Below are positions 1-64,000 of a stretch of DNA of 64,000 nucleotides, piece after piece. The position numbers were made by a program, and so were the translations under genes. The notes under the pieces were generated by a model that was given only the letters and a program-made list of their open reading frames with translations, was not told where the DNA came from and made no database searches. This stretch comes from Zoogloea sp. (lineage in GTDB: Bacteria; Pseudomonadota; Gammaproteobacteria; Burkholderiales; Rhodocyclaceae), in contig JADJBR010000010.1 in assembly GCA_016703645.1 (NCBI GenBank), positions 372,001-436,000 of the forward strand, read 5' to 3'. The number at the start of each line of letters is the position of its first letter. Positions within the stretch are counted from its first letter, which is position 1.

Positions 1-3000
1 GCCGGCCCGGTGGCCACCCCCTGCGGGCGCTGGCTGAAGCCCTCGCCGCCCCCGGCGCCCTGCATCGCGAGATGGATGACGGCCCCTTCACCCTCGCGGA
101 GTTCATCGAAACCACCCTTGCCATGAGCCGCCGGGGCCTGGTCGAAACCTGGCAGCAGGCGCGCCTGCCCGAAGGCACCCAGCTATTGGTGATCGTGGAC
201 CAGTTCGAGGAACTGTTCCGCTACCGCCAGCTTGCCGACGCCAGCCCCGCCGACGAGGACCCGGCCACCGCCTTCGTCAACCTGCTGCTCCAGGCCCGCA
301 ACGAGGATGTTCCGATCCACGTCGTGCTGACCATGCGCTCGGACTTCCTGGGCGACTGCGCCCGCTTCGCCGGCCTTCCAGAAGCCATCAATGGCGGGCA
401 ATACCTGGTGCCACGGATGAGCCGGGACGACCGCCGCGCCGCCATCCTCGGCCCTGCCCGGGTATGCGGCGCCGACATCGAGCCCACCCTGCTCACCCGC
501 CTCGTCAATGACGTGGGTGACGATCCGGACCAGCTCTCCCTCCTCCAGCACGCCCTCGCCCGCTGCTGGGCCCACTGGCAGACAAGTGGCGAGCCCAGCC
601 CCATCGAAGCCCGTCACTACGATGCAGTGGGCACGCTGGCCCATGCCCTCAACCAGCACGCCGAAGAGATCTTCACCCTCCTTCCCGCCGCCCACCAGTT
701 ACGCTGCGCCGCCACCTTCCGGGCCCTCACCGACACCAGTACCGACGCCCGGGGCATCCGCCGCCCAACCCGCTTCAGTGAGCTGGACGCCATCACCGCC
801 GGCTGCGCCGAGGCCGCCGCGGCGCCCCTGCAGGAGGTCCTCGCCCCCTTCAGAGCCCCCGGCGCCGCCTTTCTCATGCCGCCTGCCGGCGAAGGACTTG
901 CCGCCGACACGGTGATCGATATCTCCCACGAAAGCCTGATGCGCATCTGGGACCGCTTGCGGGACTGGGGCGAGCGGGAGGCCGATGCCGCCCGCATGCT
1001 GCGCCGTCTGGCCGACGCCGCCGAGCTCCACGCTGGCGGCCAGGCCAGCCTGTGGCGCGACCCGGAGCTCCAGCTAGCCCTCGACTGGCGCGCCCGCAAC
1101 CACCTCACGCCAGCCTGGGCGCGCCAGTACGGGCGCACTCTCGCCCCGGCCCTGGCTTTTCTCGACGCCAGCACCAGGGCCCGTGACGAAGCCCTCGCCA
1201 CGGAAGCCGCCCGCCTCGAAGCAGCGCGCGCGGCCGAAGCCGAGCGCATCCGAAGCCGCCGCGTCGGGCGTCTCACCCTCGCTGCCGTCATTGCGGCAAC
1301 CCTGGTGGCCGGCGCCACGGGCGTGCTCTGGCAACGGGCCGAACATGCCTCAAAAATTGCCGTATCGCGGCAGTTTGCCGCCCAGTCGGCGGCCGAGCTC
1401 ACCAGTGGAAACCTGCCCAGGGCGCTGCAGCTGGCCGCAGCCGGCTACACTCACCAAGCCAGTTTCGAAGCCCGCGACAGCCTCCTCGCAGCCCTGTCCG
1501 ACGCCCCCCTGGACTGGCGCCACGCCGGCCAGCGGGGTGTGCTGGCCCTCGCCGTCGGCCCGGAGGGCATGCTCGCCAGCGGCGGGCGGGATGGCAGCAT
1601 CCGCTTCTTCTCCGACACCACGGCCGCCGTCCCGGCGCATCAGGAACAGGTGCTTGCCCTGGCATTCAGCCCCGACGGAAGCCTCCTCGCCTCCGCAGGC
1701 ATCGACCACCGGGTGATCCTGTGGCGGAGCGCTGATCGACAGGTAGTGGCAAGCCTCGATGACCACGAAGGCCCGGTGCTGGCCCTGGCCTGGAGCCCGG
1801 ATGGCAAGACCCTCGCCAGCGCTGGCGCCGACCGCCGCATCGTGCTGCGTGACGGCAGCACCGGCGCCCCCGTCGGCCCCGCGTTGACCGAGCACACCGA
1901 TACCGTCACCGGCCTCGCCTTCAGCCCCGACGGCAAGACCCTCGCCTCCACCGGCTACGATGGCAACCTGATTCTGCGGACACTTGGCGACGCCCGGCCC
2001 GGCCGGCGCAGCGCCAATCACCCGGCCGTCCTCCACGGCCTGGCCTTCTCACCCGACGGGCAGCAGATCGCCACGGCCGGCGCCGACGGCGATGTGGTGC
2101 TTTGGCAGGCCGATCGGCTCACCCCCATCGGCAGCCCCCTCGCAGGACGCGGAACTTCAGCGCGCAAAGTGGCCTTCAGCCACGACGGGCGGACCCTGGT
2201 GGCGGTCGGGGAGGACGGTCAGGTCCGCATCCACGACCTCACCCGCCCCGGCAGCCGCGCCGCCGAAAGGCCCGTACATCGGGGCAATGTGCTGGCCCTC
2301 GCGTTCAAGGCCGATGGGAGTTTTGTCACCGCCGGCAGCGACGACCTGCTGATCCGCCATGGTCTCAGCCGCCATGGCCCCCTCACCCAGGCCCTGCCCG
2401 GCGCCGCCGACACCACCTGGGCACTGGCCTGGCGCCCCGACGGGCAGATCATCGCCAGTGCCGCCAAGGGCGCCCGGATCGAGCTGCGCGATGCCGTCAG
2501 CGGCGCACTCAGCGCCCCGCCGCTGGCCGGCCACGAGGCCATCATTACCAGCCTGGCCTGGAGTCCCGACGGCCACCTGCTCGCCAGTGCCGGCCAGGAG
2601 GGCCGCCTGCTGCTGTGGGACACCACCAACCCGGCGAAGGCGCCGCTACGCCTGATCGATGCCGGACCGCCCCTGCGCCGGGTGAGCATCCGCGCCGACG
2701 GCCGGCAACTCGCCGCGGCGGGTCTCGACGGGCGCATCCGCCTGTGGCGTCTGCCCGATGGCACAGCCCTGCCCACCTCGGCTGACCATGGCGCGCCCGT
2801 GTCGGACCTGGCCTGGCGGCAGGATGGCCGGCAACTGGCCAGCGCCGGCCTCGACGGCCGGCTGCGCCTGTGGGAAGGCGATGGCTTGCAGCCCGCCGGC
2901 GACACTGCCCTCCCGGATGCCGGAGCGCTCTACCGTCTCGCCTGGGCAAACGGAGACAGCGCGGTGGTGATTGCCACCCAGCGCCACGGCCTGCTCCTGT

Positions 3001-3365
3001 GGCCGGGCTCGAACGGCCCCGCCCGGCCCCTCGGTCGGGAGGGCACACCCGTGCTCGATCTGGCCCTGGCGCCCGACGGACAGACCCTCGCCAGCACCGA
3101 CAAGGATGGCCGAGTGTTCCTCTGGGACATGATCAGCGGCGAGCCCCTGCATGCCCCCTTGCTGCGCCATGGGGGGCCCGGTCTGGCCCTCGCCTGGGCA
3201 CCGGACGGCAAGCGGCTCGCCAGCGCAGGGTGGAAGCAGGGCGTGCTGATCTCCCGCACGGCCGCCGCCGACTGGACCACCCTGGCCTGCGACCTGGTTC
3301 GCCTCAATCCGCCTGAAGCAGACGCCCCCTCCGGCGGGTGCCCATCGCCTGCAAAGCGCCCTTGA
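1..3365 (+). CDS. STAND-type NTPase with C-terminal WD40 double propeller (5' end outside window)
   Basis: The reading frame is open from base 3 with no start, so the gene begins upstream and only its 3' part is here. A Walker B-like strand LLVIVDQFEELF (about 183-218) is typical of nSTAND1 regulatory ATPases; the P-loop must lie upstream. A helical region follows, then one hydrophobic segment (about 1264-1335) that could cross the membrane, then about 14 WD40 repeats (about 1530-3260) of the form LAFSPDG..LASAG.DG...LW. Fourteen repeats fit two seven-bladed propellers. STAND-WD40 proteins usually act as ligand-gated scaffolds in signalling or defence; the ligand here is unknown. It ends 130 bp before the injection-system operon on the same strand, which suggests but does not prove a regulatory link. 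Confidence 0.85.
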   Translation, partial: RPGGHPLRALAEALAAPGALHREMDDGPFTLAEFIETTLAMSRRGLVETWQQARLPEGTQLLVIVDQFEELFRYRQLADASPADEDPATAFVNLLLQARNEDVPIHVVLTMRSDFLGDCARFAGLPEAINGGQYLVPRMSRDDRRAAILGPARVCGADIEPTLLTRLVNDVGDDPDQLSLLQHALARCWAHWQTSGEPSPIEARHYDAVGTLAHALNQHAEEIFTLLPAAHQLRCAATFRALTDTSTDARGIRRPTRFSELDAITAGCAEAAAAPLQEVLAPFRAPGAAFLMPPAGEGLAADTVIDISHESLMRIWDRLRDWGEREADAARMLRRLADAAELHAGGQASLWRDPELQLALDWRARNHLTPAWARQYGRTLAPALAFLDASTRARDEALATEAARLEAARAAEAERIRSRRVGRLTLAAVIAATLVAGATGVLWQRAEHASKIAVSRQFAAQSAAELTSGNLPRALQLAAAGYTHQASFEARDSLLAALSDAPLDWRHAGQRGVLALAVGPEGMLASGGRDGSIRFFSDTTAAVPAHQEQVLALAFSPDGSLLASAGIDHRVILWRSADRQVVASLDDHEGPVLALAWSPDGKTLASAGADRRIVLRDGSTGAPVGPALTEHTDTVTGLAFSPDGKTLASTGYDGNLILRTLGDARPGRRSANHPAVLHGLAFSPDGQQIATAGADGDVVLWQADRLTPIGSPLAGRGTSARKVAFSHDGRTLVAVGEDGQVRIHDLTRPGSRAAERPVHRGNVLALAFKADGSFVTAGSDDLLIRHGLSRHGPLTQALPGAADTTWALAWRPDGQIIASAAKGARIELRDAVSGALSAPPLAGHEAIITSLAWSPDGHLLASAGQEGRLLLWDTTNPAKAPLRLIDAGPPLRRVSIRADGRQLAAAGLDGRIRLWRLPDGTALPTSADHGAPVSDLAWRQDGRQLASAGLDGRLRLWEGDGLQPAGDTALPDAGALYRLAWANGDSAVVIATQRHGLLLWPGSNGPARPLGREGTPVLDLALAPDGQTLASTDKDGRVFLWDMISGEPLHAPLLRHGGPGLALAWAPDGKRLASAGWKQGVLISRTAAADWTTLACDLVRLNPPEADAPSGGCPSPAKRP

Positions 3366-3389
3366 CATTGGCACATCGCGATCTACGCT
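3362..3389 (+). promoter_or_regulatory. Candidate sigma70 promoter for the injection-system operon
   Basis: A perfect -35 box TTGACA (3362-3367) overlaps the stop codon of the STAND-WD40 gene. A weak -10, TACGCT (3384-3389), follows after 16 bp. This would give a leader of about 100 nt before the sheath gene. The -10 matches consensus at only three positions, so this is a proposal. Confidence 0.4.
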
Positions 3390-3495
3390 GATGAGGCAGG
3401 CTGCATTTCTCCCGCACCCAAGAAGCCCTTTGTCATAGCGCCCTCGCATTACGGAAGTCCCCCCTCCTCCACGCGAAAACCGATCGGGAGCCCCC

Positions 3496-4917
3496 ATGAC
3501 CCTCATCATCCCCGGCGTCGAAGTCACCGTCGTCAAGGAAGTGCTCACCCCCCAGCTTGCCCCTTCGGGCGTCCTCGGTCTGGTCGGCATCGTCGAGAAG
3601 GGTGACAAGGGCGTCGGCCGCGCCGCAAGCTGGCGCAGCTACCTCACCAGCTTCGGCGGCGCCAGCGCCTTCAGCCTTCCGGAGGCCAATCCCGCCCTCG
3701 GCAATGGCGTGTTCGAGCTCGTCGTCTGCCCGGTGGCCTGCGACAGCAAGGCCAGGTTCCCGGTCCGGCAGGCCGGGGACGACAAGAAGACAGCCTTCAC
3801 CCTGGTCGCCAAGGCGCCGGGCCCGTGGGGCAACAGGATCACCGCCAGCATCGCCTCGCGTCAGGTTCCCACCGGCCAGAAGGCCGACGAAACCCGCGGC
3901 GTGTTCGACCTGACCCTGCAATACCCCGGGGGCTACCGGGAGGTCCATCGCAACCTCTCCATCGACCCTGCGGACGGAAACCGCAATGTTTACGACGTGC
4001 TCGCCACCCAGTCCCAACTGGTTTGCATCGAGGAGGCCCGCGACAAAGTCAAGGCGCCCATGGACAGCCCGGCGCAGGCCCCCGGCGCCCAGGATCTGCC
4101 CTACGCACTCGGTGGCGCCGTCGATGCCGACCTGAGCGCCTACCAGGCCGCCATTGCGCGCCTTGAAAACGAAGCCGATGTGGACATGGTGCTGGTCTCC
4201 GTCCAGGACACCAGCGACACCGCCCGCCTGGGCCGCATCTACGCCGACGTGATCAGCCATTGCGACCGCATGAGCGCCCTCAGCCAGGGCCGCATCGGCT
4301 TCGGCGAAGTGCCCGGCAACACGCCCGAAGCAATCAAGGCGGCTGCCGACAAGCTCACCGGCACGCTGGTGTCCGACCGCTTCGTGCTGGTCGCCCCCGC
4401 CGGCGTGGTGGGTGCGGTAGCCGGCATGACCGGCAGCCTCGACTACTTCCAGTCACCCACCTTCAAGCGTCTTTCGGGCCTCGGAGAACCCGCCCCGGCC
4501 CTCGGCGTGGAGGCCCAGCAGGAACTCCTGCGCAAAAGCGTGGTGCCCATCGTTGCCCAGCGGGGGCGCGGCATCATCGTCCTGCGCGGCCTCACCACCG
4601 ACAACGATCAGATCAGCGTGCGCCGGGTGGCCGACCACGCGGTGCGCGGGGTCAAGACCATCGGCGAGCTCTTCATCGGCCGGCTCAACAACGAGGAAGG
4701 CCGAGGCGCCCTCAAGCAGAAGCTGGTGGAGTTCCTGGTCCAGATGCAGAAGGAAGGCGCCATCGTGCCCTCCACCGACGGTACCGACCCCGCCTTCAAG
4801 GTCAGCGTCTATTCCAGCCAGCAGGATTTCGCCCAGGGCATCGTGCGGGTGGATCTGGCGGTGCGCCCCGTAAGAGCCATCGATTACATCTATGCCACCG
4901 TGCTGGTGCAGGTCTGA
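3496..4917 (+). CDS. Contractile tail sheath protein
   Basis: A 473-residue protein of the phage tail sheath family: it opens with MTLIIPGVEVTVV, the usual 'PGVY/E' N-terminal strand, and ends with a strand-rich C-terminal domain (AIDYIYATVLVQV) that in known sheaths provides the inter-subunit 'handshake'. It should form the contractile outer cylinder. The start is supported by GGGAG five bases upstream. Only one sheath gene is present, whereas several extracellular injection systems carry two or three. It is first in a tightly packed operon and is followed 40 bp later by the tube gene. Assignment to the family is firm; which class of injection system it belongs to is inferred from the neighbours. 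Confidence 0.92.
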   Translation: MTLIIPGVEVTVVKEVLTPQLAPSGVLGLVGIVEKGDKGVGRAASWRSYLTSFGGASAFSLPEANPALGNGVFELVVCPVACDSKARFPVRQAGDDKKTAFTLVAKAPGPWGNRITASIASRQVPTGQKADETRGVFDLTLQYPGGYREVHRNLSIDPADGNRNVYDVLATQSQLVCIEEARDKVKAPMDSPAQAPGAQDLPYALGGAVDADLSAYQAAIARLENEADVDMVLVSVQDTSDTARLGRIYADVISHCDRMSALSQGRIGFGEVPGNTPEAIKAAADKLTGTLVSDRFVLVAPAGVVGAVAGMTGSLDYFQSPTFKRLSGLGEPAPALGVEAQQELLRKSVVPIVAQRGRGIIVLRGLTTDNDQISVRRVADHAVRGVKTIGELFIGRLNNEEGRGALKQKLVEFLVQMQKEGAIVPSTDGTDPAFKVSVYSSQQDFAQGIVRVDLAVRPVRAIDYIYATVLVQV

Positions 4918-4957
4918 CCCCTGACCCACCCGCCACGCCACATCGGAGAAACCGCCC

Positions 4958-5350
4958 ATGCCGACCGTCTTTTCCGCCAACCGTTCCAGCGTACTGGTCG
5001 ATGGCGAAGCCATCGAGGGGCTGCAATCGCTGGCCTTCCGGGTCGTCACCGAACGCGAGGACATCCGCGCCGTGGGAAGCGACGAACGGGTCGCCGTGAG
5101 TTTCGGCCTGCGCACCGTACAGGGTGAGCTCACCGTGCGTTCGGCCAGCTTCAAGCTCGATGGTCACCTGGACAAGCAGGCCAAGTTCCAGCTCGTGGCC
5201 AACCTGAAGAAGGACGACGCCGCCGACTCCCCCAAACGCACCCTGTCCTTCGACGACTGCTACATCGAGAACAAATCCGTCAGCCTCGGCGCCGGTGGCA
5301 CGGTGGTGACCGCCTACAGTTTCAGCGCCACCCGCATCCGCGAGGAGTAA
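4958..5350 (+). CDS. Probable tail tube protein
   Basis: A 130-residue, strand-rich protein directly after the sheath. Its pattern (GLRTVQGELTVRS in the middle, TLSFDDCYIENK and a closing YSFSATRI strand) resembles small tail tube subunits, which form the inner hexameric tube driven outward by sheath contraction. Length and position fit the family. The start has GGAGA upstream. The identification rests on position and strand pattern rather than a diagnostic motif. Only one tube gene is present, unlike AFP/PVC-type systems, which have several tube paralogues. Confidence 0.68.
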   Translation: MPTVFSANRSSVLVDGEAIEGLQSLAFRVVTEREDIRAVGSDERVAVSFGLRTVQGELTVRSASFKLDGHLDKQAKFQLVANLKKDDAADSPKRTLSFDDCYIENKSVSLGAGGTVVTAYSFSATRIREE

Positions 5351-5354
5351 CACC

Positions 5355-6173
5355 ATGGGCAGGCTGGCGCTGGACCTTTCCGGCACGCCCTGCCTGCTGG
5401 ACTTTGACGGCTTCAACCGCCCGCTGGGCGTTTTCGCCGGGAACATCGCCCTCAGCCTCTCCCCCTGGACCTACCGCCGCCACATGGAAGCCCTGCGCGT
5501 CACCACCCACGCCGCCGGCACCGATCTGCGGCTGGACACTCGCCGCCTCGCCGCTGCCGTGCTGGCGGGCGCCGACCTGCCGGACGATCTCGCCCGCAGG
5601 CTCGAGCCCGTCGCCCTGTGGTGGGCGGCCGGTGGCGACGACGCCCTGCCCTCCCTGCCCGAGGAAGGCGAGTGGCTCGACCTCGGTGCGGCCGGGCGCG
5701 CCCGCCTGCGCCCATGGAGCGAGCGCCAGCGCTTCAGCGCCCTGTCCGCGGCCCTCAGCGGTGAGGGCAATGACACCTGGTTCGACCCGGTGACTTACCT
5801 CGACGGCATGGTCCGAGCCAGCTTGCAGGTGCTGGACGGACCGCAAGCCCTCGATGACATGGACGCCCGCGGCACTGCCGTGCTGCTCCATGCCACCGTC
5901 ACCCTCAACCTCGCCGGCGACCAGGAAGACCCCCTGCTCGACGGGGGGCCCGCCGCCCGTGAATGGGCGGCCCGCACCCTGCGCCTGTGCCAGGCCCTGG
6001 GCTGGACCCCCACCCGCGTATGGGCCACGCCCGCGGCCGAGATCGACCGCCTGCTGCGCATGCTCGATGTGCTTCAGCCGCCGCCCCGCCCGGCCCGCGC
6101 GCCGCGTCTCTCCGACCACCCCGACGCCACGGTGATCCACATCGAGGACGATCCCCCCAGGGCCGCCCCATGA
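5355..6173 (+). CDS. Unrecognised injection-system protein, 272 aa
   Basis: I do not recognise this protein. It is mixed alpha/beta, acidic to neutral, rich in Ala, Leu and Arg, with no signal peptide or membrane segment and an acidic tail (VIHIEDD). It sits four bases after the tube stop (its ribosome site GAGGAG overlaps that stop), and its own stop overlaps the next start as ATGA, so it is certainly translated with the tail genes. In Mu-like tails this slot holds the tail assembly chaperone, and in AFP/PVC-like systems small tube-cap or baseplate proteins. Either role is possible; there is no sign of the chaperone-type programmed frameshift. Confidence 0.6.
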   Translation: MGRLALDLSGTPCLLDFDGFNRPLGVFAGNIALSLSPWTYRRHMEALRVTTHAAGTDLRLDTRRLAAAVLAGADLPDDLARRLEPVALWWAAGGDDALPSLPEEGEWLDLGAAGRARLRPWSERQRFSALSAALSGEGNDTWFDPVTYLDGMVRASLQVLDGPQALDDMDARGTAVLLHATVTLNLAGDQEDPLLDGGPAAREWAARTLRLCQALGWTPTRVWATPAAEIDRLLRMLDVLQPPPRPARAPRLSDHPDATVIHIEDDPPRAAP

Positions 6174-7267
6174 TCTCCGCCCACACCTCGCCCGCCGATC
6201 TCGCGGCCCGCATCCTCCAGCCCCTCGCCCGCAGCCTGGAGGAAGCCCGGCAACACCTCGACCTGGAGCCCATTGACGAGGCCACCACCGAGGGTGCCAT
6301 TGCAGCCCGGCAGGACAGCCTCCCCGCTGCCCCTCCGGCAGTGGCCATCCCCACGCCACGGCAACCGCCGCCCTCCGGGCCGTCGGCATCCGGGCAGGCC
6401 ATCGATGGCCGCCGCGCCGCGGATGGAGTCCCGACCTCACCGTCCGAGGCCTTGGCGGCCGCGACCGCCCACTCCACCCGGCAAGTCTCCGGCTCGCCCG
6501 ATCCTGCCCCATCGACACCCCCCGCGTCGTCAGCCCACGCGACGGCGAGAGCGGCCGGCCCCGCTGCGGCCCCCGCCCCGTCTCCGGCGCCGGAGTCGAC
6601 CGCGGACATGAACCATCCCCCCAACCGCCCATCAGCCCCTGCCGCTGCGCCCTCCACCGTGTCCGCTCCGTTGCGCGCCGCGCCAGTGCCTGCGGCCATC
6701 CGGCTTGTCCGCGCCGACTCGCCGGCCGATCCAGCGCAAACACACACACCGCAGGGGACGAACCCGGACAGCGCGCCTGCCGCCCTTGCCCTTCCGGAAA
6801 CACACCAGCCCGACGGCGCTCCACCCCGCCCCATCAGCGCCCCGCCAGGTGGCCTCGCCGTGCCGTCCGCCCCCCGCCAGTGGCGCCTGCGCCCGTCCCC
6901 GCCCGCAGAGACGGCCCCCGCGCCTGCAGCCCCTGCCACCGAGGCCACCCCCACTGCGACCCCGCCGCGTCACACCGGCGGAGCAAGCGCCAGCCTGCGC
7001 CCCCGCGATCCGGCGCTGCCCCGCGTCACGCAGGCCATGGCACCCGTCCTCGACACGGCCTGGCGGCTCACCGACGCCGCCCTGTCACCCGAGCGGAGCG
7101 AGTCCCCCCCGGCCACGCCCGAAGCCCCCCGCGTGGCCAATCACTTCCATGTGAACGTCGCCCTCGGTGACACCACCGGGACCTCCGGCCGCGACCGCAA
7201 CCAGCTTGAAGAGACCCTGACAGCCCTGTTGCGCGACGCCGCCCGGCGTCAGGGGCTGGACGTATGA
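6170..7267 (+). CDS. Pro/Ala-rich, largely disordered injection-system protein
   Basis: A 365-residue protein starting at the ATG overlapping the previous stop. Residues 1-40 look helical (ARILQPLARSLEEARQHL). Residues about 45-310 are low-complexity Pro/Ala/Ser/Thr. The last 45 residues are ordered again, with NHFHVNVALGD and a final amphipathic helix (QLEETLTALLRDAARRQG). Folded ends joined by a long flexible middle suggest a linker between tube and baseplate or a minimal tape measure. No classical tape-measure coiled coil is seen here or elsewhere in the operon. The function is unknown. Overlaps of 4 bp on both sides indicate translational coupling. Confidence 0.6.
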   Translation: MISAHTSPADLAARILQPLARSLEEARQHLDLEPIDEATTEGAIAARQDSLPAAPPAVAIPTPRQPPPSGPSASGQAIDGRRAADGVPTSPSEALAAATAHSTRQVSGSPDPAPSTPPASSAHATARAAGPAAAPAPSPAPESTADMNHPPNRPSAPAAAPSTVSAPLRAAPVPAAIRLVRADSPADPAQTHTPQGTNPDSAPAALALPETHQPDGAPPRPISAPPGGLAVPSAPRQWRLRPSPPAETAPAPAAPATEATPTATPPRHTGGASASLRPRDPALPRVTQAMAPVLDTAWRLTDAALSPERSESPPATPEAPRVANHFHVNVALGDTTGTSGRDRNQLEETLTALLRDAARRQGLDV

Positions 7268-8301
7268 AACCCGCCGCCCGGCGTACCGCTTTCCGCATCC
7301 AGCTTGGGGATGCCATCGCCAGCAGCACGGCCGGCGAATCAACCCGCCAGTTGCTGCAGCTACAGGTCGAGCTGGACATGGACGGCCCGGTTGCCCACTG
7401 CATCATCGAACTGGCCGAGGGCACGCCGCCGGCCACGGGCGATGCGGTGGAGGTCAAGCTTGACGCCGGCAGCGGCCCGACCGCGGTATTCACCGGCAAG
7501 GTGGCCGCCATCGAAGCCGGCACCGTCGGCCTGCGTGTGCTGGCCCATGGCGCATTCACCCGTCTCGGCCAGACCGAGGTGGAAGGCAGCTACGAGAACG
7601 TTTCCGCCGACTTCATCATCAAGGATCTCATTGGCAAGGCGGGCGCCACCGCGGGCACCCTTGCCAAGGGGCCGACGCTGGCCTTCTGGACGCTGCACCG
7701 GGGCCCCACCGCCCTCGGCCACCTGCGCAGCCTCGCCGCCCTGTGCGGAGCGGGCCTGTTTGCCGACGGCAAGGGCGCCATCCACTGCACCACGCCCCAG
7801 CCAGGGGGCACCGAGCATCGTTTCGCATTCGGCGAGACGGTCATTGAACTGGCCATCCGGCAGTGTCCGCCGGCCTTCGACAGTGTCGAGGTGTGGGGTG
7901 AAGGCGCAGCCAGTGCCAAGGGCGCCGACCGGGCCCACTGGCTGTCCACGGAGCTGTCGGGTGTCAGCGCCAAGGCCTGCATCACGCCGGACGGGCAAGT
8001 GCAGCCGGGAAAGCTGGGTGAACGCCCCTTGCGCCTGCGGGATGGCGCCCTTCGCTCGGGCGAAGCCGTCGAGGCCGTGGCCAAGGCCTGGGCAAGCGAA
8101 GTGGCCGCACGCCTGCTGAGGGGCAGCATGGAGGTGTTTGCCACGCCGGCCATACTGCCCGGTGACCGGGTGGAGATCACCGGTCTGCCCGATGAGCACC
8201 CCGCTGCGGCACTCCTGGGTGATGGGCAGCAGCTCCACGTAAGGGGTGTGCGTCACCGGCTCGACCGCCAACGGGGCGCACTCACCCGTCTGAGCTTCTA
8301 G
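7264..8301 (+). CDS. Baseplate hub protein, phage late control gpD / gp27-like
   Basis: A 345-residue protein with the layout of gpD/gp27 hub proteins: an N-terminal beta domain (FRIQLGDA, then strands to about residue 100), a helical insert (SADFIIKDLIGKAG) typical of the 'rapid-access' region of gpD proteins, and a C-terminal beta domain (ILPGDRVEITGLP... LHVRGVRHRLD). The hub trimer links the tube to the spike. It is coupled to the preceding gene by an ATGA overlap. The family assignment comes from this domain pattern and from the spike gene three genes downstream. VgrG-type fusion of hub and spike is not seen; the two are separate, as in phages P2 and Mu. Confidence 0.75.
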   Translation: MKPAARRTAFRIQLGDAIASSTAGESTRQLLQLQVELDMDGPVAHCIIELAEGTPPATGDAVEVKLDAGSGPTAVFTGKVAAIEAGTVGLRVLAHGAFTRLGQTEVEGSYENVSADFIIKDLIGKAGATAGTLAKGPTLAFWTLHRGPTALGHLRSLAALCGAGLFADGKGAIHCTTPQPGGTEHRFAFGETVIELAIRQCPPAFDSVEVWGEGAASAKGADRAHWLSTELSGVSAKACITPDGQVQPGKLGERPLRLRDGALRSGEAVEAVAKAWASEVAARLLRGSMEVFATPAILPGDRVEITGLPDEHPAAALLGDGQQLHVRGVRHRLDRQRGALTRLSF

Positions 8302-8314
8302 GGGCGGAGCGGCC

Positions 8315-9196
8315 ATGAGCGTGCGCATCGGCAAGATCGAGCTCAGCGGCGTGCAGGATCTGCACACCGAGGAGGCGCGCACCCTGGTCGAGCAGCGCGT
8401 GCCGGAACAGCAGGGCAGCGTCTTCCAGGATCTGGGCCGCGAGCCGGTGACCATCCTGATCGACGGTCTGTTGTTCGGCGAGGAATCCCTCTCGGCCCTC
8501 GAAACCCTGCGTCAGGCCCATGCCAAGGCAGAGCCGCAATCCTTCGCCGCCGATCTGGTGGTGGGCACCGACCTCACGGACGTCATCATCGAGGACTTCA
8601 AGGTTCGCCAGGTGGCGGGGTACAAGGACCGCTACCGTTTCAGCCTGCGCCTGCGCGAACACATCGAAGCACCCGAGGCCAGTGACGCGGCGATGGCCGA
8701 CGTCAATGCCCAGGTGAGCGCCGACGGGGCCGCCTGGGGCGATGCCAGCCTTGCCGCCGCGGGCGTGCTGCAGGACCCGGCCTCGCTGCCCGCAGCCCTC
8801 GCCGCCAACCCGGCCCTGCTCGACAACCTGGACATGGATGCCCTCGGCGACGCCGTGGCCGGCAATCTCGACAAGCTCGACACCGGCCAGCTCAATGGCA
8901 TGCTTGACACCCTCGCCGCCGCCGACCCCACCAAGGCGGGCGGCCTGATCGACGCCCTGGGCCGGGCCGGCGCCCTGGGCGGCATGCTCGCAAAATACGC
9001 CCAGGAAGGCGCCGACTTCCTCAAACAGCTCGATCCGTCCAAGCTCAGCTCGCTGATGAAGGCCTTCTCCGGCGGGCTCGATTTCCTCAAACAGCTCAAG
9101 GCCGTCGCCGACAGCGCGACCCGCCTGGCGGGTGCCATCAGGGATCTGAAGCTGCCCCCCGAGCTCGACCGGATCATCAAGGGAGGCCCGAAGTGA
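8315..9196 (+). CDS. Baseplate protein with GpU / DNA-circulation-like N-terminus
   Basis: A 293-residue protein. Residues 1-115 match the pattern of P2 GpU and of the 'DNA circulation' N-terminal domain of Mu-like tails: FQDLGREPVTILIDGLLFG, then a helix, then a strand ending YRFSLRLREHIE. Residues about 130-290 are Ala/Leu/Asp-rich helix with repeated LDNLDMDALGDAVAGN-like segments. In Mu-type tails such proteins sit at the hub-baseplate joint. The start has GGAG upstream. The annotated family name is historical and does not imply DNA handling here. The C-terminal helical half is unassigned. Confidence 0.6.
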   Translation: MSVRIGKIELSGVQDLHTEEARTLVEQRVPEQQGSVFQDLGREPVTILIDGLLFGEESLSALETLRQAHAKAEPQSFAADLVVGTDLTDVIIEDFKVRQVAGYKDRYRFSLRLREHIEAPEASDAAMADVNAQVSADGAAWGDASLAAAGVLQDPASLPAALAANPALLDNLDMDALGDAVAGNLDKLDTGQLNGMLDTLAAADPTKAGGLIDALGRAGALGGMLAKYAQEGADFLKQLDPSKLSSLMKAFSGGLDFLKQLKAVADSATRLAGAIRDLKLPPELDRIIKGGPK

Positions 9197-9744
9197 GCAC
9201 GCCCTCCGACGTGATCCGTGACCTGGCCACACTCGTTCAGGATCTGGCCGCCCTGTTGGAGACCCAAACAGCCCGGGAGATCCCCAACATTGCCCGCGAC
9301 CTGGGCGCCCAACCCCAGCTGGCCACGGGCGTTGACGCCCTCGGTCAGGTTCTTGGCGAGGTCCGTGGCGCAGCCCTGCCCTTGCAACGGGCCGCCATCG
9401 ACGCGGATGCGCTGGTGGCGCTGCTCGGCTGTGTGCCGGGGTTCGTCGCGGGGATGGGGCAGGCCGTCGACGCGGGCGGCGAATGGCTGGCCGATCTGGG
9501 CCTGGGCGACGCCGCGGCCGAGGCTGCGCGGGTGTCCGGGCCCCTGCGCCAGGTTTCCGGCGTGCTCGACATGGGGATCGACGTGGCCGAAGGCGCCGCC
9601 GCCCTTCTCGCCCCGGGCCAGTGGCGTGGACTCATTGCCGCCCTCGACCGCCTTTCCGTCTCGCTCCAGGCCCTGAAGACACCAGTGCCCCCCACCACCC
9701 CGACACCGCCGCCCCGCCCGGACGCGGCCCCTTCCGGAGGATAG
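9193..9744 (+). CDS. Unrecognised helical injection-system protein, 183 aa
   Basis: Starts with GTG overlapping the previous stop. Mostly alpha-helical and Ala/Leu/Val-rich, with a Pro/Thr-rich tail (VPPTTPTPPPRPD). It contains a central apolar stretch (LVALLGCVPGFVAGMGQAV) that could be a buried helix or a weak membrane segment. No family is recognised. Position between the GpU-like protein and the peptidoglycan-binding-like protein suggests a baseplate or lumen component. Confidence is in the gene, not in a function. Confidence 0.55.
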   Translation: MSTPSDVIRDLATLVQDLAALLETQTAREIPNIARDLGAQPQLATGVDALGQVLGEVRGAALPLQRAAIDADALVALLGCVPGFVAGMGQAVDAGGEWLADLGLGDAAAEAARVSGPLRQVSGVLDMGIDVAEGAAALLAPGQWRGLIAALDRLSVSLQALKTPVPPTTPTPPPRPDAAPSGG

Positions 9745-9749
9745 ACACC

Positions 9750-10799
9750 ATGGCCGACACCCTTCCCGCCACACCCGACGGTCGCCCCGACAACCCCTTC
9801 CGCACGGTCGCCATACTGCTCGATGGCGTGCGCGTGGCTCTGGAGAACAGCAAGCGTCAGGATCAGGCGCCACGCTGGGTGAGGGTGGTACGGGTGCGCG
9901 AATTCCGCGAAGACGCCATCGCCCGGGGCGTCATGAAGGCCATGGATGTGCTGACCCTGGCCGTCGCCTACCTGCAGCGCTTCACCCTCGACGCAGGCGA
10001 CCTGCTGATCCAGGGTGATGCCGCCAAGGCCCTCGTGGAAGTCTCGGCGGAGTTCGTCAAGACAGCCACCAGCAAGGAGTTCATCAACGCCCTGGAAGTG
10101 GCTGTCGGCCAGGAGCCAAGCCCCAACTCGCCGATCCCCGACGTGGCCAACATCATGGACAAGATCCTCCAGATCGCCGACAAGGTGCCCGAGCCCGACG
10201 ACCTCAAGACCATTGGAGCCGCCCTCTACAAACTGCTCGGCATCGAGCAGGGCCCCCTTGACGAAGCCAAGCTTGGGGCCGCCACAGAGAACCACATCCT
10301 CCAGGAGCGCACCGGCAAGCTGCGCCTCCTTCAGTTCGCCTTTGATCAGGGATTCAAGCTGCAGAACTTCGGCAAGGGGGCCACCATCACCTCGCTGGAC
10401 GTGGGCCGCCTGGGAGCGCGCCGCCTGTGGGAAGCCGCCGACGACAAGCTGCCAACCCGCTCGGTGGGCAAGTTCGGCGCTGCCCCCGACACGGAGATCG
10501 TCTGGGAACTGGCCTTCAACGGCGAGAAAAAGGGCTTCGACGTACAGGAGGCCAACAGCATCCTCGAAGCCCTGGGTTACGTGGAACCGGCGGTCGACGA
10601 CCGCAAGAAGTTCAGCGCCACCTTTGCCGCGCGGCTGCGCACCTTCCAGCAGATCAACGAGATCACCGTGTCCGGAACCCTCGACAACGCAACCCTCAAC
10701 CGCCTTTTCCACCTGGACTTCGAAGCCAAGAACCTGAAGCGGGCCAAGCGCTACAAGGCCGAGGCCCTGCCCAAGGGCTTCGACCCCATGAAGACCTGA
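9750..10799 (+). CDS. Injection-system protein with C-terminal peptidoglycan-binding-like domain
   Basis: A 349-residue protein starting at the ATG five bases after the preceding gene, with GGAGG just upstream. Residues 1-240 are mainly helical with no recognised family. Residues about 263-320 (VQEANSILEALGYVEP ... FAARLRTFQQ ... GTLDNATLNRLF) have the three-helix pattern of peptidoglycan_binding_1 domains: a helix ending in LGY, then a helix with the F..FQ motif, then GTLDNAT.. and a last helix. Lying directly before the spike gene, it may place a cell-wall-binding module near the tip or be a cargo protein. No lytic domain is visible. Domain assignment is moderate and function is inferred. 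Confidence 0.6.
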   Translation: MADTLPATPDGRPDNPFRTVAILLDGVRVALENSKRQDQAPRWVRVVRVREFREDAIARGVMKAMDVLTLAVAYLQRFTLDAGDLLIQGDAAKALVEVSAEFVKTATSKEFINALEVAVGQEPSPNSPIPDVANIMDKILQIADKVPEPDDLKTIGAALYKLLGIEQGPLDEAKLGAATENHILQERTGKLRLLQFAFDQGFKLQNFGKGATITSLDVGRLGARRLWEAADDKLPTRSVGKFGAAPDTEIVWELAFNGEKKGFDVQEANSILEALGYVEPAVDDRKKFSATFAARLRTFQQINEITVSGTLDNATLNRLFHLDFEAKNLKRAKRYKAEALPKGFDPMKT

Positions 10800-10822
10800 G
10801 CCGCGCTCCCCGACGACACACC

Positions 10823-11461
10823 ATGAGCGATCCGATCGACATCATCCGCGCGGTGGTCCGCGACGAATTGCGCAGCCTGCGCCTGGGCGAGCTGGCGGTG
10901 GTCAGCAGCGTCTTCCCCCACACCGGGGCCGACGACGGCCACAACCTGGAGTGCACGGTGCAACTGCGCGAAGGCGGCCTGGAACTGCGCAAGGTGCCCA
11001 TCGCCACACCCCACGTGGGCATGGCCAGCGCCCCCCAGGTGGGGGATCTGGTCCTACTCAACTACGTGGGGGGCGACCCGAACCGGGCGGTGGTGATCGG
11101 CCGGCTGTACTCGGAGAAGATCAACCCGCCACTCCACAAGGAAAAGGAGTGGCATGTTTTCGCCACCGCCGATGGCGTGAGCAGCTTCGCCATCGACGCG
11201 GACGAATCCTGCATCGTCACTGCGGGCAAGACGGTGGTGACGGTGAAGAAGGACGGCAATGTGGAGGTGAAGGGCGAGGCCGACCTGTCCATCGAGACCA
11301 AGGGCAAGGTGAGCATCAAGTGCACCGACTTCACGCTGGACGCCTCGGGCAAGGTGGACCTGGGCAAGGACGGCGCCGGCGTGATCACCGAGAAATCCCA
11401 CAAGTGCTATTTCACCGGCAAGGCGCTGGTGCCCTCGGGCACCGTCAAGGCCAAAGGCTAG
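10823..11461 (+). CDS. Baseplate spike protein, gpV / gp5-like
   Basis: A 212-residue protein. Residues 1-100 form an OB-fold-like domain (VVSSVFPHTGADDGH, QVGDLVLLNYVGG, RAVVIGRLY) as in gpV, gp45 of Mu and the gp5 domain of VgrG. Residues about 110-205 are short repeating strands rich in Lys, Val, Asp and Gly (TVKKDGNVEVKGEADLSIE), the signature of the triple-stranded beta-helix of puncturing spikes. The spike should be trimeric and sit under the hub. I chose the ATG at 10823 because the OB fold begins there; the frame is open further upstream only as an out-of-frame shadow of the previous gene. Confidence 0.85.
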   Translation: MSDPIDIIRAVVRDELRSLRLGELAVVSSVFPHTGADDGHNLECTVQLREGGLELRKVPIATPHVGMASAPQVGDLVLLNYVGGDPNRAVVIGRLYSEKINPPLHKEKEWHVFATADGVSSFAIDADESCIVTAGKTVVTVKKDGNVEVKGEADLSIETKGKVSIKCTDFTLDASGKVDLGKDGAGVITEKSHKCYFTGKALVPSGTVKAKG

Positions 11462-11469
11462 GAGACGCG

Positions 11470-12117
11470 ATGCCCGCCCCCAGTCCCTCCCAGATCGAGT
11501 CGCCGGTAAGCGGCTTCCTGCAGTCCTCCGGCCTCCGCGGCGAGGATGCGGCAGGCCTCGCCACGGCCATCGCCAACACCGCCGGCCAAGCCCTGACGAT
11601 GTTCCTGTCCCAGGCCATGGTGATGCCCGGCATCCCGGTGGCCGCCGACCCGATCAGCGGCAGCGGCGCCACCGCCGGACCGGGCCGGCTGATGCCGCCA
11701 CCGGCCGGCGGCCCCGGTGCCGCCCAGCTGGAAGGCCTCGCCGGTGGCCAGTGCCAGGCCCAGGGTCTGCGCGGCGAGCAGGCCGACGGCCTTGCCAAGG
11801 TCATCGCCGGCGTACTCGCCCAGGGCATCGCCCTGTTCTGCGCCCAGACCCTGGTGATGCCCGGCATCGCCGTCGCCGGTTTCGTCAGCAGCGCGCCGGG
11901 CGTGCTCCAGCCCGTTCCCCTGGCCTCGCCGCTGGAGGGCATCGCCAACGGACTGCTGAACCAGAACGGACTGAGGGGCGAGGCGGCCCCCGATCTTGCC
12001 AAGGCCCTGGCCCAGGGGGTGGACCTGGCCCTGACCCTGTTCGCCGGCCAGGCCATGGTATCGCCCGGCATTCCCTGCCCGCCGGGTGCCAGCGCCGGCC
12101 CCGGCCGGCTGATGTGA
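11470..12117 (+). CDS. Triple-repeat protein following the spike; possible tip or PAAR substitute
   Basis: A 215-residue protein made of three homologous units. Each has GLRGE (residues 21, 99, 167), an Ala-rich helix and (M/S)PGI (52, 130, 198). Units 1 and 3 are followed by an identical AGPGRLM (69-75 and 209-215, the latter being the C-terminus). It starts eight bases after the spike stop. In related systems the gene next to the spike often encodes the PAAR tip. This protein has no PAAR zinc-ligand pattern, so it could be a tip of another kind, a spike chaperone or a lumen protein. It has no signal peptide; the repeats are apolar but interrupted by Gly and Pro. I do not recognise a named family. 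Confidence 0.65.
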   Translation: MPAPSPSQIESPVSGFLQSSGLRGEDAAGLATAIANTAGQALTMFLSQAMVMPGIPVAADPISGSGATAGPGRLMPPPAGGPGAAQLEGLAGGQCQAQGLRGEQADGLAKVIAGVLAQGIALFCAQTLVMPGIAVAGFVSSAPGVLQPVPLASPLEGIANGLLNQNGLRGEAAPDLAKALAQGVDLALTLFAGQAMVSPGIPCPPGASAGPGRLM

Positions 12118-12127
12118 GGACACGCTG

Positions 12128-12541
12128 ATGCCCCATGACCCTTTCGGCACCGATCTGCGCCTGGTCTTCACCCGCGGCCGGGAAGGGGCCGATCTCGCCA
12201 TCGGCCTGCAGGATTTCGAAACTGCCAGCGGCATCGACAATCTGGTGCAGGCACTCACCCTGCGCCTGCTGGTGGATCGGGGCGAACTCGACGGGCTTGG
12301 CCACCCCCGCTACGGCAGCCGCATCCGCGACCTGATCGGCGAACCCCTCGACCGCGCCAACCTCGAACTGCTGCGTCGCTACGTGCGCCAGGAGCTGCTG
12401 CGCGATCCGCGGGTGGAGGAAGTCCTGCTGGTGCGTGTCACCCCCCACGAGCCCCGCCACGACGGCGTGGACGTGGAAGTGCGGGTACGTGCCAGCGGTG
12501 GCCTGGAAACCAGCCTGGAGGTGCGAATCGATGGCGCTTGA
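12128..12541 (+). CDS. Baseplate wedge protein, gp25 / gpW-like
   Basis: A 137-residue protein of the gp25-like lysozyme-fold family of phage tails and type VI secretion (TssE). Diagnostic features are the EPLD-type segment (RIRDLIGEPLD), the preceding HPRYGSRI turn and the strand VEEVLLVRVTP. It acts as a structural wedge component that nucleates sheath assembly and is not enzymatic. The ribosome site is GAGGA. Its 3' end overlaps the gpJ-like start by 11 bp. Confidence 0.88.
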   Translation: MPHDPFGTDLRLVFTRGREGADLAIGLQDFETASGIDNLVQALTLRLLVDRGELDGLGHPRYGSRIRDLIGEPLDRANLELLRRYVRQELLRDPRVEEVLLVRVTPHEPRHDGVDVEVRVRASGGLETSLEVRIDGA

Positions 12542-14051
12542 GCGGGTTTACCTGAAAAAGGGCTTTGCCGAGGTGGTGGACGCCCTACTGGACGAAATCG
12601 CCTCCGGGCGAGGCGGTCGCCTGGCCCTCACCGATGCCAACGAAGGCAGCGTTGTACGCACCCTCGCGGAGGCCTTCGCCCGCGAACTGGCGGTGTGCTA
12701 CGAGCAGCTCGACGCGGTGTATCGCAATGCCTATCTCGATTCCGCAGCGGGCGCAGCCCTCGACAATGTGGTGGCCCTGCTCGGGGTGGAACGCCAGCGG
12801 GGCGGACACCTGGAAGGCACCGCCACCTTCAGCCGCGGCCAGCCGGCGCCCGAGGACATCCACATCCCCCTTGGCACCCTGGTGGCGGGGCGTGACGTGC
12901 CACTCTTCGCCACCACGGCCAACGCGGTGCTCGACAAGGGCGCGCGTCAGGTGGTGGTGGGCGTGCGCGCCGTGGAACCGGGGGGCGAGACGGTCAAGGC
13001 CGGCGCCCTGGCCAGCCTGCCCCGGCCCATCGCCGGCATCGACGAGGTGAGCAACCCGGGCTACCTGGTGCTGCGCCAGCGTGAGGAAACCGACGAGGAG
13101 TTGCGTGCCCGGGCCCGACGCCTTGTGCGTTCCTCCAACACCGGCACCGTCGCCGCCCTCGAGGAAGCCGCCCGCGGCCTGGGCATCCGCGAGGTGCAGG
13201 TGATCGAGAACCCGGAGGGCCGTCCGGGGGAGGTCGAGGTCGTGCTGGGCGACCGGGACATCGGTGCCGACCTGCTGGCCGCGGTGAAAAACCGTCTCGA
13301 GAACGTCCGCCCGGCCGGCATCGTCCTGCATTGCGGGCCTGCCACCCCGATCCTCGTGCAGGTCACCGCCACCCTCACCCTCAACGCGCGCCCATCGGAA
13401 CGGGAACAGGCCGAGATCCAGAAGCGCCTCGGCAGTGTGCTGGCCGACTACTTCGGCACCCTCAAGGTGGGTGAGGCGGTGCGTGAGGCCAAGATCCGTG
13501 CCCTCCTGCTGGGCCATGATGCCGTGGTGGGGTGTGAGCGGAGCGGCCAGCGGCCATTGCTGGAGCCGTTTGCCAGGAACGGGGATGGCACGCTCGAATC
13601 CATCGCCTTCCGCGCCCTGATGGGCAGCGGCGACCTAATGGCCCGCCCCGGCGAACGCCTCTTCCTTGACCCGAAGACGCTGCCCCTGCGCCTGAGCCTC
13701 GAATCGCCCCTTGAAGATCTGTGGATAGACATCCATCTCAGCCTCAGCGGCGCCCCAGCCGGAAGCGACTTCGATGCCCGGGTCATGGGCTCGATCAAGG
13801 ACCTCTTCGACAAGGCCGCCCGTTCGGCCACCACCGAAACCCCGGCCCGCGTCCGCTACACCGACCTGCATGGGGCGATCAGCAGGCTTGTCGTCCACAT
13901 CCACATCGTCCGCCTGCGCGTCACCGTCACCCACACCCGCGACGGGCTGGTGGAAGAGCTTGATGGCGAGGACGGCGAGGCCACCATCGGCCCCCGCGAA
14001 CAGGCCATTCCGCGCAAACCCAGGCTGCGCATCGAGGGTGGCGATGGCTGA
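12531..14051 (+). CDS. Baseplate wedge protein, gpJ / gp6-like
   Basis: A 506-residue baseplate J-like protein. Typical features are the N-terminal region with YLDSAAGAALDNVVALLGVER, the strand-rich middle beginning at the RGQPAPEDIHIPLGT turn, the REETDEELRARARRL helix, and the VTATLTLN strand followed by a helix in the C-terminal half. J/gp6 forms the wedge ring around the hub. The start is the ATG inside the end of gp25. The extra C-terminal part (about residues 370-506) is longer than in P2 gpJ (about 300 aa) and nearer to the gp6 of complex baseplates. It overlaps the next gene by 8 bp. Confidence 0.85.
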   Translation: MALERVYLKKGFAEVVDALLDEIASGRGGRLALTDANEGSVVRTLAEAFARELAVCYEQLDAVYRNAYLDSAAGAALDNVVALLGVERQRGGHLEGTATFSRGQPAPEDIHIPLGTLVAGRDVPLFATTANAVLDKGARQVVVGVRAVEPGGETVKAGALASLPRPIAGIDEVSNPGYLVLRQREETDEELRARARRLVRSSNTGTVAALEEAARGLGIREVQVIENPEGRPGEVEVVLGDRDIGADLLAAVKNRLENVRPAGIVLHCGPATPILVQVTATLTLNARPSEREQAEIQKRLGSVLADYFGTLKVGEAVREAKIRALLLGHDAVVGCERSGQRPLLEPFARNGDGTLESIAFRALMGSGDLMARPGERLFLDPKTLPLRLSLESPLEDLWIDIHLSLSGAPAGSDFDARVMGSIKDLFDKAARSATTETPARVRYTDLHGAISRLVVHIHIVRLRVTVTHTRDGLVEELDGEDGEATIGPREQAIPRKPRLRIEGGDG

Positions 14052-15780
14052 CACCCGGGTGCGCCGCGAGCGCCTGCTCTCCCTCCTGCCACGCATCTTC
14101 ACCAGCCAGCCCGAGTCGAGCGCCCTGGGGAGGGTCATTGATGGCATGGCGGCCAGCCTCACCCGGATGGATGAGGCCCTTACCCGCGTCCAGTACGACC
14201 GCTGGGTCGGGCTGGCCAGTCATCACCCCCCCTCCACCGACGACATCAGTGCCCTTGAGAGCCTGGGCCAGTTGCTGCAGATAACGCGCCTGCCGGCACG
14301 GATCCGCCATGGGGGCTACGAACGGAGCCCCGCCGGGATCGAAGTCCGCTTCAGCCCCGCGGCCCCCCTGGCCGAAGCCCTCGACGAGCTCATCGGCAGC
14401 GGCTGGCGCCAATCCGACCCCCTGGGCCTGCTGGAGGCGCGCTTCAGCGGCCTGCGCTTCACCCTTGCCGACGCCAGCAACAGCCTGCGCGCCGAGCCCG
14501 CGCCCGGTACCCCGACCGAGACCGCCACGAGCAGCCTCGCCCTCCTCCAGACCCAGCTCGACCCGGAGCCCGGCGAGGCCTTCCGCCAGCGCCTGCTGAT
14601 CACTTCGCGGGTACGCATGGGCGGGCTCACCACGCCCCGCGCCCTGCTCTCCCTGGCCCTTGCCGACCTTGGCGCGGAAACCTGTCCCCAACTGGAGCGC
14701 CATCCCGACAGCACCCTTGCCATCGGCCTGCCTCCCGGCACGCGCAAGCGCTGCCCCGCCTGCACCGGTGACACGCGCGGCCAGCCCTGCCCCAATCAGG
14801 GCCAGGCGGTCATCACGGCCTGGCTCACGGAAAACCCGGTACTCGATGCCCGCCATCTGGAGCCGACCCCACGCCTGCGCCGGGTATTCAAGGTGGAGAA
14901 CGCCAGCCTCTGCCCGGACAGGCCGGTGATCACCCTTGAGGCGCGCGACCAGCCCGTGCCCTACCCGGCCCTGCGCAGCCTCGACAGCGGTGAGATCACC
15001 CTTTATGCCGGCACCCTGCGCCCGGGCGACACCCTGGTGCTGTATCCGGCCTGCCCGCCAGCAGAAACCGCACGCTTCGACGGCTTCGATTCTCCCGACC
15101 ACCACCCCTGGCTGACAACCCACCCCCAGGGGCGCGCCGTGATCACCGACGCCGGGGGGATGGAGCGGGATGTCAGCTCATCCATCTTCTACCTGTGGGG
15201 CGCCCGCCTGGACGACAGGGACACCACCTTCGACGCCCTGCATTTCGGGGTGCTCGAACAGCGCGCCCTCAGCCCCCTTCTCCGCCCGGGGAGCAACGAC
15301 TGGATGCTGCTGACCTTCGCCCAGCCGGACGCCACTTTTGCCGACAGCGACGACACCGTGACCAGCTCGCGCTTCGCCGACAGCGACGACCTGGACGGCA
15401 CCCGTTTTGCCCTCCTGGACGGCACCATCGGCCAGGGTGATGCCCGCTACGCCTCGGTGCTGCTCGAGTCCTTCAATAAGACCAACACCGGGGGCACCAC
15501 CGAGAGCGACACCGCCCACCTGGGCCGCCTGAGCCTGCGCCTCGACTGGCTGACCCGCCCCCCTGCCAGCATCCGTCTGCGCATTCCCCGGACTGACTGG
15601 GTCGCCACGGCAGACGCACGCAATGCCCTGCCCCTGCTGCGGGACGACATAGCCCGGGCTTCCGCCGCAGGTGTGCGCGCCCTGGTGGAATTCCCCGCGC
15701 CGCCCCAGCCCCTGGACGAAGGCACCGGCCTTGCCCCGGCCACGGCCCGGCATCGGGCCGGCAAAGCGCCCCTCCGATGA
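14044..15780 (+). CDS. gpI-like baseplate/tail protein with large C-terminal extension
   Basis: A 578-residue protein. The N-terminus (RERLLSLLPRIF, then helices) resembles P2 gpI / Mu gp48 tail proteins, which join wedge to fibre, and the gene follows gpJ as gpI does. It is far longer than gpI (about 180-200 aa). The added part carries four cysteines, C214, C237, C240 and C249, spaced like a metal-binding knuckle, and two FADSDD segments near residue 440. The ATG at 14044 was chosen because it begins the recognisable region and overlaps the gpJ stop. The extension probably forms a fibre-attachment or cage domain. The gpI relation is moderately supported. Confidence 0.6.
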   Translation: MADTRVRRERLLSLLPRIFTSQPESSALGRVIDGMAASLTRMDEALTRVQYDRWVGLASHHPPSTDDISALESLGQLLQITRLPARIRHGGYERSPAGIEVRFSPAAPLAEALDELIGSGWRQSDPLGLLEARFSGLRFTLADASNSLRAEPAPGTPTETATSSLALLQTQLDPEPGEAFRQRLLITSRVRMGGLTTPRALLSLALADLGAETCPQLERHPDSTLAIGLPPGTRKRCPACTGDTRGQPCPNQGQAVITAWLTENPVLDARHLEPTPRLRRVFKVENASLCPDRPVITLEARDQPVPYPALRSLDSGEITLYAGTLRPGDTLVLYPACPPAETARFDGFDSPDHHPWLTTHPQGRAVITDAGGMERDVSSSIFYLWGARLDDRDTTFDALHFGVLEQRALSPLLRPGSNDWMLLTFAQPDATFADSDDTVTSSRFADSDDLDGTRFALLDGTIGQGDARYASVLLESFNKTNTGGTTESDTAHLGRLSLRLDWLTRPPASIRLRIPRTDWVATADARNALPLLRDDIARASAAGVRALVEFPAPPQPLDEGTGLAPATARHRAGKAPLR

Positions 15781-15807
15781 GTCCCATGCCGTGAAGGAAA
15801 TCCTCTG

Positions 15808-17241
15808 ATGGCCGACACTCCCCTTCCCTATATCGCCAAGGAACCCGGCGACATCATGCTCGCCGCCGACTGGAACCAGATGCAGGTGCTCGCACGCAGC
15901 GAGCTCCGCGGGCACGACCACACGGACGGCAACGGCCTGCGGATCCCCCGCGCCGGCATCGCCGACCGGGCCATCGACGGCAGCAAGGTGGACCCTGAAA
16001 GCACACTCGCGGTAAAGAGCCTCTCCATCGATGGCCCCCTCAAGGTCACCGGCACCACCCAGCTCGCCGACATCCAGGCCGCCCTGGCCCGCTTCAGTGG
16101 CGCCAGCCTCACCACCAGCGGCGATCTGGGCGTGGGCACCGACCAACCCGAGAACAGCGAAGGCTGGCACCGGGTGGTGGACATCCTCGGTGAAGCCCAC
16201 GCCAAACTGTCCATCCGCGCCGGGGCGGTCGATGGGCGGGTGATGAGTCACACCACGGGCATCCACGGCGCCGAGCCGGGCATGGTGGTGGGCACCCGCA
16301 GCATCTATCCGCTGAGCTTCGTCGTGGACAGTGAGATGCGCCTGCGCCTCGCCACCGAAAAGGCCGACAAGGCGTCCGCGACCCCGGTGGCAGATTTCTT
16401 CCCCGACCACAACCGCCTGCGCATCTCGTCGGGATGGACCAACCAGGCCGACGACAACTCGGCCGAGATCTGCAACGACAGCAAGCAGTACAAGGCGCTC
16501 ATGCTCCTGGGCAACCGAAGCCAGGAAGGCAGGGAAAGACATGTCGCCGTCTGGGACCGGCTGGAGGTGAACGGCAGCCTCGTGCTTGGCGACGCACCGG
16601 TGAAGGTTCCGACGGGGGCCATCGGCGCCTTTTGGCGCAAGGGTGATGAAGCCTGCCTGAGCATCGCCCGCGTACTCAACGTGATCGACAGTGAGTCCAC
16701 CCAGGTGCGCTTCCAGTTCAATATCAAGGATGGGGTGCTGAAGACCGACGTGCTGCGCCTGGGCAACAAGTGGCGGATGTCGGCCATCGGTGATGCCCAT
16801 GGCAACGACGGCTGGCTGCGCCTCTTCAACGTGGATAACACCGGCTACTTCGGCGGATTCGCGGCAGACGTGATGTGGTGCACCAAAGGCTCCTTCGCCG
16901 GCTCCGATCTGCGCCTGAAGGAGAACATCCACCGCCTTGAAAATGCGACCGCCGCCCTGCGCCTGCTGCGTGGGGTCCACTTCGATTGGCGCAGCGGCGG
17001 ACAATCCGTCGGCCTGATCGCCCAGGAAGTCGAAGCGGTCCTGCCCGAAGCCGTCACGGAAGGCCCCGATGGCTGGAAGGGCATCAACCCCACGGCCCTC
17101 ATCGCCCTGCTGGTCGAAGCCATGAAGGAACAGCAGCTCATGATTGACGCACTGCGCGCAGCCCCGCTGCGCGCCCCTGAGGGAGCCCCACCATGGCCGA
17201 CCGCCCCGAACCCTACGTCAAACGCGCCGCCGGCGACGTGA
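15808..17241 (+). CDS. Tail fibre 1 with C-terminal S74 intramolecular chaperone
   Basis: A 477-residue protein. Residues 1-60 form an adaptor with GHDHT and IPRAGI that is shared with the next gene. The middle is strand-rich (LGVGTDQP). Residues about 366-455 are a peptidase_S74 / endosialidase chaperone domain: S366-DLRLKENI supplies the serine and lysine of the self-cleavage site, followed by VGLIAQEVEAVLPEAV. In known fibres this domain trimerises the shaft and then cuts itself off before the serine. The ribosome site AAGGAA precedes the ATG. The Pro/Ala tail overlaps the next start by 49 bp. Confidence 0.8.
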   Translation: MADTPLPYIAKEPGDIMLAADWNQMQVLARSELRGHDHTDGNGLRIPRAGIADRAIDGSKVDPESTLAVKSLSIDGPLKVTGTTQLADIQAALARFSGASLTTSGDLGVGTDQPENSEGWHRVVDILGEAHAKLSIRAGAVDGRVMSHTTGIHGAEPGMVVGTRSIYPLSFVVDSEMRLRLATEKADKASATPVADFFPDHNRLRISSGWTNQADDNSAEICNDSKQYKALMLLGNRSQEGRERHVAVWDRLEVNGSLVLGDAPVKVPTGAIGAFWRKGDEACLSIARVLNVIDSESTQVRFQFNIKDGVLKTDVLRLGNKWRMSAIGDAHGNDGWLRLFNVDNTGYFGGFAADVMWCTKGSFAGSDLRLKENIHRLENATAALRLLRGVHFDWRSGGQSVGLIAQEVEAVLPEAVTEGPDGWKGINPTALIALLVEAMKEQQLMIDALRAAPLRAPEGAPPWPTAPNPTSNAPPAT

Positions 17242-18590
17242 TCCGCGCCGACCACTGGAACGAGGCCCAGGTCCGCGCCCGGGAGGACATTGGCGCCCAT
17301 GACCACACCGGTGGCCTCGGCGCCCCCATCCCCCGGGAGGGCATCCTCGAAAAAGCCATCGACGGCACACGCATCGACCCCGACGCCCGTGTCACCGTGC
17401 AGGATCTGGAGGTTCGCGGTGAGCTGAAGGTCAGCGCACGCACCCTGCTGGCCGAAATCGACAGCCTCATCGGCAGCGTCCGCACCATGCTCAATCGTAA
17501 CGGCGACACCGTCGAGGGCCGGCTCAACGTGATCGGCAACCTGGGCATCGGCACCGAACGCCCCGCCGGCTGCCGATTGCAGATGGGCAATCTCACCACT
17601 CTGGACTGCGGCTCGCGGGAGAATCCCTGGACCAACCTGGGGTGGAACGCTTATTACGATGGCAGCTGGAAGCGCCTCGACCCGGACAAGCCCGGTGCCA
17701 ACCTGCACATCAGCGGGGAGGGCGCGGGCCAGGAATTCCGCTTCCTGCGCATGGACCCGGACGGCAGCAATGCCCACAACATCGCCGTCATCGGCAGCAA
17801 GGTCTGCGCCATCAACGACGCCAACCTGGGCATCGGCACCGCAGCCCCCAATGCCCGGCTCGACGTGCGCGGCGCCATCCATGCGGGCGGCTCCGACATC
17901 TATTTCACCGAAACCACCCATCGCCATACCGGCTTTGGCAACACGCCGGGCTTTGCCGCCATCGAAAACGACGGCAGCACCTACAACGCGCTGATGATCC
18001 TCGGCCGCTCCACGGGAGCCCCCCTGGGGCGGGTCGTCAAGTTGTGGGACAACGTCTTCATCGCCGGCAACCTCGGTACCCACGGCTATTCGCCGCAACC
18101 CCTCACCGCCGGCTGGGGGGGTGGCATCCACACCTGGGACGTGGAGGCCGAGGGCACCATCTGGTCGAGACATGGCGTGCAGACGGGCAACCGTGACCTG
18201 GCCGAAAATTTCGACACCCGCGAGATCCTGGAGGCCGGCGACGTGGTCAGCCTCGATCCGGACGGGACGGGCATCGTGCGCTGCCGACAACGCGGTGACC
18301 CGCTGGTGCTGGGCGTCGTGTCCTCCGACCCCGGTCTGCTGCTCGGCGCCGATCCCGCCCGCCGAATACCACGCCCGGGCGAGTACCCCATTGCCCTGGT
18401 GGGGCGGGTACGCTGCAAGGTGAGCGGCGAAAACGGTGCCATCCGCAAGGGCGACCTGCTTTCCGCCGCCACCCCGCCCGGCCACGCCATGCGTGCCGGC
18501 GACGCCGCCCCCGGCACCACCATCGGCAAGGCCCTCGAAGACTTCGACGGCAGCACCGGCCTTATCGATGTATTCGTGTTCCTTCGCTGA
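17193..18590 (+). CDS. Tail fibre 2, paralogous N-terminus, different C-terminal module
   Basis: A 465-residue protein. Its first 60 residues align with those of fibre 1 (ADHWNEAQVRAR, AHDHTGG, IPREGI, AIDGTRIDPD), so both probably dock on the same site. Two LGIGT..P motifs (residues about 115 and 212) mark beta-helical shaft repeats. The C-terminal 130 residues (from DLAENFDTREILEAGDVVSL) are not an S74 domain but a beta module with RVRCKVSGENG and IRKGDLLSAA that I have seen as a recurring end of surface and fibre proteins; it may be another maturation or trimerisation domain. The start lies 49 bp inside fibre 1. Confidence 0.7.
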   Translation: MADRPEPYVKRAAGDVIRADHWNEAQVRAREDIGAHDHTGGLGAPIPREGILEKAIDGTRIDPDARVTVQDLEVRGELKVSARTLLAEIDSLIGSVRTMLNRNGDTVEGRLNVIGNLGIGTERPAGCRLQMGNLTTLDCGSRENPWTNLGWNAYYDGSWKRLDPDKPGANLHISGEGAGQEFRFLRMDPDGSNAHNIAVIGSKVCAINDANLGIGTAAPNARLDVRGAIHAGGSDIYFTETTHRHTGFGNTPGFAAIENDGSTYNALMILGRSTGAPLGRVVKLWDNVFIAGNLGTHGYSPQPLTAGWGGGIHTWDVEAEGTIWSRHGVQTGNRDLAENFDTREILEAGDVVSLDPDGTGIVRCRQRGDPLVLGVVSSDPGLLLGADPARRIPRPGEYPIALVGRVRCKVSGENGAIRKGDLLSAATPPGHAMRAGDAAPGTTIGKALEDFDGSTGLIDVFVFLR

Positions 18591-18620
18591 TCCACCCGAA
18601 AGCCCACCCGGAAACCTGCC

Positions 18621-18836
18621 ATGAAGCCCATGATCGAAACCCGCCTTGAGGAACTGCGCCGCGAATATGAAGCCGGCGCCGGCGTGATGAACGAACTTCA
18701 GAAAAAACAGGACGAGTTGCGCACGACCCTGATGCGCATCAGCGGCGCCATCCAGGTGCTGGAAGAATTGCTCGCCACCGAGGCCGCCGGGCAGGATGCC
18801 GCCGAAGCCGGCGGTCCGCGGCTCGTCGCCAACTGA
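18621..18836 (+). CDS. Small coiled-coil injection-system protein, 71 aa
   Basis: A short acidic, helical protein (RLEELRREYEAG, then ELQKKQDELRTTL) predicted to form a coiled coil, with an Ala/Gly tail. No family is recognised. It sits between the fibres and the last two operon genes and shares their strand. It might be a fibre chaperone or adaptor. Its coding character is supported by heptad spacing and by the tight operon. Confidence 0.55.
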   Translation: MKPMIETRLEELRREYEAGAGVMNELQKKQDELRTTLMRISGAIQVLEELLATEAAGQDAAEAGGPRLVAN

Positions 18837-18852
18837 ACCGGGGGCGCATGGC

Positions 18853-20165
18853 GTGGCCGAATCCGTCTCCCTGCGAGGCCCGGATGAGCAGCCCGCTGAC
18901 GGCCGGAACTGGAACGCCGGTGGCGACGGGCTGGCCCTGGCACTCTCCCTGCCGCCCAGGCGACGCCTGGGCTCCGCCCGACTGCTTGTAGGTGCCGCCG
19001 AAGGGGGCGAACGTCCCCTCGACGAACTCGAATTCCCGGCCTTGCCACCGACATCGGCCCCCATGCCGGCACGAGCGAAGCCCTCTGGCAGTGGGCCCGC
19101 GTCGACTGGAAAGCGCCCCGCGCGCTCATCGGCGTGCGGGTGGAGGCTTCCCCACCCGCGGTCGGCGCCCTCGTCCCACCCCGCCGGACGGGCGCGCGCC
19201 TACGCCTCTTAAGTAATGGTAGCTGGCTGCCCCTGGCGCCGCTGGACACCCTGCCCACCGGCACCGAGCAGAGTTTTCCCGCCCAATGCGCATCGGCCCT
19301 GATGGCCGAGATGCTGATCGAGGGCGACGCTGCCGAAAAGCGCACCGGCGTGCTCATCCCCGGCATGCTCAATGGCCGCCGGATCGGTCTGCGCTTCACC
19401 CGGCAGCCCTGCCAGCTCAGCGTGGCGATCGGCAATGAGCCCCCCTTCTTCAGCGCGGACGCCCCCTTGCCCGAAGCCGGACTGGTGGTGGCAGGGCTCG
19501 CCCGTGCCATCAACCGTTACCTGAGCGATCATCCGAGCGCTGCGGTTGTTCCACTGAACATCGCCACCGCCAACACGCACCCCCTGCGCATCATCGCCTT
19601 CGAGGCCGAACTTGAGGCACCGCCCCCGGCCGCCACGCCCGACGCGCCGCCCCCCGAGCCCACCGACCAGCCCCGTCCGGGAGAGCGTGCGCTACTGCCC
19701 CCCACCGACCGCATCCCCCGCGTGGCCCGTCTGTGCGACGCCGACCACGCGGCCGGGCTCCGCCTCGCACCTCTGCCACAGGGGGTGCGCCTGTCCAGCG
19801 TCCAACTGCAGCTACGCAATCCCGGCGACGAAGAGGCCCGGGGCACACTGAGTCTCCACGCCGACGAACACGGCTCCCCGGCCGGCACCGCCCTGGCCTC
19901 CTGGCCCATCGCCCTCCCGGCCGGCGACACCCCCCGGTGGGTCTGCAGCCGCCTGCCCGCCCCCCGGCCGCTGGCCGGCCAGCCCTGGTGGCTGGTATGC
20001 CGCGCCGAACACGGCAGCCTGCAGTGGTATGCTGACACCCATTGTCCGGATCTCATCGACGCAGCCTCCCATTGCCGCGGCAGCGGCCCCTGGTTGCCCC
20101 TGGACACGCCCGCCCCTGCCCCCTGGCTGCACCTCCAGGCCGGCGTACTCGACCCGGAAGACTGA
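18853..20165 (+). pseudogene. Late injection-system gene with apparent one-base frameshift
   Basis: Two frames together make one plausible protein. From a GTG at 18853 the first frame reads to ELEFP (about 19037). The continuation SEALWQWARVDWKAP and the rest lie in the -1 frame down to 20165. The 1,313-nt span is one base short of 438 codons; one extra C in the run at 19035-19037 would restore a 437-residue protein. The region is not a recognisable slippery heptamer, so a real mutation or a base-calling error is likelier than programmed frameshifting. The restored product is strand-rich with a Pro-rich linker (about 19615-19680) and no recognised family. A downstream GTG at 19134 could yield a shorter protein of 343 aa. 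Confidence 0.6.
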
Positions 20166-20169
20166 CCTC

Positions 20170-20946
20170 ATGCTTGGCCCCCTCGAACAGCTATTGCGCC
20201 CCGGCCTTGCTGCCGCCCTGCCCCCGGGTCAGGATCTGCAGACCGGCCCTGCCCCGGCCCCCGGCGGAACGGCCAGCCGCGTGGCCATCCATGCCCGACG
20301 TTTGGTCCAGGATGACCCGAACACCCCGGACGAGCGGCCAAGCCGCGATCCGGCCTTCCAGGGCTGGCAAGGCACCCTTGCCGCGACCCTGGAACATCCG
20401 CTGGACTTCATCCTGCCCGACGACGCCCCCGGAGATCTGACCGAGGTGCACTGCCCGCCCGGCCGTGTGCTCGCAGCCGGTGACGCCTACCTCCTCGACG
20501 GGCGCACCCTGCGCTTCTTCCGCGCCCCCCCTGGCCCGGTTCTGGCGCGCACCCGCGGCGCACCCTGCGCCGGCTACCAGGAGCGCAGAAACAGCAGAAT
20601 CGATCTGGAGCTGCAGGCCTGGGCGCGGGACATGAGCACCGCCGACGATCTCCTCGCCCGCGCCCTGGCGGCGGTATTGGCAACCGTCTCCGGGCTGGAC
20701 GTGATCGATCTCAGCAGCGCCCCGCCCCACCTCAGCCTGCGCCTGACCGCCCCCCGGGTGAGCCTTGCCGGCATCGAACGCAACCTTGATCCGGACAACC
20801 CCGAGCGGCTGCACTGCGTTGCCCATTGCCTGATCCGTGGCGAACTGGAAACCAGCCTGATCCTTGGGGCGCCCGATCCCCAGGGGCGCATCAGCGAAGT
20901 GGACGTGGCGCTGCACCTGCCATCCCGGCCGCCATCCGGCGGCTGA
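20170..20946 (+). CDS. Unrecognised last gene of the injection-system operon, 258 aa
   Basis: Starts at the ATG four bases after the preceding stop. The protein has an Ala/Pro-rich N-terminus, a strand-rich middle (YLLDGRTLRFF) and a segment YQERRNSRIDLELQAWARD followed by helix and strands ending ISEVDVALHL. No family is recognised and no signal peptide is present. Co-transcription with the fibres and the terminator just after it show it is the end of the operon. Confidence 0.6.
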   Translation: MLGPLEQLLRPGLAAALPPGQDLQTGPAPAPGGTASRVAIHARRLVQDDPNTPDERPSRDPAFQGWQGTLAATLEHPLDFILPDDAPGDLTEVHCPPGRVLAAGDAYLLDGRTLRFFRAPPGPVLARTRGAPCAGYQERRNSRIDLELQAWARDMSTADDLLARALAAVLATVSGLDVIDLSSAPPHLSLRLTAPRVSLAGIERNLDPDNPERLHCVAHCLIRGELETSLILGAPDPQGRISEVDVALHLPSRPPSGG

Positions 20947-20970
20947 GCGCCCCGCCGCCCGAAAAGCAAA

Positions 20971-21011
20971 CGGCGGATGTTGCGAATCAGATCGCAACAT
21001 CCGCCGTCTTC
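20971..21011. terminator. Strong hairpin between convergent units
   Basis: A perfect 15-bp inverted repeat (20971-20985 and 20992-21006) with a 6-nt loop lies 24 bp after the injection-system operon and 31 bp before the wecB stop on the other strand. A short T-containing tail (TCTTC) follows on the + strand; reading leftwards, the - strand has TTTGCTTTTC. It probably works in both directions. Confidence 0.8.
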
Positions 21012-21041
21012 AATCCCCCCGCAGCCCGTGCGGGATGATCG

Positions 21042-22148
21042 TCAGGCCAGCAGGCGGTCCAGGTCGGCCACGATGCGCTCGGCGGCCTTGCCGTCCCAGA
21101 GGGTGGGGCGGCGCCCCTGCTTGCCCTGACCGGCCAACACCTTGGCGGCCTCCTCAAGGATGCGGGCGGGATCGGTCCCCACCAGCACGTTGCTGCCTTC
21201 ATCGATGGTCACCGGGCGCTCGGTGTTCTCACGCAGGGTCAGGCAGGGAACACCGAGGGCGGTGGTCTCCTCCTGCAGGCCGCCGCTGTCGGTCATGATC
21301 AGCGCCGCATCCTTCCACAGGTTGAGGAACTCCATGTAGGACTGGGGCTTGGTCAACACCACGTTGGGGCCCAGATCAAGACCGAACTTTTCGAGGTTGC
21401 CCCGGGTGCGCGGATGCACCGGGAAGATCAGCGGCAAGTCGGCGGCGATCTGCTTGAGAGCGCCGGCAATACCGCGCAGATTGGCTTCATCGTCCACGTT
21501 GGAGGGGCGATGCAGGGTGACCACGCCATACTTGGGGTACTGGGCCTTGATGGCCTGCGTCTCCATGCCGGCCTTGTCGGACGCGTCGAGTTTGTCGCGC
21601 TGGAACAGCAGGTTGTCCACCATCACGTGTCCCACGTGAAAGACCACGTCCTGGCCCTTGCCTTCACGCAGCAGGTTATCCACGCCCGCCGGCTCGGTAC
21701 AGAAGAACCAGTCGGAAATGCTGTCGGTGACGAGGCGGTTGATCTCCTCGGGCATGCGCATGTCGCCGCTGCGCAGGCCGGCTTCCACGTGGGCCACCGG
21801 AATGTCGAGCTTCTTGGCGTCGATGGAGCAGGCCAGGGTGGAATTCACATCGCCGACCACCAGCACACAGTCGGGGCGGGCCTTCTGGCAGATCTCCTCG
21901 AAGGCCACCATGATCTTGGCGGTCTGGGTGGCGTGGCTGCCGCCACCGGCTTCCAGGTGGTAATCAGGCTTGGGAATGCCCAGTTCATCGAAGAAGACAT
22001 CGCTCATTTCCCGGTCGTAGTGCTGGCCGGTATGGATGATGCGAAAGTCGAATCGATCGGCCCGCGCCTGCAGGGCTCGCACGATCGGCGCGATCTTCAT
22101 GAAATTGGGACGCGCGCCGGCGACGAGGTAGATGAGGGAACGGGACAT
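21042..22148 (-). CDS. wecB: UDP-N-acetylglucosamine 2-epimerase (non-hydrolysing)
   Basis: Converts UDP-GlcNAc to UDP-ManNAc for enterobacterial-common-antigen-like or O-antigen sugars. The 368-residue protein has the family's N-terminal GARPNFMKIAPIVRAL, IHTGQHYD near residue 40, GDVNSTLACS, and the C-terminal nucleotide site around LMTDSGGLQEE and CLTLRENTERP. I start it at the ATG with GGAG eight bases upstream rather than the GTG four codons earlier. It is 229 bp downstream of rmlC on the same strand and has its own candidate promoter, so it may be expressed separately from rmlBDAC. Confidence 0.95.
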   Translation of the reverse strand: MSRSLIYLVAGARPNFMKIAPIVRALQARADRFDFRIIHTGQHYDREMSDVFFDELGIPKPDYHLEAGGGSHATQTAKIMVAFEEICQKARPDCVLVVGDVNSTLACSIDAKKLDIPVAHVEAGLRSGDMRMPEEINRLVTDSISDWFFCTEPAGVDNLLREGKGQDVVFHVGHVMVDNLLFQRDKLDASDKAGMETQAIKAQYPKYGVVTLHRPSNVDDEANLRGIAGALKQIAADLPLIFPVHPRTRGNLEKFGLDLGPNVVLTKPQSYMEFLNLWKDAALIMTDSGGLQEETTALGVPCLTLRENTERPVTIDEGSNVLVGTDPARILEEAAKVLAGQGKQGRRPTLWDGKAAERIVADLDRLLA

Positions 22149-22180
22149 GCAGAACTCCACGGGTGGAATGTCAGGCGCGC

Positions 22181-22210
22181 ATTATTGCGCGGAGGATGCA
22201 GGGCTCACAA
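22181..22210 (-). promoter_or_regulatory. Candidate promoter for wecB
   Basis: On the - strand TTGTGA (22205-22210) and AATAAT (22181-22186) are separated by 18 bp and lie about 32 nt before the wecB ATG. Four of six -35 bases and five of six -10 bases match consensus. Confidence 0.45.
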
Positions 22211-22377
22211 AGAAATAATTGTCAGACGCATGCCAATGGCAGTGCCCCGAGCCCGTGAAGAAATCGTGGCGAGCGGATGGGGTTCGCTTTCCGAAGCACC
22301 ACCGGACCGGGCCCACGGTGCCGCGTCAATAGGGTGAAGGGTGAACGAGGGCGCAAAGCCGATTTGCTGACGCTCAA

Positions 22378-22923
22378 TCAGGGAAAGGTCTCGCATTCTC
22401 CCAAGGGCTTGCCAGCCACATCCTTGGCCGACAGCAGGGGGGCGCCGTCGAGGGGCCAGACCACGCCCACATCGGGGTCGTTCCAGGCCAGACTGCGCTC
22501 GTGCTCGGGCGCGTAGTAGTCGGTGGTCTTGTACAGGAAATCGGCGCTGTCGCTGGTCACCAGGAAACCATGCGCAAAGCCCGGCGGAATCCAGAACTGG
22601 CGGTTGTTCTCCTCGCTCAGGGTCACGCCCACCCACTGGCCGAAGGTCGGTGAGCTGCGGCGAAGGTCCACGGCCACATCGAAGACGCTGCCGCGCACCA
22701 CCCGTACCAGCTTTCCCTGGGCCTGCTGGATCTGATAGTGCAGGCCACGCAGCACCCCCTTGGCGGAGCGGGAGTGATTGTCCTGCACGAAATCCACGTT
22801 CAGCCCGGTGGCCTCCTGAAAGCGCCGGGCGTTAAAGCTCTCCATGAAGAAACCCCGGGCGTCACCGAAGACCTTGGGCTCGAGGATCAGCAGGTCGGGG
22901 ATGGCGGTTTCTATCACCTTCAT
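22378..22923 (-). CDS. rmlC: dTDP-4-dehydrorhamnose 3,5-epimerase
   Basis: Third step of dTDP-L-rhamnose synthesis, epimerising C3 and C5 of dTDP-4-keto-6-deoxyglucose. The 181-residue cupin shows FVQDNHSRSAKGVLRGLHYQ (base histidine and substrate arginines), FDVAVDLRRSSPTFG and WIPPGFAHGFLV. Length is normal. The ATG overlaps the rmlA stop by one base and has AAGG upstream inside rmlA, so translation is coupled. Confidence 0.97.
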   Translation of the reverse strand: MKVIETAIPDLLILEPKVFGDARGFFMESFNARRFQEATGLNVDFVQDNHSRSAKGVLRGLHYQIQQAQGKLVRVVRGSVFDVAVDLRRSSPTFGQWVGVTLSEENNRQFWIPPGFAHGFLVTSDSADFLYKTTDYYAPEHERSLAWNDPDVGVVWPLDGAPLLSAKDVAGKPLGECETFP

Positions 22924-23807
22924 CAGAACACCTTTTCCTGGAGGATGCGCAGCAGGTACTGACCGTAGCCGTTCTTGGCCAGGGGTGCCGCCAGTTTTTG
23001 TAGCTGTTCGGCGTCGATCCAGCCGGCGCGCCAGGCGATTTCCTCGGGGCAGGCGATCTTGAGGCCCTGGCGCTTCTCGATGGTCTGGATGAACAGGCCG
23101 GCTTCGAGGAGGCTTTCGTGGGTGCCGGTGTCGAGCCAGGCATGGCCGCGGCCCATCACCTGCACGTCCAGTGCGCCCCATTCGAGGTATTGGCGATTGA
23201 CGTCGGTGATCTCCAGCTCGCCCCGGGGGCCGGGCTTGAGGTCGCGGGCAATGTCCACCACCCGGTTGTCGTAGAAGTACAGGCCGGTCACGGCGTAGCG
23301 GCTCTTCGGGGCCTTGGGCTTCTCTTCGAGGCTGATGGCCCGGCCGGCGGCGTCGAATTCGACCACGCCGTAGCGCTCGGGGTCATGCACCGGGTAGGCG
23401 AAGACGGTGGCGCCGTCGGTCTGCTTGGTGGCCTCCCGCAGGCCGCTGGCGAAGTCGTGGCCGTAGAAGAGGTTGTCCCCCAGCACCAGCGCGCTCGGGC
23501 CGCTGCCGACAAAGTCGGCGCCGATCACGAAGGCCTGGGCGAGACCGTCGGGGCTGGGCTGCACGGCGTATTGCAGGTTGAGGCCCCACTGGGCGCCGTC
23601 GCCGAGCAGTTGCTGGAAGCGCGGGGTGTCCTGGGGGGTGGAGATGATGAGGATGTCGCGGATGCCCGCCAGCATGAGGGTGCTGAGGGGGTAGTAGATC
23701 ATCGGCTTGTCGTACACCGGGATGAGCTGCTTGGAGACGGCCAGGGTGGCCGGATGCAGCCGGGTGCCGGAGCCGCCGGCGAGGATGATGCCTTTGCGTT
23801 GGGTCAT
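22923..23807 (-). CDS. rmlA: Glucose-1-phosphate thymidylyltransferase
   Basis: First step of the rhamnose pathway: dTTP + glucose-1-phosphate to dTDP-glucose. The 294-residue protein carries the nucleotide-binding [11 protein letters not shown] loop, the [17 protein letters not shown] segment, [12 protein letters not shown] and the [10 protein letters not shown] and [10 protein letters not shown] motifs of RmlA. I place the start at [12 protein letters not shown]; an in-frame ATG 12 bp upstream directly abuts the rmlD stop and is also possible. It sits in the order rmlB-rmlD-rmlA-rmlC. Confidence 0.97.
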
Positions 23808-23819
23808 GGGGAGATCCAT

Positions 23820-24713
23820 TTACAGAATTTCGGTGAGCATGCGGTCAACACCCTGCTGCCAGGCCGGCAGACTGAGCCCGAAGGCCTGCCGGAGCTTGCG
23901 GGTGTCGAGCCGGGAGTTGGCCGGGCGGGCCGCGGGCGTCGGGAAGGCGCTGGTGGGCACCGGGAGGATGGCCTCCGGGGCGACCTTGACGGGCCGGCCT
24001 TGGGTGCGGGCGAACTCGATGACGTGACGGGCGTAGTCGTACCAGGTGGTTTCACCGCCCGCCACCAGGTGGTAGGTGCCGGCCAGGGCGGCGTCGGCCA
24101 GGGCCATGCGGGCCGCGTGGGCGGTGACGTCGGCCAGCAGGTCGGCGCCGGTGGGGGCGCCGTGCTGGTCGTTGATGATGGTCAGCCGGTCGCGCTCGGC
24201 GGCGAGCTTGAGCATGGTCTTGGCGAAGTTGCCGCCGCGGGCCGCATACACCCAACTGGTGCGGAAGATGAGGTGGCGGGCGCCGCTCCGGCGGATGAGG
24301 TCTTCGCCTTCGAGCTTGGTGCGGCCATACACGGACAGGGGGCCGGTGGGGGCCGCTTCGTCCCGGGGCGTTTCACCACTGCCATCGAAGACGTAGTCGG
24401 TGGAGTAATGCACCAGCAGGGCACCCAGGGCGGCGGCTTCACGGGCGAGGACGCCGGGGGCCAGGGCGTTGAGGGCGCGGGCGAAGTCGGGCTCGCTCTC
24501 GGCCTTGTCCACGGCGGTGTGGGCGGCGGCATTGACGATGAGGTCGGGGGCCACGGTGCGCACGGTGGCGGCGAGGCTTTCCGGGTCGGCAAAGTTGCCG
24601 GAGAGGCCCGGGGCGCCGTCGTGATCAAGGGCAATGAGCTCGCCCAGGGGGGCGAGGCTGCGCTGCAGCTCCCAGCCCACTTGGCCGTTCTTGCCGAAGA
24701 GGAGGATCTTCAT
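23820..24713 (-). CDS. rmlD: dTDP-4-dehydrorhamnose reductase
   Basis: Last step of dTDP-L-rhamnose synthesis, NAD(P)H reduction of the 4-keto group. The 297-residue extended SDR has LLFGKNGQVGWELQ (cofactor loop), NAAAHTAVDKAE, the catalytic STDYVF and YGRTKLEGE (Tyr and Lys), and RTSWVY. It starts 12 bp after the rmlB stop. The longer upstream reading frame belongs to the rmlB region and is not part of the protein. Confidence 0.97.
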   Translation of the reverse strand: MKILLFGKNGQVGWELQRSLAPLGELIALDHDGAPGLSGNFADPESLAATVRTVAPDLIVNAAAHTAVDKAESEPDFARALNALAPGVLAREAAALGALLVHYSTDYVFDGSGETPRDEAAPTGPLSVYGRTKLEGEDLIRRSGARHLIFRTSWVYAARGGNFAKTMLKLAAERDRLTIINDQHGAPTGADLLADVTAHAARMALADAALAGTYHLVAGGETTWYDYARHVIEFARTQGRPVKVAPEAILPVPTSAFPTPAARPANSRLDTRKLRQAFGLSLPAWQQGVDRMLTEIL

Positions 24714-24724
24714 GGAGGGCGTCC

Positions 24725-25786
24725 TTACTCGCGACCGGCGTAGTTCTTCTCGACCCAGTCCCGGTAGGCGCCGCTCTGCACATGGGCCACCCAGTCCTGG
24801 TTGGCCAGGTACCACTCGACGGTCTTGCGGATGCCGGTATCGAAGGTCTCGGCGGGGCGCCAGCCCAGTTCGCGCTCGATCTTGCGGGCGTCGATGGCGT
24901 AGCGGCGGTCGTGGCCGGGGCGGTCGGTGACGTAGGTGATGAGGCGGCGGTAGCTGCCGGCCGGATCGGGCTTGAGTTCGTCGAGGAGCGCACACAGGGT
25001 GTTCACGATCTCGATGTTGGGCTTCTCGTTCCAGCCGCCCACGTTGTAGACCTCGCCCGGGGTGCCGTTGGCCAGAATGGCGCGGATGGCCGAGCAGTGG
25101 TCGGTGACGAAGAGCCAGTCGCGGATCTGCATGCCATCGCCGTACACCGGCAGGGGCTTGCCGGCCAGGGCGTTGGCGATCATCAGGGGGATGAGCTTCT
25201 CGGGGAAGTGATAGGGGCCGTAGTTGTTGGAGCAGTTGCTGGTGGTCACCGGCAGCCCGTAGGTGTGATGCCAGGCACGCACCAGGTGGTCGGAGGCGGC
25301 CTTGCTGGCGGAGTAGGGGCTGTTGGGTTCGTAGGTCTTGGTTTCCGTGAAGGCCGGGTCGGTCGGCCCCAGGGAGCCGTACACTTCGTCGGTGCTCACG
25401 TGGTGGAAGCGGAAGCCCGCCCTGGCTTCACCCTCCAGGCTCATCCAGTGGCCGCGGGCGGCTTCGAGCAGGGTGAAGGTGCCATTCACATTGGTGCGCA
25501 CAAAATCACCCGGGCCGTGGATGCTGCGATCCACGTGGCTCTCGGCGGCAAAATGGACGATGGCGCGGGGCTGGTGCTCGGCAAACAGGCGGTCGATCAA
25601 GGCCCGGTCACAGATGTCGCCCTGCACGAAGACGTGCCGCGGGTCGCCCTTCAGGGAGGCCAGGTTTTCCAGGTTGCCCGCGTAGGTCAGGGCATCCAGA
25701 TTGACAACGGGTTCATCACTGGTTCGCAGCCAGTCGAGAACAAAATTTGCACCGATGAAGCCGGCACCGCCGGTTACAAGAATCAT
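24725..25786 (-). CDS. rmlB: dTDP-glucose 4,6-dehydratase
   Basis: Second step of the rhamnose pathway. The 353-residue extended SDR has the NAD loop [31 protein letters not shown] with the catalytic Thr-Asp-Glu, and [13 protein letters not shown] with Tyr and Lys, then [15 protein letters not shown]. It is first in the - strand operon rmlBDAC and lies divergent from a diguanylate cyclase gene across 239 bp. Confidence 0.98.
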
Positions 25787-26025
25787 GGGAGGTCCTCAGG
25801 GTTTCACGGAGATGCGCCACCCGGAGGCGACGCCGGAAGCGGCCGGACTCGAACCGGGGCGCCTCCGGAAAGCGCGCCGATTATGACACCGCTGGATGAT
25901 GAAGTCTGCGCACTGCGCCACCATCCGATGCAAGGGTCAAACTGCCGGCCCGGCTGCCGTTAAGCCAGTAGAAGGCCGGCCTCACCACTCGGAAGGGGCG
26001 CCGGCACACGGGAGACGGCAGGACC
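25787..26025. other. Divergent intergenic region, rmlB / diguanylate cyclase
   Basis: 239 bp with no gene. On the - strand CATAAT (25880-25885) is a candidate -10 for rmlB; its -35 is poor. A palindromic CCGG-ACTCGAA-CCGG (25843-25857) looks like a tRNA T-arm but no tRNA fits around it. No clear promoter for the cyclase gene was found. Confidence 0.35.
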
Positions 26026-27975
26026 ATGCAGTTTGTTGCCAGGCTACTCACGCAGACACTGACACCGGCCATCGCTACACCGACCCTGGTCGCCCTGGTG
26101 TTTGCGAGTGTGCTCGGCGTGATGGTGGTGGATCGCCTGGAGCAGGCCCGCGGTCAGTCCATTCGCAGCGCATTCGCCCAGGACACCGGGGAAATCACCC
26201 TGCGCATCGAAGAGCGCCTGAGAACCTACAGGCAGGTGCTGAAGGGGGCTCACGCCCTCTTCCAAGCATCGGAGACGGTGTCCCGCGATGAATGGCGGCG
26301 CTACGTGGCGGCCCTGAATCTGCCTGCGGAATATCCGGGCATCCAGGGCGTCGGCTTTGCCGCGCATATACCGGCCGACCAGCTGGCCCGCCATGAGCGC
26401 GCCGTCCGTGCAGAGGGCTTTCCCGACTACCGGGTCAGCCCACCCGGCCCACGCAGCGAATACAGCGCGATCGTCTTTCTCGAGCCCTTCGACTGGCGCA
26501 ACCAGCGCGCCTTTGGCTTCGACATGCTGTCCGAACCGGTGCGTCAGCAAGCGATGACCCGGGCCTTGCATTCGGGCTTACCGGCCCTGTCGGGCAAGGT
26601 GCGGCTGGTCCAGGAAACCGCCACCGACCCCCAGGCGGGCGTGCTGCTTTACATGCCGCTGTTCCGTCGCGGAGCAGATCTGGGGAGCCCGGCACGCCGG
26701 GAGCACGCCTTGCTTGGCTGGGTCTATGGCCCTTTCCGCATGAACGATCTTGTCGCGGGCGCGCTTGCCGAAGCCGGGCCGCGCATCCGCCTGCGCATCC
26801 ATGACGGCCATGACACCACACCCGGAACCCTGCTCTTCGACAGCCACCCGGACGGGGACGACACTCCGGACCTGAGCGACAGGAAACTCCTTGAACTCGA
26901 TGGGCGGGTATGGACCCTGCTCTTTGACGACACCCCAAGGCCGGGCATGCGTCTAACGGCTCACCACTGGCTGGAGACCGGGGCCGTGGTACTCATCTGC
27001 AGTCTGCTTGTCCTTCTGACCGCCGCCGCGGCCGCGGCGCGCTCCCGGGCCCACGCGCTCGACCGGATCAGTTCGTCCCTGCGCAGCAGTGAGGCACGCT
27101 ACAGCACCCTGGTGAATCTGTCCCGGGACGGCATTGCCGCGCTCGACGCCAAGCTCAATTTCTCCTTCGTCAACCCACGGCTGGCCCGCCTGCTCGGCTA
27201 CCCGGAAGACAGCCTGATCGGCACACCTTTCAGCAAGCTATGGCCGCCCGGCGAGCCCGCCGTTCGCAACCGCCTCCTCACCCGCCTGCAGCGTGGCGAA
27301 CCCGCCAGCTACGAGCAGGATCTGCTCACCGCCGACGGGCGCACCCTGACGGCCATCGTTACCGATGCGCCCCAGCAGGGCAAAGACGGCAGCCTGCAGG
27401 GCGTCATTCTCAGCGTCACCGACATCTCCGAGCGCAAGGCGTCGGAAGAGCGCATCCGTTACCTTGCCACCCATGACTCCCTGACCGGACTGTCCAACCG
27501 TGCCAGCTTCCTCGAGCAGATGAATGCCAGCCTGCTGATGGCGCGTCGGCAGCACAGCCGCTTCGCGCTGCTCTACCTGGATCTGGACCACTTCAAAGAG
27601 ATCAATGACAGCCTCGGCCATGCCGCCGGCGACGCGCTGCTCATTGAAACAGCCCAGCGCCTGCGCCACTGCCTGCGCGCCAGCGACCTCCTTGCCCGTC
27701 AGGGCGGCGACGAGTTCATGGCCCTTCTCCACGACATGGCCGGCATGAACGAAGCGCTGGCCGTCGCCGAGAAGATCCGTCGGGCGGTCGGCGCTCCGGT
27801 CCTCCTGGAAGGTCGCGAAGCCGTGGTCTCGGTCAGCATAGGCGTCGCCCTCTATCCGGAGCATGGCACCGACCTCGACAGCCTCACACGGCGCGCCGAC
27901 GCGGCCATGTACCGCAACAAGTCTTTCCGCCGCACGGGCGACGGCAGCGCCGTCACCCGGCCGGCAGGACAATGA
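26026..27975 (+). CDS. Membrane diguanylate cyclase: CHASE-PAS-GGDEF
   Basis: A 649-residue inner-membrane sensor that should make cyclic di-GMP. TM1 is near residues 12-35 and TM2 near 318-340. Between them is a periplasmic CHASE-like domain (YPGIQGVGFAAHIP, IVFLEPFDWRN, GFDMLSEPVRQQAM). A PAS domain follows (about 355-470, NPRLARLLGYPEDSLIG), then a GGDEF domain with intact G560-GDEF and an RxxD inhibitory site (R551-D554) five residues before it, so product feedback is likely. No EAL domain is present. It is divergent from rmlB, and a link to polysaccharide production is only a guess from position. Confidence 0.93.
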   Translation: MQFVARLLTQTLTPAIATPTLVALVFASVLGVMVVDRLEQARGQSIRSAFAQDTGEITLRIEERLRTYRQVLKGAHALFQASETVSRDEWRRYVAALNLPAEYPGIQGVGFAAHIPADQLARHERAVRAEGFPDYRVSPPGPRSEYSAIVFLEPFDWRNQRAFGFDMLSEPVRQQAMTRALHSGLPALSGKVRLVQETATDPQAGVLLYMPLFRRGADLGSPARREHALLGWVYGPFRMNDLVAGALAEAGPRIRLRIHDGHDTTPGTLLFDSHPDGDDTPDLSDRKLLELDGRVWTLLFDDTPRPGMRLTAHHWLETGAVVLICSLLVLLTAAAAAARSRAHALDRISSSLRSSEARYSTLVNLSRDGIAALDAKLNFSFVNPRLARLLGYPEDSLIGTPFSKLWPPGEPAVRNRLLTRLQRGEPASYEQDLLTADGRTLTAIVTDAPQQGKDGSLQGVILSVTDISERKASEERIRYLATHDSLTGLSNRASFLEQMNASLLMARRQHSRFALLYLDLDHFKEINDSLGHAAGDALLIETAQRLRHCLRASDLLARQGGDEFMALLHDMAGMNEALAVAEKIRRAVGAPVLLEGREAVVSVSIGVALYPEHGTDLDSLTRRADAAMYRNKSFRRTGDGSAVTRPAGQ

Positions 27976-28025
27976 GGGGGAGCGCCGGCGCAGCCCGGAT
28001 GTCATCACGAGGCCTGGCCCCTTGG

Positions 28026-28031
28026 TAGAAT
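28026..28031 (+). promoter_or_regulatory. -10 element TAGAAT before pyk
   Basis: TAGAAT lies 46 nt before the pyk start inside CTTGGTAGAATCC, a 13-base string repeated exactly upstream of the aldolase gene (29581-29593). The -35 is weak. Confidence 0.45.
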
Positions 28032-28077
28032 CCCGACCGAGAACAGGCCCTGAAGGCCACTACAACCTGGAGACCCC

Positions 28078-29523
28078 ATGTCCCGCCACACCAAGATCGT
28101 CGCCACCCTCGGCCCCGCTTCGTCCGACCTCCCCACCCTCGAACGCCTTGTCCATGCCGGCGTGGACGTGGTCCGCCTGAACTTCTCCCACGGCAAGGCA
28201 GAAGACCACATCGCCCGTGCCAACCAGATCCGAGAGGCGGCCCAACTGGTGGGGCGCCCGGTGGGCATCCTGGCAGACATGCAGGGCCCCAAGATCCGTG
28301 TCGGGAAGTTCGAGGAAGGCAAGATCACCCTGACCAAGGACGCCGCCTTCATTCTGGACGCCGCCCTGACCACACCCGGCAACCTCCATCGGGTAGGCCT
28401 CGACTACAAGGATCTGCCCCGGGACGTGAAACCCGGCGACGTGCTGCTCCTTGACGACGGCCGTCTCAAGCTGAGCGTGGATCGCGTCCTCGGCCACGAG
28501 ATCCACACCCGGGTGAAGGTGGGCGGCGAGCTCTCCAACAACAAGGGCATCAACCGCCAGGGCGGCGGCCTCACGGCACCCGCCCTGACCGCGAAGGACA
28601 TGGACGACATCAAGACCGCCGCCCTGATCGGGGTGGATTTCGTCGCCATCTCTTTCCCCAAGGGGGCTGCCGACATGTACATGGCCCGCCAGCTACTGCG
28701 CGCGGCCGGCAGCAGCGCCCTGCTGATCGCCAAGATCGAGCGCACCGAAGCGGTGGCCAACCTGGAGGAAATCCTCGATGCCTCGGATGGCATCATGGTC
28801 GCCCGCGGCGACCTGGCGGTGGAAGTGGGCGATGCCACGGTGCCGGCCCTGCAAAAACGCATGATCCGCCTCGCCCGGGAGCGCAACAAGCTGGCCATCA
28901 CCGCCACCCAGATGATGGAATCGATGATTCACAGCCCGGTGCCCACCCGCGCCGAAGTCTCGGACGTGGCCAACGCCGTGCTCGACGGCACCGACGCGGT
29001 GATGCTGTCGGCCGAAACCGCCTCGGGCAAATTCCCGGTGGAGGTGGTCGAGTCCATGTCGCGGATCTGCCTGGAGGCCGAGAAGTCCGCCGAAGTCACC
29101 ATGGACCGGGACTTCCTCGACCGGATCTTCACCCGCATCGACCAGTCCATCGCCATGGCGGCCATGTGGACGGCCTATCACCTCAAGGTCAAGGCCATCG
29201 CCTCCCTCACCCAGACCGGCTCCACCGCCCTGTGGATGAGCCGCCTGAACAGCGGCGTACCCATCTACGCCCTCACACCGGAGATCTCTTCACGCAACCA
29301 GATGACCCTCTACCGGGAGGTCTATCCCCTGCTCATGTCCCAGGTCCATGCCGACCGGGACGTGCTGCTGTGGGAAGCCGAACAGATCCTGCTGGAGCAG
29401 GGCGTGGTCAACTACGGCGACCTCATCGTGCTGACGATCGGCGAACCCATCGGCGCCTCCGGCGGCACCAACACCATGAAGATCGTCCGCGTCGGCGACA
29501 CCCCCAAGCCCGGTCCGGTGTGA
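28078..29523 (+). CDS. pyk: Pyruvate kinase
   Basis: Converts phosphoenolpyruvate and ADP to pyruvate and ATP. The 481-residue protein has the N-terminal [20 protein letters not shown], the PEP/metal site [15 protein letters not shown] and [14 protein letters not shown], and the downstream [20 protein letters not shown], followed by the C-terminal regulatory domain (VLTIGEP...GGTNTMKI). Length is normal for the family. GGAG lies upstream of the ATG. The aldolase gene follows with its own similar promoter, so the two glycolytic genes may be co-regulated. Confidence 0.98.
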
Positions 29524-29585
29524 TCGGCAACACAATCCGGGGCACGTGGGTGCCTGTCGAGCACGCAGGCCCCATGCCGGCTTGG

Positions 29586-29591
29586 TAGAAT
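29586..29591 (+). promoter_or_regulatory. -10 element TAGAAT before the aldolase gene
   Basis: TAGAAT within CTTGGTAGAATCC, 51 nt before the start, identical in context to the pyk element. The -35 region is GC-rich and poorly matched. Confidence 0.45.
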
Positions 29592-29641
29592 CCGGTCTTT
29601 TACGTCTTTACCCGGCCGGCAGCGGCCCTCGGAGAAAAAAC

Positions 29642-30706
29642 ATGTCCCTCGTTTCCATGCGCCAGCTTCTCGACCATGCCGCCGAAAACGGCTATGGCCT
29701 GCCCGCGTTCAACGTCAACAACCTCGAACAAGTTCAGGCCATCATGGAAGCCGCTGCGGAAACCGACAGCCCGGTGATCATGCAAGCCTCCGCCGGCGCC
29801 CGCAAATACGCCGGCGAAGCCTTCCTGCGCCACCTCATCGACGCCGCCGTCGAAGCCTACCCGCACATCCCGGTGGTCATGCACCAGGACCACGGCCAGT
29901 CCCCCGCCATCTGCCTGGGCGCCATCCGCTCCGGCTTCTCCTCGGTGATGATGGACGGCTCCCTGATGGAAGACGGCAAGACCCCGTCCTCCTACGAATA
30001 CAACGTGGACGTGACCCGCAAGGTGGTCGAGATGTCCCACGCCATCGGCGTCAGCGTCGAAGGCGAACTGGGCTGCCTGGGCTCCCTCGAAACCGGCCAG
30101 GCCGGCGAGGAAGACGGCGTCGGCGCCGAGGGCACCCTCGACCACTCCCAGATGCTGACCGACCCCGATCAGGCCGCCGACTTCGTCAAGCTCACCAACT
30201 GCGACGCCCTGGCCATCGCCATCGGCACCAGCCACGGCGCCTACAAGTTCAGCCGCAAGCCCACCGGCGACATCCTCGCCATCGAACGCATCAAGGCCAT
30301 CAACGCCCGCATCCCCAACACCCACCTGGTCATGCACGGCTCGTCCTCGGTGCCGCAGGAGCTGCTCGAGATCATCCGCCAGTACGGCGGCGACATGAAG
30401 GAAACCTACGGCGTGCCCGTCGAGGAGATCGTCCAGGGCATCAAGTACGGCGTGCGCAAGATCAACATCGACACCGACATCCGCCTCGCCATGACCGGCG
30501 CGATCCGCAAGTTCTTCGTCGAGAACCCGTCCAAGTTCGACCCGCGCGAGTTCCTCAAGCCCGCCCGCGAAGCGGCCAAGCTGGTGTGCAAGGCCCGCTT
30601 CGAAGCCTTCGGCACCGCCGGCAACGCCAGCAAGATCAAGCCCATCGGCCTGGACAAGATCGCCGCCAGCTACAAGAGCGGCGCCCTCAACCAGATCATC
30701 CGCTGA
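29642..30706 (+). CDS. fba: Class II fructose-bisphosphate aldolase
   Basis: Zinc-dependent cleavage or formation of fructose-1,6-bisphosphate. The 354-residue protein has [20 protein letters not shown] at its N-terminus, the zinc/catalytic [31 protein letters not shown] and a C-terminal [13 protein letters not shown]. The long form with NAS near the end resembles the subtype that also works in the Calvin cycle of betaproteobacteria. No cbb genes are in the window, so the role is probably glycolysis and gluconeogenesis. The start at 29642 has GGAGA upstream. Confidence 0.97.
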
Positions 30707-30720
30707 TCCGGCGGCCGGCC

Positions 30721-30756
30721 AGGTGATGCAGAGCCCCTTCGGGGGCAGCATCACCT
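30721..30756 (+). terminator. Hairpin after the aldolase gene
   Basis: Nine-base arms (AGGTGATGC / GCATCACCT) enclose a second short stem (CCCC..GGGG). There is no T-run, so it may be Rho-assisted or simply stabilise the 3' end. Confidence 0.55.
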
Positions 30757-30789
30757 GAAGCCTGACGCGCCCTTCCAGAAGCACCAGAC

Positions 30790-31170
30790 ATGCCCCTTCC
30801 CTGGTCAACGCTCGTCAAGGCCATCCCCTGGTCCGACGTCATCGCCAAAGCCCCTGACATCGCCCAGGGCGCCCGCAAGCTCTGGCAGCAAGTCAGCACC
30901 CGGGACACCACCGACAGCGCAGGGACACCGGTTCCGGGCAACCCTTCCGCGCCCGAAGCACGCCTCACCGCCCTGGCCGCCCAGGTGGCCGAGATGAGCT
31001 CCCGTCAGCAGGAAAGCGCAGAGCTCCTCAGCGCCCTTGCCACCCAGAACGCCGAGCTGGTCGGTGCCGTAGCCGCACTCCGCCAGCGCAACCGCCTGCT
31101 CGCAGCCGCGACCGGCCTGGCATCGGTCGTCGCCCTGGCAGCACTCACCCTGGCCCTTGGTTCATCCTGA
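30790..31170 (+). CDS. Small tail-anchored membrane protein, 126 aa
   Basis: No family is recognised. The first 40 residues contain aromatic and basic residues (WSTLVKAIPWSDVIAKAP). Residues 60-98 form a heptad-patterned helix (AALAAQ-type repeats then [19 protein letters not shown]), and the last 25 residues are a single hydrophobic helix (LAAATGLASVVALAALTLAL). It should be anchored in the inner membrane by its C-terminus with a cytoplasmic coiled coil. It stands alone between the aldolase hairpin and the DUF3422 gene. Confidence 0.7.
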   Translation: MPLPWSTLVKAIPWSDVIAKAPDIAQGARKLWQQVSTRDTTDSAGTPVPGNPSAPEARLTALAAQVAEMSSRQQESAELLSALATQNAELVGAVAALRQRNRLLAAATGLASVVALAALTLALGSS

Positions 31171-31317
31171 TACACCTGGGTCGGTTTTGTTGCAGCGCAA
31201 CAACGCACCGTGACAGGCCGCACGCTGCCCCCGGGCGGTGAGCTTGCCAGCACACCTTCCGTAGCGGCAAGATGAACGCCCGACCACACCCGGCGCACCG
31301 CCCGTACGCCCGAGCCC

Positions 31318-32619
31318 ATGACCCTGCCCGACCATTTCGCCGAGCACGACCTGCGCCAGGCCCTCAACGACGAGTTCCATGCCCGTCCGCCGGTTCCCCT
31401 GGAAAGCCCCCAGCTGATCAGCTATCTCGCCCTGCACCACGAGGGCGAGGCACCGGGCGCCGCCCAGCAGCATCTCATTGCACTGGGCAAACTCCTCGGA
31501 CGCCCCATCGATGCCGCCGGCACCCACAGGTTGATCGACTTCGGCACGTTCCAGCTCAAGTGGGAACTCCACAACGAGTTTTCCAGCTATACCTTCTTCC
31601 GCGCCATAGCCCGGGGCGAAGGGCTGGACTCGGGCACATCGGCCCTTGCGGTCGTACCCGACGCCTGGCTGAAGAGCCTGCCCGGCAAGCTTATTGTCGC
31701 CACCCACGTGGAGCTGCGCTCCGCCGCAGAGGTGACACCGGACAGTGTCATGGCTCAGCTCTCCCCCACCGGCCGCCAGATGGTCGGGGCCACGGTCGCC
31801 GATGGCGCAGCCTGGGTGTTCACCGACTTTCTGTTCGAGGACGGTTTTTCCCGCTTCCTGGTCATCGATGTCTCCCTGACCCGCCGTCAGGCCGGCCGCA
31901 CCGTGCAGCGCCTGGTGGAGATCGAGACCTATCGCCTGATGGCCCTCCTCGCCTTTCCGGTGGCCAAGGAGGTCGGCCGCCTGCTGGGCGCGAGCGAGCA
32001 GCGCCTCGCCGACCTGATGGACCGCACCGGCTCCGCGCGCAACACCGAGGACGAACGCAGCGTGCTGGCCGATCTCACCACCATGGCCGCCGAAGTGGAG
32101 CACTCCGTGGCCCGCACCACCTTCCGCTTTGGCGCTGCCCGGGCCTATCACAGCCTGGTGATGCAGCGCATTGCCGAGTTGCGCGAACGCCGCATCATCG
32201 GTCTGCCCACCTTCCATGAGTTCATGGAACGCCGCCTGCTGCCGGCCATGCACACCTGCGAAACCATGGCCCGCCGCCAGGAAGACCTCTCCGGCCGGGT
32301 CGCCCGCAACAGCCAGCTACTGCGCACCCGCGTCGAGGTGGAACTGGAACGCCAGAACCAGGAACTCCTCGCCCAGATGAACCGCCGTGCCAAGCTCCAG
32401 CTCCACCTGCAGCAGACCGTGGAGGGCCTGTCGGTGGTGGCCATCACCTACTACGCCTCGCAACTGGTCCAGTACATGGCCAAGGGTCTCAAGCACCAGA
32501 TCGAGCCCCTCACGCCGGAGGGCATCACCGCTGCCGCCATCCCGTTGATCGCCGGCTTCGTCGCCTTCGGCCTGCACCGCATGCGCAAGCATCTGGCTGC
32601 CGCCGATGCAGGACACTGA
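31318..32619 (+). CDS. DUF3422 family membrane protein
   Basis: A 433-residue member of the DUF3422 family, recognised by the N-terminal [10 protein letters not shown] motif, the [20 protein letters not shown] block and the C-terminal pair of hydrophobic segments ([20 protein letters not shown] and [17 protein letters not shown]). The middle is a long helical stretch (about residues 200-370). The biochemical function of the family is unknown; proteins like this are common next to housekeeping genes in beta- and alphaproteobacteria. It probably lies in the inner membrane with a large cytoplasmic N-terminal part. Confidence 0.88.
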
Positions 32620-32644
32620 CCGGCCCCTGCCACCCCGCTATAAT
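32616..32644 (+). promoter_or_regulatory. purC promoter
   Basis: CTGACC (32616-32621) and a perfect TATAAT (32639-32644) with 17-bp spacing, overlapping the end of the DUF3422 gene. It places the transcript start near 32651, which excludes upstream start codons for purC. Confidence 0.7.
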
Positions 32645-32671
32645 CGCGTTTTGACCGACGGACCCCAGACC

Positions 32672-33604
32672 GTGACCACTCCGCTCTTCGAATCCTCCCT
32701 TCACAGCCTGACCCTGCTGGGTCGCGGCAAGGTGCGCGACATTTACGCCGTCGACGCCGACACGCTGCTCATCGTCACCTCCGACCGGCTGTCCGCCTTT
32801 GACGTCATCCTCCCGGATCCGATTCCGCGCAAGGGTCAGGTACTCACGGCCATGGCCAACTTCTGGTTTGCCAGACTGGGCCACATCGTCCCCAACCAGC
32901 TCACCGGCATCGACCCCGAAAGTGTGGTGGCCGCCGACGAGCGCGAACAGGTTCGCGGCCGCGCGCTGGTCGTCAAGCGCCTGACCCCGCTGCCCATCGA
33001 GGCCGTGGTGCGTGGCTACGTCATCGGCTCCGGCTGGAAGGACTACCAGGACACCGGCGCCATCTGCGGCATCGACCTGCCCGCCGGCCTCAAGCAGGCC
33101 CAGAAGCTGCCCTTCCCGATCTTCACCCCGGCCAGCAAGGCCGAGGTTGGCGACCACGACGAGAACATCAGCTTCGAACAGGCCCAGGCCCGCACCGACG
33201 CCGTCCTCGCCGAGGCCCTCAAGGGCACCGGCAAAACCGGCGCCCAGCTCGTCGCCGAAGCCCGTGACGCGGCCATCCGCCTGTACTCCGAGGCCGCCGA
33301 CTATGCGGCCACCCGCGGCATCATCATTGCCGACACGAAGTTCGAGTTCGGCATCGATGGGGCGGGCACCCTGCACCTGATCGACGAAGCCCTGACCCCC
33401 GACTCCTCCCGCTTCTGGCCGGCCGACAGTTACGCCGAAGGCATCAGCCCGCCCAGCTACGACAAGCAGTACGTGCGCGACTACCTCGAGACCCTCGACT
33501 GGGGCAAGGTCGCCCCCGGCCCCCGGCTGCCGGATGAGGTCATTGCCCGCACTGCCGCCAAGTACGTCGAAGCCTACGAGCGTCTCACCGGCCAGCACCT
33601 CTGA
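32672..33604 (+). CDS. purC: Phosphoribosylaminoimidazole-succinocarboxamide synthase
   Basis: SAICAR synthase of purine biosynthesis: joins CAIR and aspartate with ATP. The 310-residue protein shows [42 protein letters not shown] and a C-terminal half with DTKFEFGID and [14 protein letters not shown], matching the longer (yeast/betaproteobacterial) form rather than the 237-aa E. coli form. I chose GTG at 32672 because the promoter lies just upstream; a TTG at 32651 is nearly at the expected transcript start and is less likely. Confidence 0.95.
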
Positions 33605-33626
33605 ACGTCGCCTTCGGGCACCGCAT

Positions 33627-33664
33627 GAACGCCCATGACCCGCCACGGCGGGTCATGGGCGTTC
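33627..33664. terminator. Bidirectional hairpin between purC and HDOD gene
   Basis: Perfect 18-bp arms (33627-33644 and 33647-33664) between two convergent genes. There is little T-tail on the + strand. Its position 22 bp after purC and 22 bp after the HDOD stop fits a shared terminator. Confidence 0.75.
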
Positions 33665-33686
33665 ACTGAAGGCCTGAAATCGGAAA

Positions 33687-34553
33687 TCAGCCGACCCGGA
33701 ACAGGTCGATGAGCGTCTGGCGCTCCTCGGCGGATTCCGTCAGTGCCTCCTCAAGACGGACTGGATCCAGGCCGAGGGTCGCCGCCCGGGCCAGACCTTG
33801 ACGAAAATCCTCGTCCTCGGGCGAAAACGGGTTGCGCGACTCAACCACCAGGTTCGCAATGAAGATCAGGTCGGGGATCGTGGCGGGCGGCCACTCACCC
33901 CCATAGATCTCGGGATTGTCCACCGCATCCACCAGCTCCCGCGGCATGCTCATGGCCGCCAGCACCGCCCGCCCCACCGGGGCATGCCAAACCCGCACCA
34001 GATCCGAAAGAGGGCTATCGTCGCTGAGCATCTCCGGGTATTCCCACACCCGGGCCAGCAGGAAGAACTGGCCGATGTCATGCACCATGCCGGCAAAGAA
34101 GGCGGCGTCCCGATCCTGACCGGTGCACCGCCGTGCGAGCACACTTGCCGTCGCGGCCACATCCACGCAGTGGGCCCAGAGCTTGCGGATCAGGGGCTGG
34201 TAGGGACCGAGCATATCCCGGTGCATCAATTGCTCCGCCGCCACCGCCATGGAAAGCGCCCTCAACTTGCCAAAACCGATACGAACCAGGGCCTTCGGCA
34301 CATCCGTGACCACGCGACCGCTCGGGTTGTACCAGGCGGAATTGGCCAGCGCCACGGTACGTGCCGCCAGCAGCGGTTCAGCGGATACCATGGTCGACAA
34401 TCGGCCCAGGTCCATGTCCGGATCATCCAGGGCCTCCATCACCCGCATGGTCACTTCCATGGAAGTCGGAAAACGCAGTTCGCCACGCTCCAGTTCCTGG
34501 GTAATGGTATGCAGGAACGCCTGCTCCGCCAGATTCAACGCCTTGTCGCTCAC
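33687..34553 (-). CDS. HDOD domain protein
   Basis: A 288-residue protein with an HDOD (HD-related output) domain: LRFPTSMEVTMRVMEALDD, LLAARTVALANSAWY, DVPKALVRIGFGKLR and FFAGMVHDIGQFFLL. HDOD proteins are non-enzymatic signalling modules often found with c-di-GMP or motility systems. The domain covers nearly the whole chain; no second domain is seen. The GTG start has a strong GGGGAAGGG-type ribosome site; an upstream extension would add a basic, low-quality stretch. It is monocistronic between two hairpin-bounded + strand genes. Confidence 0.9.
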   Translation of the reverse strand: MSDKALNLAEQAFLHTITQELERGELRFPTSMEVTMRVMEALDDPDMDLGRLSTMVSAEPLLAARTVALANSAWYNPSGRVVTDVPKALVRIGFGKLRALSMAVAAEQLMHRDMLGPYQPLIRKLWAHCVDVAATASVLARRCTGQDRDAAFFAGMVHDIGQFFLLARVWEYPEMLSDDSPLSDLVRVWHAPVGRAVLAAMSMPRELVDAVDNPEIYGGEWPPATIPDLIFIANLVVESRNPFSPEDEDFRQGLARAATLGLDPVRLEEALTESAEERQTLIDLFRVG

Positions 34554-34662
34554 GCCCTTCCCCTTTGCACATGTCCGTCGTCCCGACCCGGGTCGCCGAT
34601 AGAGGCGACACTCCACGCGGATTTCGGCAAAATGAATCCACTCAACTGACAGCCTTCAAAAA

Positions 34663-36732
34663 ATGACTACCACCCCCGCCACCTCGCCCCTGCTCGACCT
34701 GTCCGGCCTGCCACGCTTCGACGCGATTCAGCCGGCCCACGTGGAACCCGCCGTGCGCAACCTGCTTGAGGCCCTGCGCAACACCGTCGAACGCCTCCAG
34801 GACGACCCTGCCGTGCCAACCTGGGCCACCTTCGTCGAGCCCATCGAAAACGAGAGCGAGCGCCTCGGCCGCGCCTGGGGGATTGCCGTCCACATGCACA
34901 GCGTCATGGACACCCCCGAATGGCGCGAGGCCTACAACGCAATGCTGCCGGAGGTCACCCGTTTTTACGCCGAATTGGGGCAAAACCTTAAGCTTTTCGA
35001 AAAATATAAAGCGATTGCCCACGGCCCCGAATACGCCACCCTCAGTCCGGCCCGCCGCCGCATCATCGACAACGAGCTGCGCGGCTTCCGCCTATCCGGC
35101 GCCGAGCTGCCCGACGACCAGAAGCCCCGTTTCCAGGCCATCCAGGAAGAGATGGCCGGCCTTGGGGCCAAGTTCTCCGAGAACGTCCTCGATGCGACCA
35201 ATGCCTTCAGCCATCTGGTCACCGAGGCAGGCGATCTCGCCGGCCTGCCCGAAGATGTGATCGCCGCCGCGCGGGAGGCGGCCGAAAAGGCCGGCCTGGA
35301 TGGCTGGCGCTTCGGACTCAAGATGCCCTCCTACCTGCCGGTGATGCAGTACGCCGACAGCCGCGGCCTGCGCGAAACCCTGTACCGCGCCTATGCCACC
35401 CGCGCCGCCGAGATCGACAACGGCTACAGCAAGCCCGAGTGGGACAACGGCCCGCTGATCCAGCAGCTCCTCGCCCTGCGTGCCGAGGAAGCCCGCATGC
35501 TTGGCTACCGCAACTTTGCCGAGGTTTCGCTGGTCCCGAAAATGGCCGACAGCCCGGATCAGGTGCTTGGCTTCCTGCGCGAGCTGGCGGTCAAGGCCAA
35601 ACCCTTCGCCGAGCGCGACCTGGCCGAACTCCGCACCTTCGCCCGCGAGCAGCTAGGTCTCTCACCCCTCGAACCCTGGGATGTGGCCTACGCCTCGGAA
35701 AAGCTGCGTGTTGCCAACTACGCCTTCTCGGAACAGGAAGTGAAGGAATACCTGCCCGAGCACAAGGTGCTGGACGGCCTCATCCAGGTCGTCGAGAAGC
35801 TCTACCAGGTCAGCATCAAACCGGACACGGGCCCCGTCTGGCACCCGGACGTGCGCTTCTTCCGTATCGAGCGGGCCGGCCAGTTGGTCGGTCAGTTCTA
35901 CCTCGACCTCTACGCCCGTGACACCAAGAAGGGCGGCGCCTGGATGGATTCCGCCATCACCCGGCGACGCCTGGTCAGTGGCATCGAGACCCCGGTGGCC
36001 TACCTGGTGTGCAACTTCCCCGGCCCCGTGGGTGGCAAACCCGCCACCTTCAGCCACGACGACGTGATCACCCTGTTCCACGAGACCGGGCATGGTCTCC
36101 ACCACCTGCTCACCCAGGTGGACGACCTGGCCGTCTCGGGCATCCACGGCGTCGAGTGGGATGCCGTGGAGCTTCCCAGCCAGTTCATGGAGAACTTCTG
36201 CTGGGAATGGGACGTGGTGCGCGAGATGACCGCCCATGCTGAAACCGGCGAGCCTCTGCCCAAAGCCCTCTTCGACAAGATGCTGGCCGCCAAGAACTTC
36301 CAGAGCGGCCTGCAGACCGTGCGCCAGCTAGAGTTCTCCCTGTTCGACCTGCAGCTGCACATGGATTTCGACCCGACCACCCAAGGCTACATGGATCTCC
36401 TCGCGGAAGTCCGCAAGGAAGTCGCCGTGCTGGTCCCGCCGGCCTGGCACCGCTTCCCCAACAGTTTCACCCACATCTTTGCCGGGGGCTACGCGGCCGG
36501 CTACTACAGCTACAAGTGGGCTGAAGTGCTGTCGGCCGACGCCTTCGCCGCCTTCGAGGAAGAAGGCCGGCCCAAGGGCAGCGTGCTCGACGCTGCCACC
36601 GGCCTGCGGTTCTGGAGCGAAATCCTCGCCGTCGGCGGCAGCCGCCCGGCCCTGGAATCCTTCAAGGCCTTCCGGGGCCGCGAGCCGCAGGTGGATGCCC
36701 TGCTGCGCCACAGCGGCATGGTGCCGGCATGA
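34663..36732 (+). CDS. prlC: Oligopeptidase A (M3 metallopeptidase)
   Basis: A 689-residue zinc oligopeptidase that degrades short peptides, including cleaved signal peptides, in the cytoplasm. The zinc site is H473-E474-T-G-H477 in LFHETGHGLHHLL, and the C-terminal FAGGYAAGYYSYKWAEVLS motif is characteristic of M3 enzymes. Length matches E. coli OpdA (680 aa). Its stop overlaps the start of the next gene as ATGA. Confidence 0.97.
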   Translation: MTTTPATSPLLDLSGLPRFDAIQPAHVEPAVRNLLEALRNTVERLQDDPAVPTWATFVEPIENESERLGRAWGIAVHMHSVMDTPEWREAYNAMLPEVTRFYAELGQNLKLFEKYKAIAHGPEYATLSPARRRIIDNELRGFRLSGAELPDDQKPRFQAIQEEMAGLGAKFSENVLDATNAFSHLVTEAGDLAGLPEDVIAAAREAAEKAGLDGWRFGLKMPSYLPVMQYADSRGLRETLYRAYATRAAEIDNGYSKPEWDNGPLIQQLLALRAEEARMLGYRNFAEVSLVPKMADSPDQVLGFLRELAVKAKPFAERDLAELRTFAREQLGLSPLEPWDVAYASEKLRVANYAFSEQEVKEYLPEHKVLDGLIQVVEKLYQVSIKPDTGPVWHPDVRFFRIERAGQLVGQFYLDLYARDTKKGGAWMDSAITRRRLVSGIETPVAYLVCNFPGPVGGKPATFSHDDVITLFHETGHGLHHLLTQVDDLAVSGIHGVEWDAVELPSQFMENFCWEWDVVREMTAHAETGEPLPKALFDKMLAAKNFQSGLQTVRQLEFSLFDLQLHMDFDPTTQGYMDLLAEVRKEVAVLVPPAWHRFPNSFTHIFAGGYAAGYYSYKWAEVLSADAFAAFEEEGRPKGSVLDAATGLRFWSEILAVGGSRPALESFKAFRGREPQVDALLRHSGMVPA

Positions 36733-37214
36733 CGCTCGCTGCCCCCCGCGCCGTCCTGCCCCTGCTGCTGGCGATGCTTGCCGGCGCAGGGCCGGCAACG
36801 GCTCAAAACGCCTACCGCTGGGTGGATGAGCAGGGTCGTGTGCAATACAGCGACCAGCCGCCCCCCCAGGCCATCAAGAAGTTCGAGGAGCGCAACGTCC
36901 AGCCCAACCGGGGCAACGCCCAGACCCCCTTCCTGACCCGCAAGGCCGCCGCCAGCTTTCCCGTGACCCTGTACACCAGCAAGGATTGCGGCAAGCCCTG
37001 CGAGGACGGACGCGCGCTGCTCCAGAAGCGCGGCGTTCCCTTCAGCGAAACCGCCATCGACAGCACCGAGCAGGTCGAAGCCTTCAAGGCCCGCTTCAGC
37101 AAGGAGCCCTTCGTTCCCACCCTGGTGGTTGGCCGCACGGTGGAAGCCGGCCTCGCCGAACCCCTGTGGCACAGCCTGCTGGATAACGCCGGCTACCCGG
37201 CCGGCAAGCGCTGA
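36729..37214 (+). CDS. Secreted DUF4124-glutaredoxin fusion protein
   Basis: A 161-residue protein with a signal peptide (VLPLLLAMLAGAGPATA, cleavage near residue 25). A DUF4124 domain follows (YRWVDEQGRVQYSDQPPP), then a glutaredoxin/NrdH-like domain from residue 77 (FPVTLYTSKDCGKPC), with FVPTLVVG as the cis-proline loop. The cysteines C87 and C91 are spaced CxxxC rather than the usual CxxC, so redox behaviour may differ from cytoplasmic glutaredoxins. It is coupled to prlC by a 4-bp overlap. The substrate is unknown; location is periplasmic by inference. Confidence 0.88.
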   Translation: MTLAAPRAVLPLLLAMLAGAGPATAQNAYRWVDEQGRVQYSDQPPPQAIKKFEERNVQPNRGNAQTPFLTRKAAASFPVTLYTSKDCGKPCEDGRALLQKRGVPFSETAIDSTEQVEAFKARFSKEPFVPTLVVGRTVEAGLAEPLWHSLLDNAGYPAGKR

Positions 37215-37292
37215 GCACCGTTCCTCCACGCAGCCCCTCACCACGGCCCTGTGGCGAGAGGCTTTCATGCCGACAACTGACTCGCAGACCCC

Positions 37293-38051
37293 ATGAAGAT
37301 CTCCACCTGGAACGTCAATTCCCTCAAGGTCCGCCTGCCCCACGTGCTCGACTGGCTGGCCGCCAACCAGCCCGATGCCCTGTGCCTGCAGGAGCTCAAG
37401 TGCGAGAACAAGGCCTTTCCCCTGGCTGAAATCGAAGCCGCCGGCTACCAGGCCGTGTTCAACGGGCAGAAGACCTACAACGGTGTCGCCATCCTCAGCC
37501 GCAAGCCCCTCGAGAACGTCACCCTCGACATCCCGGGCTTTGCCGACGAACAGAAGCGCATCATCGCCGGCACCCTCGACGGGGTGCGCATCGTGTGCGG
37601 CTACTTCCCCAACGGGCAGGCCGTCGGCTCCGACAAGTTCGCCTACAAGATGGCCTGGCTGGAGGCCCTCACCGCCTGGCTGAAGACCGAACTGCAGGCC
37701 ACCCCGCAACTGGTGCTGGCCGGCGACTACAACGTTGCGCCGGAAGACCGGGATGCCCACCCGGACTGGAAGGACGAGATCCATGTGTCTGTGCCCGAGC
37801 GGGCGGCCTTCCAGGCCCTGATCGACCTCGGGCTGAGAGACGCTTTCCGCCTCTTCGAGCAGGAGGAGCGCAGCTTTTCCTGGTGGGATTACCGGATGGG
37901 CGCCTTCCGTCGCAACTTCGGCCTGCGCATTGACCACCTGTTGCTCTCACCTCCCCTGGTGGAAAGATGCGCGGCCTGCTACACCGACAAGGAACCGCGC
38001 AAGCTTGAGCGCCCCTCGGACCACACTCCCGTCGTTGTCGAACTCGGATGA
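37293..38051 (+). CDS. xthA: Exodeoxyribonuclease III
   Basis: AP endonuclease and 3'-5' exonuclease of base excision repair. The 252-residue protein has MKISTWNVNSLKVRLPHVL, LCLQELKCENKAFP (metal-binding Glu), YNGVAILSRKP, LAGDYNVAPEDRD and the C-terminal RIDHLLLS and SDHTPVVVEL (catalytic His). Length is typical. The start of the downstream Crp/Fnr gene overlaps its stop by 4 bp, so the two are translated from one message. Confidence 0.97.
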   Translation: MKISTWNVNSLKVRLPHVLDWLAANQPDALCLQELKCENKAFPLAEIEAAGYQAVFNGQKTYNGVAILSRKPLENVTLDIPGFADEQKRIIAGTLDGVRIVCGYFPNGQAVGSDKFAYKMAWLEALTAWLKTELQATPQLVLAGDYNVAPEDRDAHPDWKDEIHVSVPERAAFQALIDLGLRDAFRLFEQEERSFSWWDYRMGAFRRNFGLRIDHLLLSPPLVERCAACYTDKEPRKLERPSDHTPVVVELG

Positions 38052-38710
38052 CTACAGCCCCTGCCGGCGACGCCCTGATCGCCCTCTACCCCATCCTTGC
38101 CACCCTGACCGCCCGCACGCGCCAGCGCCTGGAGGCCCGCGCCCAGTTTCTCGAGTTGCCGGCGGGCACCACGGTCTTCGACGAACGCCAGGCATGCCGG
38201 GGCTTTCCCTTCGTGATTTCGGGCAGCATCCGGGTGGTCAAGGCGGCCCCGAACGGGCGGGAGCTGCCGCTTTACCGCGTCACGCCAGGAGAAACCTGCA
38301 TCATTTCCTCGGCCTGCCTGCTTGGCCAGGCGCCTTACAACGCCCGCGGCGTCACCGAAGCCGACACCACCCTGCTGGTCGTGCCCAACGAGGACTTCCA
38401 GGCCCTGCTGGGGGAGCAGGCCTTCCGCGATTTCGTCTTCCAGTTGTTTTCCGAGCGCATTGCCGATCTGATGCAGCTAATCGAGGAAGTGGCCTTCCGC
38501 AAACTCGACCAGCGACTCGCCGCCCTGTTGCTGGGCAAGGGGCAGCGCCTCCATACCACCCACCAACAACTCGCCGACGAACTGGGCAGTGTGCGGGAAA
38601 TCGTCAGCCGCCTGCTCAAGGGTCTGGCAGAGCAGGGGCTGGTCGCCCTCTCGCGGGAGCAGATCGAGATTCTCGACCCCGCCGGCCTGCGCCGCCTGGC
38701 CGGCGGCTGA
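38048..38710 (+). CDS. Crp/Fnr family transcriptional regulator
   Basis: A 220-residue regulator: cyclic-nucleotide-binding beta barrel (about 15-130, FVISGSIRVVKAAPNGRELP), dimer helix (about 130-160) and a C-terminal winged helix (THQQLADELGSVREIVSRLLKGL). Cysteines in QACRGF and GETCIISSACLLG might sense redox state or metal, but the N-terminal cysteine cluster of Fnr is absent and the cAMP-binding residues of Crp are not evident. An 18-bp palindrome lies just downstream of its stop, ahead of the DUF2892 gene, and is the best candidate for its operator. Confidence 0.9.
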   Translation: MTTAPAGDALIALYPILATLTARTRQRLEARAQFLELPAGTTVFDERQACRGFPFVISGSIRVVKAAPNGRELPLYRVTPGETCIISSACLLGQAPYNARGVTEADTTLLVVPNEDFQALLGEQAFRDFVFQLFSERIADLMQLIEEVAFRKLDQRLAALLLGKGQRLHTTHQQLADELGSVREIVSRLLKGLAEQGLVALSREQIEILDPAGLRRLAGG

Positions 38711-38726
38711 AGCACGCCCCCCGGCT

Positions 38727-38744
38727 CTGTAACCAAGGTTACAG
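38727..38744. promoter_or_regulatory. Palindromic operator candidate CTGTAACC-AA-GGTTACAG
   Basis: Perfect 8-base arms around AA, 16 bp after the Crp/Fnr stop and 63 bp before the DUF2892 start. Size and symmetry fit a Crp/Fnr-type dimer site (inner GTAAC/GTTAC half-sites), though the sequence is not the classic Fnr site TTGAT-N4-ATCAA. Confidence 0.65.
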
Positions 38745-38806
38745 ACGCCCCCTGGCGGCAAATGCTCCAATACGCCCACCTGAACCAATGTGCCGAGGAG
38801 GCGATC

Positions 38807-39001
38807 ATGAAAGCGAATGTGGGCGGTATCGACAAAGTATTGCGGATTGGCGGCGGCGTGGCCCTGGTAGCCTGGGCTGCCCTTCTGGGCGGACCGACCT
38901 GGGCCTGGATCGGCGTAGTGCCCCTGGCCACCGGTCTGACCGGCTTCTGCCCGGTCTACCCGCTGCTCGGCATGAACACCTGCCCGATGAAGAAAGACTG
39001 A
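38807..39001 (+). CDS. DUF2892 (YgaP-type) small membrane protein
   Basis: A 64-residue protein with an excellent ribosome site (GAGGAGG) before the ATG. It has MKANVGGIDKVLRIGGG, two hydrophobic helices (VALVAWAALLGG and WIGVVPLATGLTGFCPVYPLLG) and a terminal NTCPMKKD, matching the DUF2892 family, also found fused to rhodanese in YgaP. The two cysteines (GFCP and NTCP) are typical. The family often goes with sulfur or redox-linked regulators. The palindrome upstream suggests control by the adjacent Crp/Fnr protein. Confidence 0.88.
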   Translation: MKANVGGIDKVLRIGGGVALVAWAALLGGPTWAWIGVVPLATGLTGFCPVYPLLGMNTCPMKKD

Positions 39002-39027
39002 TCTCCGGCATCCGCCCGAGCAGTCCC

Positions 39028-39060
39028 AGGCCCGGCCCCCTTGCGGTGCCGGGCCTTTTT
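39028..39060 (+). terminator. Intrinsic terminator after the DUF2892 gene
   Basis: Nine-bp stem AGGCCCGGC / GCCGGGCCT (39028-39036, 39048-39056) followed by five T residues. The T-tract is shared with the edge of the repeat element that follows. Confidence 0.9.
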
Positions 39061-39150
39061 CATCGCCGGGCCGTCCCAAGATGAAAAGCGCCCCCTCGGG
39101 GGGCAGCGAACCGCGCAGCGGGGAGCGCGGGGGTCACCCCCAGGGGGAAC
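39051..39150 (-). repeat. GC-rich interspersed repeat, single inverted copy
   Basis: The reverse complement of this stretch matches the 80-bp units at 50,991-51,190: both contain a GCTGCGCGG(T/C)TCGCTGCC block, a CCCCC..GGGGGCG hairpin with T-run, TTCA(T/C)CTTGGG(A/G)CGGCC and G(A/G)TGAAAAAGGCC. It lies between the DUF2892 terminator and the DUF481 gene. Read as protein it gives the 'GGSEPRSG' string seen in many spurious annotations. Confidence 0.8.
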
Positions 39151-39278
39151 CGACACAGAATTCCACAGGCGCAAACAGTTGTGCCATGAGGAATATTAGA
39201 CACCTTCGTGACAGCCGACTTCTTATCCTCTGCGCTTTCCGTGCCCGCGAGGACCCAATGCGCAAGAAAGGAAGTTCC

Positions 39279-40055
39279 ATGAAGAAGCTCTCCCTGCTGG
39301 CGGTCTCCGCCCTGCTGGCCTGCGGTCAGGCCGCTGCCGATGACATCAAGGCGGACGGTCAGTGGCGTGGCGTGGGTGGCGCTGCCGCCTCGTTCTCCTC
39401 CGGCAATGCCCGCAACAGCACCGTGAACATCAATCTGGATGCCGCGCGCATCACCGCCACCGACAAGTGGTCGATGTACGGCCAGGCCCTCTTCGCCCAA
39501 TCCAAGGACAAGGACGACAACACCAACACCACCGCCAACCTGTGGCGCGCGGGGACCCGTTACGACCACAATCTGAACGCCAATGTGTTCGCCTTCGGCG
39601 GGCTGGACCTGGAGCGTGATCAGCTCAAGCACCTCAACCTGCGCGCCGGGATCAACGGCGGCCTCGGTTACCACCTGATCAAGACGCCCGACACCACCTG
39701 GGACATCTTTGGCGGTCTGGACTACAAGGTGGATCGCTATTCCGCCCCGGGCCTGCGCATTGATGGCGACCTGCGCCGCACCTACACCACGCCCGAACTG
39801 ATCTTCGGCGAGGAATCCACCCACAAGCTGACCGACACCACCAGCTTCAAGCAGCGCCTGGTGGTCTTCCCCAACCTGCGTGACACCGGCGAGTTCCGCG
39901 CGATCTTCGACGCCGGCCTGTCGGTGGCGATGAACAAGACCATGAACCTGACGGTCGGCTTCCAGAACCGCTATGACAGTCTGGCCCAGTCACCGGCCAA
40001 GCAGAACGACACCCTCTTCCTGGCGGGTGTGAATGTGAAGTTCGGCGCCCAGTAA
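39279..40055 (+). CDS. DUF481 (YdiY-like) outer membrane protein
   Basis: A 258-residue protein with a signal peptide (MKKLSLLAVSALLACGQAAA, cleaved near residue 20). The rest is alternating amphipathic strands of a small outer membrane beta barrel (AAASFSSGNARNSTVNINLD, FGGLDLERDQ, GGLGYHLIKTP, and a closing strand FLAGVNVKFGAQ ending in an aromatic-containing segment). The DUF481 family is of unknown function. I start at the ATG with AAAGGAAG upstream; earlier in-frame ATGs run into the repeat element. Confidence 0.88.
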   Translation: MKKLSLLAVSALLACGQAAADDIKADGQWRGVGGAAASFSSGNARNSTVNINLDAARITATDKWSMYGQALFAQSKDKDDNTNTTANLWRAGTRYDHNLNANVFAFGGLDLERDQLKHLNLRAGINGGLGYHLIKTPDTTWDIFGGLDYKVDRYSAPGLRIDGDLRRTYTTPELIFGEESTHKLTDTTSFKQRLVVFPNLRDTGEFRAIFDAGLSVAMNKTMNLTVGFQNRYDSLAQSPAKQNDTLFLAGVNVKFGAQ

Positions 40056-40073
40056 GAAGCGAACGACGCACCC

Positions 40074-40115
40074 GAGCCCATCGCCCCGTGGCGGATCAAG
40101 CGGGGCGATGGGCTC
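40074..40115. terminator. Convergent hairpin overlapping the rsmA stop codon
   Basis: Perfect 14-bp arms (40074-40087 and 40102-40115) flank the rsmA stop (40096-40098), so the right arm is inside the rsmA coding end. It lies 18 bp after the DUF481 stop and may end both transcripts. Confidence 0.65.
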
Positions 40116-40896
40116 GACCGGCCACGTGATTGGCGATACGCACAAAGGCATCCACACCCAGCTTCTCGCCACGCAGGCCGGGATCCAGCGCCAGAGCCGC
40201 ATAGTCGGACTCGTCCAGGAAATCCCGCAGGGTGTTGCGCAAGGTCTTGCGGCGCTGGCCGAAGGCTGCCGTCACGATCTTGCCGAGCAAGGCGTAGTCG
40301 GACGCCGCACACTCGGCCAGCGGGCGCGGCACCATGCGCACGATGCTCGACATCACCTTGGGTGCCGGACGGAAGGCACCCGGTGGCACATCGAAAAGCC
40401 GCCCCATGTTGAAGCGATACTGCAGCATCACCGACAGCCGCCCGTACTCCTCGGTACCGGGCTCCGCCACCATGCGCATCACCACTTCCTTCTGCAGCAT
40501 GAAGGTCATGTCCTTCACCCTCTCGGCGTAGTCGGCGAGATGGAAGAGGATGGGCGTGGAGATGTTGTAGGGCAAGTTGCCGACGACGCGCAGCGGAGCG
40601 CCATCGGTCACCAGGCTGCCAAAATCGAACTTGAGGGCATCCCCCTCGTGGATGGTCAGCTTCTCGGGGGAATGCGCCTCCTTCAGGCGGGCGATCAGGT
40701 CCCGGTCGATCTCGACCACATGCAGATGGGGCAGCCGCGCCATCAGGGGTTCGGTCATGGCGCCAAGGCCCGGGCCGATCTCAACCATGCGATCACCCTC
40801 GGCGGGGCGGATCGCCTCGATGATCTTGCGAATGATGTTGGGGTCGGACAGGAAGTTCTGGCCGAAGCGCTTGCGCGCGAGATGGGGTTCGCTCAT
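40096..40896 (-). CDS. rsmA: 16S rRNA dimethyladenosine transferase
   Basis: Dimethylates A1518 and A1519 of 16S rRNA (KsgA) late in 30S assembly. The 266-residue protein has [18 protein letters not shown], the SAM motif [14 protein letters not shown], the catalytic [14 protein letters not shown] and [13 protein letters not shown] near the C-terminus. Length is normal. It is the last gene of the - strand lptD-surA-pdxA-patatin-rsmA set, 11 bp after the patatin stop. Confidence 0.98.
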
Positions 40897-40907
40897 CCGG
40901 GGCTTTC

Positions 40908-41801
40908 TCAGGAATGCTTCTTTTCCCAGGCTGCCATCGCCTCCCGGACCCGGGCCACGGCGGCAAAGCCGACCCGTTCCCCCTCGAGAATGGCTTCATG
41001 GCGCTGCTGGAAGTTGGTGGCGGGAAGGCCCTTCAGATCGGGGCGAATGACCACGTCGGCACCGGCCAGTTCGTCACGCCCCAGGGCGCCCCCCATGATG
41101 GCGATGGTGTCGAGCAGCACGTCCAGACTACTCTGGTTCTTCTTGCCGCTGGGACGGCCCGAAATATCCACCGCAATGACGATGTCCGCCCCCAGACCCC
41201 GGGCTTCACGTACCGGGATCGGTGCCACCAGGCCGCCATCGACATATTCTCGCCCGTTGATGGGCACCGGCGGAAAGACCCCCGGAATGGACGAGGACGC
41301 GCGTACCGCGGTGCCGGTGTTTCCCCGCTGGAAAACGATGGGTTGGCCGCTCTGCAGATCGGTGGCCACGGCAGCAAAGCGACGCTTCAAGCCCTCGATG
41401 GGCTTGTTGCCCACATGGGTGTTGATGAAGCGCTCCAGGGCTTCGCCCTTGATCACACCCCGATCGAAGAGACTCCAGTCGGTGACGGCAGACTCATCCA
41501 GCTGGATGGCCAGTTTCTGCAGTTCAAAGGGCCCGTGCCCGGCGGCATAGAGGGCACCGACCACCGCCCCGGCACTGGTGCCCACGATGAGATCGGGCAC
41601 CAGACCCTGGGTCTCGAGAACCTTGATGACGCCGATGTGGGCAAAGCCACGGGCCGCCCCCCCACCCAGGGCCAGGGCCACCCGTGGCTTGCGGGCGACG
41701 CGAGGCACCACGGGCTGCTCGGGCTTGTGGGTCAGGTCGGCGCAGGCGGCAAGCCCGAGGGCCGCAACGCCACCCAGCAACAGGCGACGCCGGCCGTTCA
41801 T
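40908..41801 (-). CDS. Patatin-like phospholipase lipoprotein
   Basis: A 297-residue member of the patatin/RssA family. A lipoprotein signal ends LGLAAC20 (twin arginines are followed by a leucine core). The oxyanion loop is [13 protein letters not shown], the nucleophile S76 sits in G74-T-S-A-G78, and the dyad aspartate is D188 in DGG. It should be a membrane-attached lipid acyl hydrolase in the periplasm. It is inserted between pdxA and rsmA, an order that is contiguous in many gammaproteobacteria, and its ATG overlaps the pdxA stop by 4 bp. Confidence 0.93.
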
Positions 41802-42775
41802 GCCCGGGCCATGGAAATGGCGAGCCCGACGGCAGCAAACAGGCTGCCGGGGTCTGCGCGACCTGTCCCTGCCAGATCAAGGGCTGTACCGTGATCGACC
41901 GAGGTACGGATGATGGGCAGCCCCAGGGTGACATTGACGCCCCCCCCGAAACTGGCGTGCTTGAGCACAGGCAGGCCCTGATCATGGAACATGGCCAGCA
42001 CCGCATCCCCCTGCTCCAGGGTATGGGGCACGAACAGGGTGTCCGCCGGCAGCGGACCACGCAGGTCCATGCCCTCGGCGCGCAGGGCCTCCAGCACCGG
42101 GTTGATCACGTCGATCTCTTCACGCCCCATGTGGCCACCCTCCCCCGCATGGGGGTTGAGGCCAGCCACCAGGATACGTGGTGCCACCAGACCGAAACGG
42201 TCGCGCAGATCCGCATGCAGGATGCGCAGGGTGTCGGTAAGCAGGTTGCGGGTGATGGCCGCGGACACATCCTTGAGGGGCAGATGGGTGGTGGCCAGTG
42301 CCACACGCATGCCCCCGCCCACCAGCATCATTACCACCAGCGGGGTGCCGGTGGCTTCGGCCAGGTATTCCGTATGCCCCGAAAACGGCACGCCCCCATC
42401 GCAGATGATGCCCTTATGCACCGGCGCGGTGACCATGCCGGCAAACTCTCCCGACCGGCACCCGACGATGGCCCGGTCGAGCACATCGAGGACGTAGCGG
42501 GCATTGGCCGCATCCAGCCGGCCCGGGGTGACCGGACGGGCGAGCGGCACATGAAGCACCTCCAGGCTGCCGGCCCGGGGGGTGTTACCGACCGCGTAGT
42601 CGAGAATGCGGACGGAAGGCTCCACCGCATGGATGCGGGCGGCAATCATGTTGCGATCACCCAGGACGACAAGACGCACGGGGCAGTCAAGGCGCGGCAG
42701 GGCGGCACACAGGTCGGGGCCGATACCGGCGGGCTCACCGCTGGTGATGGCAAGGACGGGAAGCGGGGAGGGCAT
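41798..42775 (-). CDS. pdxA: 4-hydroxythreonine-4-phosphate dehydrogenase
   Basis: Pyridoxal phosphate synthesis (DXP-dependent route): NAD-dependent oxidation of 4-phosphohydroxythreonine. The 325-residue protein has ITSGEPAGIGPDL, TAPVHKGIICDGGVPFSGHTEYLAE (metal histidine), LATTHLPLKDV, LNPHAGEGGHMG (metal histidine) and FHDQGLPVLK (third metal histidine). Length matches the family. It lies 83 bp after surA. Confidence 0.97.
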   Translation of the reverse strand: MPSPLPVLAITSGEPAGIGPDLCAALPRLDCPVRLVVLGDRNMIAARIHAVEPSVRILDYAVGNTPRAGSLEVLHVPLARPVTPGRLDAANARYVLDVLDRAIVGCRSGEFAGMVTAPVHKGIICDGGVPFSGHTEYLAEATGTPLVVMMLVGGGMRVALATTHLPLKDVSAAITRNLLTDTLRILHADLRDRFGLVAPRILVAGLNPHAGEGGHMGREEIDVINPVLEALRAEGMDLRGPLPADTLFVPHTLEQGDAVLAMFHDQGLPVLKHASFGGGVNVTLGLPIIRTSVDHGTALDLAGTGRADPGSLFAAVGLAISMARA

Positions 42776-42858
42776 GGTGGGGGCGAGACTGAAGGGGAGG
42801 AAGCGGCGCTGCTCAAGGGGTGCGGGCGACGGCAGACTGCGCCGCCCGCACGTCGGGT

Positions 42859-44157
42859 TCAGCGATCTTCGCTGCGGTATTCCACGTAGGCCCGGTCACG
42901 CAACTGGCGCAGCCAATCCTGGTAAGCCTCGTCGGACTTGCGCTCGCGCAGCGCATTGCGGGCGGCACCCCGCTTGCGCTCGTCGGAGACATCCTGCACG
43001 CGTCGGTCTTCAACGAGGATCAGATGCCAGCCAAAGGGTGACTGCACAGGCTGGCTGAGCTCACCGGGCTTGAGGGCATCCATGGTCTGTTCGAACTCGG
43101 GAACGGTATCGCCCGGGTAGATCCAGCCCAGATCGCCCCCCTTGGCTGCCGACAGGTCGGCGGAGTGGATGCGGGCCAGATCGGCAAAGCTGGCACCGCC
43201 CTGGACCACCCGCTCGCGCAGATCGACAAGGCGGCGGCGGGCGTCTGCATCGGAGACCACCTCGGAGGTCTTGATCAGAATATGACGGGCACGGGTCTGC
43301 TGGACCTGGGCGGGCACGCCCGATGAGGCGCCACCCTTGCGGTCGATCACGCGCACGATGTGAAAGCCCGCCGCGCTGCGCAGAATGGGCGTGGTCTCGC
43401 CCGGCTTGAGGCTGGAAACGGCTTCGGCAAACAGGCCGGGAAGGCGCTCGGCGCTGCGCCAGCCCAGGTTGCCGCCAGTCAGGGCGTCGGGGGCATCGGA
43501 GTAGCTGGCGGCCAGCTTGTCGAAGGGCTCGCCCCGCCCGATGCGGGCTGCCACGTCATCGGCCTTGGCGCGCAGGCGTGCAAGCTGTTCGGGGGTTGCC
43601 CCCTCCGGTGCCCGAAAGAGAATGTGGGAGAGGTTGTATTCGTCCTGCCCCATGGCGTTCTCGGGATGGGCCAGGAAGTTGCTGACCTCCGCGTCCGACA
43701 CCACGATACGGCCATCCACCTCGCGCTCACGCACTCGGGTCAGCAGCATTTCGTTGCGCACCTCTTCCCGGAAGCGGTCCCAGGAGATGCCATCCCGCTC
43801 CAATGCCTTGCGGAACTCGGTCATGGACAGGCGGTTAGTGTCGGCGATGCGTCCGACGGCCCGGTCCAGGGTCACGTCATCAATGCGCAGGGAGGTCTCG
43901 GCGGCTAGCTGCAGTTGCAGCCGCTCCATGATCTGACGCTCCAGCACCTGCTTCTCGAGCACCTCGGCGGCGGGCAGCGGCGTGCCCTGCCGGCTGAGCT
44001 GGCGGGTCACCTGCGCCACCCGCATGCGCAGGTCGGAACGGGTGATGACTTCGCTGTTGACCACCGCCACGATGCGATCGACCTCCACCGGCCCGTTGGC
44101 GGCGGAAGCGAGGCTGGAAATGAGGGATGCGGCAAGCAGGGAGACGATGAATTTCAT
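42859..44157 (-). CDS. surA: Periplasmic chaperone and peptidyl-prolyl isomerase SurA
   Basis: Chaperone that escorts outer membrane proteins, including LptD, across the periplasm. The 432-residue protein has a signal peptide (MKFIVSLLAASLISSLASAA), an N-terminal SurA_N helical domain (VDRIVAVVNSEVITRSDL), and two parvulin domains, one from YNLSHILFRAP and one from TRARHILIKTSE, the second with the GDLGWIYPGDTVPEFE motif. It starts 16 bp after the lptD stop. Extension upstream would run into lptD and lacks the signal sequence. Confidence 0.97.
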   Translation of the reverse strand: MKFIVSLLAASLISSLASAANGPVEVDRIVAVVNSEVITRSDLRMRVAQVTRQLSRQGTPLPAAEVLEKQVLERQIMERLQLQLAAETSLRIDDVTLDRAVGRIADTNRLSMTEFRKALERDGISWDRFREEVRNEMLLTRVREREVDGRIVVSDAEVSNFLAHPENAMGQDEYNLSHILFRAPEGATPEQLARLRAKADDVAARIGRGEPFDKLAASYSDAPDALTGGNLGWRSAERLPGLFAEAVSSLKPGETTPILRSAAGFHIVRVIDRKGGASSGVPAQVQQTRARHILIKTSEVVSDADARRRLVDLRERVVQGGASFADLARIHSADLSAAKGGDLGWIYPGDTVPEFEQTMDALKPGELSQPVQSPFGWHLILVEDRRVQDVSDERKRGAARNALRERKSDEAYQDWLRQLRDRAYVEYRSEDR

Positions 44158-44173
44158 GGGTCGGGGCGCGCTT

Positions 44174-46627
44174 TCAGAAGTCGTCGTCACTGGAGAAGGG
44201 GTTGGAGCCATCATTGATGCGGTTGTAGCCGGGAACACTGCGCCGGAGGACATTGAGCGGGCTGGAGCCAAGGCTGCCCGCGCCGTTGAATTCCAACTGG
44301 AAGAAGAAGGCGCGGGTCACGTCGGTGGCGCTGGTGGTGAGATGCTGCACCACGCCACGGAACACCCAGCAACCGGCGTTGTACTCGACGCCGGCAATGC
44401 CCTGGGTCAGGCGGTGATCACGCAGGTTGCGGTTGTAGCGCCCCACGCCGTACCAGTTACCCCACAGGGGCCATTGGCCGGTGAGGTCGATGTCGCGGAA
44501 ACCGTTGGGGTTGGCGGCATCGGTGGAATAGTTGCGCCGATAGCGCCAGCTCACCCCCAGGGTGCGAGCATAGCCCGGCTGGTAACGGACGCCGAAATTG
44601 AAACGCTCTGTCCAATTGTCCCTGGGGTTGTACTGCCAGGCCGTGTCGAGCGTGGTCTTGGGCGCCAGATTGATGCCGAGGGCAGCAAGCAGATCGGCCT
44701 GCTTGCCGGTCCGCGCCGGGGTGTCCTTGTTGAGGGTGACACGCTGATCCACCAGATAGTAGCGCTGCCCCAGGGCCGCACGCAGTGTCTCGGCCCCCGT
44801 CGTCGGGTCGATCAGGCGGCTCTGCACCGCGGTGGTGATCTGATTGGCGTTGGAGATGCGGTCCCCGCCGGTATAGACGTTCTCCGCAAAGATCTGCGCA
44901 AAGTTGAAGTCGTAAAAGCCCGTATCGAAGTTGGGAATGTTCGACTGGTCGCGGTAGGGCACGTAGAGGTAGTAGATCCGCGGCTCGAGGGTCTGCACGA
45001 AATCCCGCCCGCCAAAGGTGGCCTCGCGCTCGAAGGTCACGCCGCTGTCCACCGACAGGATGGGCAGGGTGCGGGTGGTGGAGTTGTCCCCCGTACTCAC
45101 CCTCCGGTCCAGCTCGTAGCGGGTGGCGTGCACCCCGATCTTGGGCGTGAAGTGAAAGGCTGCCGTCTGCAGGGGGAGCGAGAGCTGCGGGTAGAAGGTC
45201 AGGCGGCGGCCTTCGTCCTGGGTCGGGTGGCTGAAGGCAACGAACTCGCTGGCCAACTGAAAAGTGGTGCCCCCCGGCATATCCGGGCGATTGGCCATCA
45301 ACATTAGCTGGGGCAGACGCTTGTAGGGCGTGCTGACCGGCGCAGCGCCGGTCTTGGGATCATCCAGGGTCTGGAAGGCCTGCAGCATGCCGGTGGCAGT
45401 CCACCAGCCCCCACCCGCATAGGTCACCGAGCCCTGGCGCAGCAGGTTGACCTGGGACGTCAAAGCCAGGCGCGTGCTCAGGTCGATGAAGTAGCGCGGG
45501 TCGGAGACACCGTTGAAATTGATGTTGCTGGTCCACCCGCCACCGAAGTTGTGGTCATGCCTGACCGAACCGACGTAGCGGCTGCGGCCCTCCACCTGAT
45601 CCTGGGGCATGTACTCCAGGTAGGTGATACCCCGGTAGTTGGGGTTGATGTAGCGCGCCTCGTTGCGGAACTGCAGGCCCCGGCGCCCCATCAGACGGGT
45701 GGTCAGGGTGTCGTCGTAGTTCGGCGCCAGGTTGAAGTAATAGGGCACCGACAGGTCGAAGCCGACCTTGTTGGAGGTGCCGAAGGTGGGCGACAGGAGG
45801 CCGGACTTGCGGCTCTCGCCGAGGGGGAAGTCAGCCCACGGCAGATAGGCCAGCGGTACGCCCTTGAACCACAGGGTGCCCTGGCGCGCCTCGCCCACCT
45901 CCGTGTCGTAATCCAGATCCAGCTCCTTGGCCTGCAGGTACCAGTCGGGCCGGCTCGGCTTGCAGGTGGTCCAGGACGCATTGGAAAACCGGAACTGGTT
46001 TTCGCCCTCAAGCACCAGGGAATCGGCCGAACCATGGCCACTGATGGGCTGCTGACTGGCGGGCAGCGCCTGACCGGGCAGCAGGGGGGCCTGGCCCGGA
46101 CGCGGACCGCGCGCCGGCCTGCTGATGGCGTAGCTGGGTGAATCGAAGACGCCCGACTGCTCCTGCACCCGGATGCGGGCGTGGGGGCCGGTCATTTCGT
46201 CGGTTCCCCGCAGCACCCTCACATTGCCGGTGGCCTCCACCTCGTCGGTGAGCTCGAAATAGTGCAGGCGGTCACCATCGACCCGGGTAGCGTCGCGCAG
46301 CAGCGTGGCCTTGCCTTCGGCAACGGCGTCCACGTCCTGCCGGCCACTGACCCGCTCGGCGGAGATGCTTGTGGCCCTGGGCGTAGCTGCGGACACCGGT
46401 GCAGGCGACGCAGCGGCTGCCGGGCGCACCCTCGAAGGCGGCGCCGGGCGTGCAGCCGCCGCCGGCACGGCGGGTGTCACCGCAGCGCGTGGCACCGTGC
46501 GTGCCGCGGGCGGCTTGCCGAGCAGGGCCGGCGACACCACGAAGGGCGGAAGATCGTCGGCGCTCGCCCGACCCCACAGGGCGAACAGGGCGATGGACAG
46601 GAAGCGCAACTGGGTACGTGGTTTCAT
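44174..46627 (-). CDS. lptD: LPS assembly protein LptD
   Basis: Outer membrane translocon that inserts lipopolysaccharide in the outer leaflet. The 817-residue protein has a signal peptide, an Ala/Pro-rich linker (about residues 40-95), an N-terminal LptA-like jellyroll (VDAVAEGKATLLRDATRVDGD), and a large beta barrel (e.g. LDLDYDTEVGEARQG, PYYFNLAPNYDDTLTTR). It has only two cysteines that I can see (TTCKP and AGCWV) against four in E. coli, so disulfide-controlled maturation may differ. The gene is divergent from amgK with 81 bp between. Confidence 0.96.
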   Translation of the reverse strand: MKPRTQLRFLSIALFALWGRASADDLPPFVVSPALLGKPPAARTVPRAAVTPAVPAAAARPAPPSRVRPAAAASPAPVSAATPRATSISAERVSGRQDVDAVAEGKATLLRDATRVDGDRLHYFELTDEVEATGNVRVLRGTDEMTGPHARIRVQEQSGVFDSPSYAISRPARGPRPGQAPLLPGQALPASQQPISGHGSADSLVLEGENQFRFSNASWTTCKPSRPDWYLQAKELDLDYDTEVGEARQGTLWFKGVPLAYLPWADFPLGESRKSGLLSPTFGTSNKVGFDLSVPYYFNLAPNYDDTLTTRLMGRRGLQFRNEARYINPNYRGITYLEYMPQDQVEGRSRYVGSVRHDHNFGGGWTSNINFNGVSDPRYFIDLSTRLALTSQVNLLRQGSVTYAGGGWWTATGMLQAFQTLDDPKTGAAPVSTPYKRLPQLMLMANRPDMPGGTTFQLASEFVAFSHPTQDEGRRLTFYPQLSLPLQTAAFHFTPKIGVHATRYELDRRVSTGDNSTTRTLPILSVDSGVTFEREATFGGRDFVQTLEPRIYYLYVPYRDQSNIPNFDTGFYDFNFAQIFAENVYTGGDRISNANQITTAVQSRLIDPTTGAETLRAALGQRYYLVDQRVTLNKDTPARTGKQADLLAALGINLAPKTTLDTAWQYNPRDNWTERFNFGVRYQPGYARTLGVSWRYRRNYSTDAANPNGFRDIDLTGQWPLWGNWYGVGRYNRNLRDHRLTQGIAGVEYNAGCWVFRGVVQHLTTSATDVTRAFFFQLEFNGAGSLGSSPLNVLRRSVPGYNRINDGSNPFSSDDDF

Positions 46628-46708
46628 CCCGGGGCAGGAACCAGCCGGCGAGCCGACCGCATGGTTTGATAAACTGCGTGATTTTACACGAACGCATCTC
46701 AGACTCCC

Positions 46709-48401
<1,693 letters not shown>

Positions 48402-48459
48402 TCGCGCAACATTCCCACACCGCCACGGTCCATCCCCCATACAGCCACCGGACACCGCC

Positions 48460-49779
48460 ATGCCCCTCGACATCGCCCCCTTCCAGGCCCGCCGTACCCG
48501 CTTGCTGGCCACCATGCAGGCCGCTGGCGGCGGGGTCGCCATCATCCCCACCGCGCCGGAGCAGCTACGCAACCGCGACACCCACTACGGCTACCGCTTC
48601 GACAGCTACTTCTACTACCTCACCGGCTTCCGTGAGCCCGAGGCGGTGCTGGTGCTGGTGGCCGGCGACACCCCGCGCAGCCTGCTGTTCTGCCGCACCA
48701 AGGACATGGAACGGGAGATCTGGGACGGCTACCGCTTCGGCCCCGAGGCGGCCCGGGAGACCTTCGGCTTCGACGAGGCCCACCCCATCGCCGAACTGGA
48801 CGCCCAGCTCGCCATACTGCTCGCCAACCAGCCAGCCATCTTCCACTCCATGGGTTACGAGCCGGCCTGGGACAACCGGGTCACCGAGGCTCTCAACCGG
48901 GTCCGCGCCCAGGCGCGCACGGGCTGCGTGGCTCCGGCGCAGATCCGCGACGTGCGCAGCCTGATCGACGAGATGCGCCTGATCAAGGATGCCAGCGAGA
49001 TCGCCACCATGCGCCGCGCCGCCGACATCTCCGGCGGCGCCCATCGGCGTGCCATGCGCGCCACCCGGCCCGGCATCCACGAATACGAGATCGAGGCCGA
49101 GCTCATCCACGAGTTCCGCCGCTACGGCAGCCAGGCACCGGCCTACGGCTCCATCGTCGCCGGCGGCGCCAACGCCTGCGTGCTGCATTACGTGGAGAAT
49201 GACGGCCTGCTGCGGGACGGTGACCTGCTGCTCATCGACGCCGGCTGTGAGCTCGACGGCTACGCCTCGGACATCACCCGCACCTTCCCGGTCAATGGCC
49301 GCTTCAGCGGCCCCCAGAAGGCCGCCTACGAGCTGGTGCTGGCGGCCCAGGCCGCGGCCATCGCCGTCACCCGCCCCGGGGCCGGCTGGAACGACCCCCA
49401 CGACGCCGCCACCCGGGTGCTGGCCCAGGGCTTCATCGACCTGGGCCTGCTCCAGGGCAGCCTCGATGGCGTGCTCGAATCCGGCAGCTACCGCCAGTTC
49501 TACATGCATCGCACCGGCCACTGGCTGGGCCTGGACGTACACGACGCCGGCGAATACAAGATTGCCGGCGAATGGCGCCCGCTGGTCCCCGGCAATGTGC
49601 TCACCGTCGAGCCCGGCTGTTACATCCGCCCCGCCGCCGATGTTCCCGAAGCCTTCTGGAACATCGGCATCCGTATCGAGGACGACGCTCTCGTCACCGA
49701 CAGCGGCTGCGACATCCTCACCGCCGGCACCCCCAAGAGCGTGGCCGACATCGAGGCCCTGATGGCCGAAACTGCCTGA
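48460..49779 (+). CDS. pepP: Xaa-Pro aminopeptidase P
   Basis: Removes N-terminal residues preceding proline. The 439-residue M24B enzyme has an N-terminal AMP_N domain (YRFDSYFYYLTGF, EIWDGYRFG) and a pita-bread catalytic domain with metal ligands in LLIDAGCELDGYASDITRTF (two Asp), MHRTGHWLGLDVHD (His), TVEPGCYI (Glu) and IGIRIEDD (Glu). It lies 58 bp after murU and 23 bp before ubiH; a pepP-ubiH pair is also found in E. coli. Confidence 0.97.
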   Translation: MPLDIAPFQARRTRLLATMQAAGGGVAIIPTAPEQLRNRDTHYGYRFDSYFYYLTGFREPEAVLVLVAGDTPRSLLFCRTKDMEREIWDGYRFGPEAARETFGFDEAHPIAELDAQLAILLANQPAIFHSMGYEPAWDNRVTEALNRVRAQARTGCVAPAQIRDVRSLIDEMRLIKDASEIATMRRAADISGGAHRRAMRATRPGIHEYEIEAELIHEFRRYGSQAPAYGSIVAGGANACVLHYVENDGLLRDGDLLLIDAGCELDGYASDITRTFPVNGRFSGPQKAAYELVLAAQAAAIAVTRPGAGWNDPHDAATRVLAQGFIDLGLLQGSLDGVLESGSYRQFYMHRTGHWLGLDVHDAGEYKIAGEWRPLVPGNVLTVEPGCYIRPAADVPEAFWNIGIRIEDDALVTDSGCDILTAGTPKSVADIEALMAETA

Positions 49780-49802
49780 CCCATGCCCCGGAACCCAAGC
49801 CC

Positions 49803-50945
49803 ATGAAACGCCACGATATCGCCATCATCGGCGCCGGCCCGGTGGGCATGACCCTCGCCCTGGCCCTCAAGGATGCCGGCCTCGACATCGTGCTGGTGGA
49901 TGCCCGCCCCCGTGGCGCCGCCCGCAAGGATCCACGCATCCTGGCCTTGTCCCACGGCACCCGCCTGACCCTGGAGCGCCTCGGCATCTGGACACGCCTC
50001 CCGGTCACGCCCATCGAGACCATCCATGTGTCCCACCAGGGCGGCCTGGGTCGAACCGTGTTGCAGGCCAGCGAATACGGTCAGCCGGCCCTGGGCTACG
50101 TGGCCGGCGCCGGAGACCTGGCCGCCGCGCTGGATGACGCCATCGCTGCTGCCGGCATACCGATCCTGGACCAGGCCACCGTCACCGGTCTGGCCGCGGG
50201 AGCCGACGATGTGATTCTCGGCCTTGCCGACGCTCCGCCCCTTTCCGCCCGACTCGCGGCCTGCGCGGAGGGCAGCATCCAGGGTGTAGACGACAGCAGC
50301 CTGGTGGAACGGGACTACGGCCAGCACGCCGTGATCTCCGTCGTAAGTCCGGCGGAACACCATGGCAACCGCGCCTGGGAGCGCTTCACCCCCCAGGGGC
50401 CCCTGGCCGTGCTGCCCTGTGGAAACGATTGCGCCATCGTGCATACCGCCGATCCGGCCGAAGCCGATGCCCTGATGGCCCTCGATGACACAGCCTATCT
50501 GGCCCGTCTGCAGGCCCACTTCGGTACCCGCCTGCGTTTCGCCAAGGTTGGGCCCCGGGCCCGCTATCCCCTGCTGCTGCGTTACCGGCCCGACCCCGTC
50601 GGCCAGCGCACCGTGTGGCTGGGCAATGCCGCCCAGACCCTCCACCCCGTCGCCGGCCAGGGCTACAACCTGGCCCTCCGCGACGTCTGGACCTGCGCCC
50701 AGATCCTGCTGCGGGCCGGCGGCGACCCTGGCGCTGCCGCCAACCTGGAGGCCTACGCCCGCGAACGCCGCCTCGACCGCCAGGGCACGATCCGCTTCAC
50801 CGATGGCCTGGTTCGACTCTTCAGCACCGCGGCGGCGCCCCTCCGGCATGCCCGTGGTGCCGGCCTGTTCGCCCTTGACCTGCTCCCCCCGGCCCGCCAT
50901 TTTGTGGCCAAGCGCATGATGTTCGGCGCCCGCGCCTGGCCCTGA
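49803..50945 (+). CDS. ubiH: UbiH-family FAD monooxygenase (ubiquinone biosynthesis)
   Basis: A 380-residue flavoprotein hydroxylase with the FAD loop IIGAGPVGMTLALALKDAG, the DPRILALSHGTRLTLERLG segment and the C-terminal GD-like WLGNAAQTLHPVAGQGYNLA motif that marks UbiH/UbiF/UbiI proteins (here GN replaces the usual GD or GN variants). It should hydroxylate the polyprenyl ring in ubiquinone synthesis. Position after pepP argues for UbiH, but which ring carbon is used cannot be told from sequence alone. Confidence 0.88.
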   Translation: MKRHDIAIIGAGPVGMTLALALKDAGLDIVLVDARPRGAARKDPRILALSHGTRLTLERLGIWTRLPVTPIETIHVSHQGGLGRTVLQASEYGQPALGYVAGAGDLAAALDDAIAAAGIPILDQATVTGLAAGADDVILGLADAPPLSARLAACAEGSIQGVDDSSLVERDYGQHAVISVVSPAEHHGNRAWERFTPQGPLAVLPCGNDCAIVHTADPAEADALMALDDTAYLARLQAHFGTRLRFAKVGPRARYPLLLRYRPDPVGQRTVWLGNAAQTLHPVAGQGYNLALRDVWTCAQILLRAGGDPGAAANLEAYARERRLDRQGTIRFTDGLVRLFSTAAAPLRHARGAGLFALDLLPPARHFVAKRMMFGARAWP

Positions 50946-50990
50946 ACGCCGCCCATAAGCAGAGTGTAAAAAGCCCCAGGCGCTCCCCGC

Positions 50991-51190
50991 GGGGGCGTTT
51001 TTCACCTTGGGGCGGCCCGGCGGTGAGGTATGCCCCCACGCTTCCCGCTGCGCGGCTCGCTGCCCCCCAGGGGGGCGTTTTTCACCTTGGGGCGGCCCGG
51101 CGGTGAGGTATGCCCCCACGCTTCCCGCTGCGCGGCTCGCTGCCCCCCGGGGGGGCGTTTTTCACCTTGGGGCGGCCCGGCGGTGAAAAA
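50991..51190 (+). repeat. 80-bp tandem repeat carrying terminator-like hairpins
   Basis: Units begin at 50,991, 51,071 and 51,151 (two full copies and about half of a third), almost identical. Each contains a CCCCC..GGGGGCG stem followed by TTTTT, i.e. an intrinsic-terminator-like unit, and TTTTTCACC pairing with GGTGAAAAA in the last copy. A third-party copy in inverse orientation lies at 39,051-39,150. The block sits after ubiH and probably ends its transcript. Confidence 0.9.
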
Positions 51191-51218
51191 GGCCGTCGCG
51201 GCGGCGCAGCAAACGCCG

Positions 51219-51224
51219 TAGAAT
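51219..51224 (+). promoter_or_regulatory. -10 element TAGAAT before mgtE
   Basis: TAGAAT in CGTAGAATCCG, 49 nt before the mgtE ATG and just past the tandem repeats, echoing the pyk and aldolase elements. Confidence 0.45.
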
Positions 51225-51273
51225 CCGCAGCCTGCGCGCCGCCCGGCGCCCCGCCGCCCACGGGACCTGCACC

Positions 51274-52716
51274 ATGGCCGAAGCCGACGATCTCCAGCAA
51301 CACGACGACCTCGACATTCACCTGCGCGAGGTGCAGCACCTGCTTGCCCGCCACAAGCTGGTGGAAGATCTCGTTCACCGTCAGGACATGCCCAAGCACG
51401 ACCTGGTGGAAAGCTTGGTGCACAAGCAGCACATCCACGAGCTGACCCACAAGCTCGAAAGCCTGCACTCGGCTGACGTCGCCCACATCCTCGAAGCCCT
51501 GCCCCTGGACGCACGCCTGTTCGTCTGGGATCTGGTCAAGGCCGAGCGGGACGGCGAGATTCTGCTGGAAGTCTCCGACGCGGTGCGGGAATCCCTCATC
51601 GAGGCGATGGATTCGGCCTCCCTGCGGGCCGCGGCCGAACAGCTCGACGCCGACGAACTCGCCGACCTGGCCCCCGACCTGCCCCGGGAGGTGATGGAGG
51701 CGGTCTACCAGGGCCTCGACCCGGAAGAGCGCGAGCAATTGCGCGCTGCCATGTCCTACCCCGAAGACTCCGTCGGCGCGCTGATGGACTTCGAGATGGT
51801 CACCGTCCGTGAGGATGTGACGCTGGAGGTGGTGCTGCGCTACCTGCGCCGCTTTGACGAACTGCCGGACCATACCGACCAGCTCTTCGTGGTGGACCGG
51901 GACGAACACCTGCGTGGCGTGCTGCCCATCAACCGGCTGCTCATCAACGACCCGGAAATCGAGGTGAGCGAGATCATGCTCACCGACACCCTCACCCTTG
52001 AACCGTCAGACGAAGCCGAGACCGCCGCCCAGGCCTTCGAGCGTTACGACCTGGTGTCGGCGCCGGTGGTGGATTACCACCGCAAGCTGGTCGGCCGGGT
52101 GACGGTGGCCACGGTGGTGGACTTCATCCGCGAAGAAACCGAGAACGAGCTGCTCAATCAAGCCGGTCTGCGGGAGGGCGAAGACATCTTTGCGCCAGTG
52201 TGGGACTCGGTGAAAAACCGCTGGGCCTGGCTGGCCGTCAATCTGGTCACGGCCTTCATCGCCAGCCGGGTGATCGGCGCCTTCGAAGGCTCCATTGAAA
52301 AGCTGGTGGCCCTGGCGGCACTGATGCCCATCGTGGCGGGCATCGGCGGCAACTCGGGCAATCAGACCATCACCATGATCGTGCGCGGCATCGCCATGGG
52401 TCAGGTCCAGGACGACGCCCTGAGCCGGCTGATCAAGAAAGAGATGGGCGTGGCCCTGATCAACGGCATCGTGTGGGGCGGCCTGCTCGGCGTGCTGTCG
52501 TGGATACTCTACGGCAGCGGCAAGCTCGGCGCGGTGATGACCGCCGCGATGACCCTCAACCTGCTGGTGGCGGCCTTCGTGGGGGTCATGGCGCCGATGA
52601 TCCGCAACCGCCTGGGGCAGGACCCGGCGGTCGGCTCCAGCGTGATCATCACCGCCGTCACCGACTCGGGCGGCTTCTTCATCTTCCTCGGGCTGGCGAC
52701 GATCTTCCTGATGTAG
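51274..52716 (+). CDS. mgtE: Magnesium transporter MgtE
   Basis: A 480-residue Mg2+ channel. The N-terminal MgtE_N helical domain is about residues 50-155 (ADVAHILEALPLDARLFVWD, DLAPDLPREVMEAVY), followed by two CBS domains (about 160-285, MDFEMVTVREDVTLEVVLR and ITDTLT-type), then a five-helix membrane domain with GIGGNSGNQTITMIVRG, the pore segment of the family. The N and CBS domains gate the channel by sensing cytoplasmic Mg2+. No Mg2+ riboswitch is recognisable in the short leader. Confidence 0.97.
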   Translation: MAEADDLQQHDDLDIHLREVQHLLARHKLVEDLVHRQDMPKHDLVESLVHKQHIHELTHKLESLHSADVAHILEALPLDARLFVWDLVKAERDGEILLEVSDAVRESLIEAMDSASLRAAAEQLDADELADLAPDLPREVMEAVYQGLDPEEREQLRAAMSYPEDSVGALMDFEMVTVREDVTLEVVLRYLRRFDELPDHTDQLFVVDRDEHLRGVLPINRLLINDPEIEVSEIMLTDTLTLEPSDEAETAAQAFERYDLVSAPVVDYHRKLVGRVTVATVVDFIREETENELLNQAGLREGEDIFAPVWDSVKNRWAWLAVNLVTAFIASRVIGAFEGSIEKLVALAALMPIVAGIGGNSGNQTITMIVRGIAMGQVQDDALSRLIKKEMGVALINGIVWGGLLGVLSWILYGSGKLGAVMTAAMTLNLLVAAFVGVMAPMIRNRLGQDPAVGSSVIITAVTDSGGFFIFLGLATIFLM

Positions 52717-52737
52717 GCCCGCCGCCGCCCCTTTGCA

Positions 52738-54024
52738 TCAGCCCGGGTTGGCGGCAAACCAGGCATCCGCCGCCGCAATGGTGGAGTCGATGTCCGCCTC
52801 CGAATGGGCTGCCGAGACAAAGCCCGCCTCGAAGGCCGACGGAGCAAAGTAATGCCCCGCGTCCAGCATGGCGTGGAAGAAGCGGTTGAAGCTGTCCTTG
52901 TCGGAGGCCATCACGTCGGCATAGCTGGCAGGCACACCGGCAGCAAAGTAGAGCCCGAACATCCCCCCCACCGAATCCGCCACGAAGCGCACACCATGCT
53001 TTGCGGCGGCAGCATTGAGGCCCGTCACCAGGCGCTCGGTGCGGGCCGTGAGCACCTCATAGAAGCCCGGGCGGGCGATCTGGTTGAGGCTGGCCAGCCC
53101 CGCCGCCACCGCCACGGGGCTGCCGGACAGGGTGCCCGCCTGATAGACGCCACCGAGGGGAGCGATCTTCTGCATGATGTCGCGACGCCCGCCAAAGGCA
53201 CCAACCGGCATGCCGCCCCCGATGACCTTGCCCAGGGTGGTGAGGTCGGGGGTGATGCCGAACAGGCCCTGAACGCCCCGCGGCCCGACGCGGAAACCGG
53301 TCATCACCTCATCGAAGATCAGCACCGTTCCATGCGCGGTGCATAGGCGGCGCAGCAGGTGCATGAACTCGGCCGACGGCTTGACCAGGTTCATGTTGCC
53401 GGCGATGGGCTCGATGATCACGCAGGCGATGGCGTCGCCCTTCTCCCGGAAAGTCTCTTCAAGCTGGGCCGGATTGTTGTAGTCGAGCACGATGGTGTGC
53501 TTGGCAAAGTCTTCCGGCACACCGGCCGACGAAGGGTTGCCGAAGGTCAGCAGCCCGGAGCCGGCCTTGACCAGCAGGCTGTCGGCATGACCGTGGTAGC
53601 AGCCCTCGAACTTGACGATGGCATCCCGCCCCGTGAAGCCCCGTGCCAGGCGGATGGCGCTCATGGTGGCCTCGGTGCCACTGGATACCAGGCGCACCAT
53701 CTCCAGGCTGGGCAGAAGTTCGCACAGGCGCTCGGCCATCTCGATCTCGCGCTCGGTGGGCGCACCGAAGGACAGCCCCTCCAGGGCGGCCTCACGCACG
53801 GCCTCCACCACCACCGGGTCGGCATGCCCCAGGATCGCCGGCCCCCAGGAACCCACGTAATCAAGGTATTCCTTGCCGTCCGCATCCCACACCCGGGCGC
53901 CCAGGGCCTTTTTGAGGAAGCGCGGCGTGCCGCCCACCGAACGGAAGGCCCGGACCGGCGAATTGACGCCCCCCGGGATGGTGCGCTGGGCGCGGGCAAA
54001 GAGTTCTTCGTTGCGACTGGTCAT
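52738..54024 (-). CDS. hemL: Glutamate-1-semialdehyde 2,1-aminomutase
   Basis: Makes 5-aminolevulinate in the C5 haem pathway. The 428-residue PLP enzyme has [14 protein letters not shown] at the N-terminus, [43 protein letters not shown], the cofactor Asp region [11 protein letters not shown] and the PLP lysine in [18 protein letters not shown]. Start at MTSRNEELF with AGGAAG upstream. It lies 19 bp downstream of thiE on the same strand, as in many betaproteobacteria. Confidence 0.98.
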
Positions 54025-54043
54025 GCGGGAGCTTCCTGAGAGG

Positions 54044-54658
54044 TCAATCGAACAGCCCGGCATAGGCCGCCGCACGGGCAGCCGGGTCGGGCGCTGAAAA
54101 CACGTCACTGATCACGGCGGGGAGGTCGGCACCGGCAGCGATCAGCAATGGTGCGTTGTCGAGGGTAATGCCGCCAATGGCCGCCACCGGCAGACCGAAC
54201 TCGGCCTTGGCACGGGTCAGCATTTCAAGGGGGGCAAGGGGCGCCTGCGGCTTTGTGGACGAGGGAAACATGGCCCCGAAGGCAACATAATCCACGCCTG
54301 CGGCCACGGCAGCTTCGGCACGCGCCCACTCGCCGTAACAACTGGCACCCAGGATCCGGGCCGGGCCCAGCGCCTTCCGGGCACCAGCCAGATCGCCATC
54401 GTCCCGCCCCAGATGGGCACCGTCGGCATCGATCTCCAGGGCGAGGGCAAGATCATCATTGATCACCAACGGAATCCGGGCCTGTCGGCACAGCGCCAAC
54501 AGGCGGCTGGCCTGCTCCCTGCGCAAGACCGGATCGACAAGCTTGCTGCGATACTGGACGATGGCCGGGCGGGCCGACAGTACACAGGCCACCGCGCCCA
54601 ACAAGGCGTCGGTATCCGCCAGCTCGGGCGTCACGAGATACAAACCGCGCAGGCTCAT
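54044..54658 (-). CDS. thiE: Thiamine-phosphate synthase
   Basis: Joins HMP-PP and the thiazole phosphate to thiamine phosphate. The 204-residue TIM barrel has [14 protein letters not shown] with the pyrophosphate-binding Arg and Lys, [30 protein letters not shown] and [11 protein letters not shown], then [11 protein letters not shown]. It is 3 bp after thiD. No other thiamine genes are in the window, and no TPP riboswitch is recognisable upstream. Confidence 0.96.
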
Positions 54659-54661
54659 GGG

Positions 54662-55510
54662 TCAGACCCCGGTCTCGTCTGGAGGACGTGCCCAGAAGAA
54701 GCGATTGGGAATGTGCTGCCCCATCCCTGGCCGAAAGGCATGGGCCAGGGAATGCCAGGTGAAGTCCTGGGCCTCGTAGACGGCCTGGGGCATGTCGAGT
54801 CCATGGGCCAGCGCAGCCGCCACCGCCGAGGCCAGGGTACACCCCGAGCCGTGGTAGCTGCCCCCCAGACGCTCCCAGGTGTCAGCCCGGATCACTCCGC
54901 CACTGCCATACAGGGTATTCACCACCTGCGGCGTATGGGCGTGGGAACCGGTGATGAGCACGTACTCACACCCCATCTCCATCAGCACAGCGGCACAATC
55001 CGACTGGGTTCCCGCCTCCGGATCCGCATGGGCCGGAGCACGGCAGGCCGCCAGACGGCGCGCCTCCATGGTGTTCGGGGTGATGACCGTAGCCTGGGGA
55101 AGGATGAGTTCGCAAAGCGTCTCGAGCATGGCATCCGAGGCCAGCTCATCGCCTCGACCGGACGCCACCACCGGATCAACGATCACGGGAATATGAGGAT
55201 AATCAGCGATGATCTCGGCGATCACCGCAATGTTGTCCACGCTGCCCAGCACACCCAGCTTGAAGGCCTGAACCGGCATGTCCTCCAGGACCGCACGGGC
55301 CTGCTCGGCGACGAAATCGGCATCAATGGCCAGGACGTCCTCCACGCCGGCGGTATCCTGAACCGTCAGCGCGGTGATGACCGTCAGGGCATGGCATCCC
55401 ATGCCGGCCAGCGTCATGATGTCTGCCTGAATGCCTGCGCCGCCGGTGGGATCGGCAGCAGCGAAAACAAGAACCAGCGGGGGATTGGGATCGTTGCGGT
55501 TTATAGTCAT
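54662..55510 (-). CDS. thiD: Hydroxymethylpyrimidine/phosphomethylpyrimidine kinase
   Basis: Phosphorylates HMP and HMP-P for thiamine synthesis. The 282-residue ribokinase-fold protein has FAAADPTGGAGIQADI, MGCHALTVITALTVQDT, VIVDPVVASGRGD, TPNTMEARRL and the anion-hole/catalytic segment GSYHGSGCTLASAVAAALA. It is first in the - strand thiD-thiE-hemL operon and divergent from the rubredoxin gene across 91 bp. Confidence 0.96.
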   Translation of the reverse strand: MTINRNDPNPPLVLVFAAADPTGGAGIQADIMTLAGMGCHALTVITALTVQDTAGVEDVLAIDADFVAEQARAVLEDMPVQAFKLGVLGSVDNIAVIAEIIADYPHIPVIVDPVVASGRGDELASDAMLETLCELILPQATVITPNTMEARRLAACRAPAHADPEAGTQSDCAAVLMEMGCEYVLITGSHAHTPQVVNTLYGSGGVIRADTWERLGGSYHGSGCTLASAVAAALAHGLDMPQAVYEAQDFTWHSLAHAFRPGMGQHIPNRFFWARPPDETGV

Positions 55511-55601
55511 TGGGAGAACCGAGGACGCACAAATTTAACTGCGACTGCGCTACCATTCACGATCCAGAAGATTCTAGCCGAAATCATCGCAACGCACCCC
55601 A

Positions 55602-55781
55602 ATGGCAAATCCCCACTACCGGACCTGGATGTGTCTGATCTGCGGTTATATCTACGACGAGGAAACCGGCTCCCCAGACGAGGGCATCGCACCGGGCACC
55701 CGCTGGGAGGACATTCCGCCCAACTGGACCTGCCCCGAGTGCGGGGCCCGCAAGGACGACTTCGAAATGGTGGAAATCTGA
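55602..55781 (+). CDS. rubA: Rubredoxin
   Basis: A 59-residue iron protein for one-electron transfer. The two knuckles are C11-LIC14-GY and C44-PEC47-GA, with YIYDEETGSPDEGIAPGTRW between, the usual rubredoxin pattern. It starts at the ATG 91 bp from the divergent thiD start and is followed 73 bp later by pilG on the same strand. The partner reductase or hydroxylase is not in the window. Confidence 0.95.
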   Translation: MANPHYRTWMCLICGYIYDEETGSPDEGIAPGTRWEDIPPNWTCPECGARKDDFEMVEI

Positions 55782-55854
55782 AGGCCCGTCGTCCCCCAGA
55801 CAGCATGACAACGCACGTCCGCAAGCCCATCGTTACGGACACCGGAGGAGCAAG

Positions 55855-56256
55855 GTGAATCTCAGCGGAATCAAGGTCATGGTCATTGATGACAGCAACA
55901 CCATCCGCCGCAGTGCCGAGATCTTTCTCGCCCAGGCCGGATGCAAGGTGGTGCTGGCGGAGGACGGCTTCGACGCCCTCGCGAAAATCGCCGACCACGC
56001 CCCCGACCTCATATTCGTGGATATCATGATGCCGCGCCTGGACGGCTACCAGACCTGCGCCCTGATCAAGAAGAATTCGCGGCTCAAGTCCACGCCAGTC
56101 GTGATGCTGTCATCCAAGGACGGTCTGTTCGACCGGGCCCGCGGGCGCCTCGCCGGCTCCGACGAGTACCTCACCAAGCCCTTCACGAAGGAAAGCCTGC
56201 TGCGCTCGGTGGCCTGCCACACCGGCGCCGCACGCCAGGCCGCCGCCAAAGACTGA
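55855..56256 (+). CDS. pilG: Twitching motility response regulator PilG
   Basis: A 133-residue CheY-like single receiver domain: acidic pair D12-D13, phosphoacceptor D56 in LIFVDIMMPRLDG, and K108 in the TKPF turn. It has no output domain and acts by protein contact, in Pseudomonas with the extension motor side of type IV pili. The GTG start has a strong GGAGGAG site. It begins the pilG-H-I-J-L cluster and precedes pilH by 20 bp. Confidence 0.94.
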   Translation: MNLSGIKVMVIDDSNTIRRSAEIFLAQAGCKVVLAEDGFDALAKIADHAPDLIFVDIMMPRLDGYQTCALIKKNSRLKSTPVVMLSSKDGLFDRARGRLAGSDEYLTKPFTKESLLRSVACHTGAARQAAAKD

Positions 56257-56276
56257 CCTCCCGGAGACGCGCCTAC

Positions 56277-56642
56277 ATGCCGATCAAGAAAATCCTCGTC
56301 GTAGATGACTCCCCGACAGAAAGACTGGCCCTCTCGGAAATGCTGGTGAAGAGCGGCTATCAGGTCGTCACCGCCGACAGCGGCGACGAAGCCGTGATCA
56401 AGAGCAAGACCGAGCACCCCGACCTCATCCTGATGGATGTGGTCATGCCGGGCACCAACGGCTACCAGGCCACCCGCACCATCGTCCGGGACGAACTCAC
56501 CCGTAACATCCCGGTCATCATCTGCACCAGCAAGGGCCTTGAAACCGACAAGATCTGGGGCATGCGCCAAGGCGCCTTCGATTACATGGTCAAACCTCTC
56601 GACCACGCGGTACTGCTCGAGAAGATCCGGGCGTTCGGCTAG
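56277..56642 (+). CDS. pilH: Twitching motility response regulator PilH
   Basis: A 121-residue single receiver domain, with acidic D10-D11, phosphoacceptor D54 in ILMDVVMPGTNG, and K106 in MVKPLD. In P. aeruginosa PilH opposes PilG and is linked to pilus retraction and phosphate flow in the Chp system. GGAG is upstream of the ATG. The long in-frame extension upstream is out of frame with pilG and not part of the gene. Confidence 0.93.
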   Translation: MPIKKILVVDDSPTERLALSEMLVKSGYQVVTADSGDEAVIKSKTEHPDLILMDVVMPGTNGYQATRTIVRDELTRNIPVIICTSKGLETDKIWGMRQGAFDYMVKPLDHAVLLEKIRAFG

Positions 56643-56653
56643 GACACGGCGGC

Positions 56654-57169
56654 ATGGCAAAGCGGATCAGTCTTCACGAATTCCAGGCCGGGCTGGCCCG
56701 GCGCCTTGCCGAAGCGCGGGACACCCGCGCCGCGGCCTTTCTGGGCATCCAGGCCGGCAAGCGCCATTGGCTGGTGGACCTCACCGAAGCGGGTGAGATC
56801 CTGGCGGTCCCGGCGCTTGCGCCGGTTCCCCTCACCGAGCATTGGTTTCGTGGTCTCGCCAGCGTGCGTGGCAACCTCTTCGGCGTGGTGGACTTTGCGG
56901 CCTTCCACGGGGACCAGCCGATTGCAGCCGTCGGGCACGCCCGGTTGCTGCTGGTCGGTGTGAAGCACGACCTCAACTGCGCACTCCTCGTCACCCGAGC
57001 CCTGGGCCTGCGCTCAATCGAAGATTTCGAGCCGCAGCCCTCGCCCCCGGATAGCGAACGCCCCTGGATAGGCGATCAGCTCCGGGATGCCCGGGGCACC
57101 TCCTGGACACGGCTGAAGGTGGCCGATCTGCTGAATCACCCGCGCTTTCTGGACGCAGCACAATCATGA
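56654..57169 (+). CDS. pilI: CheW-like adaptor PilI
   Basis: A 171-residue CheW-domain protein ([47 protein letters not shown], and the strand [15 protein letters not shown]). It couples the PilJ receptor to the PilL kinase in the pilus chemosensory array. It sits 11 bp after pilH and 55 bp before pilJ. Single-domain length is normal. Confidence 0.92.
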
Positions 57170-57224
57170 TCATGAATATCCATTCGGGAGGAGCAGCAGG
57201 CATCGCCTGCTGAAAAGGAAGACC

Positions 57225-59348
57225 ATGGCATTCAAGTTACCGGGTCTGTCGCGAAGCGGCAGCCAAAAAGCATCACTCAACGCAGATACGATCCTTGAAT
57301 CCGGCGATCCGGCGCATGCCACGACCTCCCTGCCATTCCTGGCTGGCAAGAGCGCCGCAGAACAGCTGCGCCTGCTGCGCATCCCCTTCCTGATCTTTGC
57401 GGCACTCACCATCGGCTTCGTGCTCTACCAGATTCGCGTCAGCGGCTTCGGCACGGCCTACGTGACGGCCGCCGGCCAGATGCGCACCCTCTCTCAACAG
57501 CTTGCAAAAGCCAGCCAGCTTGCCCTGCAGGGCGAGCCAGCCGCGTTTGCCGAACTGAAGGACAGTCGGCAGCAATTCACCGCCCTGCTCAGTGCCGTCA
57601 CCGACGGCGGCGACGTGGAAGGTTCCACGGTGCCCGGTGGCAGCAGCGCCGTGACGGACGAACTGGCCGCGGTTACCGAGCTGTGGCAGAAGACCGACAA
57701 GGACGCCGGCAGCCTGATCGAGCAGGAGAAGAATCTGGCCAGCCTGGGCAAGGCGGTGAACACCATCAACACCAAGAATCCCCAACTGCTCGAACTGTCC
57801 GAGCAGGTCGCCGCGCTGAAACTGCAGGGTGGCGCATCGGCCCGGGAAATCGCCGTGGCCAACCAGGTGGTGATGTTGACCCAGCGGATTGCCAAGAACG
57901 CCAATGCGCTGCTGGTTGCCAACGCCATCGATCCGGAAGTCGCCTTCCTGCTGGGCAAGGACACCAACACCTTCCGCGAGCAGATCGAGCAGCTCCAGAA
58001 AATGACCGCCGACGGCAACGACGCGAAAGGCAAGCTGGCCGAACTGGAGAGTGTCGGCAAGGATAATCTGGCCTCCGTCACCGCCATCCTGGGCAGCATC
58101 CAGCGCCTGGTGCAGGCCAAGCAGGCGGGCAGCCAGATCTTCCAGAACTCGGGCCAGCTGCTCGAGAAGACCACCGCCCTGGCCGAAGGCTACAGCCGCG
58201 CCTATACCGGCTTCTTCACCTGGGTGAGCCTGGCCATCGTGCTCTGTGCCCTGGCCACGCTGGCCTGTCTCGTTCTGATGGCCAAGACCTACAACGATGA
58301 CATTGCGCGCCGCCGCCTTGCCGCCGAACACCTGAAGGAAGCCGCGGAAGCGGAACGTAACAGCACCCAGCAGGCCATCCTGCGCCTGATGAACGAAATG
58401 GGCGACCTGGCCGACGGTGACCTCACCGTGCGCGCCACGGTCACCGAGGACATCACCGGCGCCATTGCCGACTCGGTCAACTACACCATTGAAGAACTCT
58501 CCGTGCTGGTGCGCCGCATCAACGACGCCGCCATCCGCGTGACCACCGCCACCGAATCCGCGCAACTGACTTCGGACGAACTGATCGCCGCCACCGAACG
58601 CCAGGCCCAGGAACTGCGTCTCGCGGGCGAAACGGCGCAGACCATGGCCAGTTCCATGAGTGCAGCGTCCGAAGACGCCCTGCAGTCCGCCCAGGTGGCC
58701 CGCCGTTCCCTTGAGGCCGCCCAGAAGGGCGCCGCCGCGGTGGAAGACACCATCAAGGGCATGAACGACATCCGCGAGAAAATCCAGGAAACCTCCAAGC
58801 GCATCAAGCGCCTGGGTGAGTCGTCCCAGGAGATCGGTGAAATCGTGGAACTGATCTCCGACATTACCGAACAGACCAACGTGCTGGCCCTCAATGCCGC
58901 CATCCAGGCCGCCTCGGCCGGTGAAGCGGGTCGCGGGTTCTCGGTGGTGGCAGAAGAAGTGCAGCGCCTCGCAGAACGCTCCGCCGAAGCCACCAAGCAG
59001 ATCGGCGCCATCGTGAAGACCATTCAGACCGACACCGGCGATGCCGTGGCGGCCATGGAAAATGCCACCCGTGACGTGGTGGACGGCGCCCACCTCTCCG
59101 AGACGGCGGGCCAGGAGCTTGCCGAGATCGAACGGGTATCCGCCGAAACGGCCGAGCTCATTGAACGCATCTCGGTCAGTACTGAAATCCAGGCCAAGGC
59201 CGCAACCCAGGTGGCCGAGAAGATGAAGAGCATCCTTGCCATCACCGACCGCACCACCACCGGTACTCAGCAGACCGCGGTCTCCATTGGCGAGCTGGCT
59301 GACCTGGCTGTCGAACTGAAGGGCTCTGTCTCGGGCTTCAAGGTCTGA
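57225..59348 (+). CDS. pilJ: Methyl-accepting chemotaxis protein PilJ
   Basis: A 707-residue inner-membrane receptor of the type IV pilus chemosensory system. TM1 is about residues 48-68 and TM2 about 325-350, enclosing a helical periplasmic domain with two PilJ-type repeats ([35 protein letters not shown]). A HAMP-like part and the signalling hairpin follow ([38 protein letters not shown]). Ribosome site AAGGAAG. The tip sequence is standard, so it should form trimer-of-dimer arrays with PilI and PilL. Confidence 0.95.
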
Positions 59349-59394
59349 GCCACGCCGCATCCCTCCTGGAACGGAAACCGACCAAGACCCATCG

Positions 59395-62300
59395 ATGAGC
59401 TCCGCAAATGAATTCGACCTCGGTCCGCTGACCTGGGTCAAAGGCGAAATCGACCTGGCCCTCGAACGGTCGGCCACGGCGCTTGCCGAAGCCGGCTCAG
59501 TCCCGGACCGCCTGGGTCGGACCAAGTTCGCCCAGACCCACCTGCACCAGGCCCACGGAGCCCTCTCCATTGTGGGGCTGGACGGACTGACCCAGTTTTC
59601 GGAGCAACTTGATCGCCTGCTCGGTGAAATGGCCAGCGGCCAGGTGTCCTTCACCCCGGAAGTGGCCCGGCTGGCTACCCGCTGCATCGCCGCCATCGGC
59701 AACTATCTTGACGAGCTGACCCGTGGCCAGCCAGATCAGGCCCTCAAGCTGCTCGACCTCTACGCCGAGCTTGCCGCAGCCCGCGGACAGGAAGCCCCGA
59801 CCCCGGGCGAGTTGTTCTTCCCCGATCTGACGCTCCGCCCGGCCTTCGCCCGCCCCGCGGATACCACTGAGGATCCGAAGCGACTGCGTGCGCTGCGGGG
59901 GCGCTTTGAACGGGGTCTCCTGAAGTGGTTCCGCAATGCCCAGGATCCCGCCGGACCACAGGAGATGCGGGAAGCCGTTGCCGGGATCGAAAGCCTCCAG
60001 GGGGTGCCGACGTCGCGCGCCTTCTGGTATGCAGCGACCGCCTTCTTCGAAGCCCTGGAACATCCCGACGCCCCCGCCGATCCGGCGACCAAGCGTCTGT
60101 GTGGACGCATCGATGCCCAGATGCGCCGGGTCATGGAAGGCTCCAGCATGGTTGCCGAGCGTCTGATGCGGGACGTGCTCTACCATGTCGCGACCACCTC
60201 GGCCCAGTCTTCCACCATCTGTGCCGTGCGCGAAACCTATGGGCTCGCGCGACTGCTCCCCGCCAGCAATCGCCGGATCAGCGACACGCCACTGGCGCCG
60301 ATGCTGCGCAAATTTCGCGAAGGGCTTGGCGACGCCCGGGACGCCTGGACCCAGTTCTCGAAGGGCGGCGCCATCGGCCTGCCGCGTTTCCAGGAAGCCA
60401 TTTCACCACTGGCGGAACAGGCCCGCGACCTCGATCAGCCCGAGATCGCCCATGTCCTGGACACCCTTGTCGACCTGGCCATGTGGTTGCGCCAGGACCC
60501 CCTACTATTCACCGAAGCCATGTCCATGGACGTGGCGACCCTGCTTTTACTGGTCGACACCCAGCTTGATGCCCACGGACAGCCGATACCGGAAGGCACA
60601 CCCTTCCAGACCCTGATCGACCGCCTGGGTGCCCATCGGCGGGGAGAACGACTGCCTCCGCTGACCATCCTCAAGCCCGAATCCGAGGACAAGCAGGTCA
60701 GCCGACAGCTTGCCCACGAGATCCTCACGAGCCTTGGGGAAGTTGAGCAAAGCCTAGACACCTTCTTCCGCGCCCCGAGCCAGACAGATGTATTGAGTGC
60801 CGTGCGGGCGCCCCTCAAGCAGATCGAGGGCGCCCTCTCGGTGATGAACGAGGACGGAGCGGTACGCCTGCTGCAGGATGCCGCAGCCCGCATTGCCGCG
60901 CTGTCCACGGTCGGCGAAGAGCCCGGCACCGCTGCCTTTGAAGAGATTGCCCACCGCCTGTCGGCCCTGGGTGTCTATATCGAAGCCCTGCAGCATGGTC
61001 CAGCCGACCTTGAGCGCATCCTGCGCCCGGATCAACCCGCTGAGACGCTGTCGAGCGCAAGCATCGAAGCCGAACTCGACCAGCAGAGGCGTGACACCGC
61101 AGCCCTCGCCGCAGCCCTCCAGGACAATCCGGATGACTTCGGACTCCGTACCGAGCTGCAGCTCAACCTCGAGAACCTCCGCCAGGACGCCTCCCTCACC
61201 GCCAATTCGGAACTCGAGAAGCAGGCCCGCCAGGCCCTCACCATGCTCGATGCGGGCGAGCTTTTCAGTGCCGCAGTTCCCCTGTCGACCAGCCCCGAAG
61301 CACCGGCCCTGTCAGCGGAAGCAACGCGCCTGCTCGACGCCAGCGAGGCCGAGATCGACGCCGAACTGCTGGACATCTTCATCGAGGAAGCCGTGGACGT
61401 CCGGGCAGCCATCGCCGGCAACTTGCTCCTCCTTGAAGAGCGCCCTGACGATCACGAAGTCCTGACCACCATCCGGCGCAGCTTCCATACCCTCAAGGGC
61501 AGCGGCCGCATGGTCGGCCTGAGGGACTTTGGCGAAGCCGCGTGGAGCATCGAGCAGACACTCAATCACTGGCTCCGCCTTGAACTGCCCGTCACGCCCG
61601 AGCTTTTCGGGCTGATCGGCCGGGCACTTACCGAGTTTTCCGGCTGGGTCGAGCAGCTCCAGGCAGGCGCAGGCACGCAGCGCGACGTCACCGACCTGCT
61701 GGCCGAGTCGGCCAGTCTGCGTGGTGACGAAGAAGCAGATCAGCCGCCGGCACCTGCAAGCACACCCGCCACGCCGGAAGTCATCGACATTCCTGCACTC
61801 ACCGATGCCCCCTGGGCGGACAATGAGTTTGCTGGCAATACCCCCATCGATGACGCCCAGGAGGTCGACCTCGAAGCGACAGTCGTCCTCTCCGAGTATG
61901 ACCTCGCCGCCACCAGCCTGAACCTGCCCGTCGAAAGCGCGGAAGCGAGTCCCGAAGAAGTTCTCGACATCAACTTCCCGGAACTGTCCTTTGTCGACTC
62001 CCCGGTGCCCGCCCAGCCCGAAGGAGCCGCCCACGACACGAGCACCGTTGCACCTCCCTTGCCGGACGAGCTAGATGCTGCCCTGGAACTGAGCTTCGAT
62101 CTGCCCCCGGCCCCCGGCACCGAACCCACCCCAAGTCCCATCGACGACCCAAGCCTCACCATGGAGGCCGTGGATGTCACCGCAGACCTGCCCCCTGAGC
62201 TTGCGGAGATCACGCTACCGGCCGGGATCGGCGAAGAAGTGGCAGAGGCGCCTGACGAAACGGAGCAGCCCAGCTTTTCCGCCCCCACGGAGCCCATGGC

Positions 62301-64000
62301 CCCTGTCGTCATCGACGCAATCGATGATATCGAGACGATCGAAATCGCCGAGCCGGCGCCTCCGCTCGACACGATCGACTCCGCCGACCACCCCCACGAC
62401 ATCGGGGGCGACGATGAGGTACCGGGAGACGACGCCGAGCTCATCGAACTCGATGAAGCCCCGGACGACAGCTCCCTGCAGGACGAAGTGCTTGACCCGG
62501 ACGAGATTCGCCTGGGCAACGTCACCCTGTCCCGCCCCCTGTTCGACCTGTACCTCGCCGAAGCCCGCCAGCATGTGGCCACCCTGCGGCACGAGCTTGC
62601 CCGCCTGTCGGTCAACCCCAGCCTGATCCCGACCAGCAGCGCCATCCGTGCTGCCCATACCCTGGCGGGCATTTCGGGAACGGCCCATTTTACGGCCCCC
62701 CAACAACTCGCCAAGGCCCTCGAACTGGCTCAGCAGCGACTGGCCGACCACGATCAGGCCCCTAGCGTCCCCCAGTCGGGCACGCTCAATGCTGCCGCCT
62801 CGGCCCTCGAAAGCATGCTTGTCCAGTTGGCCAGCCGCCAGCTACCCGAGCCCGAGCCCGACCTTGCCGATCAACTCGATGGCATTCTCGAGCCTCACCT
62901 GGCGCAGGTGATTGCGCTTCATCCGGCAGCGCCCACCGAACCATCGGGCCGCATCGAGCCCGCGCCTCCCCGCACCGTCGACGCCCCGGCAGTGATCAGC
63001 GCACCTCTGCGCGACGAACTCGACCCGGAATTGCTGCCGATCTTCCTCGACGAAGGCAACGAACTCTTCGACAGCCTCGACGCAGCCCTGCGTAGCTGGC
63101 GCGACAACCCGGCCGACGCCGGTCACCCCAGCGGTGTCGCCCGCCTCCTCCACACCCTGAAGGGCAGCGCGCGCATGGTCGGGGCCATGAGCCTGGGACA
63201 GAACCTGCACGAACTGGAAACGCGCCTCGAGCGGGCGCGCAGCCAGGACCCTTCCGGCCAGGGCATCATCGATGAACTCGAGAGCGCGCTGGATCAGGCC
63301 CGTCAGTCCCTCGAAGGCCTGCAGCAGCCCCTCCCGGTAGTCGCCGAAAGTGCGGCGGCAGGTACGACAAACGAAGAGACCGCGCCAGTTCAGCCTGGCG
63401 ATGTCGCCGCTCCGGGTGCCCGGGTCCAGCTACGGGTCGAAGCCAACCGGATCGACCAGTTCGTCAATGAAGCGGGCGAAATCAGCATCGCGCGCACTCG
63501 CATCGAAGGCGAACTGCGCACCCTGCGCCGTTCCCTGCTCGACCTCACCGAGAACGTCATCCGCCTGCGCAACCAGTTGCGCGAAGTGGAGATCCAGGCC
63601 GACACGCAGATGCAGTCCCGACTCTCCCAGGTCGAGACCCAGCACACCGAGTTCGACCCCCTGGAGATGGACCGCTACACCCGCCTCCAGGAGCTGACCC
63701 GGATGATGGCGGAGAGCGTCGGCGACGTCACCACGGTGCAGCAGAACCTGCTCAAGAACCTGGACGGCGCTGAATCGGCGCTCCACGCCCAGTCCCGCAT
63801 GGCGCGCGAACTGCAGCAGTCCCTGATGCATGTGCGCATGGTGCCCTTCGACAGCCTGGCCGAGCGTCTCTACCGGCTGGTGCGACAGACGGCCAAGGAA
63901 CTCGGCCGCCGGGCCAACCTGGACATCATTGGCGGCCAAATCGAAGTCGACCGCAGCGTGCTCGACGCCATGACGGCGCCCCTTGGTCACCTTGTCCGCA
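59395..64000 (+). CDS. pilL: Hybrid chemosensory histidine kinase PilL/ChpA (3' end outside window)
   Basis: The frame opens at 59,395 and runs off the window end without a stop, giving at least 1,535 residues. It contains an N-terminal Hpt-like segment (HQAHGALSIVGL, H54), a Hpt domain with H698 in FHTLKGSGRMVGL, a degenerate one (H1088, AAHTLAGISGTAHF), and another with H1253 in LLHTLKGSARMVG. Acidic Pro-rich linkers lie between, including about 61,740-62,540. The last 150 residues begin the CheA dimerisation and ATPase part (LMHVRMVPFDSLAERLYRLV). The CheW and receiver domains must lie beyond the window. It is 46 bp after pilJ. Confidence 0.94.
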   Translation, partial: MSSANEFDLGPLTWVKGEIDLALERSATALAEAGSVPDRLGRTKFAQTHLHQAHGALSIVGLDGLTQFSEQLDRLLGEMASGQVSFTPEVARLATRCIAAIGNYLDELTRGQPDQALKLLDLYAELAAARGQEAPTPGELFFPDLTLRPAFARPADTTEDPKRLRALRGRFERGLLKWFRNAQDPAGPQEMREAVAGIESLQGVPTSRAFWYAATAFFEALEHPDAPADPATKRLCGRIDAQMRRVMEGSSMVAERLMRDVLYHVATTSAQSSTICAVRETYGLARLLPASNRRISDTPLAPMLRKFREGLGDARDAWTQFSKGGAIGLPRFQEAISPLAEQARDLDQPEIAHVLDTLVDLAMWLRQDPLLFTEAMSMDVATLLLLVDTQLDAHGQPIPEGTPFQTLIDRLGAHRRGERLPPLTILKPESEDKQVSRQLAHEILTSLGEVEQSLDTFFRAPSQTDVLSAVRAPLKQIEGALSVMNEDGAVRLLQDAAARIAALSTVGEEPGTAAFEEIAHRLSALGVYIEALQHGPADLERILRPDQPAETLSSASIEAELDQQRRDTAALAAALQDNPDDFGLRTELQLNLENLRQDASLTANSELEKQARQALTMLDAGELFSAAVPLSTSPEAPALSAEATRLLDASEAEIDAELLDIFIEEAVDVRAAIAGNLLLLEERPDDHEVLTTIRRSFHTLKGSGRMVGLRDFGEAAWSIEQTLNHWLRLELPVTPELFGLIGRALTEFSGWVEQLQAGAGTQRDVTDLLAESASLRGDEEADQPPAPASTPATPEVIDIPALTDAPWADNEFAGNTPIDDAQEVDLEATVVLSEYDLAATSLNLPVESAEASPEEVLDINFPELSFVDSPVPAQPEGAAHDTSTVAPPLPDELDAALELSFDLPPAPGTEPTPSPIDDPSLTMEAVDVTADLPPELAEITLPAGIGEEVAEAPDETEQPSFSAPTEPMAPVVIDAIDDIETIEIAEPAPPLDTIDSADHPHDIGGDDEVPGDDAELIELDEAPDDSSLQDEVLDPDEIRLGNVTLSRPLFDLYLAEARQHVATLRHELARLSVNPSLIPTSSAIRAAHTLAGISGTAHFTAPQQLAKALELAQQRLADHDQAPSVPQSGTLNAAASALESMLVQLASRQLPEPEPDLADQLDGILEPHLAQVIALHPAAPTEPSGRIEPAPPRTVDAPAVISAPLRDELDPELLPIFLDEGNELFDSLDAALRSWRDNPADAGHPSGVARLLHTLKGSARMVGAMSLGQNLHELETRLERARSQDPSGQGIIDELESALDQARQSLEGLQQPLPVVAESAAAGTTNEETAPVQPGDVAAPGARVQLRVEANRIDQFVNEAGEISIARTRIEGELRTLRRSLLDLTENVIRLRNQLREVEIQADTQMQSRLSQVETQHTEFDPLEMDRYTRLQELTRMMAESVGDVTTVQQNLLKNLDGAESALHAQSRMARELQQSLMHVRMVPFDSLAERLYRLVRQTAKELGRRANLDIIGGQIEVDRSVLDAMTAPLGHLVR

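Follow-up and report, generated by a model that had tools for sequence, protein, structure and literature searches.

Several described systems resemble the gene cluster reported here. The eCIS/PLTS machines (AFP, PVC, MAC and AlgoCIS type) are, like it, headless contractile tails with a sheath, gp25, gpJ and a spike, carry no lysis genes and have spread by transfer; an AAA+ ATPase is described as 'always' present in their clusters, and a PAAR protein is reported absent from Proteobacteria anyway (PMC4122934). The contractile injection system of Halogeometricum borinquense, for which a type VI mode is reported, is likewise headless but differs in being reported as membrane-bound and as a member of eCIS clade IIa (PMC11566945). 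The tails of phages Mu and P2 and the R-type tailocins share with the cluster a series that runs from sheath, tube, chaperone slot and tape-measure slot through gpN and hub to spike, gp25, gpJ, gpI slot and fibre, with hub and spike encoded as separate genes, and the haloarchaeal myovirus HGTV-1 has a similar tail order.

The cluster lies in a 64,000-nt stretch of Zoogloea sp. DNA, the whole of which is referred to here as the window. We put at roughly 70% the probability that the products of the cluster form a contractile injection particle that has no head and belongs to a separate lineage, known here from genes alone; such a particle is probably ATPase-free, extracellular and aimed by its fibres. 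Observed are the gene content, the lack of any recognisable head, ATPase or lysis gene, the wide synteny, a sheath group of its own and a constrained core. The lineage is widespread and matches none of the well-studied kinds of contractile needle, and since it lacks the ATPase that has been described for every cluster of this sort (PMC4122934), it offers a way to test whether an AAA+ ATPase is needed in them at all.

Layout of the cluster and identity of its products

Eighteen ORFs are packed at 3496-20946, all on the + strand, with spacings of -49 to +40 bases; the one larger gap, of 297 bases, precedes the open part of gene 17:

3496..4917, +, single-copy contractile tail sheath, 473 aa (PF04984, 5e-11; PF17482, 1e-7; phrog_279, 4e-23; own tree group)
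4958..5350, +, putative tail tube, 130 aa (position after the sheath; weak phrog_290 match, 2e-5)
5355..6173, +, possible tail assembly chaperone, 272 aa (Mu-like position, flanked by the tube and the tape-measure slot; C-terminus conserved)
6170..7267, +, Pro/Ala-rich protein at the tape-measure position, 365 aa (18% Pro, 22% Ala)
7264..8301, +, baseplate hub, gpD/Mu gp44-like, 345 aa (PDB profile search, hhalign)
8315..9196, +, DNA_circ_N/Mu gpN-like baseplate protein, 293 aa (PF07157, 2.5e-4; phrog_184; hhalign)
9193..9744, +, 183-aa protein conserved in most close relatives
9750..10799, +, protein with a peptidoglycan-binding domain, 349 aa, directly 5' of the spike gene and kept in relatives (PF01471, PG_binding_1, 2.6e-8)
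10823..11461, +, gpV-like spike, 212 aa (PF04717, 9e-7; TIGR01644 below cut-off)
11470..12117, +, repeat protein with three diverged repeats, encoded 3' of the spike at the PAAR position
12128..12541, +, gp25-like baseplate wedge or sheath initiator (phrog_975, 3e-18; PF04965 slightly below cut-off)
12531..14051, +, gpJ-like baseplate wedge (PF04865, 5e-23; phrog_6, 1e-49)
14044..15780, +, putative baseplate protein at the gpI position, without its 3' end in the window copy (relatives' alignment; L017 and L019 proteins in tblastn)
15808..17241, +, tail fibre with S74 intramolecular chaperone (PF13884, 4e-14)
17193..18590, +, second tail fibre (resembles the first fibre of relatives)
18621..18836, +, 71-aa protein 3' of the fibres, present in most close relatives
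18853..20165, +, gene 17, broken in the window copy (intact Zoogloea protein of 433 aa in tblastn)
20170..20946, +, gene 18, candidate tail cap or terminator, 258 aa (AlphaFold2 model; archaeal profile match)

The first-pass annotation of the window had described a set of tail genes on one strand, and most of this stood: sheath, hub, spike, gp25, gpJ and fibre are identified by profiles, the tube is weakly matched, and gpI is proposed from its position together with an hhalign profile match (95) to the archaeal protein occupying the same slot, the profile of gene 13 (13th in order) finding nothing among solved structures. The label 'GpU-like' had to be replaced; the 293-aa protein instead matches DNA_circ_N and a baseplate hub PHROG, and in hhalign its archaeal counterpart (100). 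As a single sequence the hub gave no Pfam or PHROG match, and its profile (19 relatives) matched Mu gp44 (1wru, 1.5e-7) and VgrG/gp5-type chains in the PDB as well as HGTV-1 GPD (96.7) and Mu gpP (95.5) in hhalign, a run that excluded sheath, spike, gp25, gpJ and the 71-aa protein and reported matches above 30.

The tube, chaperone, tape-measure, gpI and cap assignments are putative and draw on position or weak profiles. The presumed tube is among the best-conserved proteins of the cluster (69-97% identity across close relatives) and matched neither PF06841 in Pfam nor any PDB structure in the profile search. Position suggests a chaperone role for the 272-aa protein, which had no hhalign match above 30 to Mu gp41, and a tape-measure role for the 365-aa protein, conserved mainly at its C-terminus; hhalign profiles supported neither role. 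Gene 18, modelled by AlphaFold2 with helices and long beta strands (pLDDT 89.5), matches one archaeal cluster gene by profile (86.8, hhalign) and is a candidate cap or terminator of the tail. Family searches in Pfam and PHROG gave no match for the 183-aa protein, and Pfam gave none for the repeat protein, whose three repeats are seen in the translation and partly in the DNA. A role for the latter as a three-repeat PAAR analogue was considered and rejected, as its 147-aa forms in four relatives argue against a simple threefold arrangement. None of the products in the window cluster was recognised as an effector, and a promoter and terminator scan yielded no more than in shuffled sequences.

Comparison with phage tails, eCIS and type VI systems

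The cluster follows the tail gene order of Mu (AF083977) with one swap, the hub preceding gpN; the Mu terminators upstream of the sheath have no counterpart, and extra genes have been added. The conserved proteins that set it apart from Mu and P2 are the peptidoglycan-binding protein, the post-spike repeat protein and the products of genes 17 and 18. Unlike Mu and P2 tails and R-type tailocins, it has no recognised head, lysis or integration genes: among the 18 products, Pfam and PHROG recognised no head, terminase, integrase or lysis gene, including any holin/endolysin cassette. No capsid, portal, terminase or integrase stood among ten named flank proteins, and inspection by eye found none of these in the 20 kb upstream or in the flanks from eight genomes (its own and seven others), and no head gene in the remainder of the window. 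The flanks, named in part, lie at unrelated sites and resemble housekeeping genes, as judged by eye save for the ten named proteins. Both the absence of head, terminase, lysis and integrase genes and the housekeeping surroundings had been proposed at first pass and are borne out. HGTV-1, whose spike is 36.5% identical to the query along 45% of the latter's length, differs in that portal, protease and capsid genes adjoin its tail.

The sheath tree was built from 41 of 51 sequences, the ten removed being one fragment and nine extra references, mostly P2-type near-copies. The lineage of the cluster forms a single group in it (support 93/91), separate from the P2-type and Mu-type sheaths and from those of eCIS, a side of the tree that is thinly sampled. 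The HGTV-1 sheath falls elsewhere, and its placement is unsure because its branch is very long. Neither head genes just upstream nor a sheath position within an ordinary prophage clade was found, in keeping with the earlier suggestion of a phage-tail-derived particle from a poorly described lineage.

A second system in the same genome, an ordinary eCIS, served as a control and shows most of the hallmarks that the cluster fails. No AAA Pfam match and no Walker A motif were found in the 18 ORFs (for gene 17, in its open part), whereas the control has a 752-aa ORF with Walker A, recognised by the motif alone in a scan that was also positive in three further ORFs of the control stretch. The gp19-type tube domain PF06841 (6e-36) and the cap domain Pvc16_N (PF14065, 3e-33), which we take to be that of the DUF4255 cap protein, were matched in the control and not in the cluster, and the control's Pvc16 was not among the hhalign matches above 30 for gene 18. 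Nor was there a LysM or PF19266 match in the cluster, where the PG_binding_1 protein precedes the spike and the LysM hallmark would be sought before the hub; in the control PF19266 is present and LysM likewise not matched. No PAAR protein was matched by Pfam in the cluster.

A single-copy sheath and separate hub and spike genes had been offered as marks distinguishing the cluster from AFP/PVC-type systems. Both features are seen, but neither serves as such a mark; in the control eCIS, too, a Phage_base_V protein of spike size stands alone. Judged from sequence, the true separators are the missing AAA+ ATPase, gp19-type tube, Pvc16-type cap and CIS_tube/LysM protein, together with the sheath tree, and the Mu-type gene order is a further difference from eCIS/PLTS. 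The marks of type VI systems (TssB/TssC sheath pair, ClpV, TssJLM) had no Pfam matches among the 18 products, and the cluster differs from these systems in having one Phage_sheath_1 sheath and no ATPase motif.

Distribution and genomic neighbours

Twenty-five loci were found, of which 20 are close, with much the same gene order, and five are distant, with looser order. Because this order recurs in 20 close loci, the cluster is not a chance array. The hosts of the close loci are Zoogloea, Chitinibacteraceae, Azohydromonas, Accumulibacter, Desulfobacterales and Myxococcota, and the named isolates with the cluster are Zoogloea sp. 1C4, Chitiniphilus, Chitinolyticbacter and Azohydromonas. Among the distant loci is that of an archaeal MAG, where genes for a peptidoglycan-binding protein and a phospholipase D-like product lie within the cluster or next to it. 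A five-gene tree does not unite the Rhodocyclales members in a single clade (p-AU 1e-4), and the gene set has therefore moved between hosts. At 1e-5, the sheath had no match in 50,697 phage records or in 72,556 plasmid records. IMG/VR was searched by short peptide patterns, which weakly support absence there, and yielded one 12-kb contig (L085) with related genes and no recognised head gene. A weak sheath match in genome G028 was set aside, no other cluster gene lying around it. An Accumulibacter secretome study reports, along with a gp19-domain protein, a tail sheath protein that was confined to the supernatant and may belong to Hydrogenophaga (PMC12019908); on both grounds that sheath is not attributable to the present lineage.

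One further gene stands upstream of the sheath:

3..3365, +, nSTAND1-WD40 protein, probably a neighbour only (PF20703, WD40; start upstream of the window)

It is preceded by a TIR gene (TIR_2) whose product gave only a weak ThsB match in PADLOC. The nSTAND gene lies 5' of the sheath in all six Zoogloea-type loci that reach upstream, and the TIR gene, present in seven of 13 host genomes searched (all seven Zoogloea type), adjoins the cluster in six, as deduced from coordinates. A functional partnership was considered and rejected. In a family sample of 121 genomes, its own included, TIR occurs in four and the sheath in three; genome G620 has the TIR-nSTAND pair and no sheath match, and in G676 the cluster lies beside other genes, with the pair on another contig. 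This rarity and these separations point to a likely chance neighbourhood, and the TIR-STAND genes are probably mere neighbours.

Readings of the particle and state of the window copy

Assembly, release, target and payload of the particle are matters that we infer. A sheath around a tube, a Mu/P2-type hub with a separate spike, a wedge ring of gp25/gpJ/gpI type and S74-type fibres would be assembled in the cytoplasm and released without lysis genes of their own. The fibres would bind the target cell, contraction would drive the spike through the envelope, and the peptidoglycan-binding protein, whose gene directly precedes that of the spike, would make contact with the wall of the target, while the product of gene 18 would cap the tail at the position of a phage head.

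An R-type tailocin, in which a defective prophage's tail is retained as a bacteriocin against close kin, would equally have a single sheath and tube with hub and spike separate, and would suit both the lack of a recognised payload and a fibre that, in two of the three pairs compared, diverges strongly from one related species to the other; it is improbable, given that the cluster and the 20 kb before it yielded neither a recognisable lysis gene nor a prophage remnant, that the sheath falls outside the P2-type group and that the same cluster occurs across several phyla. We also doubt that the system is anchored in the cell and acts by contact in the type VI mode reported for haloarchaeal clusters. 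The best solved match of the sheath profile is probably 9ezm, an entry cited in the paper on the membrane-bound haloarchaeal system (PMC11566945). A likely membrane segment (hydropathy 2.12) is present in the nSTAND protein encoded upstream, and mean hydropathy over 19 residues exceeds 1.6 (top 1.95) in the surely soluble sheath and in the 183-aa protein, the repeat protein and gene 18, which may have a membrane role. Yet among the cluster products the hydropathy scan disclosed no clear membrane protein, the G676 cluster has no nSTAND gene beside it, in G620 that gene occurs cluster-free, S74-type fibres fit a free particle, and there is no recycling ATPase. That the genes make up the tail module of a virus or prophage not yet sampled seems very improbable: an order near those of Mu and HGTV-1 and the related genes on the IMG/VR contig would fit, but no head gene was recognised on that contig or, by eye, in the flanks of the eight genomes.

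The reading as a free, headless particle can be extended, tentatively and with little confidence, to a separate and old class of ATPase-free injection systems of bacteria and archaea, in which a needle with a spike-borne peptidoglycan-binding part would breach walls. The archaeal member, which itself lacks a peptidoglycan wall and has the two genes mentioned above at its locus, might then be a weapon against bacteria.

The window copy lacks a gene kept in 17 of the 17 close relatives that reach that region, the end of its neighbour being gone too, and gene 17 is broken, with its start region in one frame and the remainder (19134-20165) in another. In the five-gene tree the core branch of the window copy measures 0.16 against 0.046 for its sister, 3.5 times longer. 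With these two lesions and the longer branch, this copy may be inactive or dead. Selection was gauged from three genome pairs: dN/dS is 0.06-0.37 for the recognised structural genes (window versus L017), and for the second fibre it is 0.18 in L020 versus L023, where this gene is not fast-evolving, and 0.76 (window versus L017) and 1.07 (L019 versus L017) in the other two pairs, high values that match expectation for receptor-binding parts.

Composition and distribution of the cluster

The cluster consists of 18 closely packed ORFs on one strand (window 3496-20946, + strand), in a Zoogloea genome of 4.99 Mb assembled in 10 contigs (the window is C10:372001-436000). Pfam and PHROGs searches recognised the sheath, spike, gp25, gpJ and an S74 fibre and also named a DNA_circ_N-like (gpN-like) protein and a PG_binding_1 protein; with a profile of relatives, the hub too could be identified, as Mu gp44-like. 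None of the 18 products, gene 17 being represented by its open part only, reached the curated cut-off of any NCBIfam family. The protein after the spike (window 11470-12117) is built of three diverged repeats, and the relatives L029-L032 have shorter, 147-aa forms.

Upstream, past a TIR gene and an nSTAND1-WD40 gene, lie formyltransferase-like, ABC-binding-protein-like, ftsY and M16-peptidase-like genes, and downstream wecB, rmlA, and genes for dTDP-glucose dehydratase and pyruvate kinase. The first-pass annotation had described an injection system lacking phage head genes, and this description held: no gene for a head protein, a terminase or an integrase was recognised among the named flank genes or, by eye, in the rest of the 20 kb upstream and of the window. 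No tRNA gene lies within the 64-kb window. The TIR protein overlaps the nSTAND1-WD40 protein (window 3-3365 and L004:18273-19760); its N-terminus is FxsC-like, below cut-off, and its partner has one likely membrane segment. The pair is also found without the cluster (G620, L104).

The sheath was matched in five of 300 genomes of the order, the Zoogloea genome included, two of them at 71-72%. Scanning the species-genome collection with a spike alignment yielded 25 loci, of which 20 are close (spike identity 59-97%) and five distant (31-40%). The close loci occupy 19 genomes, one Polyangia MAG holding two, and their hosts are Zoogloea, a Rhodocyclaceae MAG, a Zoogloeaceae MAG, Accumulibacter, Chitiniphilus, Chitinolyticbacter, Azohydromonas, a Desulfobacterales MAG, Polyangia and Plesiocystis. 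Up to contig ends, all 20 share the order sheath, tube, 272-aa protein (candidate chaperone), Pro/Ala-rich protein (tape-measure slot), hub, gpN-like protein, 183-aa protein, PG-binding protein, spike, repeat protein, gp25, gpJ, gpI slot, fibres, 71-aa protein and genes 17 and 18, except that L030 places gene 17 ahead of gpJ. In the more distant of these 20, tblastn missed up to five genes, mostly those for the Pro/Ala-rich protein, the 183-aa and 71-aa proteins and gene 17; Pro/Ala-rich ORFs nevertheless occupy their slot in L026, L027, L033 and L034. The five distant loci, from a Nitrososphaerales MAG, Anaerolineales, Acidobacteria and two proteobacterial MAGs, all carry spike, gp25, gpJ and, by profile, the hub; the sheath is present in four and was not found at the Anaerolineales locus. 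The acidobacterial cousin encodes, before the hub, a 1240-aa protein (L039:5241-8963) that has a beta helix and TIG domains and also matches OmpA weakly, below cut-off.

Relation to phages, eCIS and archaeal loci

At 1e-5 the sheath matched none of 50,697 phage records and none of 72,556 plasmid records. The spike matched four phage records, from two viruses, and gpJ matched 63 at 1e-3, mostly haloarchaeal and Bacillus viruses, none covering 80% of gpJ. Gene order is near that of HGTV-1 and of Mu, but the window hub precedes gpN, unlike in Mu. In a tree of 41 sheaths, with references from Pseudomonadota and three phages rather than a full catalogue, 11 close and five distant members formed one group (93/91, slightly under the tool's firm-support mark). 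P2-type (13) and Mu-type (6) sheaths fell elsewhere, in agreement with the earlier proposal of a phage-tail-derived particle from a possibly little-described lineage. The sheaths of the genome's own eCIS, together with three references, also lay outside the group; the branch of the HGTV-1 sheath is very long, which makes its placement unsure.

This second, ordinary eCIS (G000:C7:1294702-1319649; L005, L006), which has two sheath genes, served as a positive control: Pfam recovered Pvc16_N, sheath, T4_gp19, CIS_tube, Phage_base_V, gp25, gpJ and Tail_P2_I, and the locus also holds a Walker A ORF. Of these features, the window cluster shows only sheath, spike, gpJ and, below cut-off, gp25. Because the other control features were not recognised here, and because an AAA+ ATPase is described as always present in eCIS-type clusters (Sarris et al., PMC4122934), the cluster is not filed as an eCIS, although it may be eCIS-like in its working. 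One arrangement is comparable: a LysM protein precedes the hub-spike gene in eCIS, and the PG-binding protein similarly precedes the spike here.

Within the sheath group, the archaeal and IMG/VR sheaths are nearest the close family (100/99). The archaeal locus (L086/L087, Nitrososphaerales MAG) encodes sheath, tube, a chaperone-like protein, gpN, hub, spike, gp25, gpJ and a fibre-like protein, after which comes a gene 18 homologue (hhalign 86.8); further along come a PG_binding_1 protein (3e-27) and a PAAR protein, and a PLD-like protein lies on the opposite strand between hub and gpN. Farther out, genes look metabolic by eye, and an IS110-like transposase was seen, also by eye, near the contig end. 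As this is a metagenome assembly, the host assignment may reflect a binning error. Of three IMG/VR scans one gave a hit, to a single contig whose recognised genes are all of tail type. This contig (L085, IMGVR_UViG_3300045996_004455; 30% GC), filed as viral, has as its only recognised genes injection-system genes resembling the archaeal cluster, and is possibly a misfiled cellular contig.

Insertion sites vary between hosts (flank genes named mostly by eye): the Zoogloea cluster lies between the ftsY and rml regions, that of Azohydromonas adjoins secD/yajC-like and ribosomal genes, and that of Chitiniphilus a TetR-like gene. In a five-gene tree of 18 loci, a single clade of Rhodocyclales members was rejected (p-AU 1e-4), which speaks for transfer of the gene set between hosts.

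Literature searches found no paper on a contractile injection system in Zoogloea, and among the matches listed none concerned contractile injection in Plesiocystis, Accumulibacter, Chitiniphilus or Chitinolyticbacter, or a phage tail or tailocin in Zoogloea. Since subscription journals and preprints fall mostly outside this coverage, the lineage's novelty in print is uncertain. Related sheaths may already have been seen by others, because the sheath homologues treated by Evseev et al. (PMC9230969) include chromosomal ones of archaea and Acidobacteria.

State of the window copy and mode of action

The window copy bears two lesions:

15702-15808, + strand: loss of a conserved 158-aa gene together with the end of a neighbouring gene
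18853-19134, + strand: gene 17 split over two frames

The 158-aa gene, not found in the window, is present in all 17 close loci that reach this region (the other three end earlier), adjoining the first fibre in most and lying between gp25 and gpJ in L027, L030 and L034; the truncated neighbour is the gpI-slot gene, which lacks its 3' end. The core branch of the window copy in the five-gene tree measures 0.16 vs 0.046 for its sister. This copy may thus be failing, or else the assembly may be in error; relatives hold intact copies.

Hydropathy was not decisive, as four of the 18 products, the sheath included, exceed 1.6 when averaged over 19 residues (maximum 1.95). Ratios of dN/dS were obtained for three locus pairs only. 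Between the window and L017, recognised structural genes gave 0.06-0.37, the Pro/Ala-rich protein 0.57, and the first and second fibres 0.40 and 0.76; between L019 and L017, the structural genes gave 0.06-0.44, the 272-aa protein 0.53, and the fibres 0.66 and 1.07. The pattern of a receptor-binding part thus appears in two of three pairs and not in L020 vs L023 (structural genes 0.00-0.23, fibres 0.25 and 0.18). Because of this fibre pattern, the sequence comparison leans towards a free particle whose target would change. The predicted model of gene 18 (258 aa) is confident (pLDDT 89.5), and its helices and long strands would suit what we take to be its candidate role, a tail terminator.
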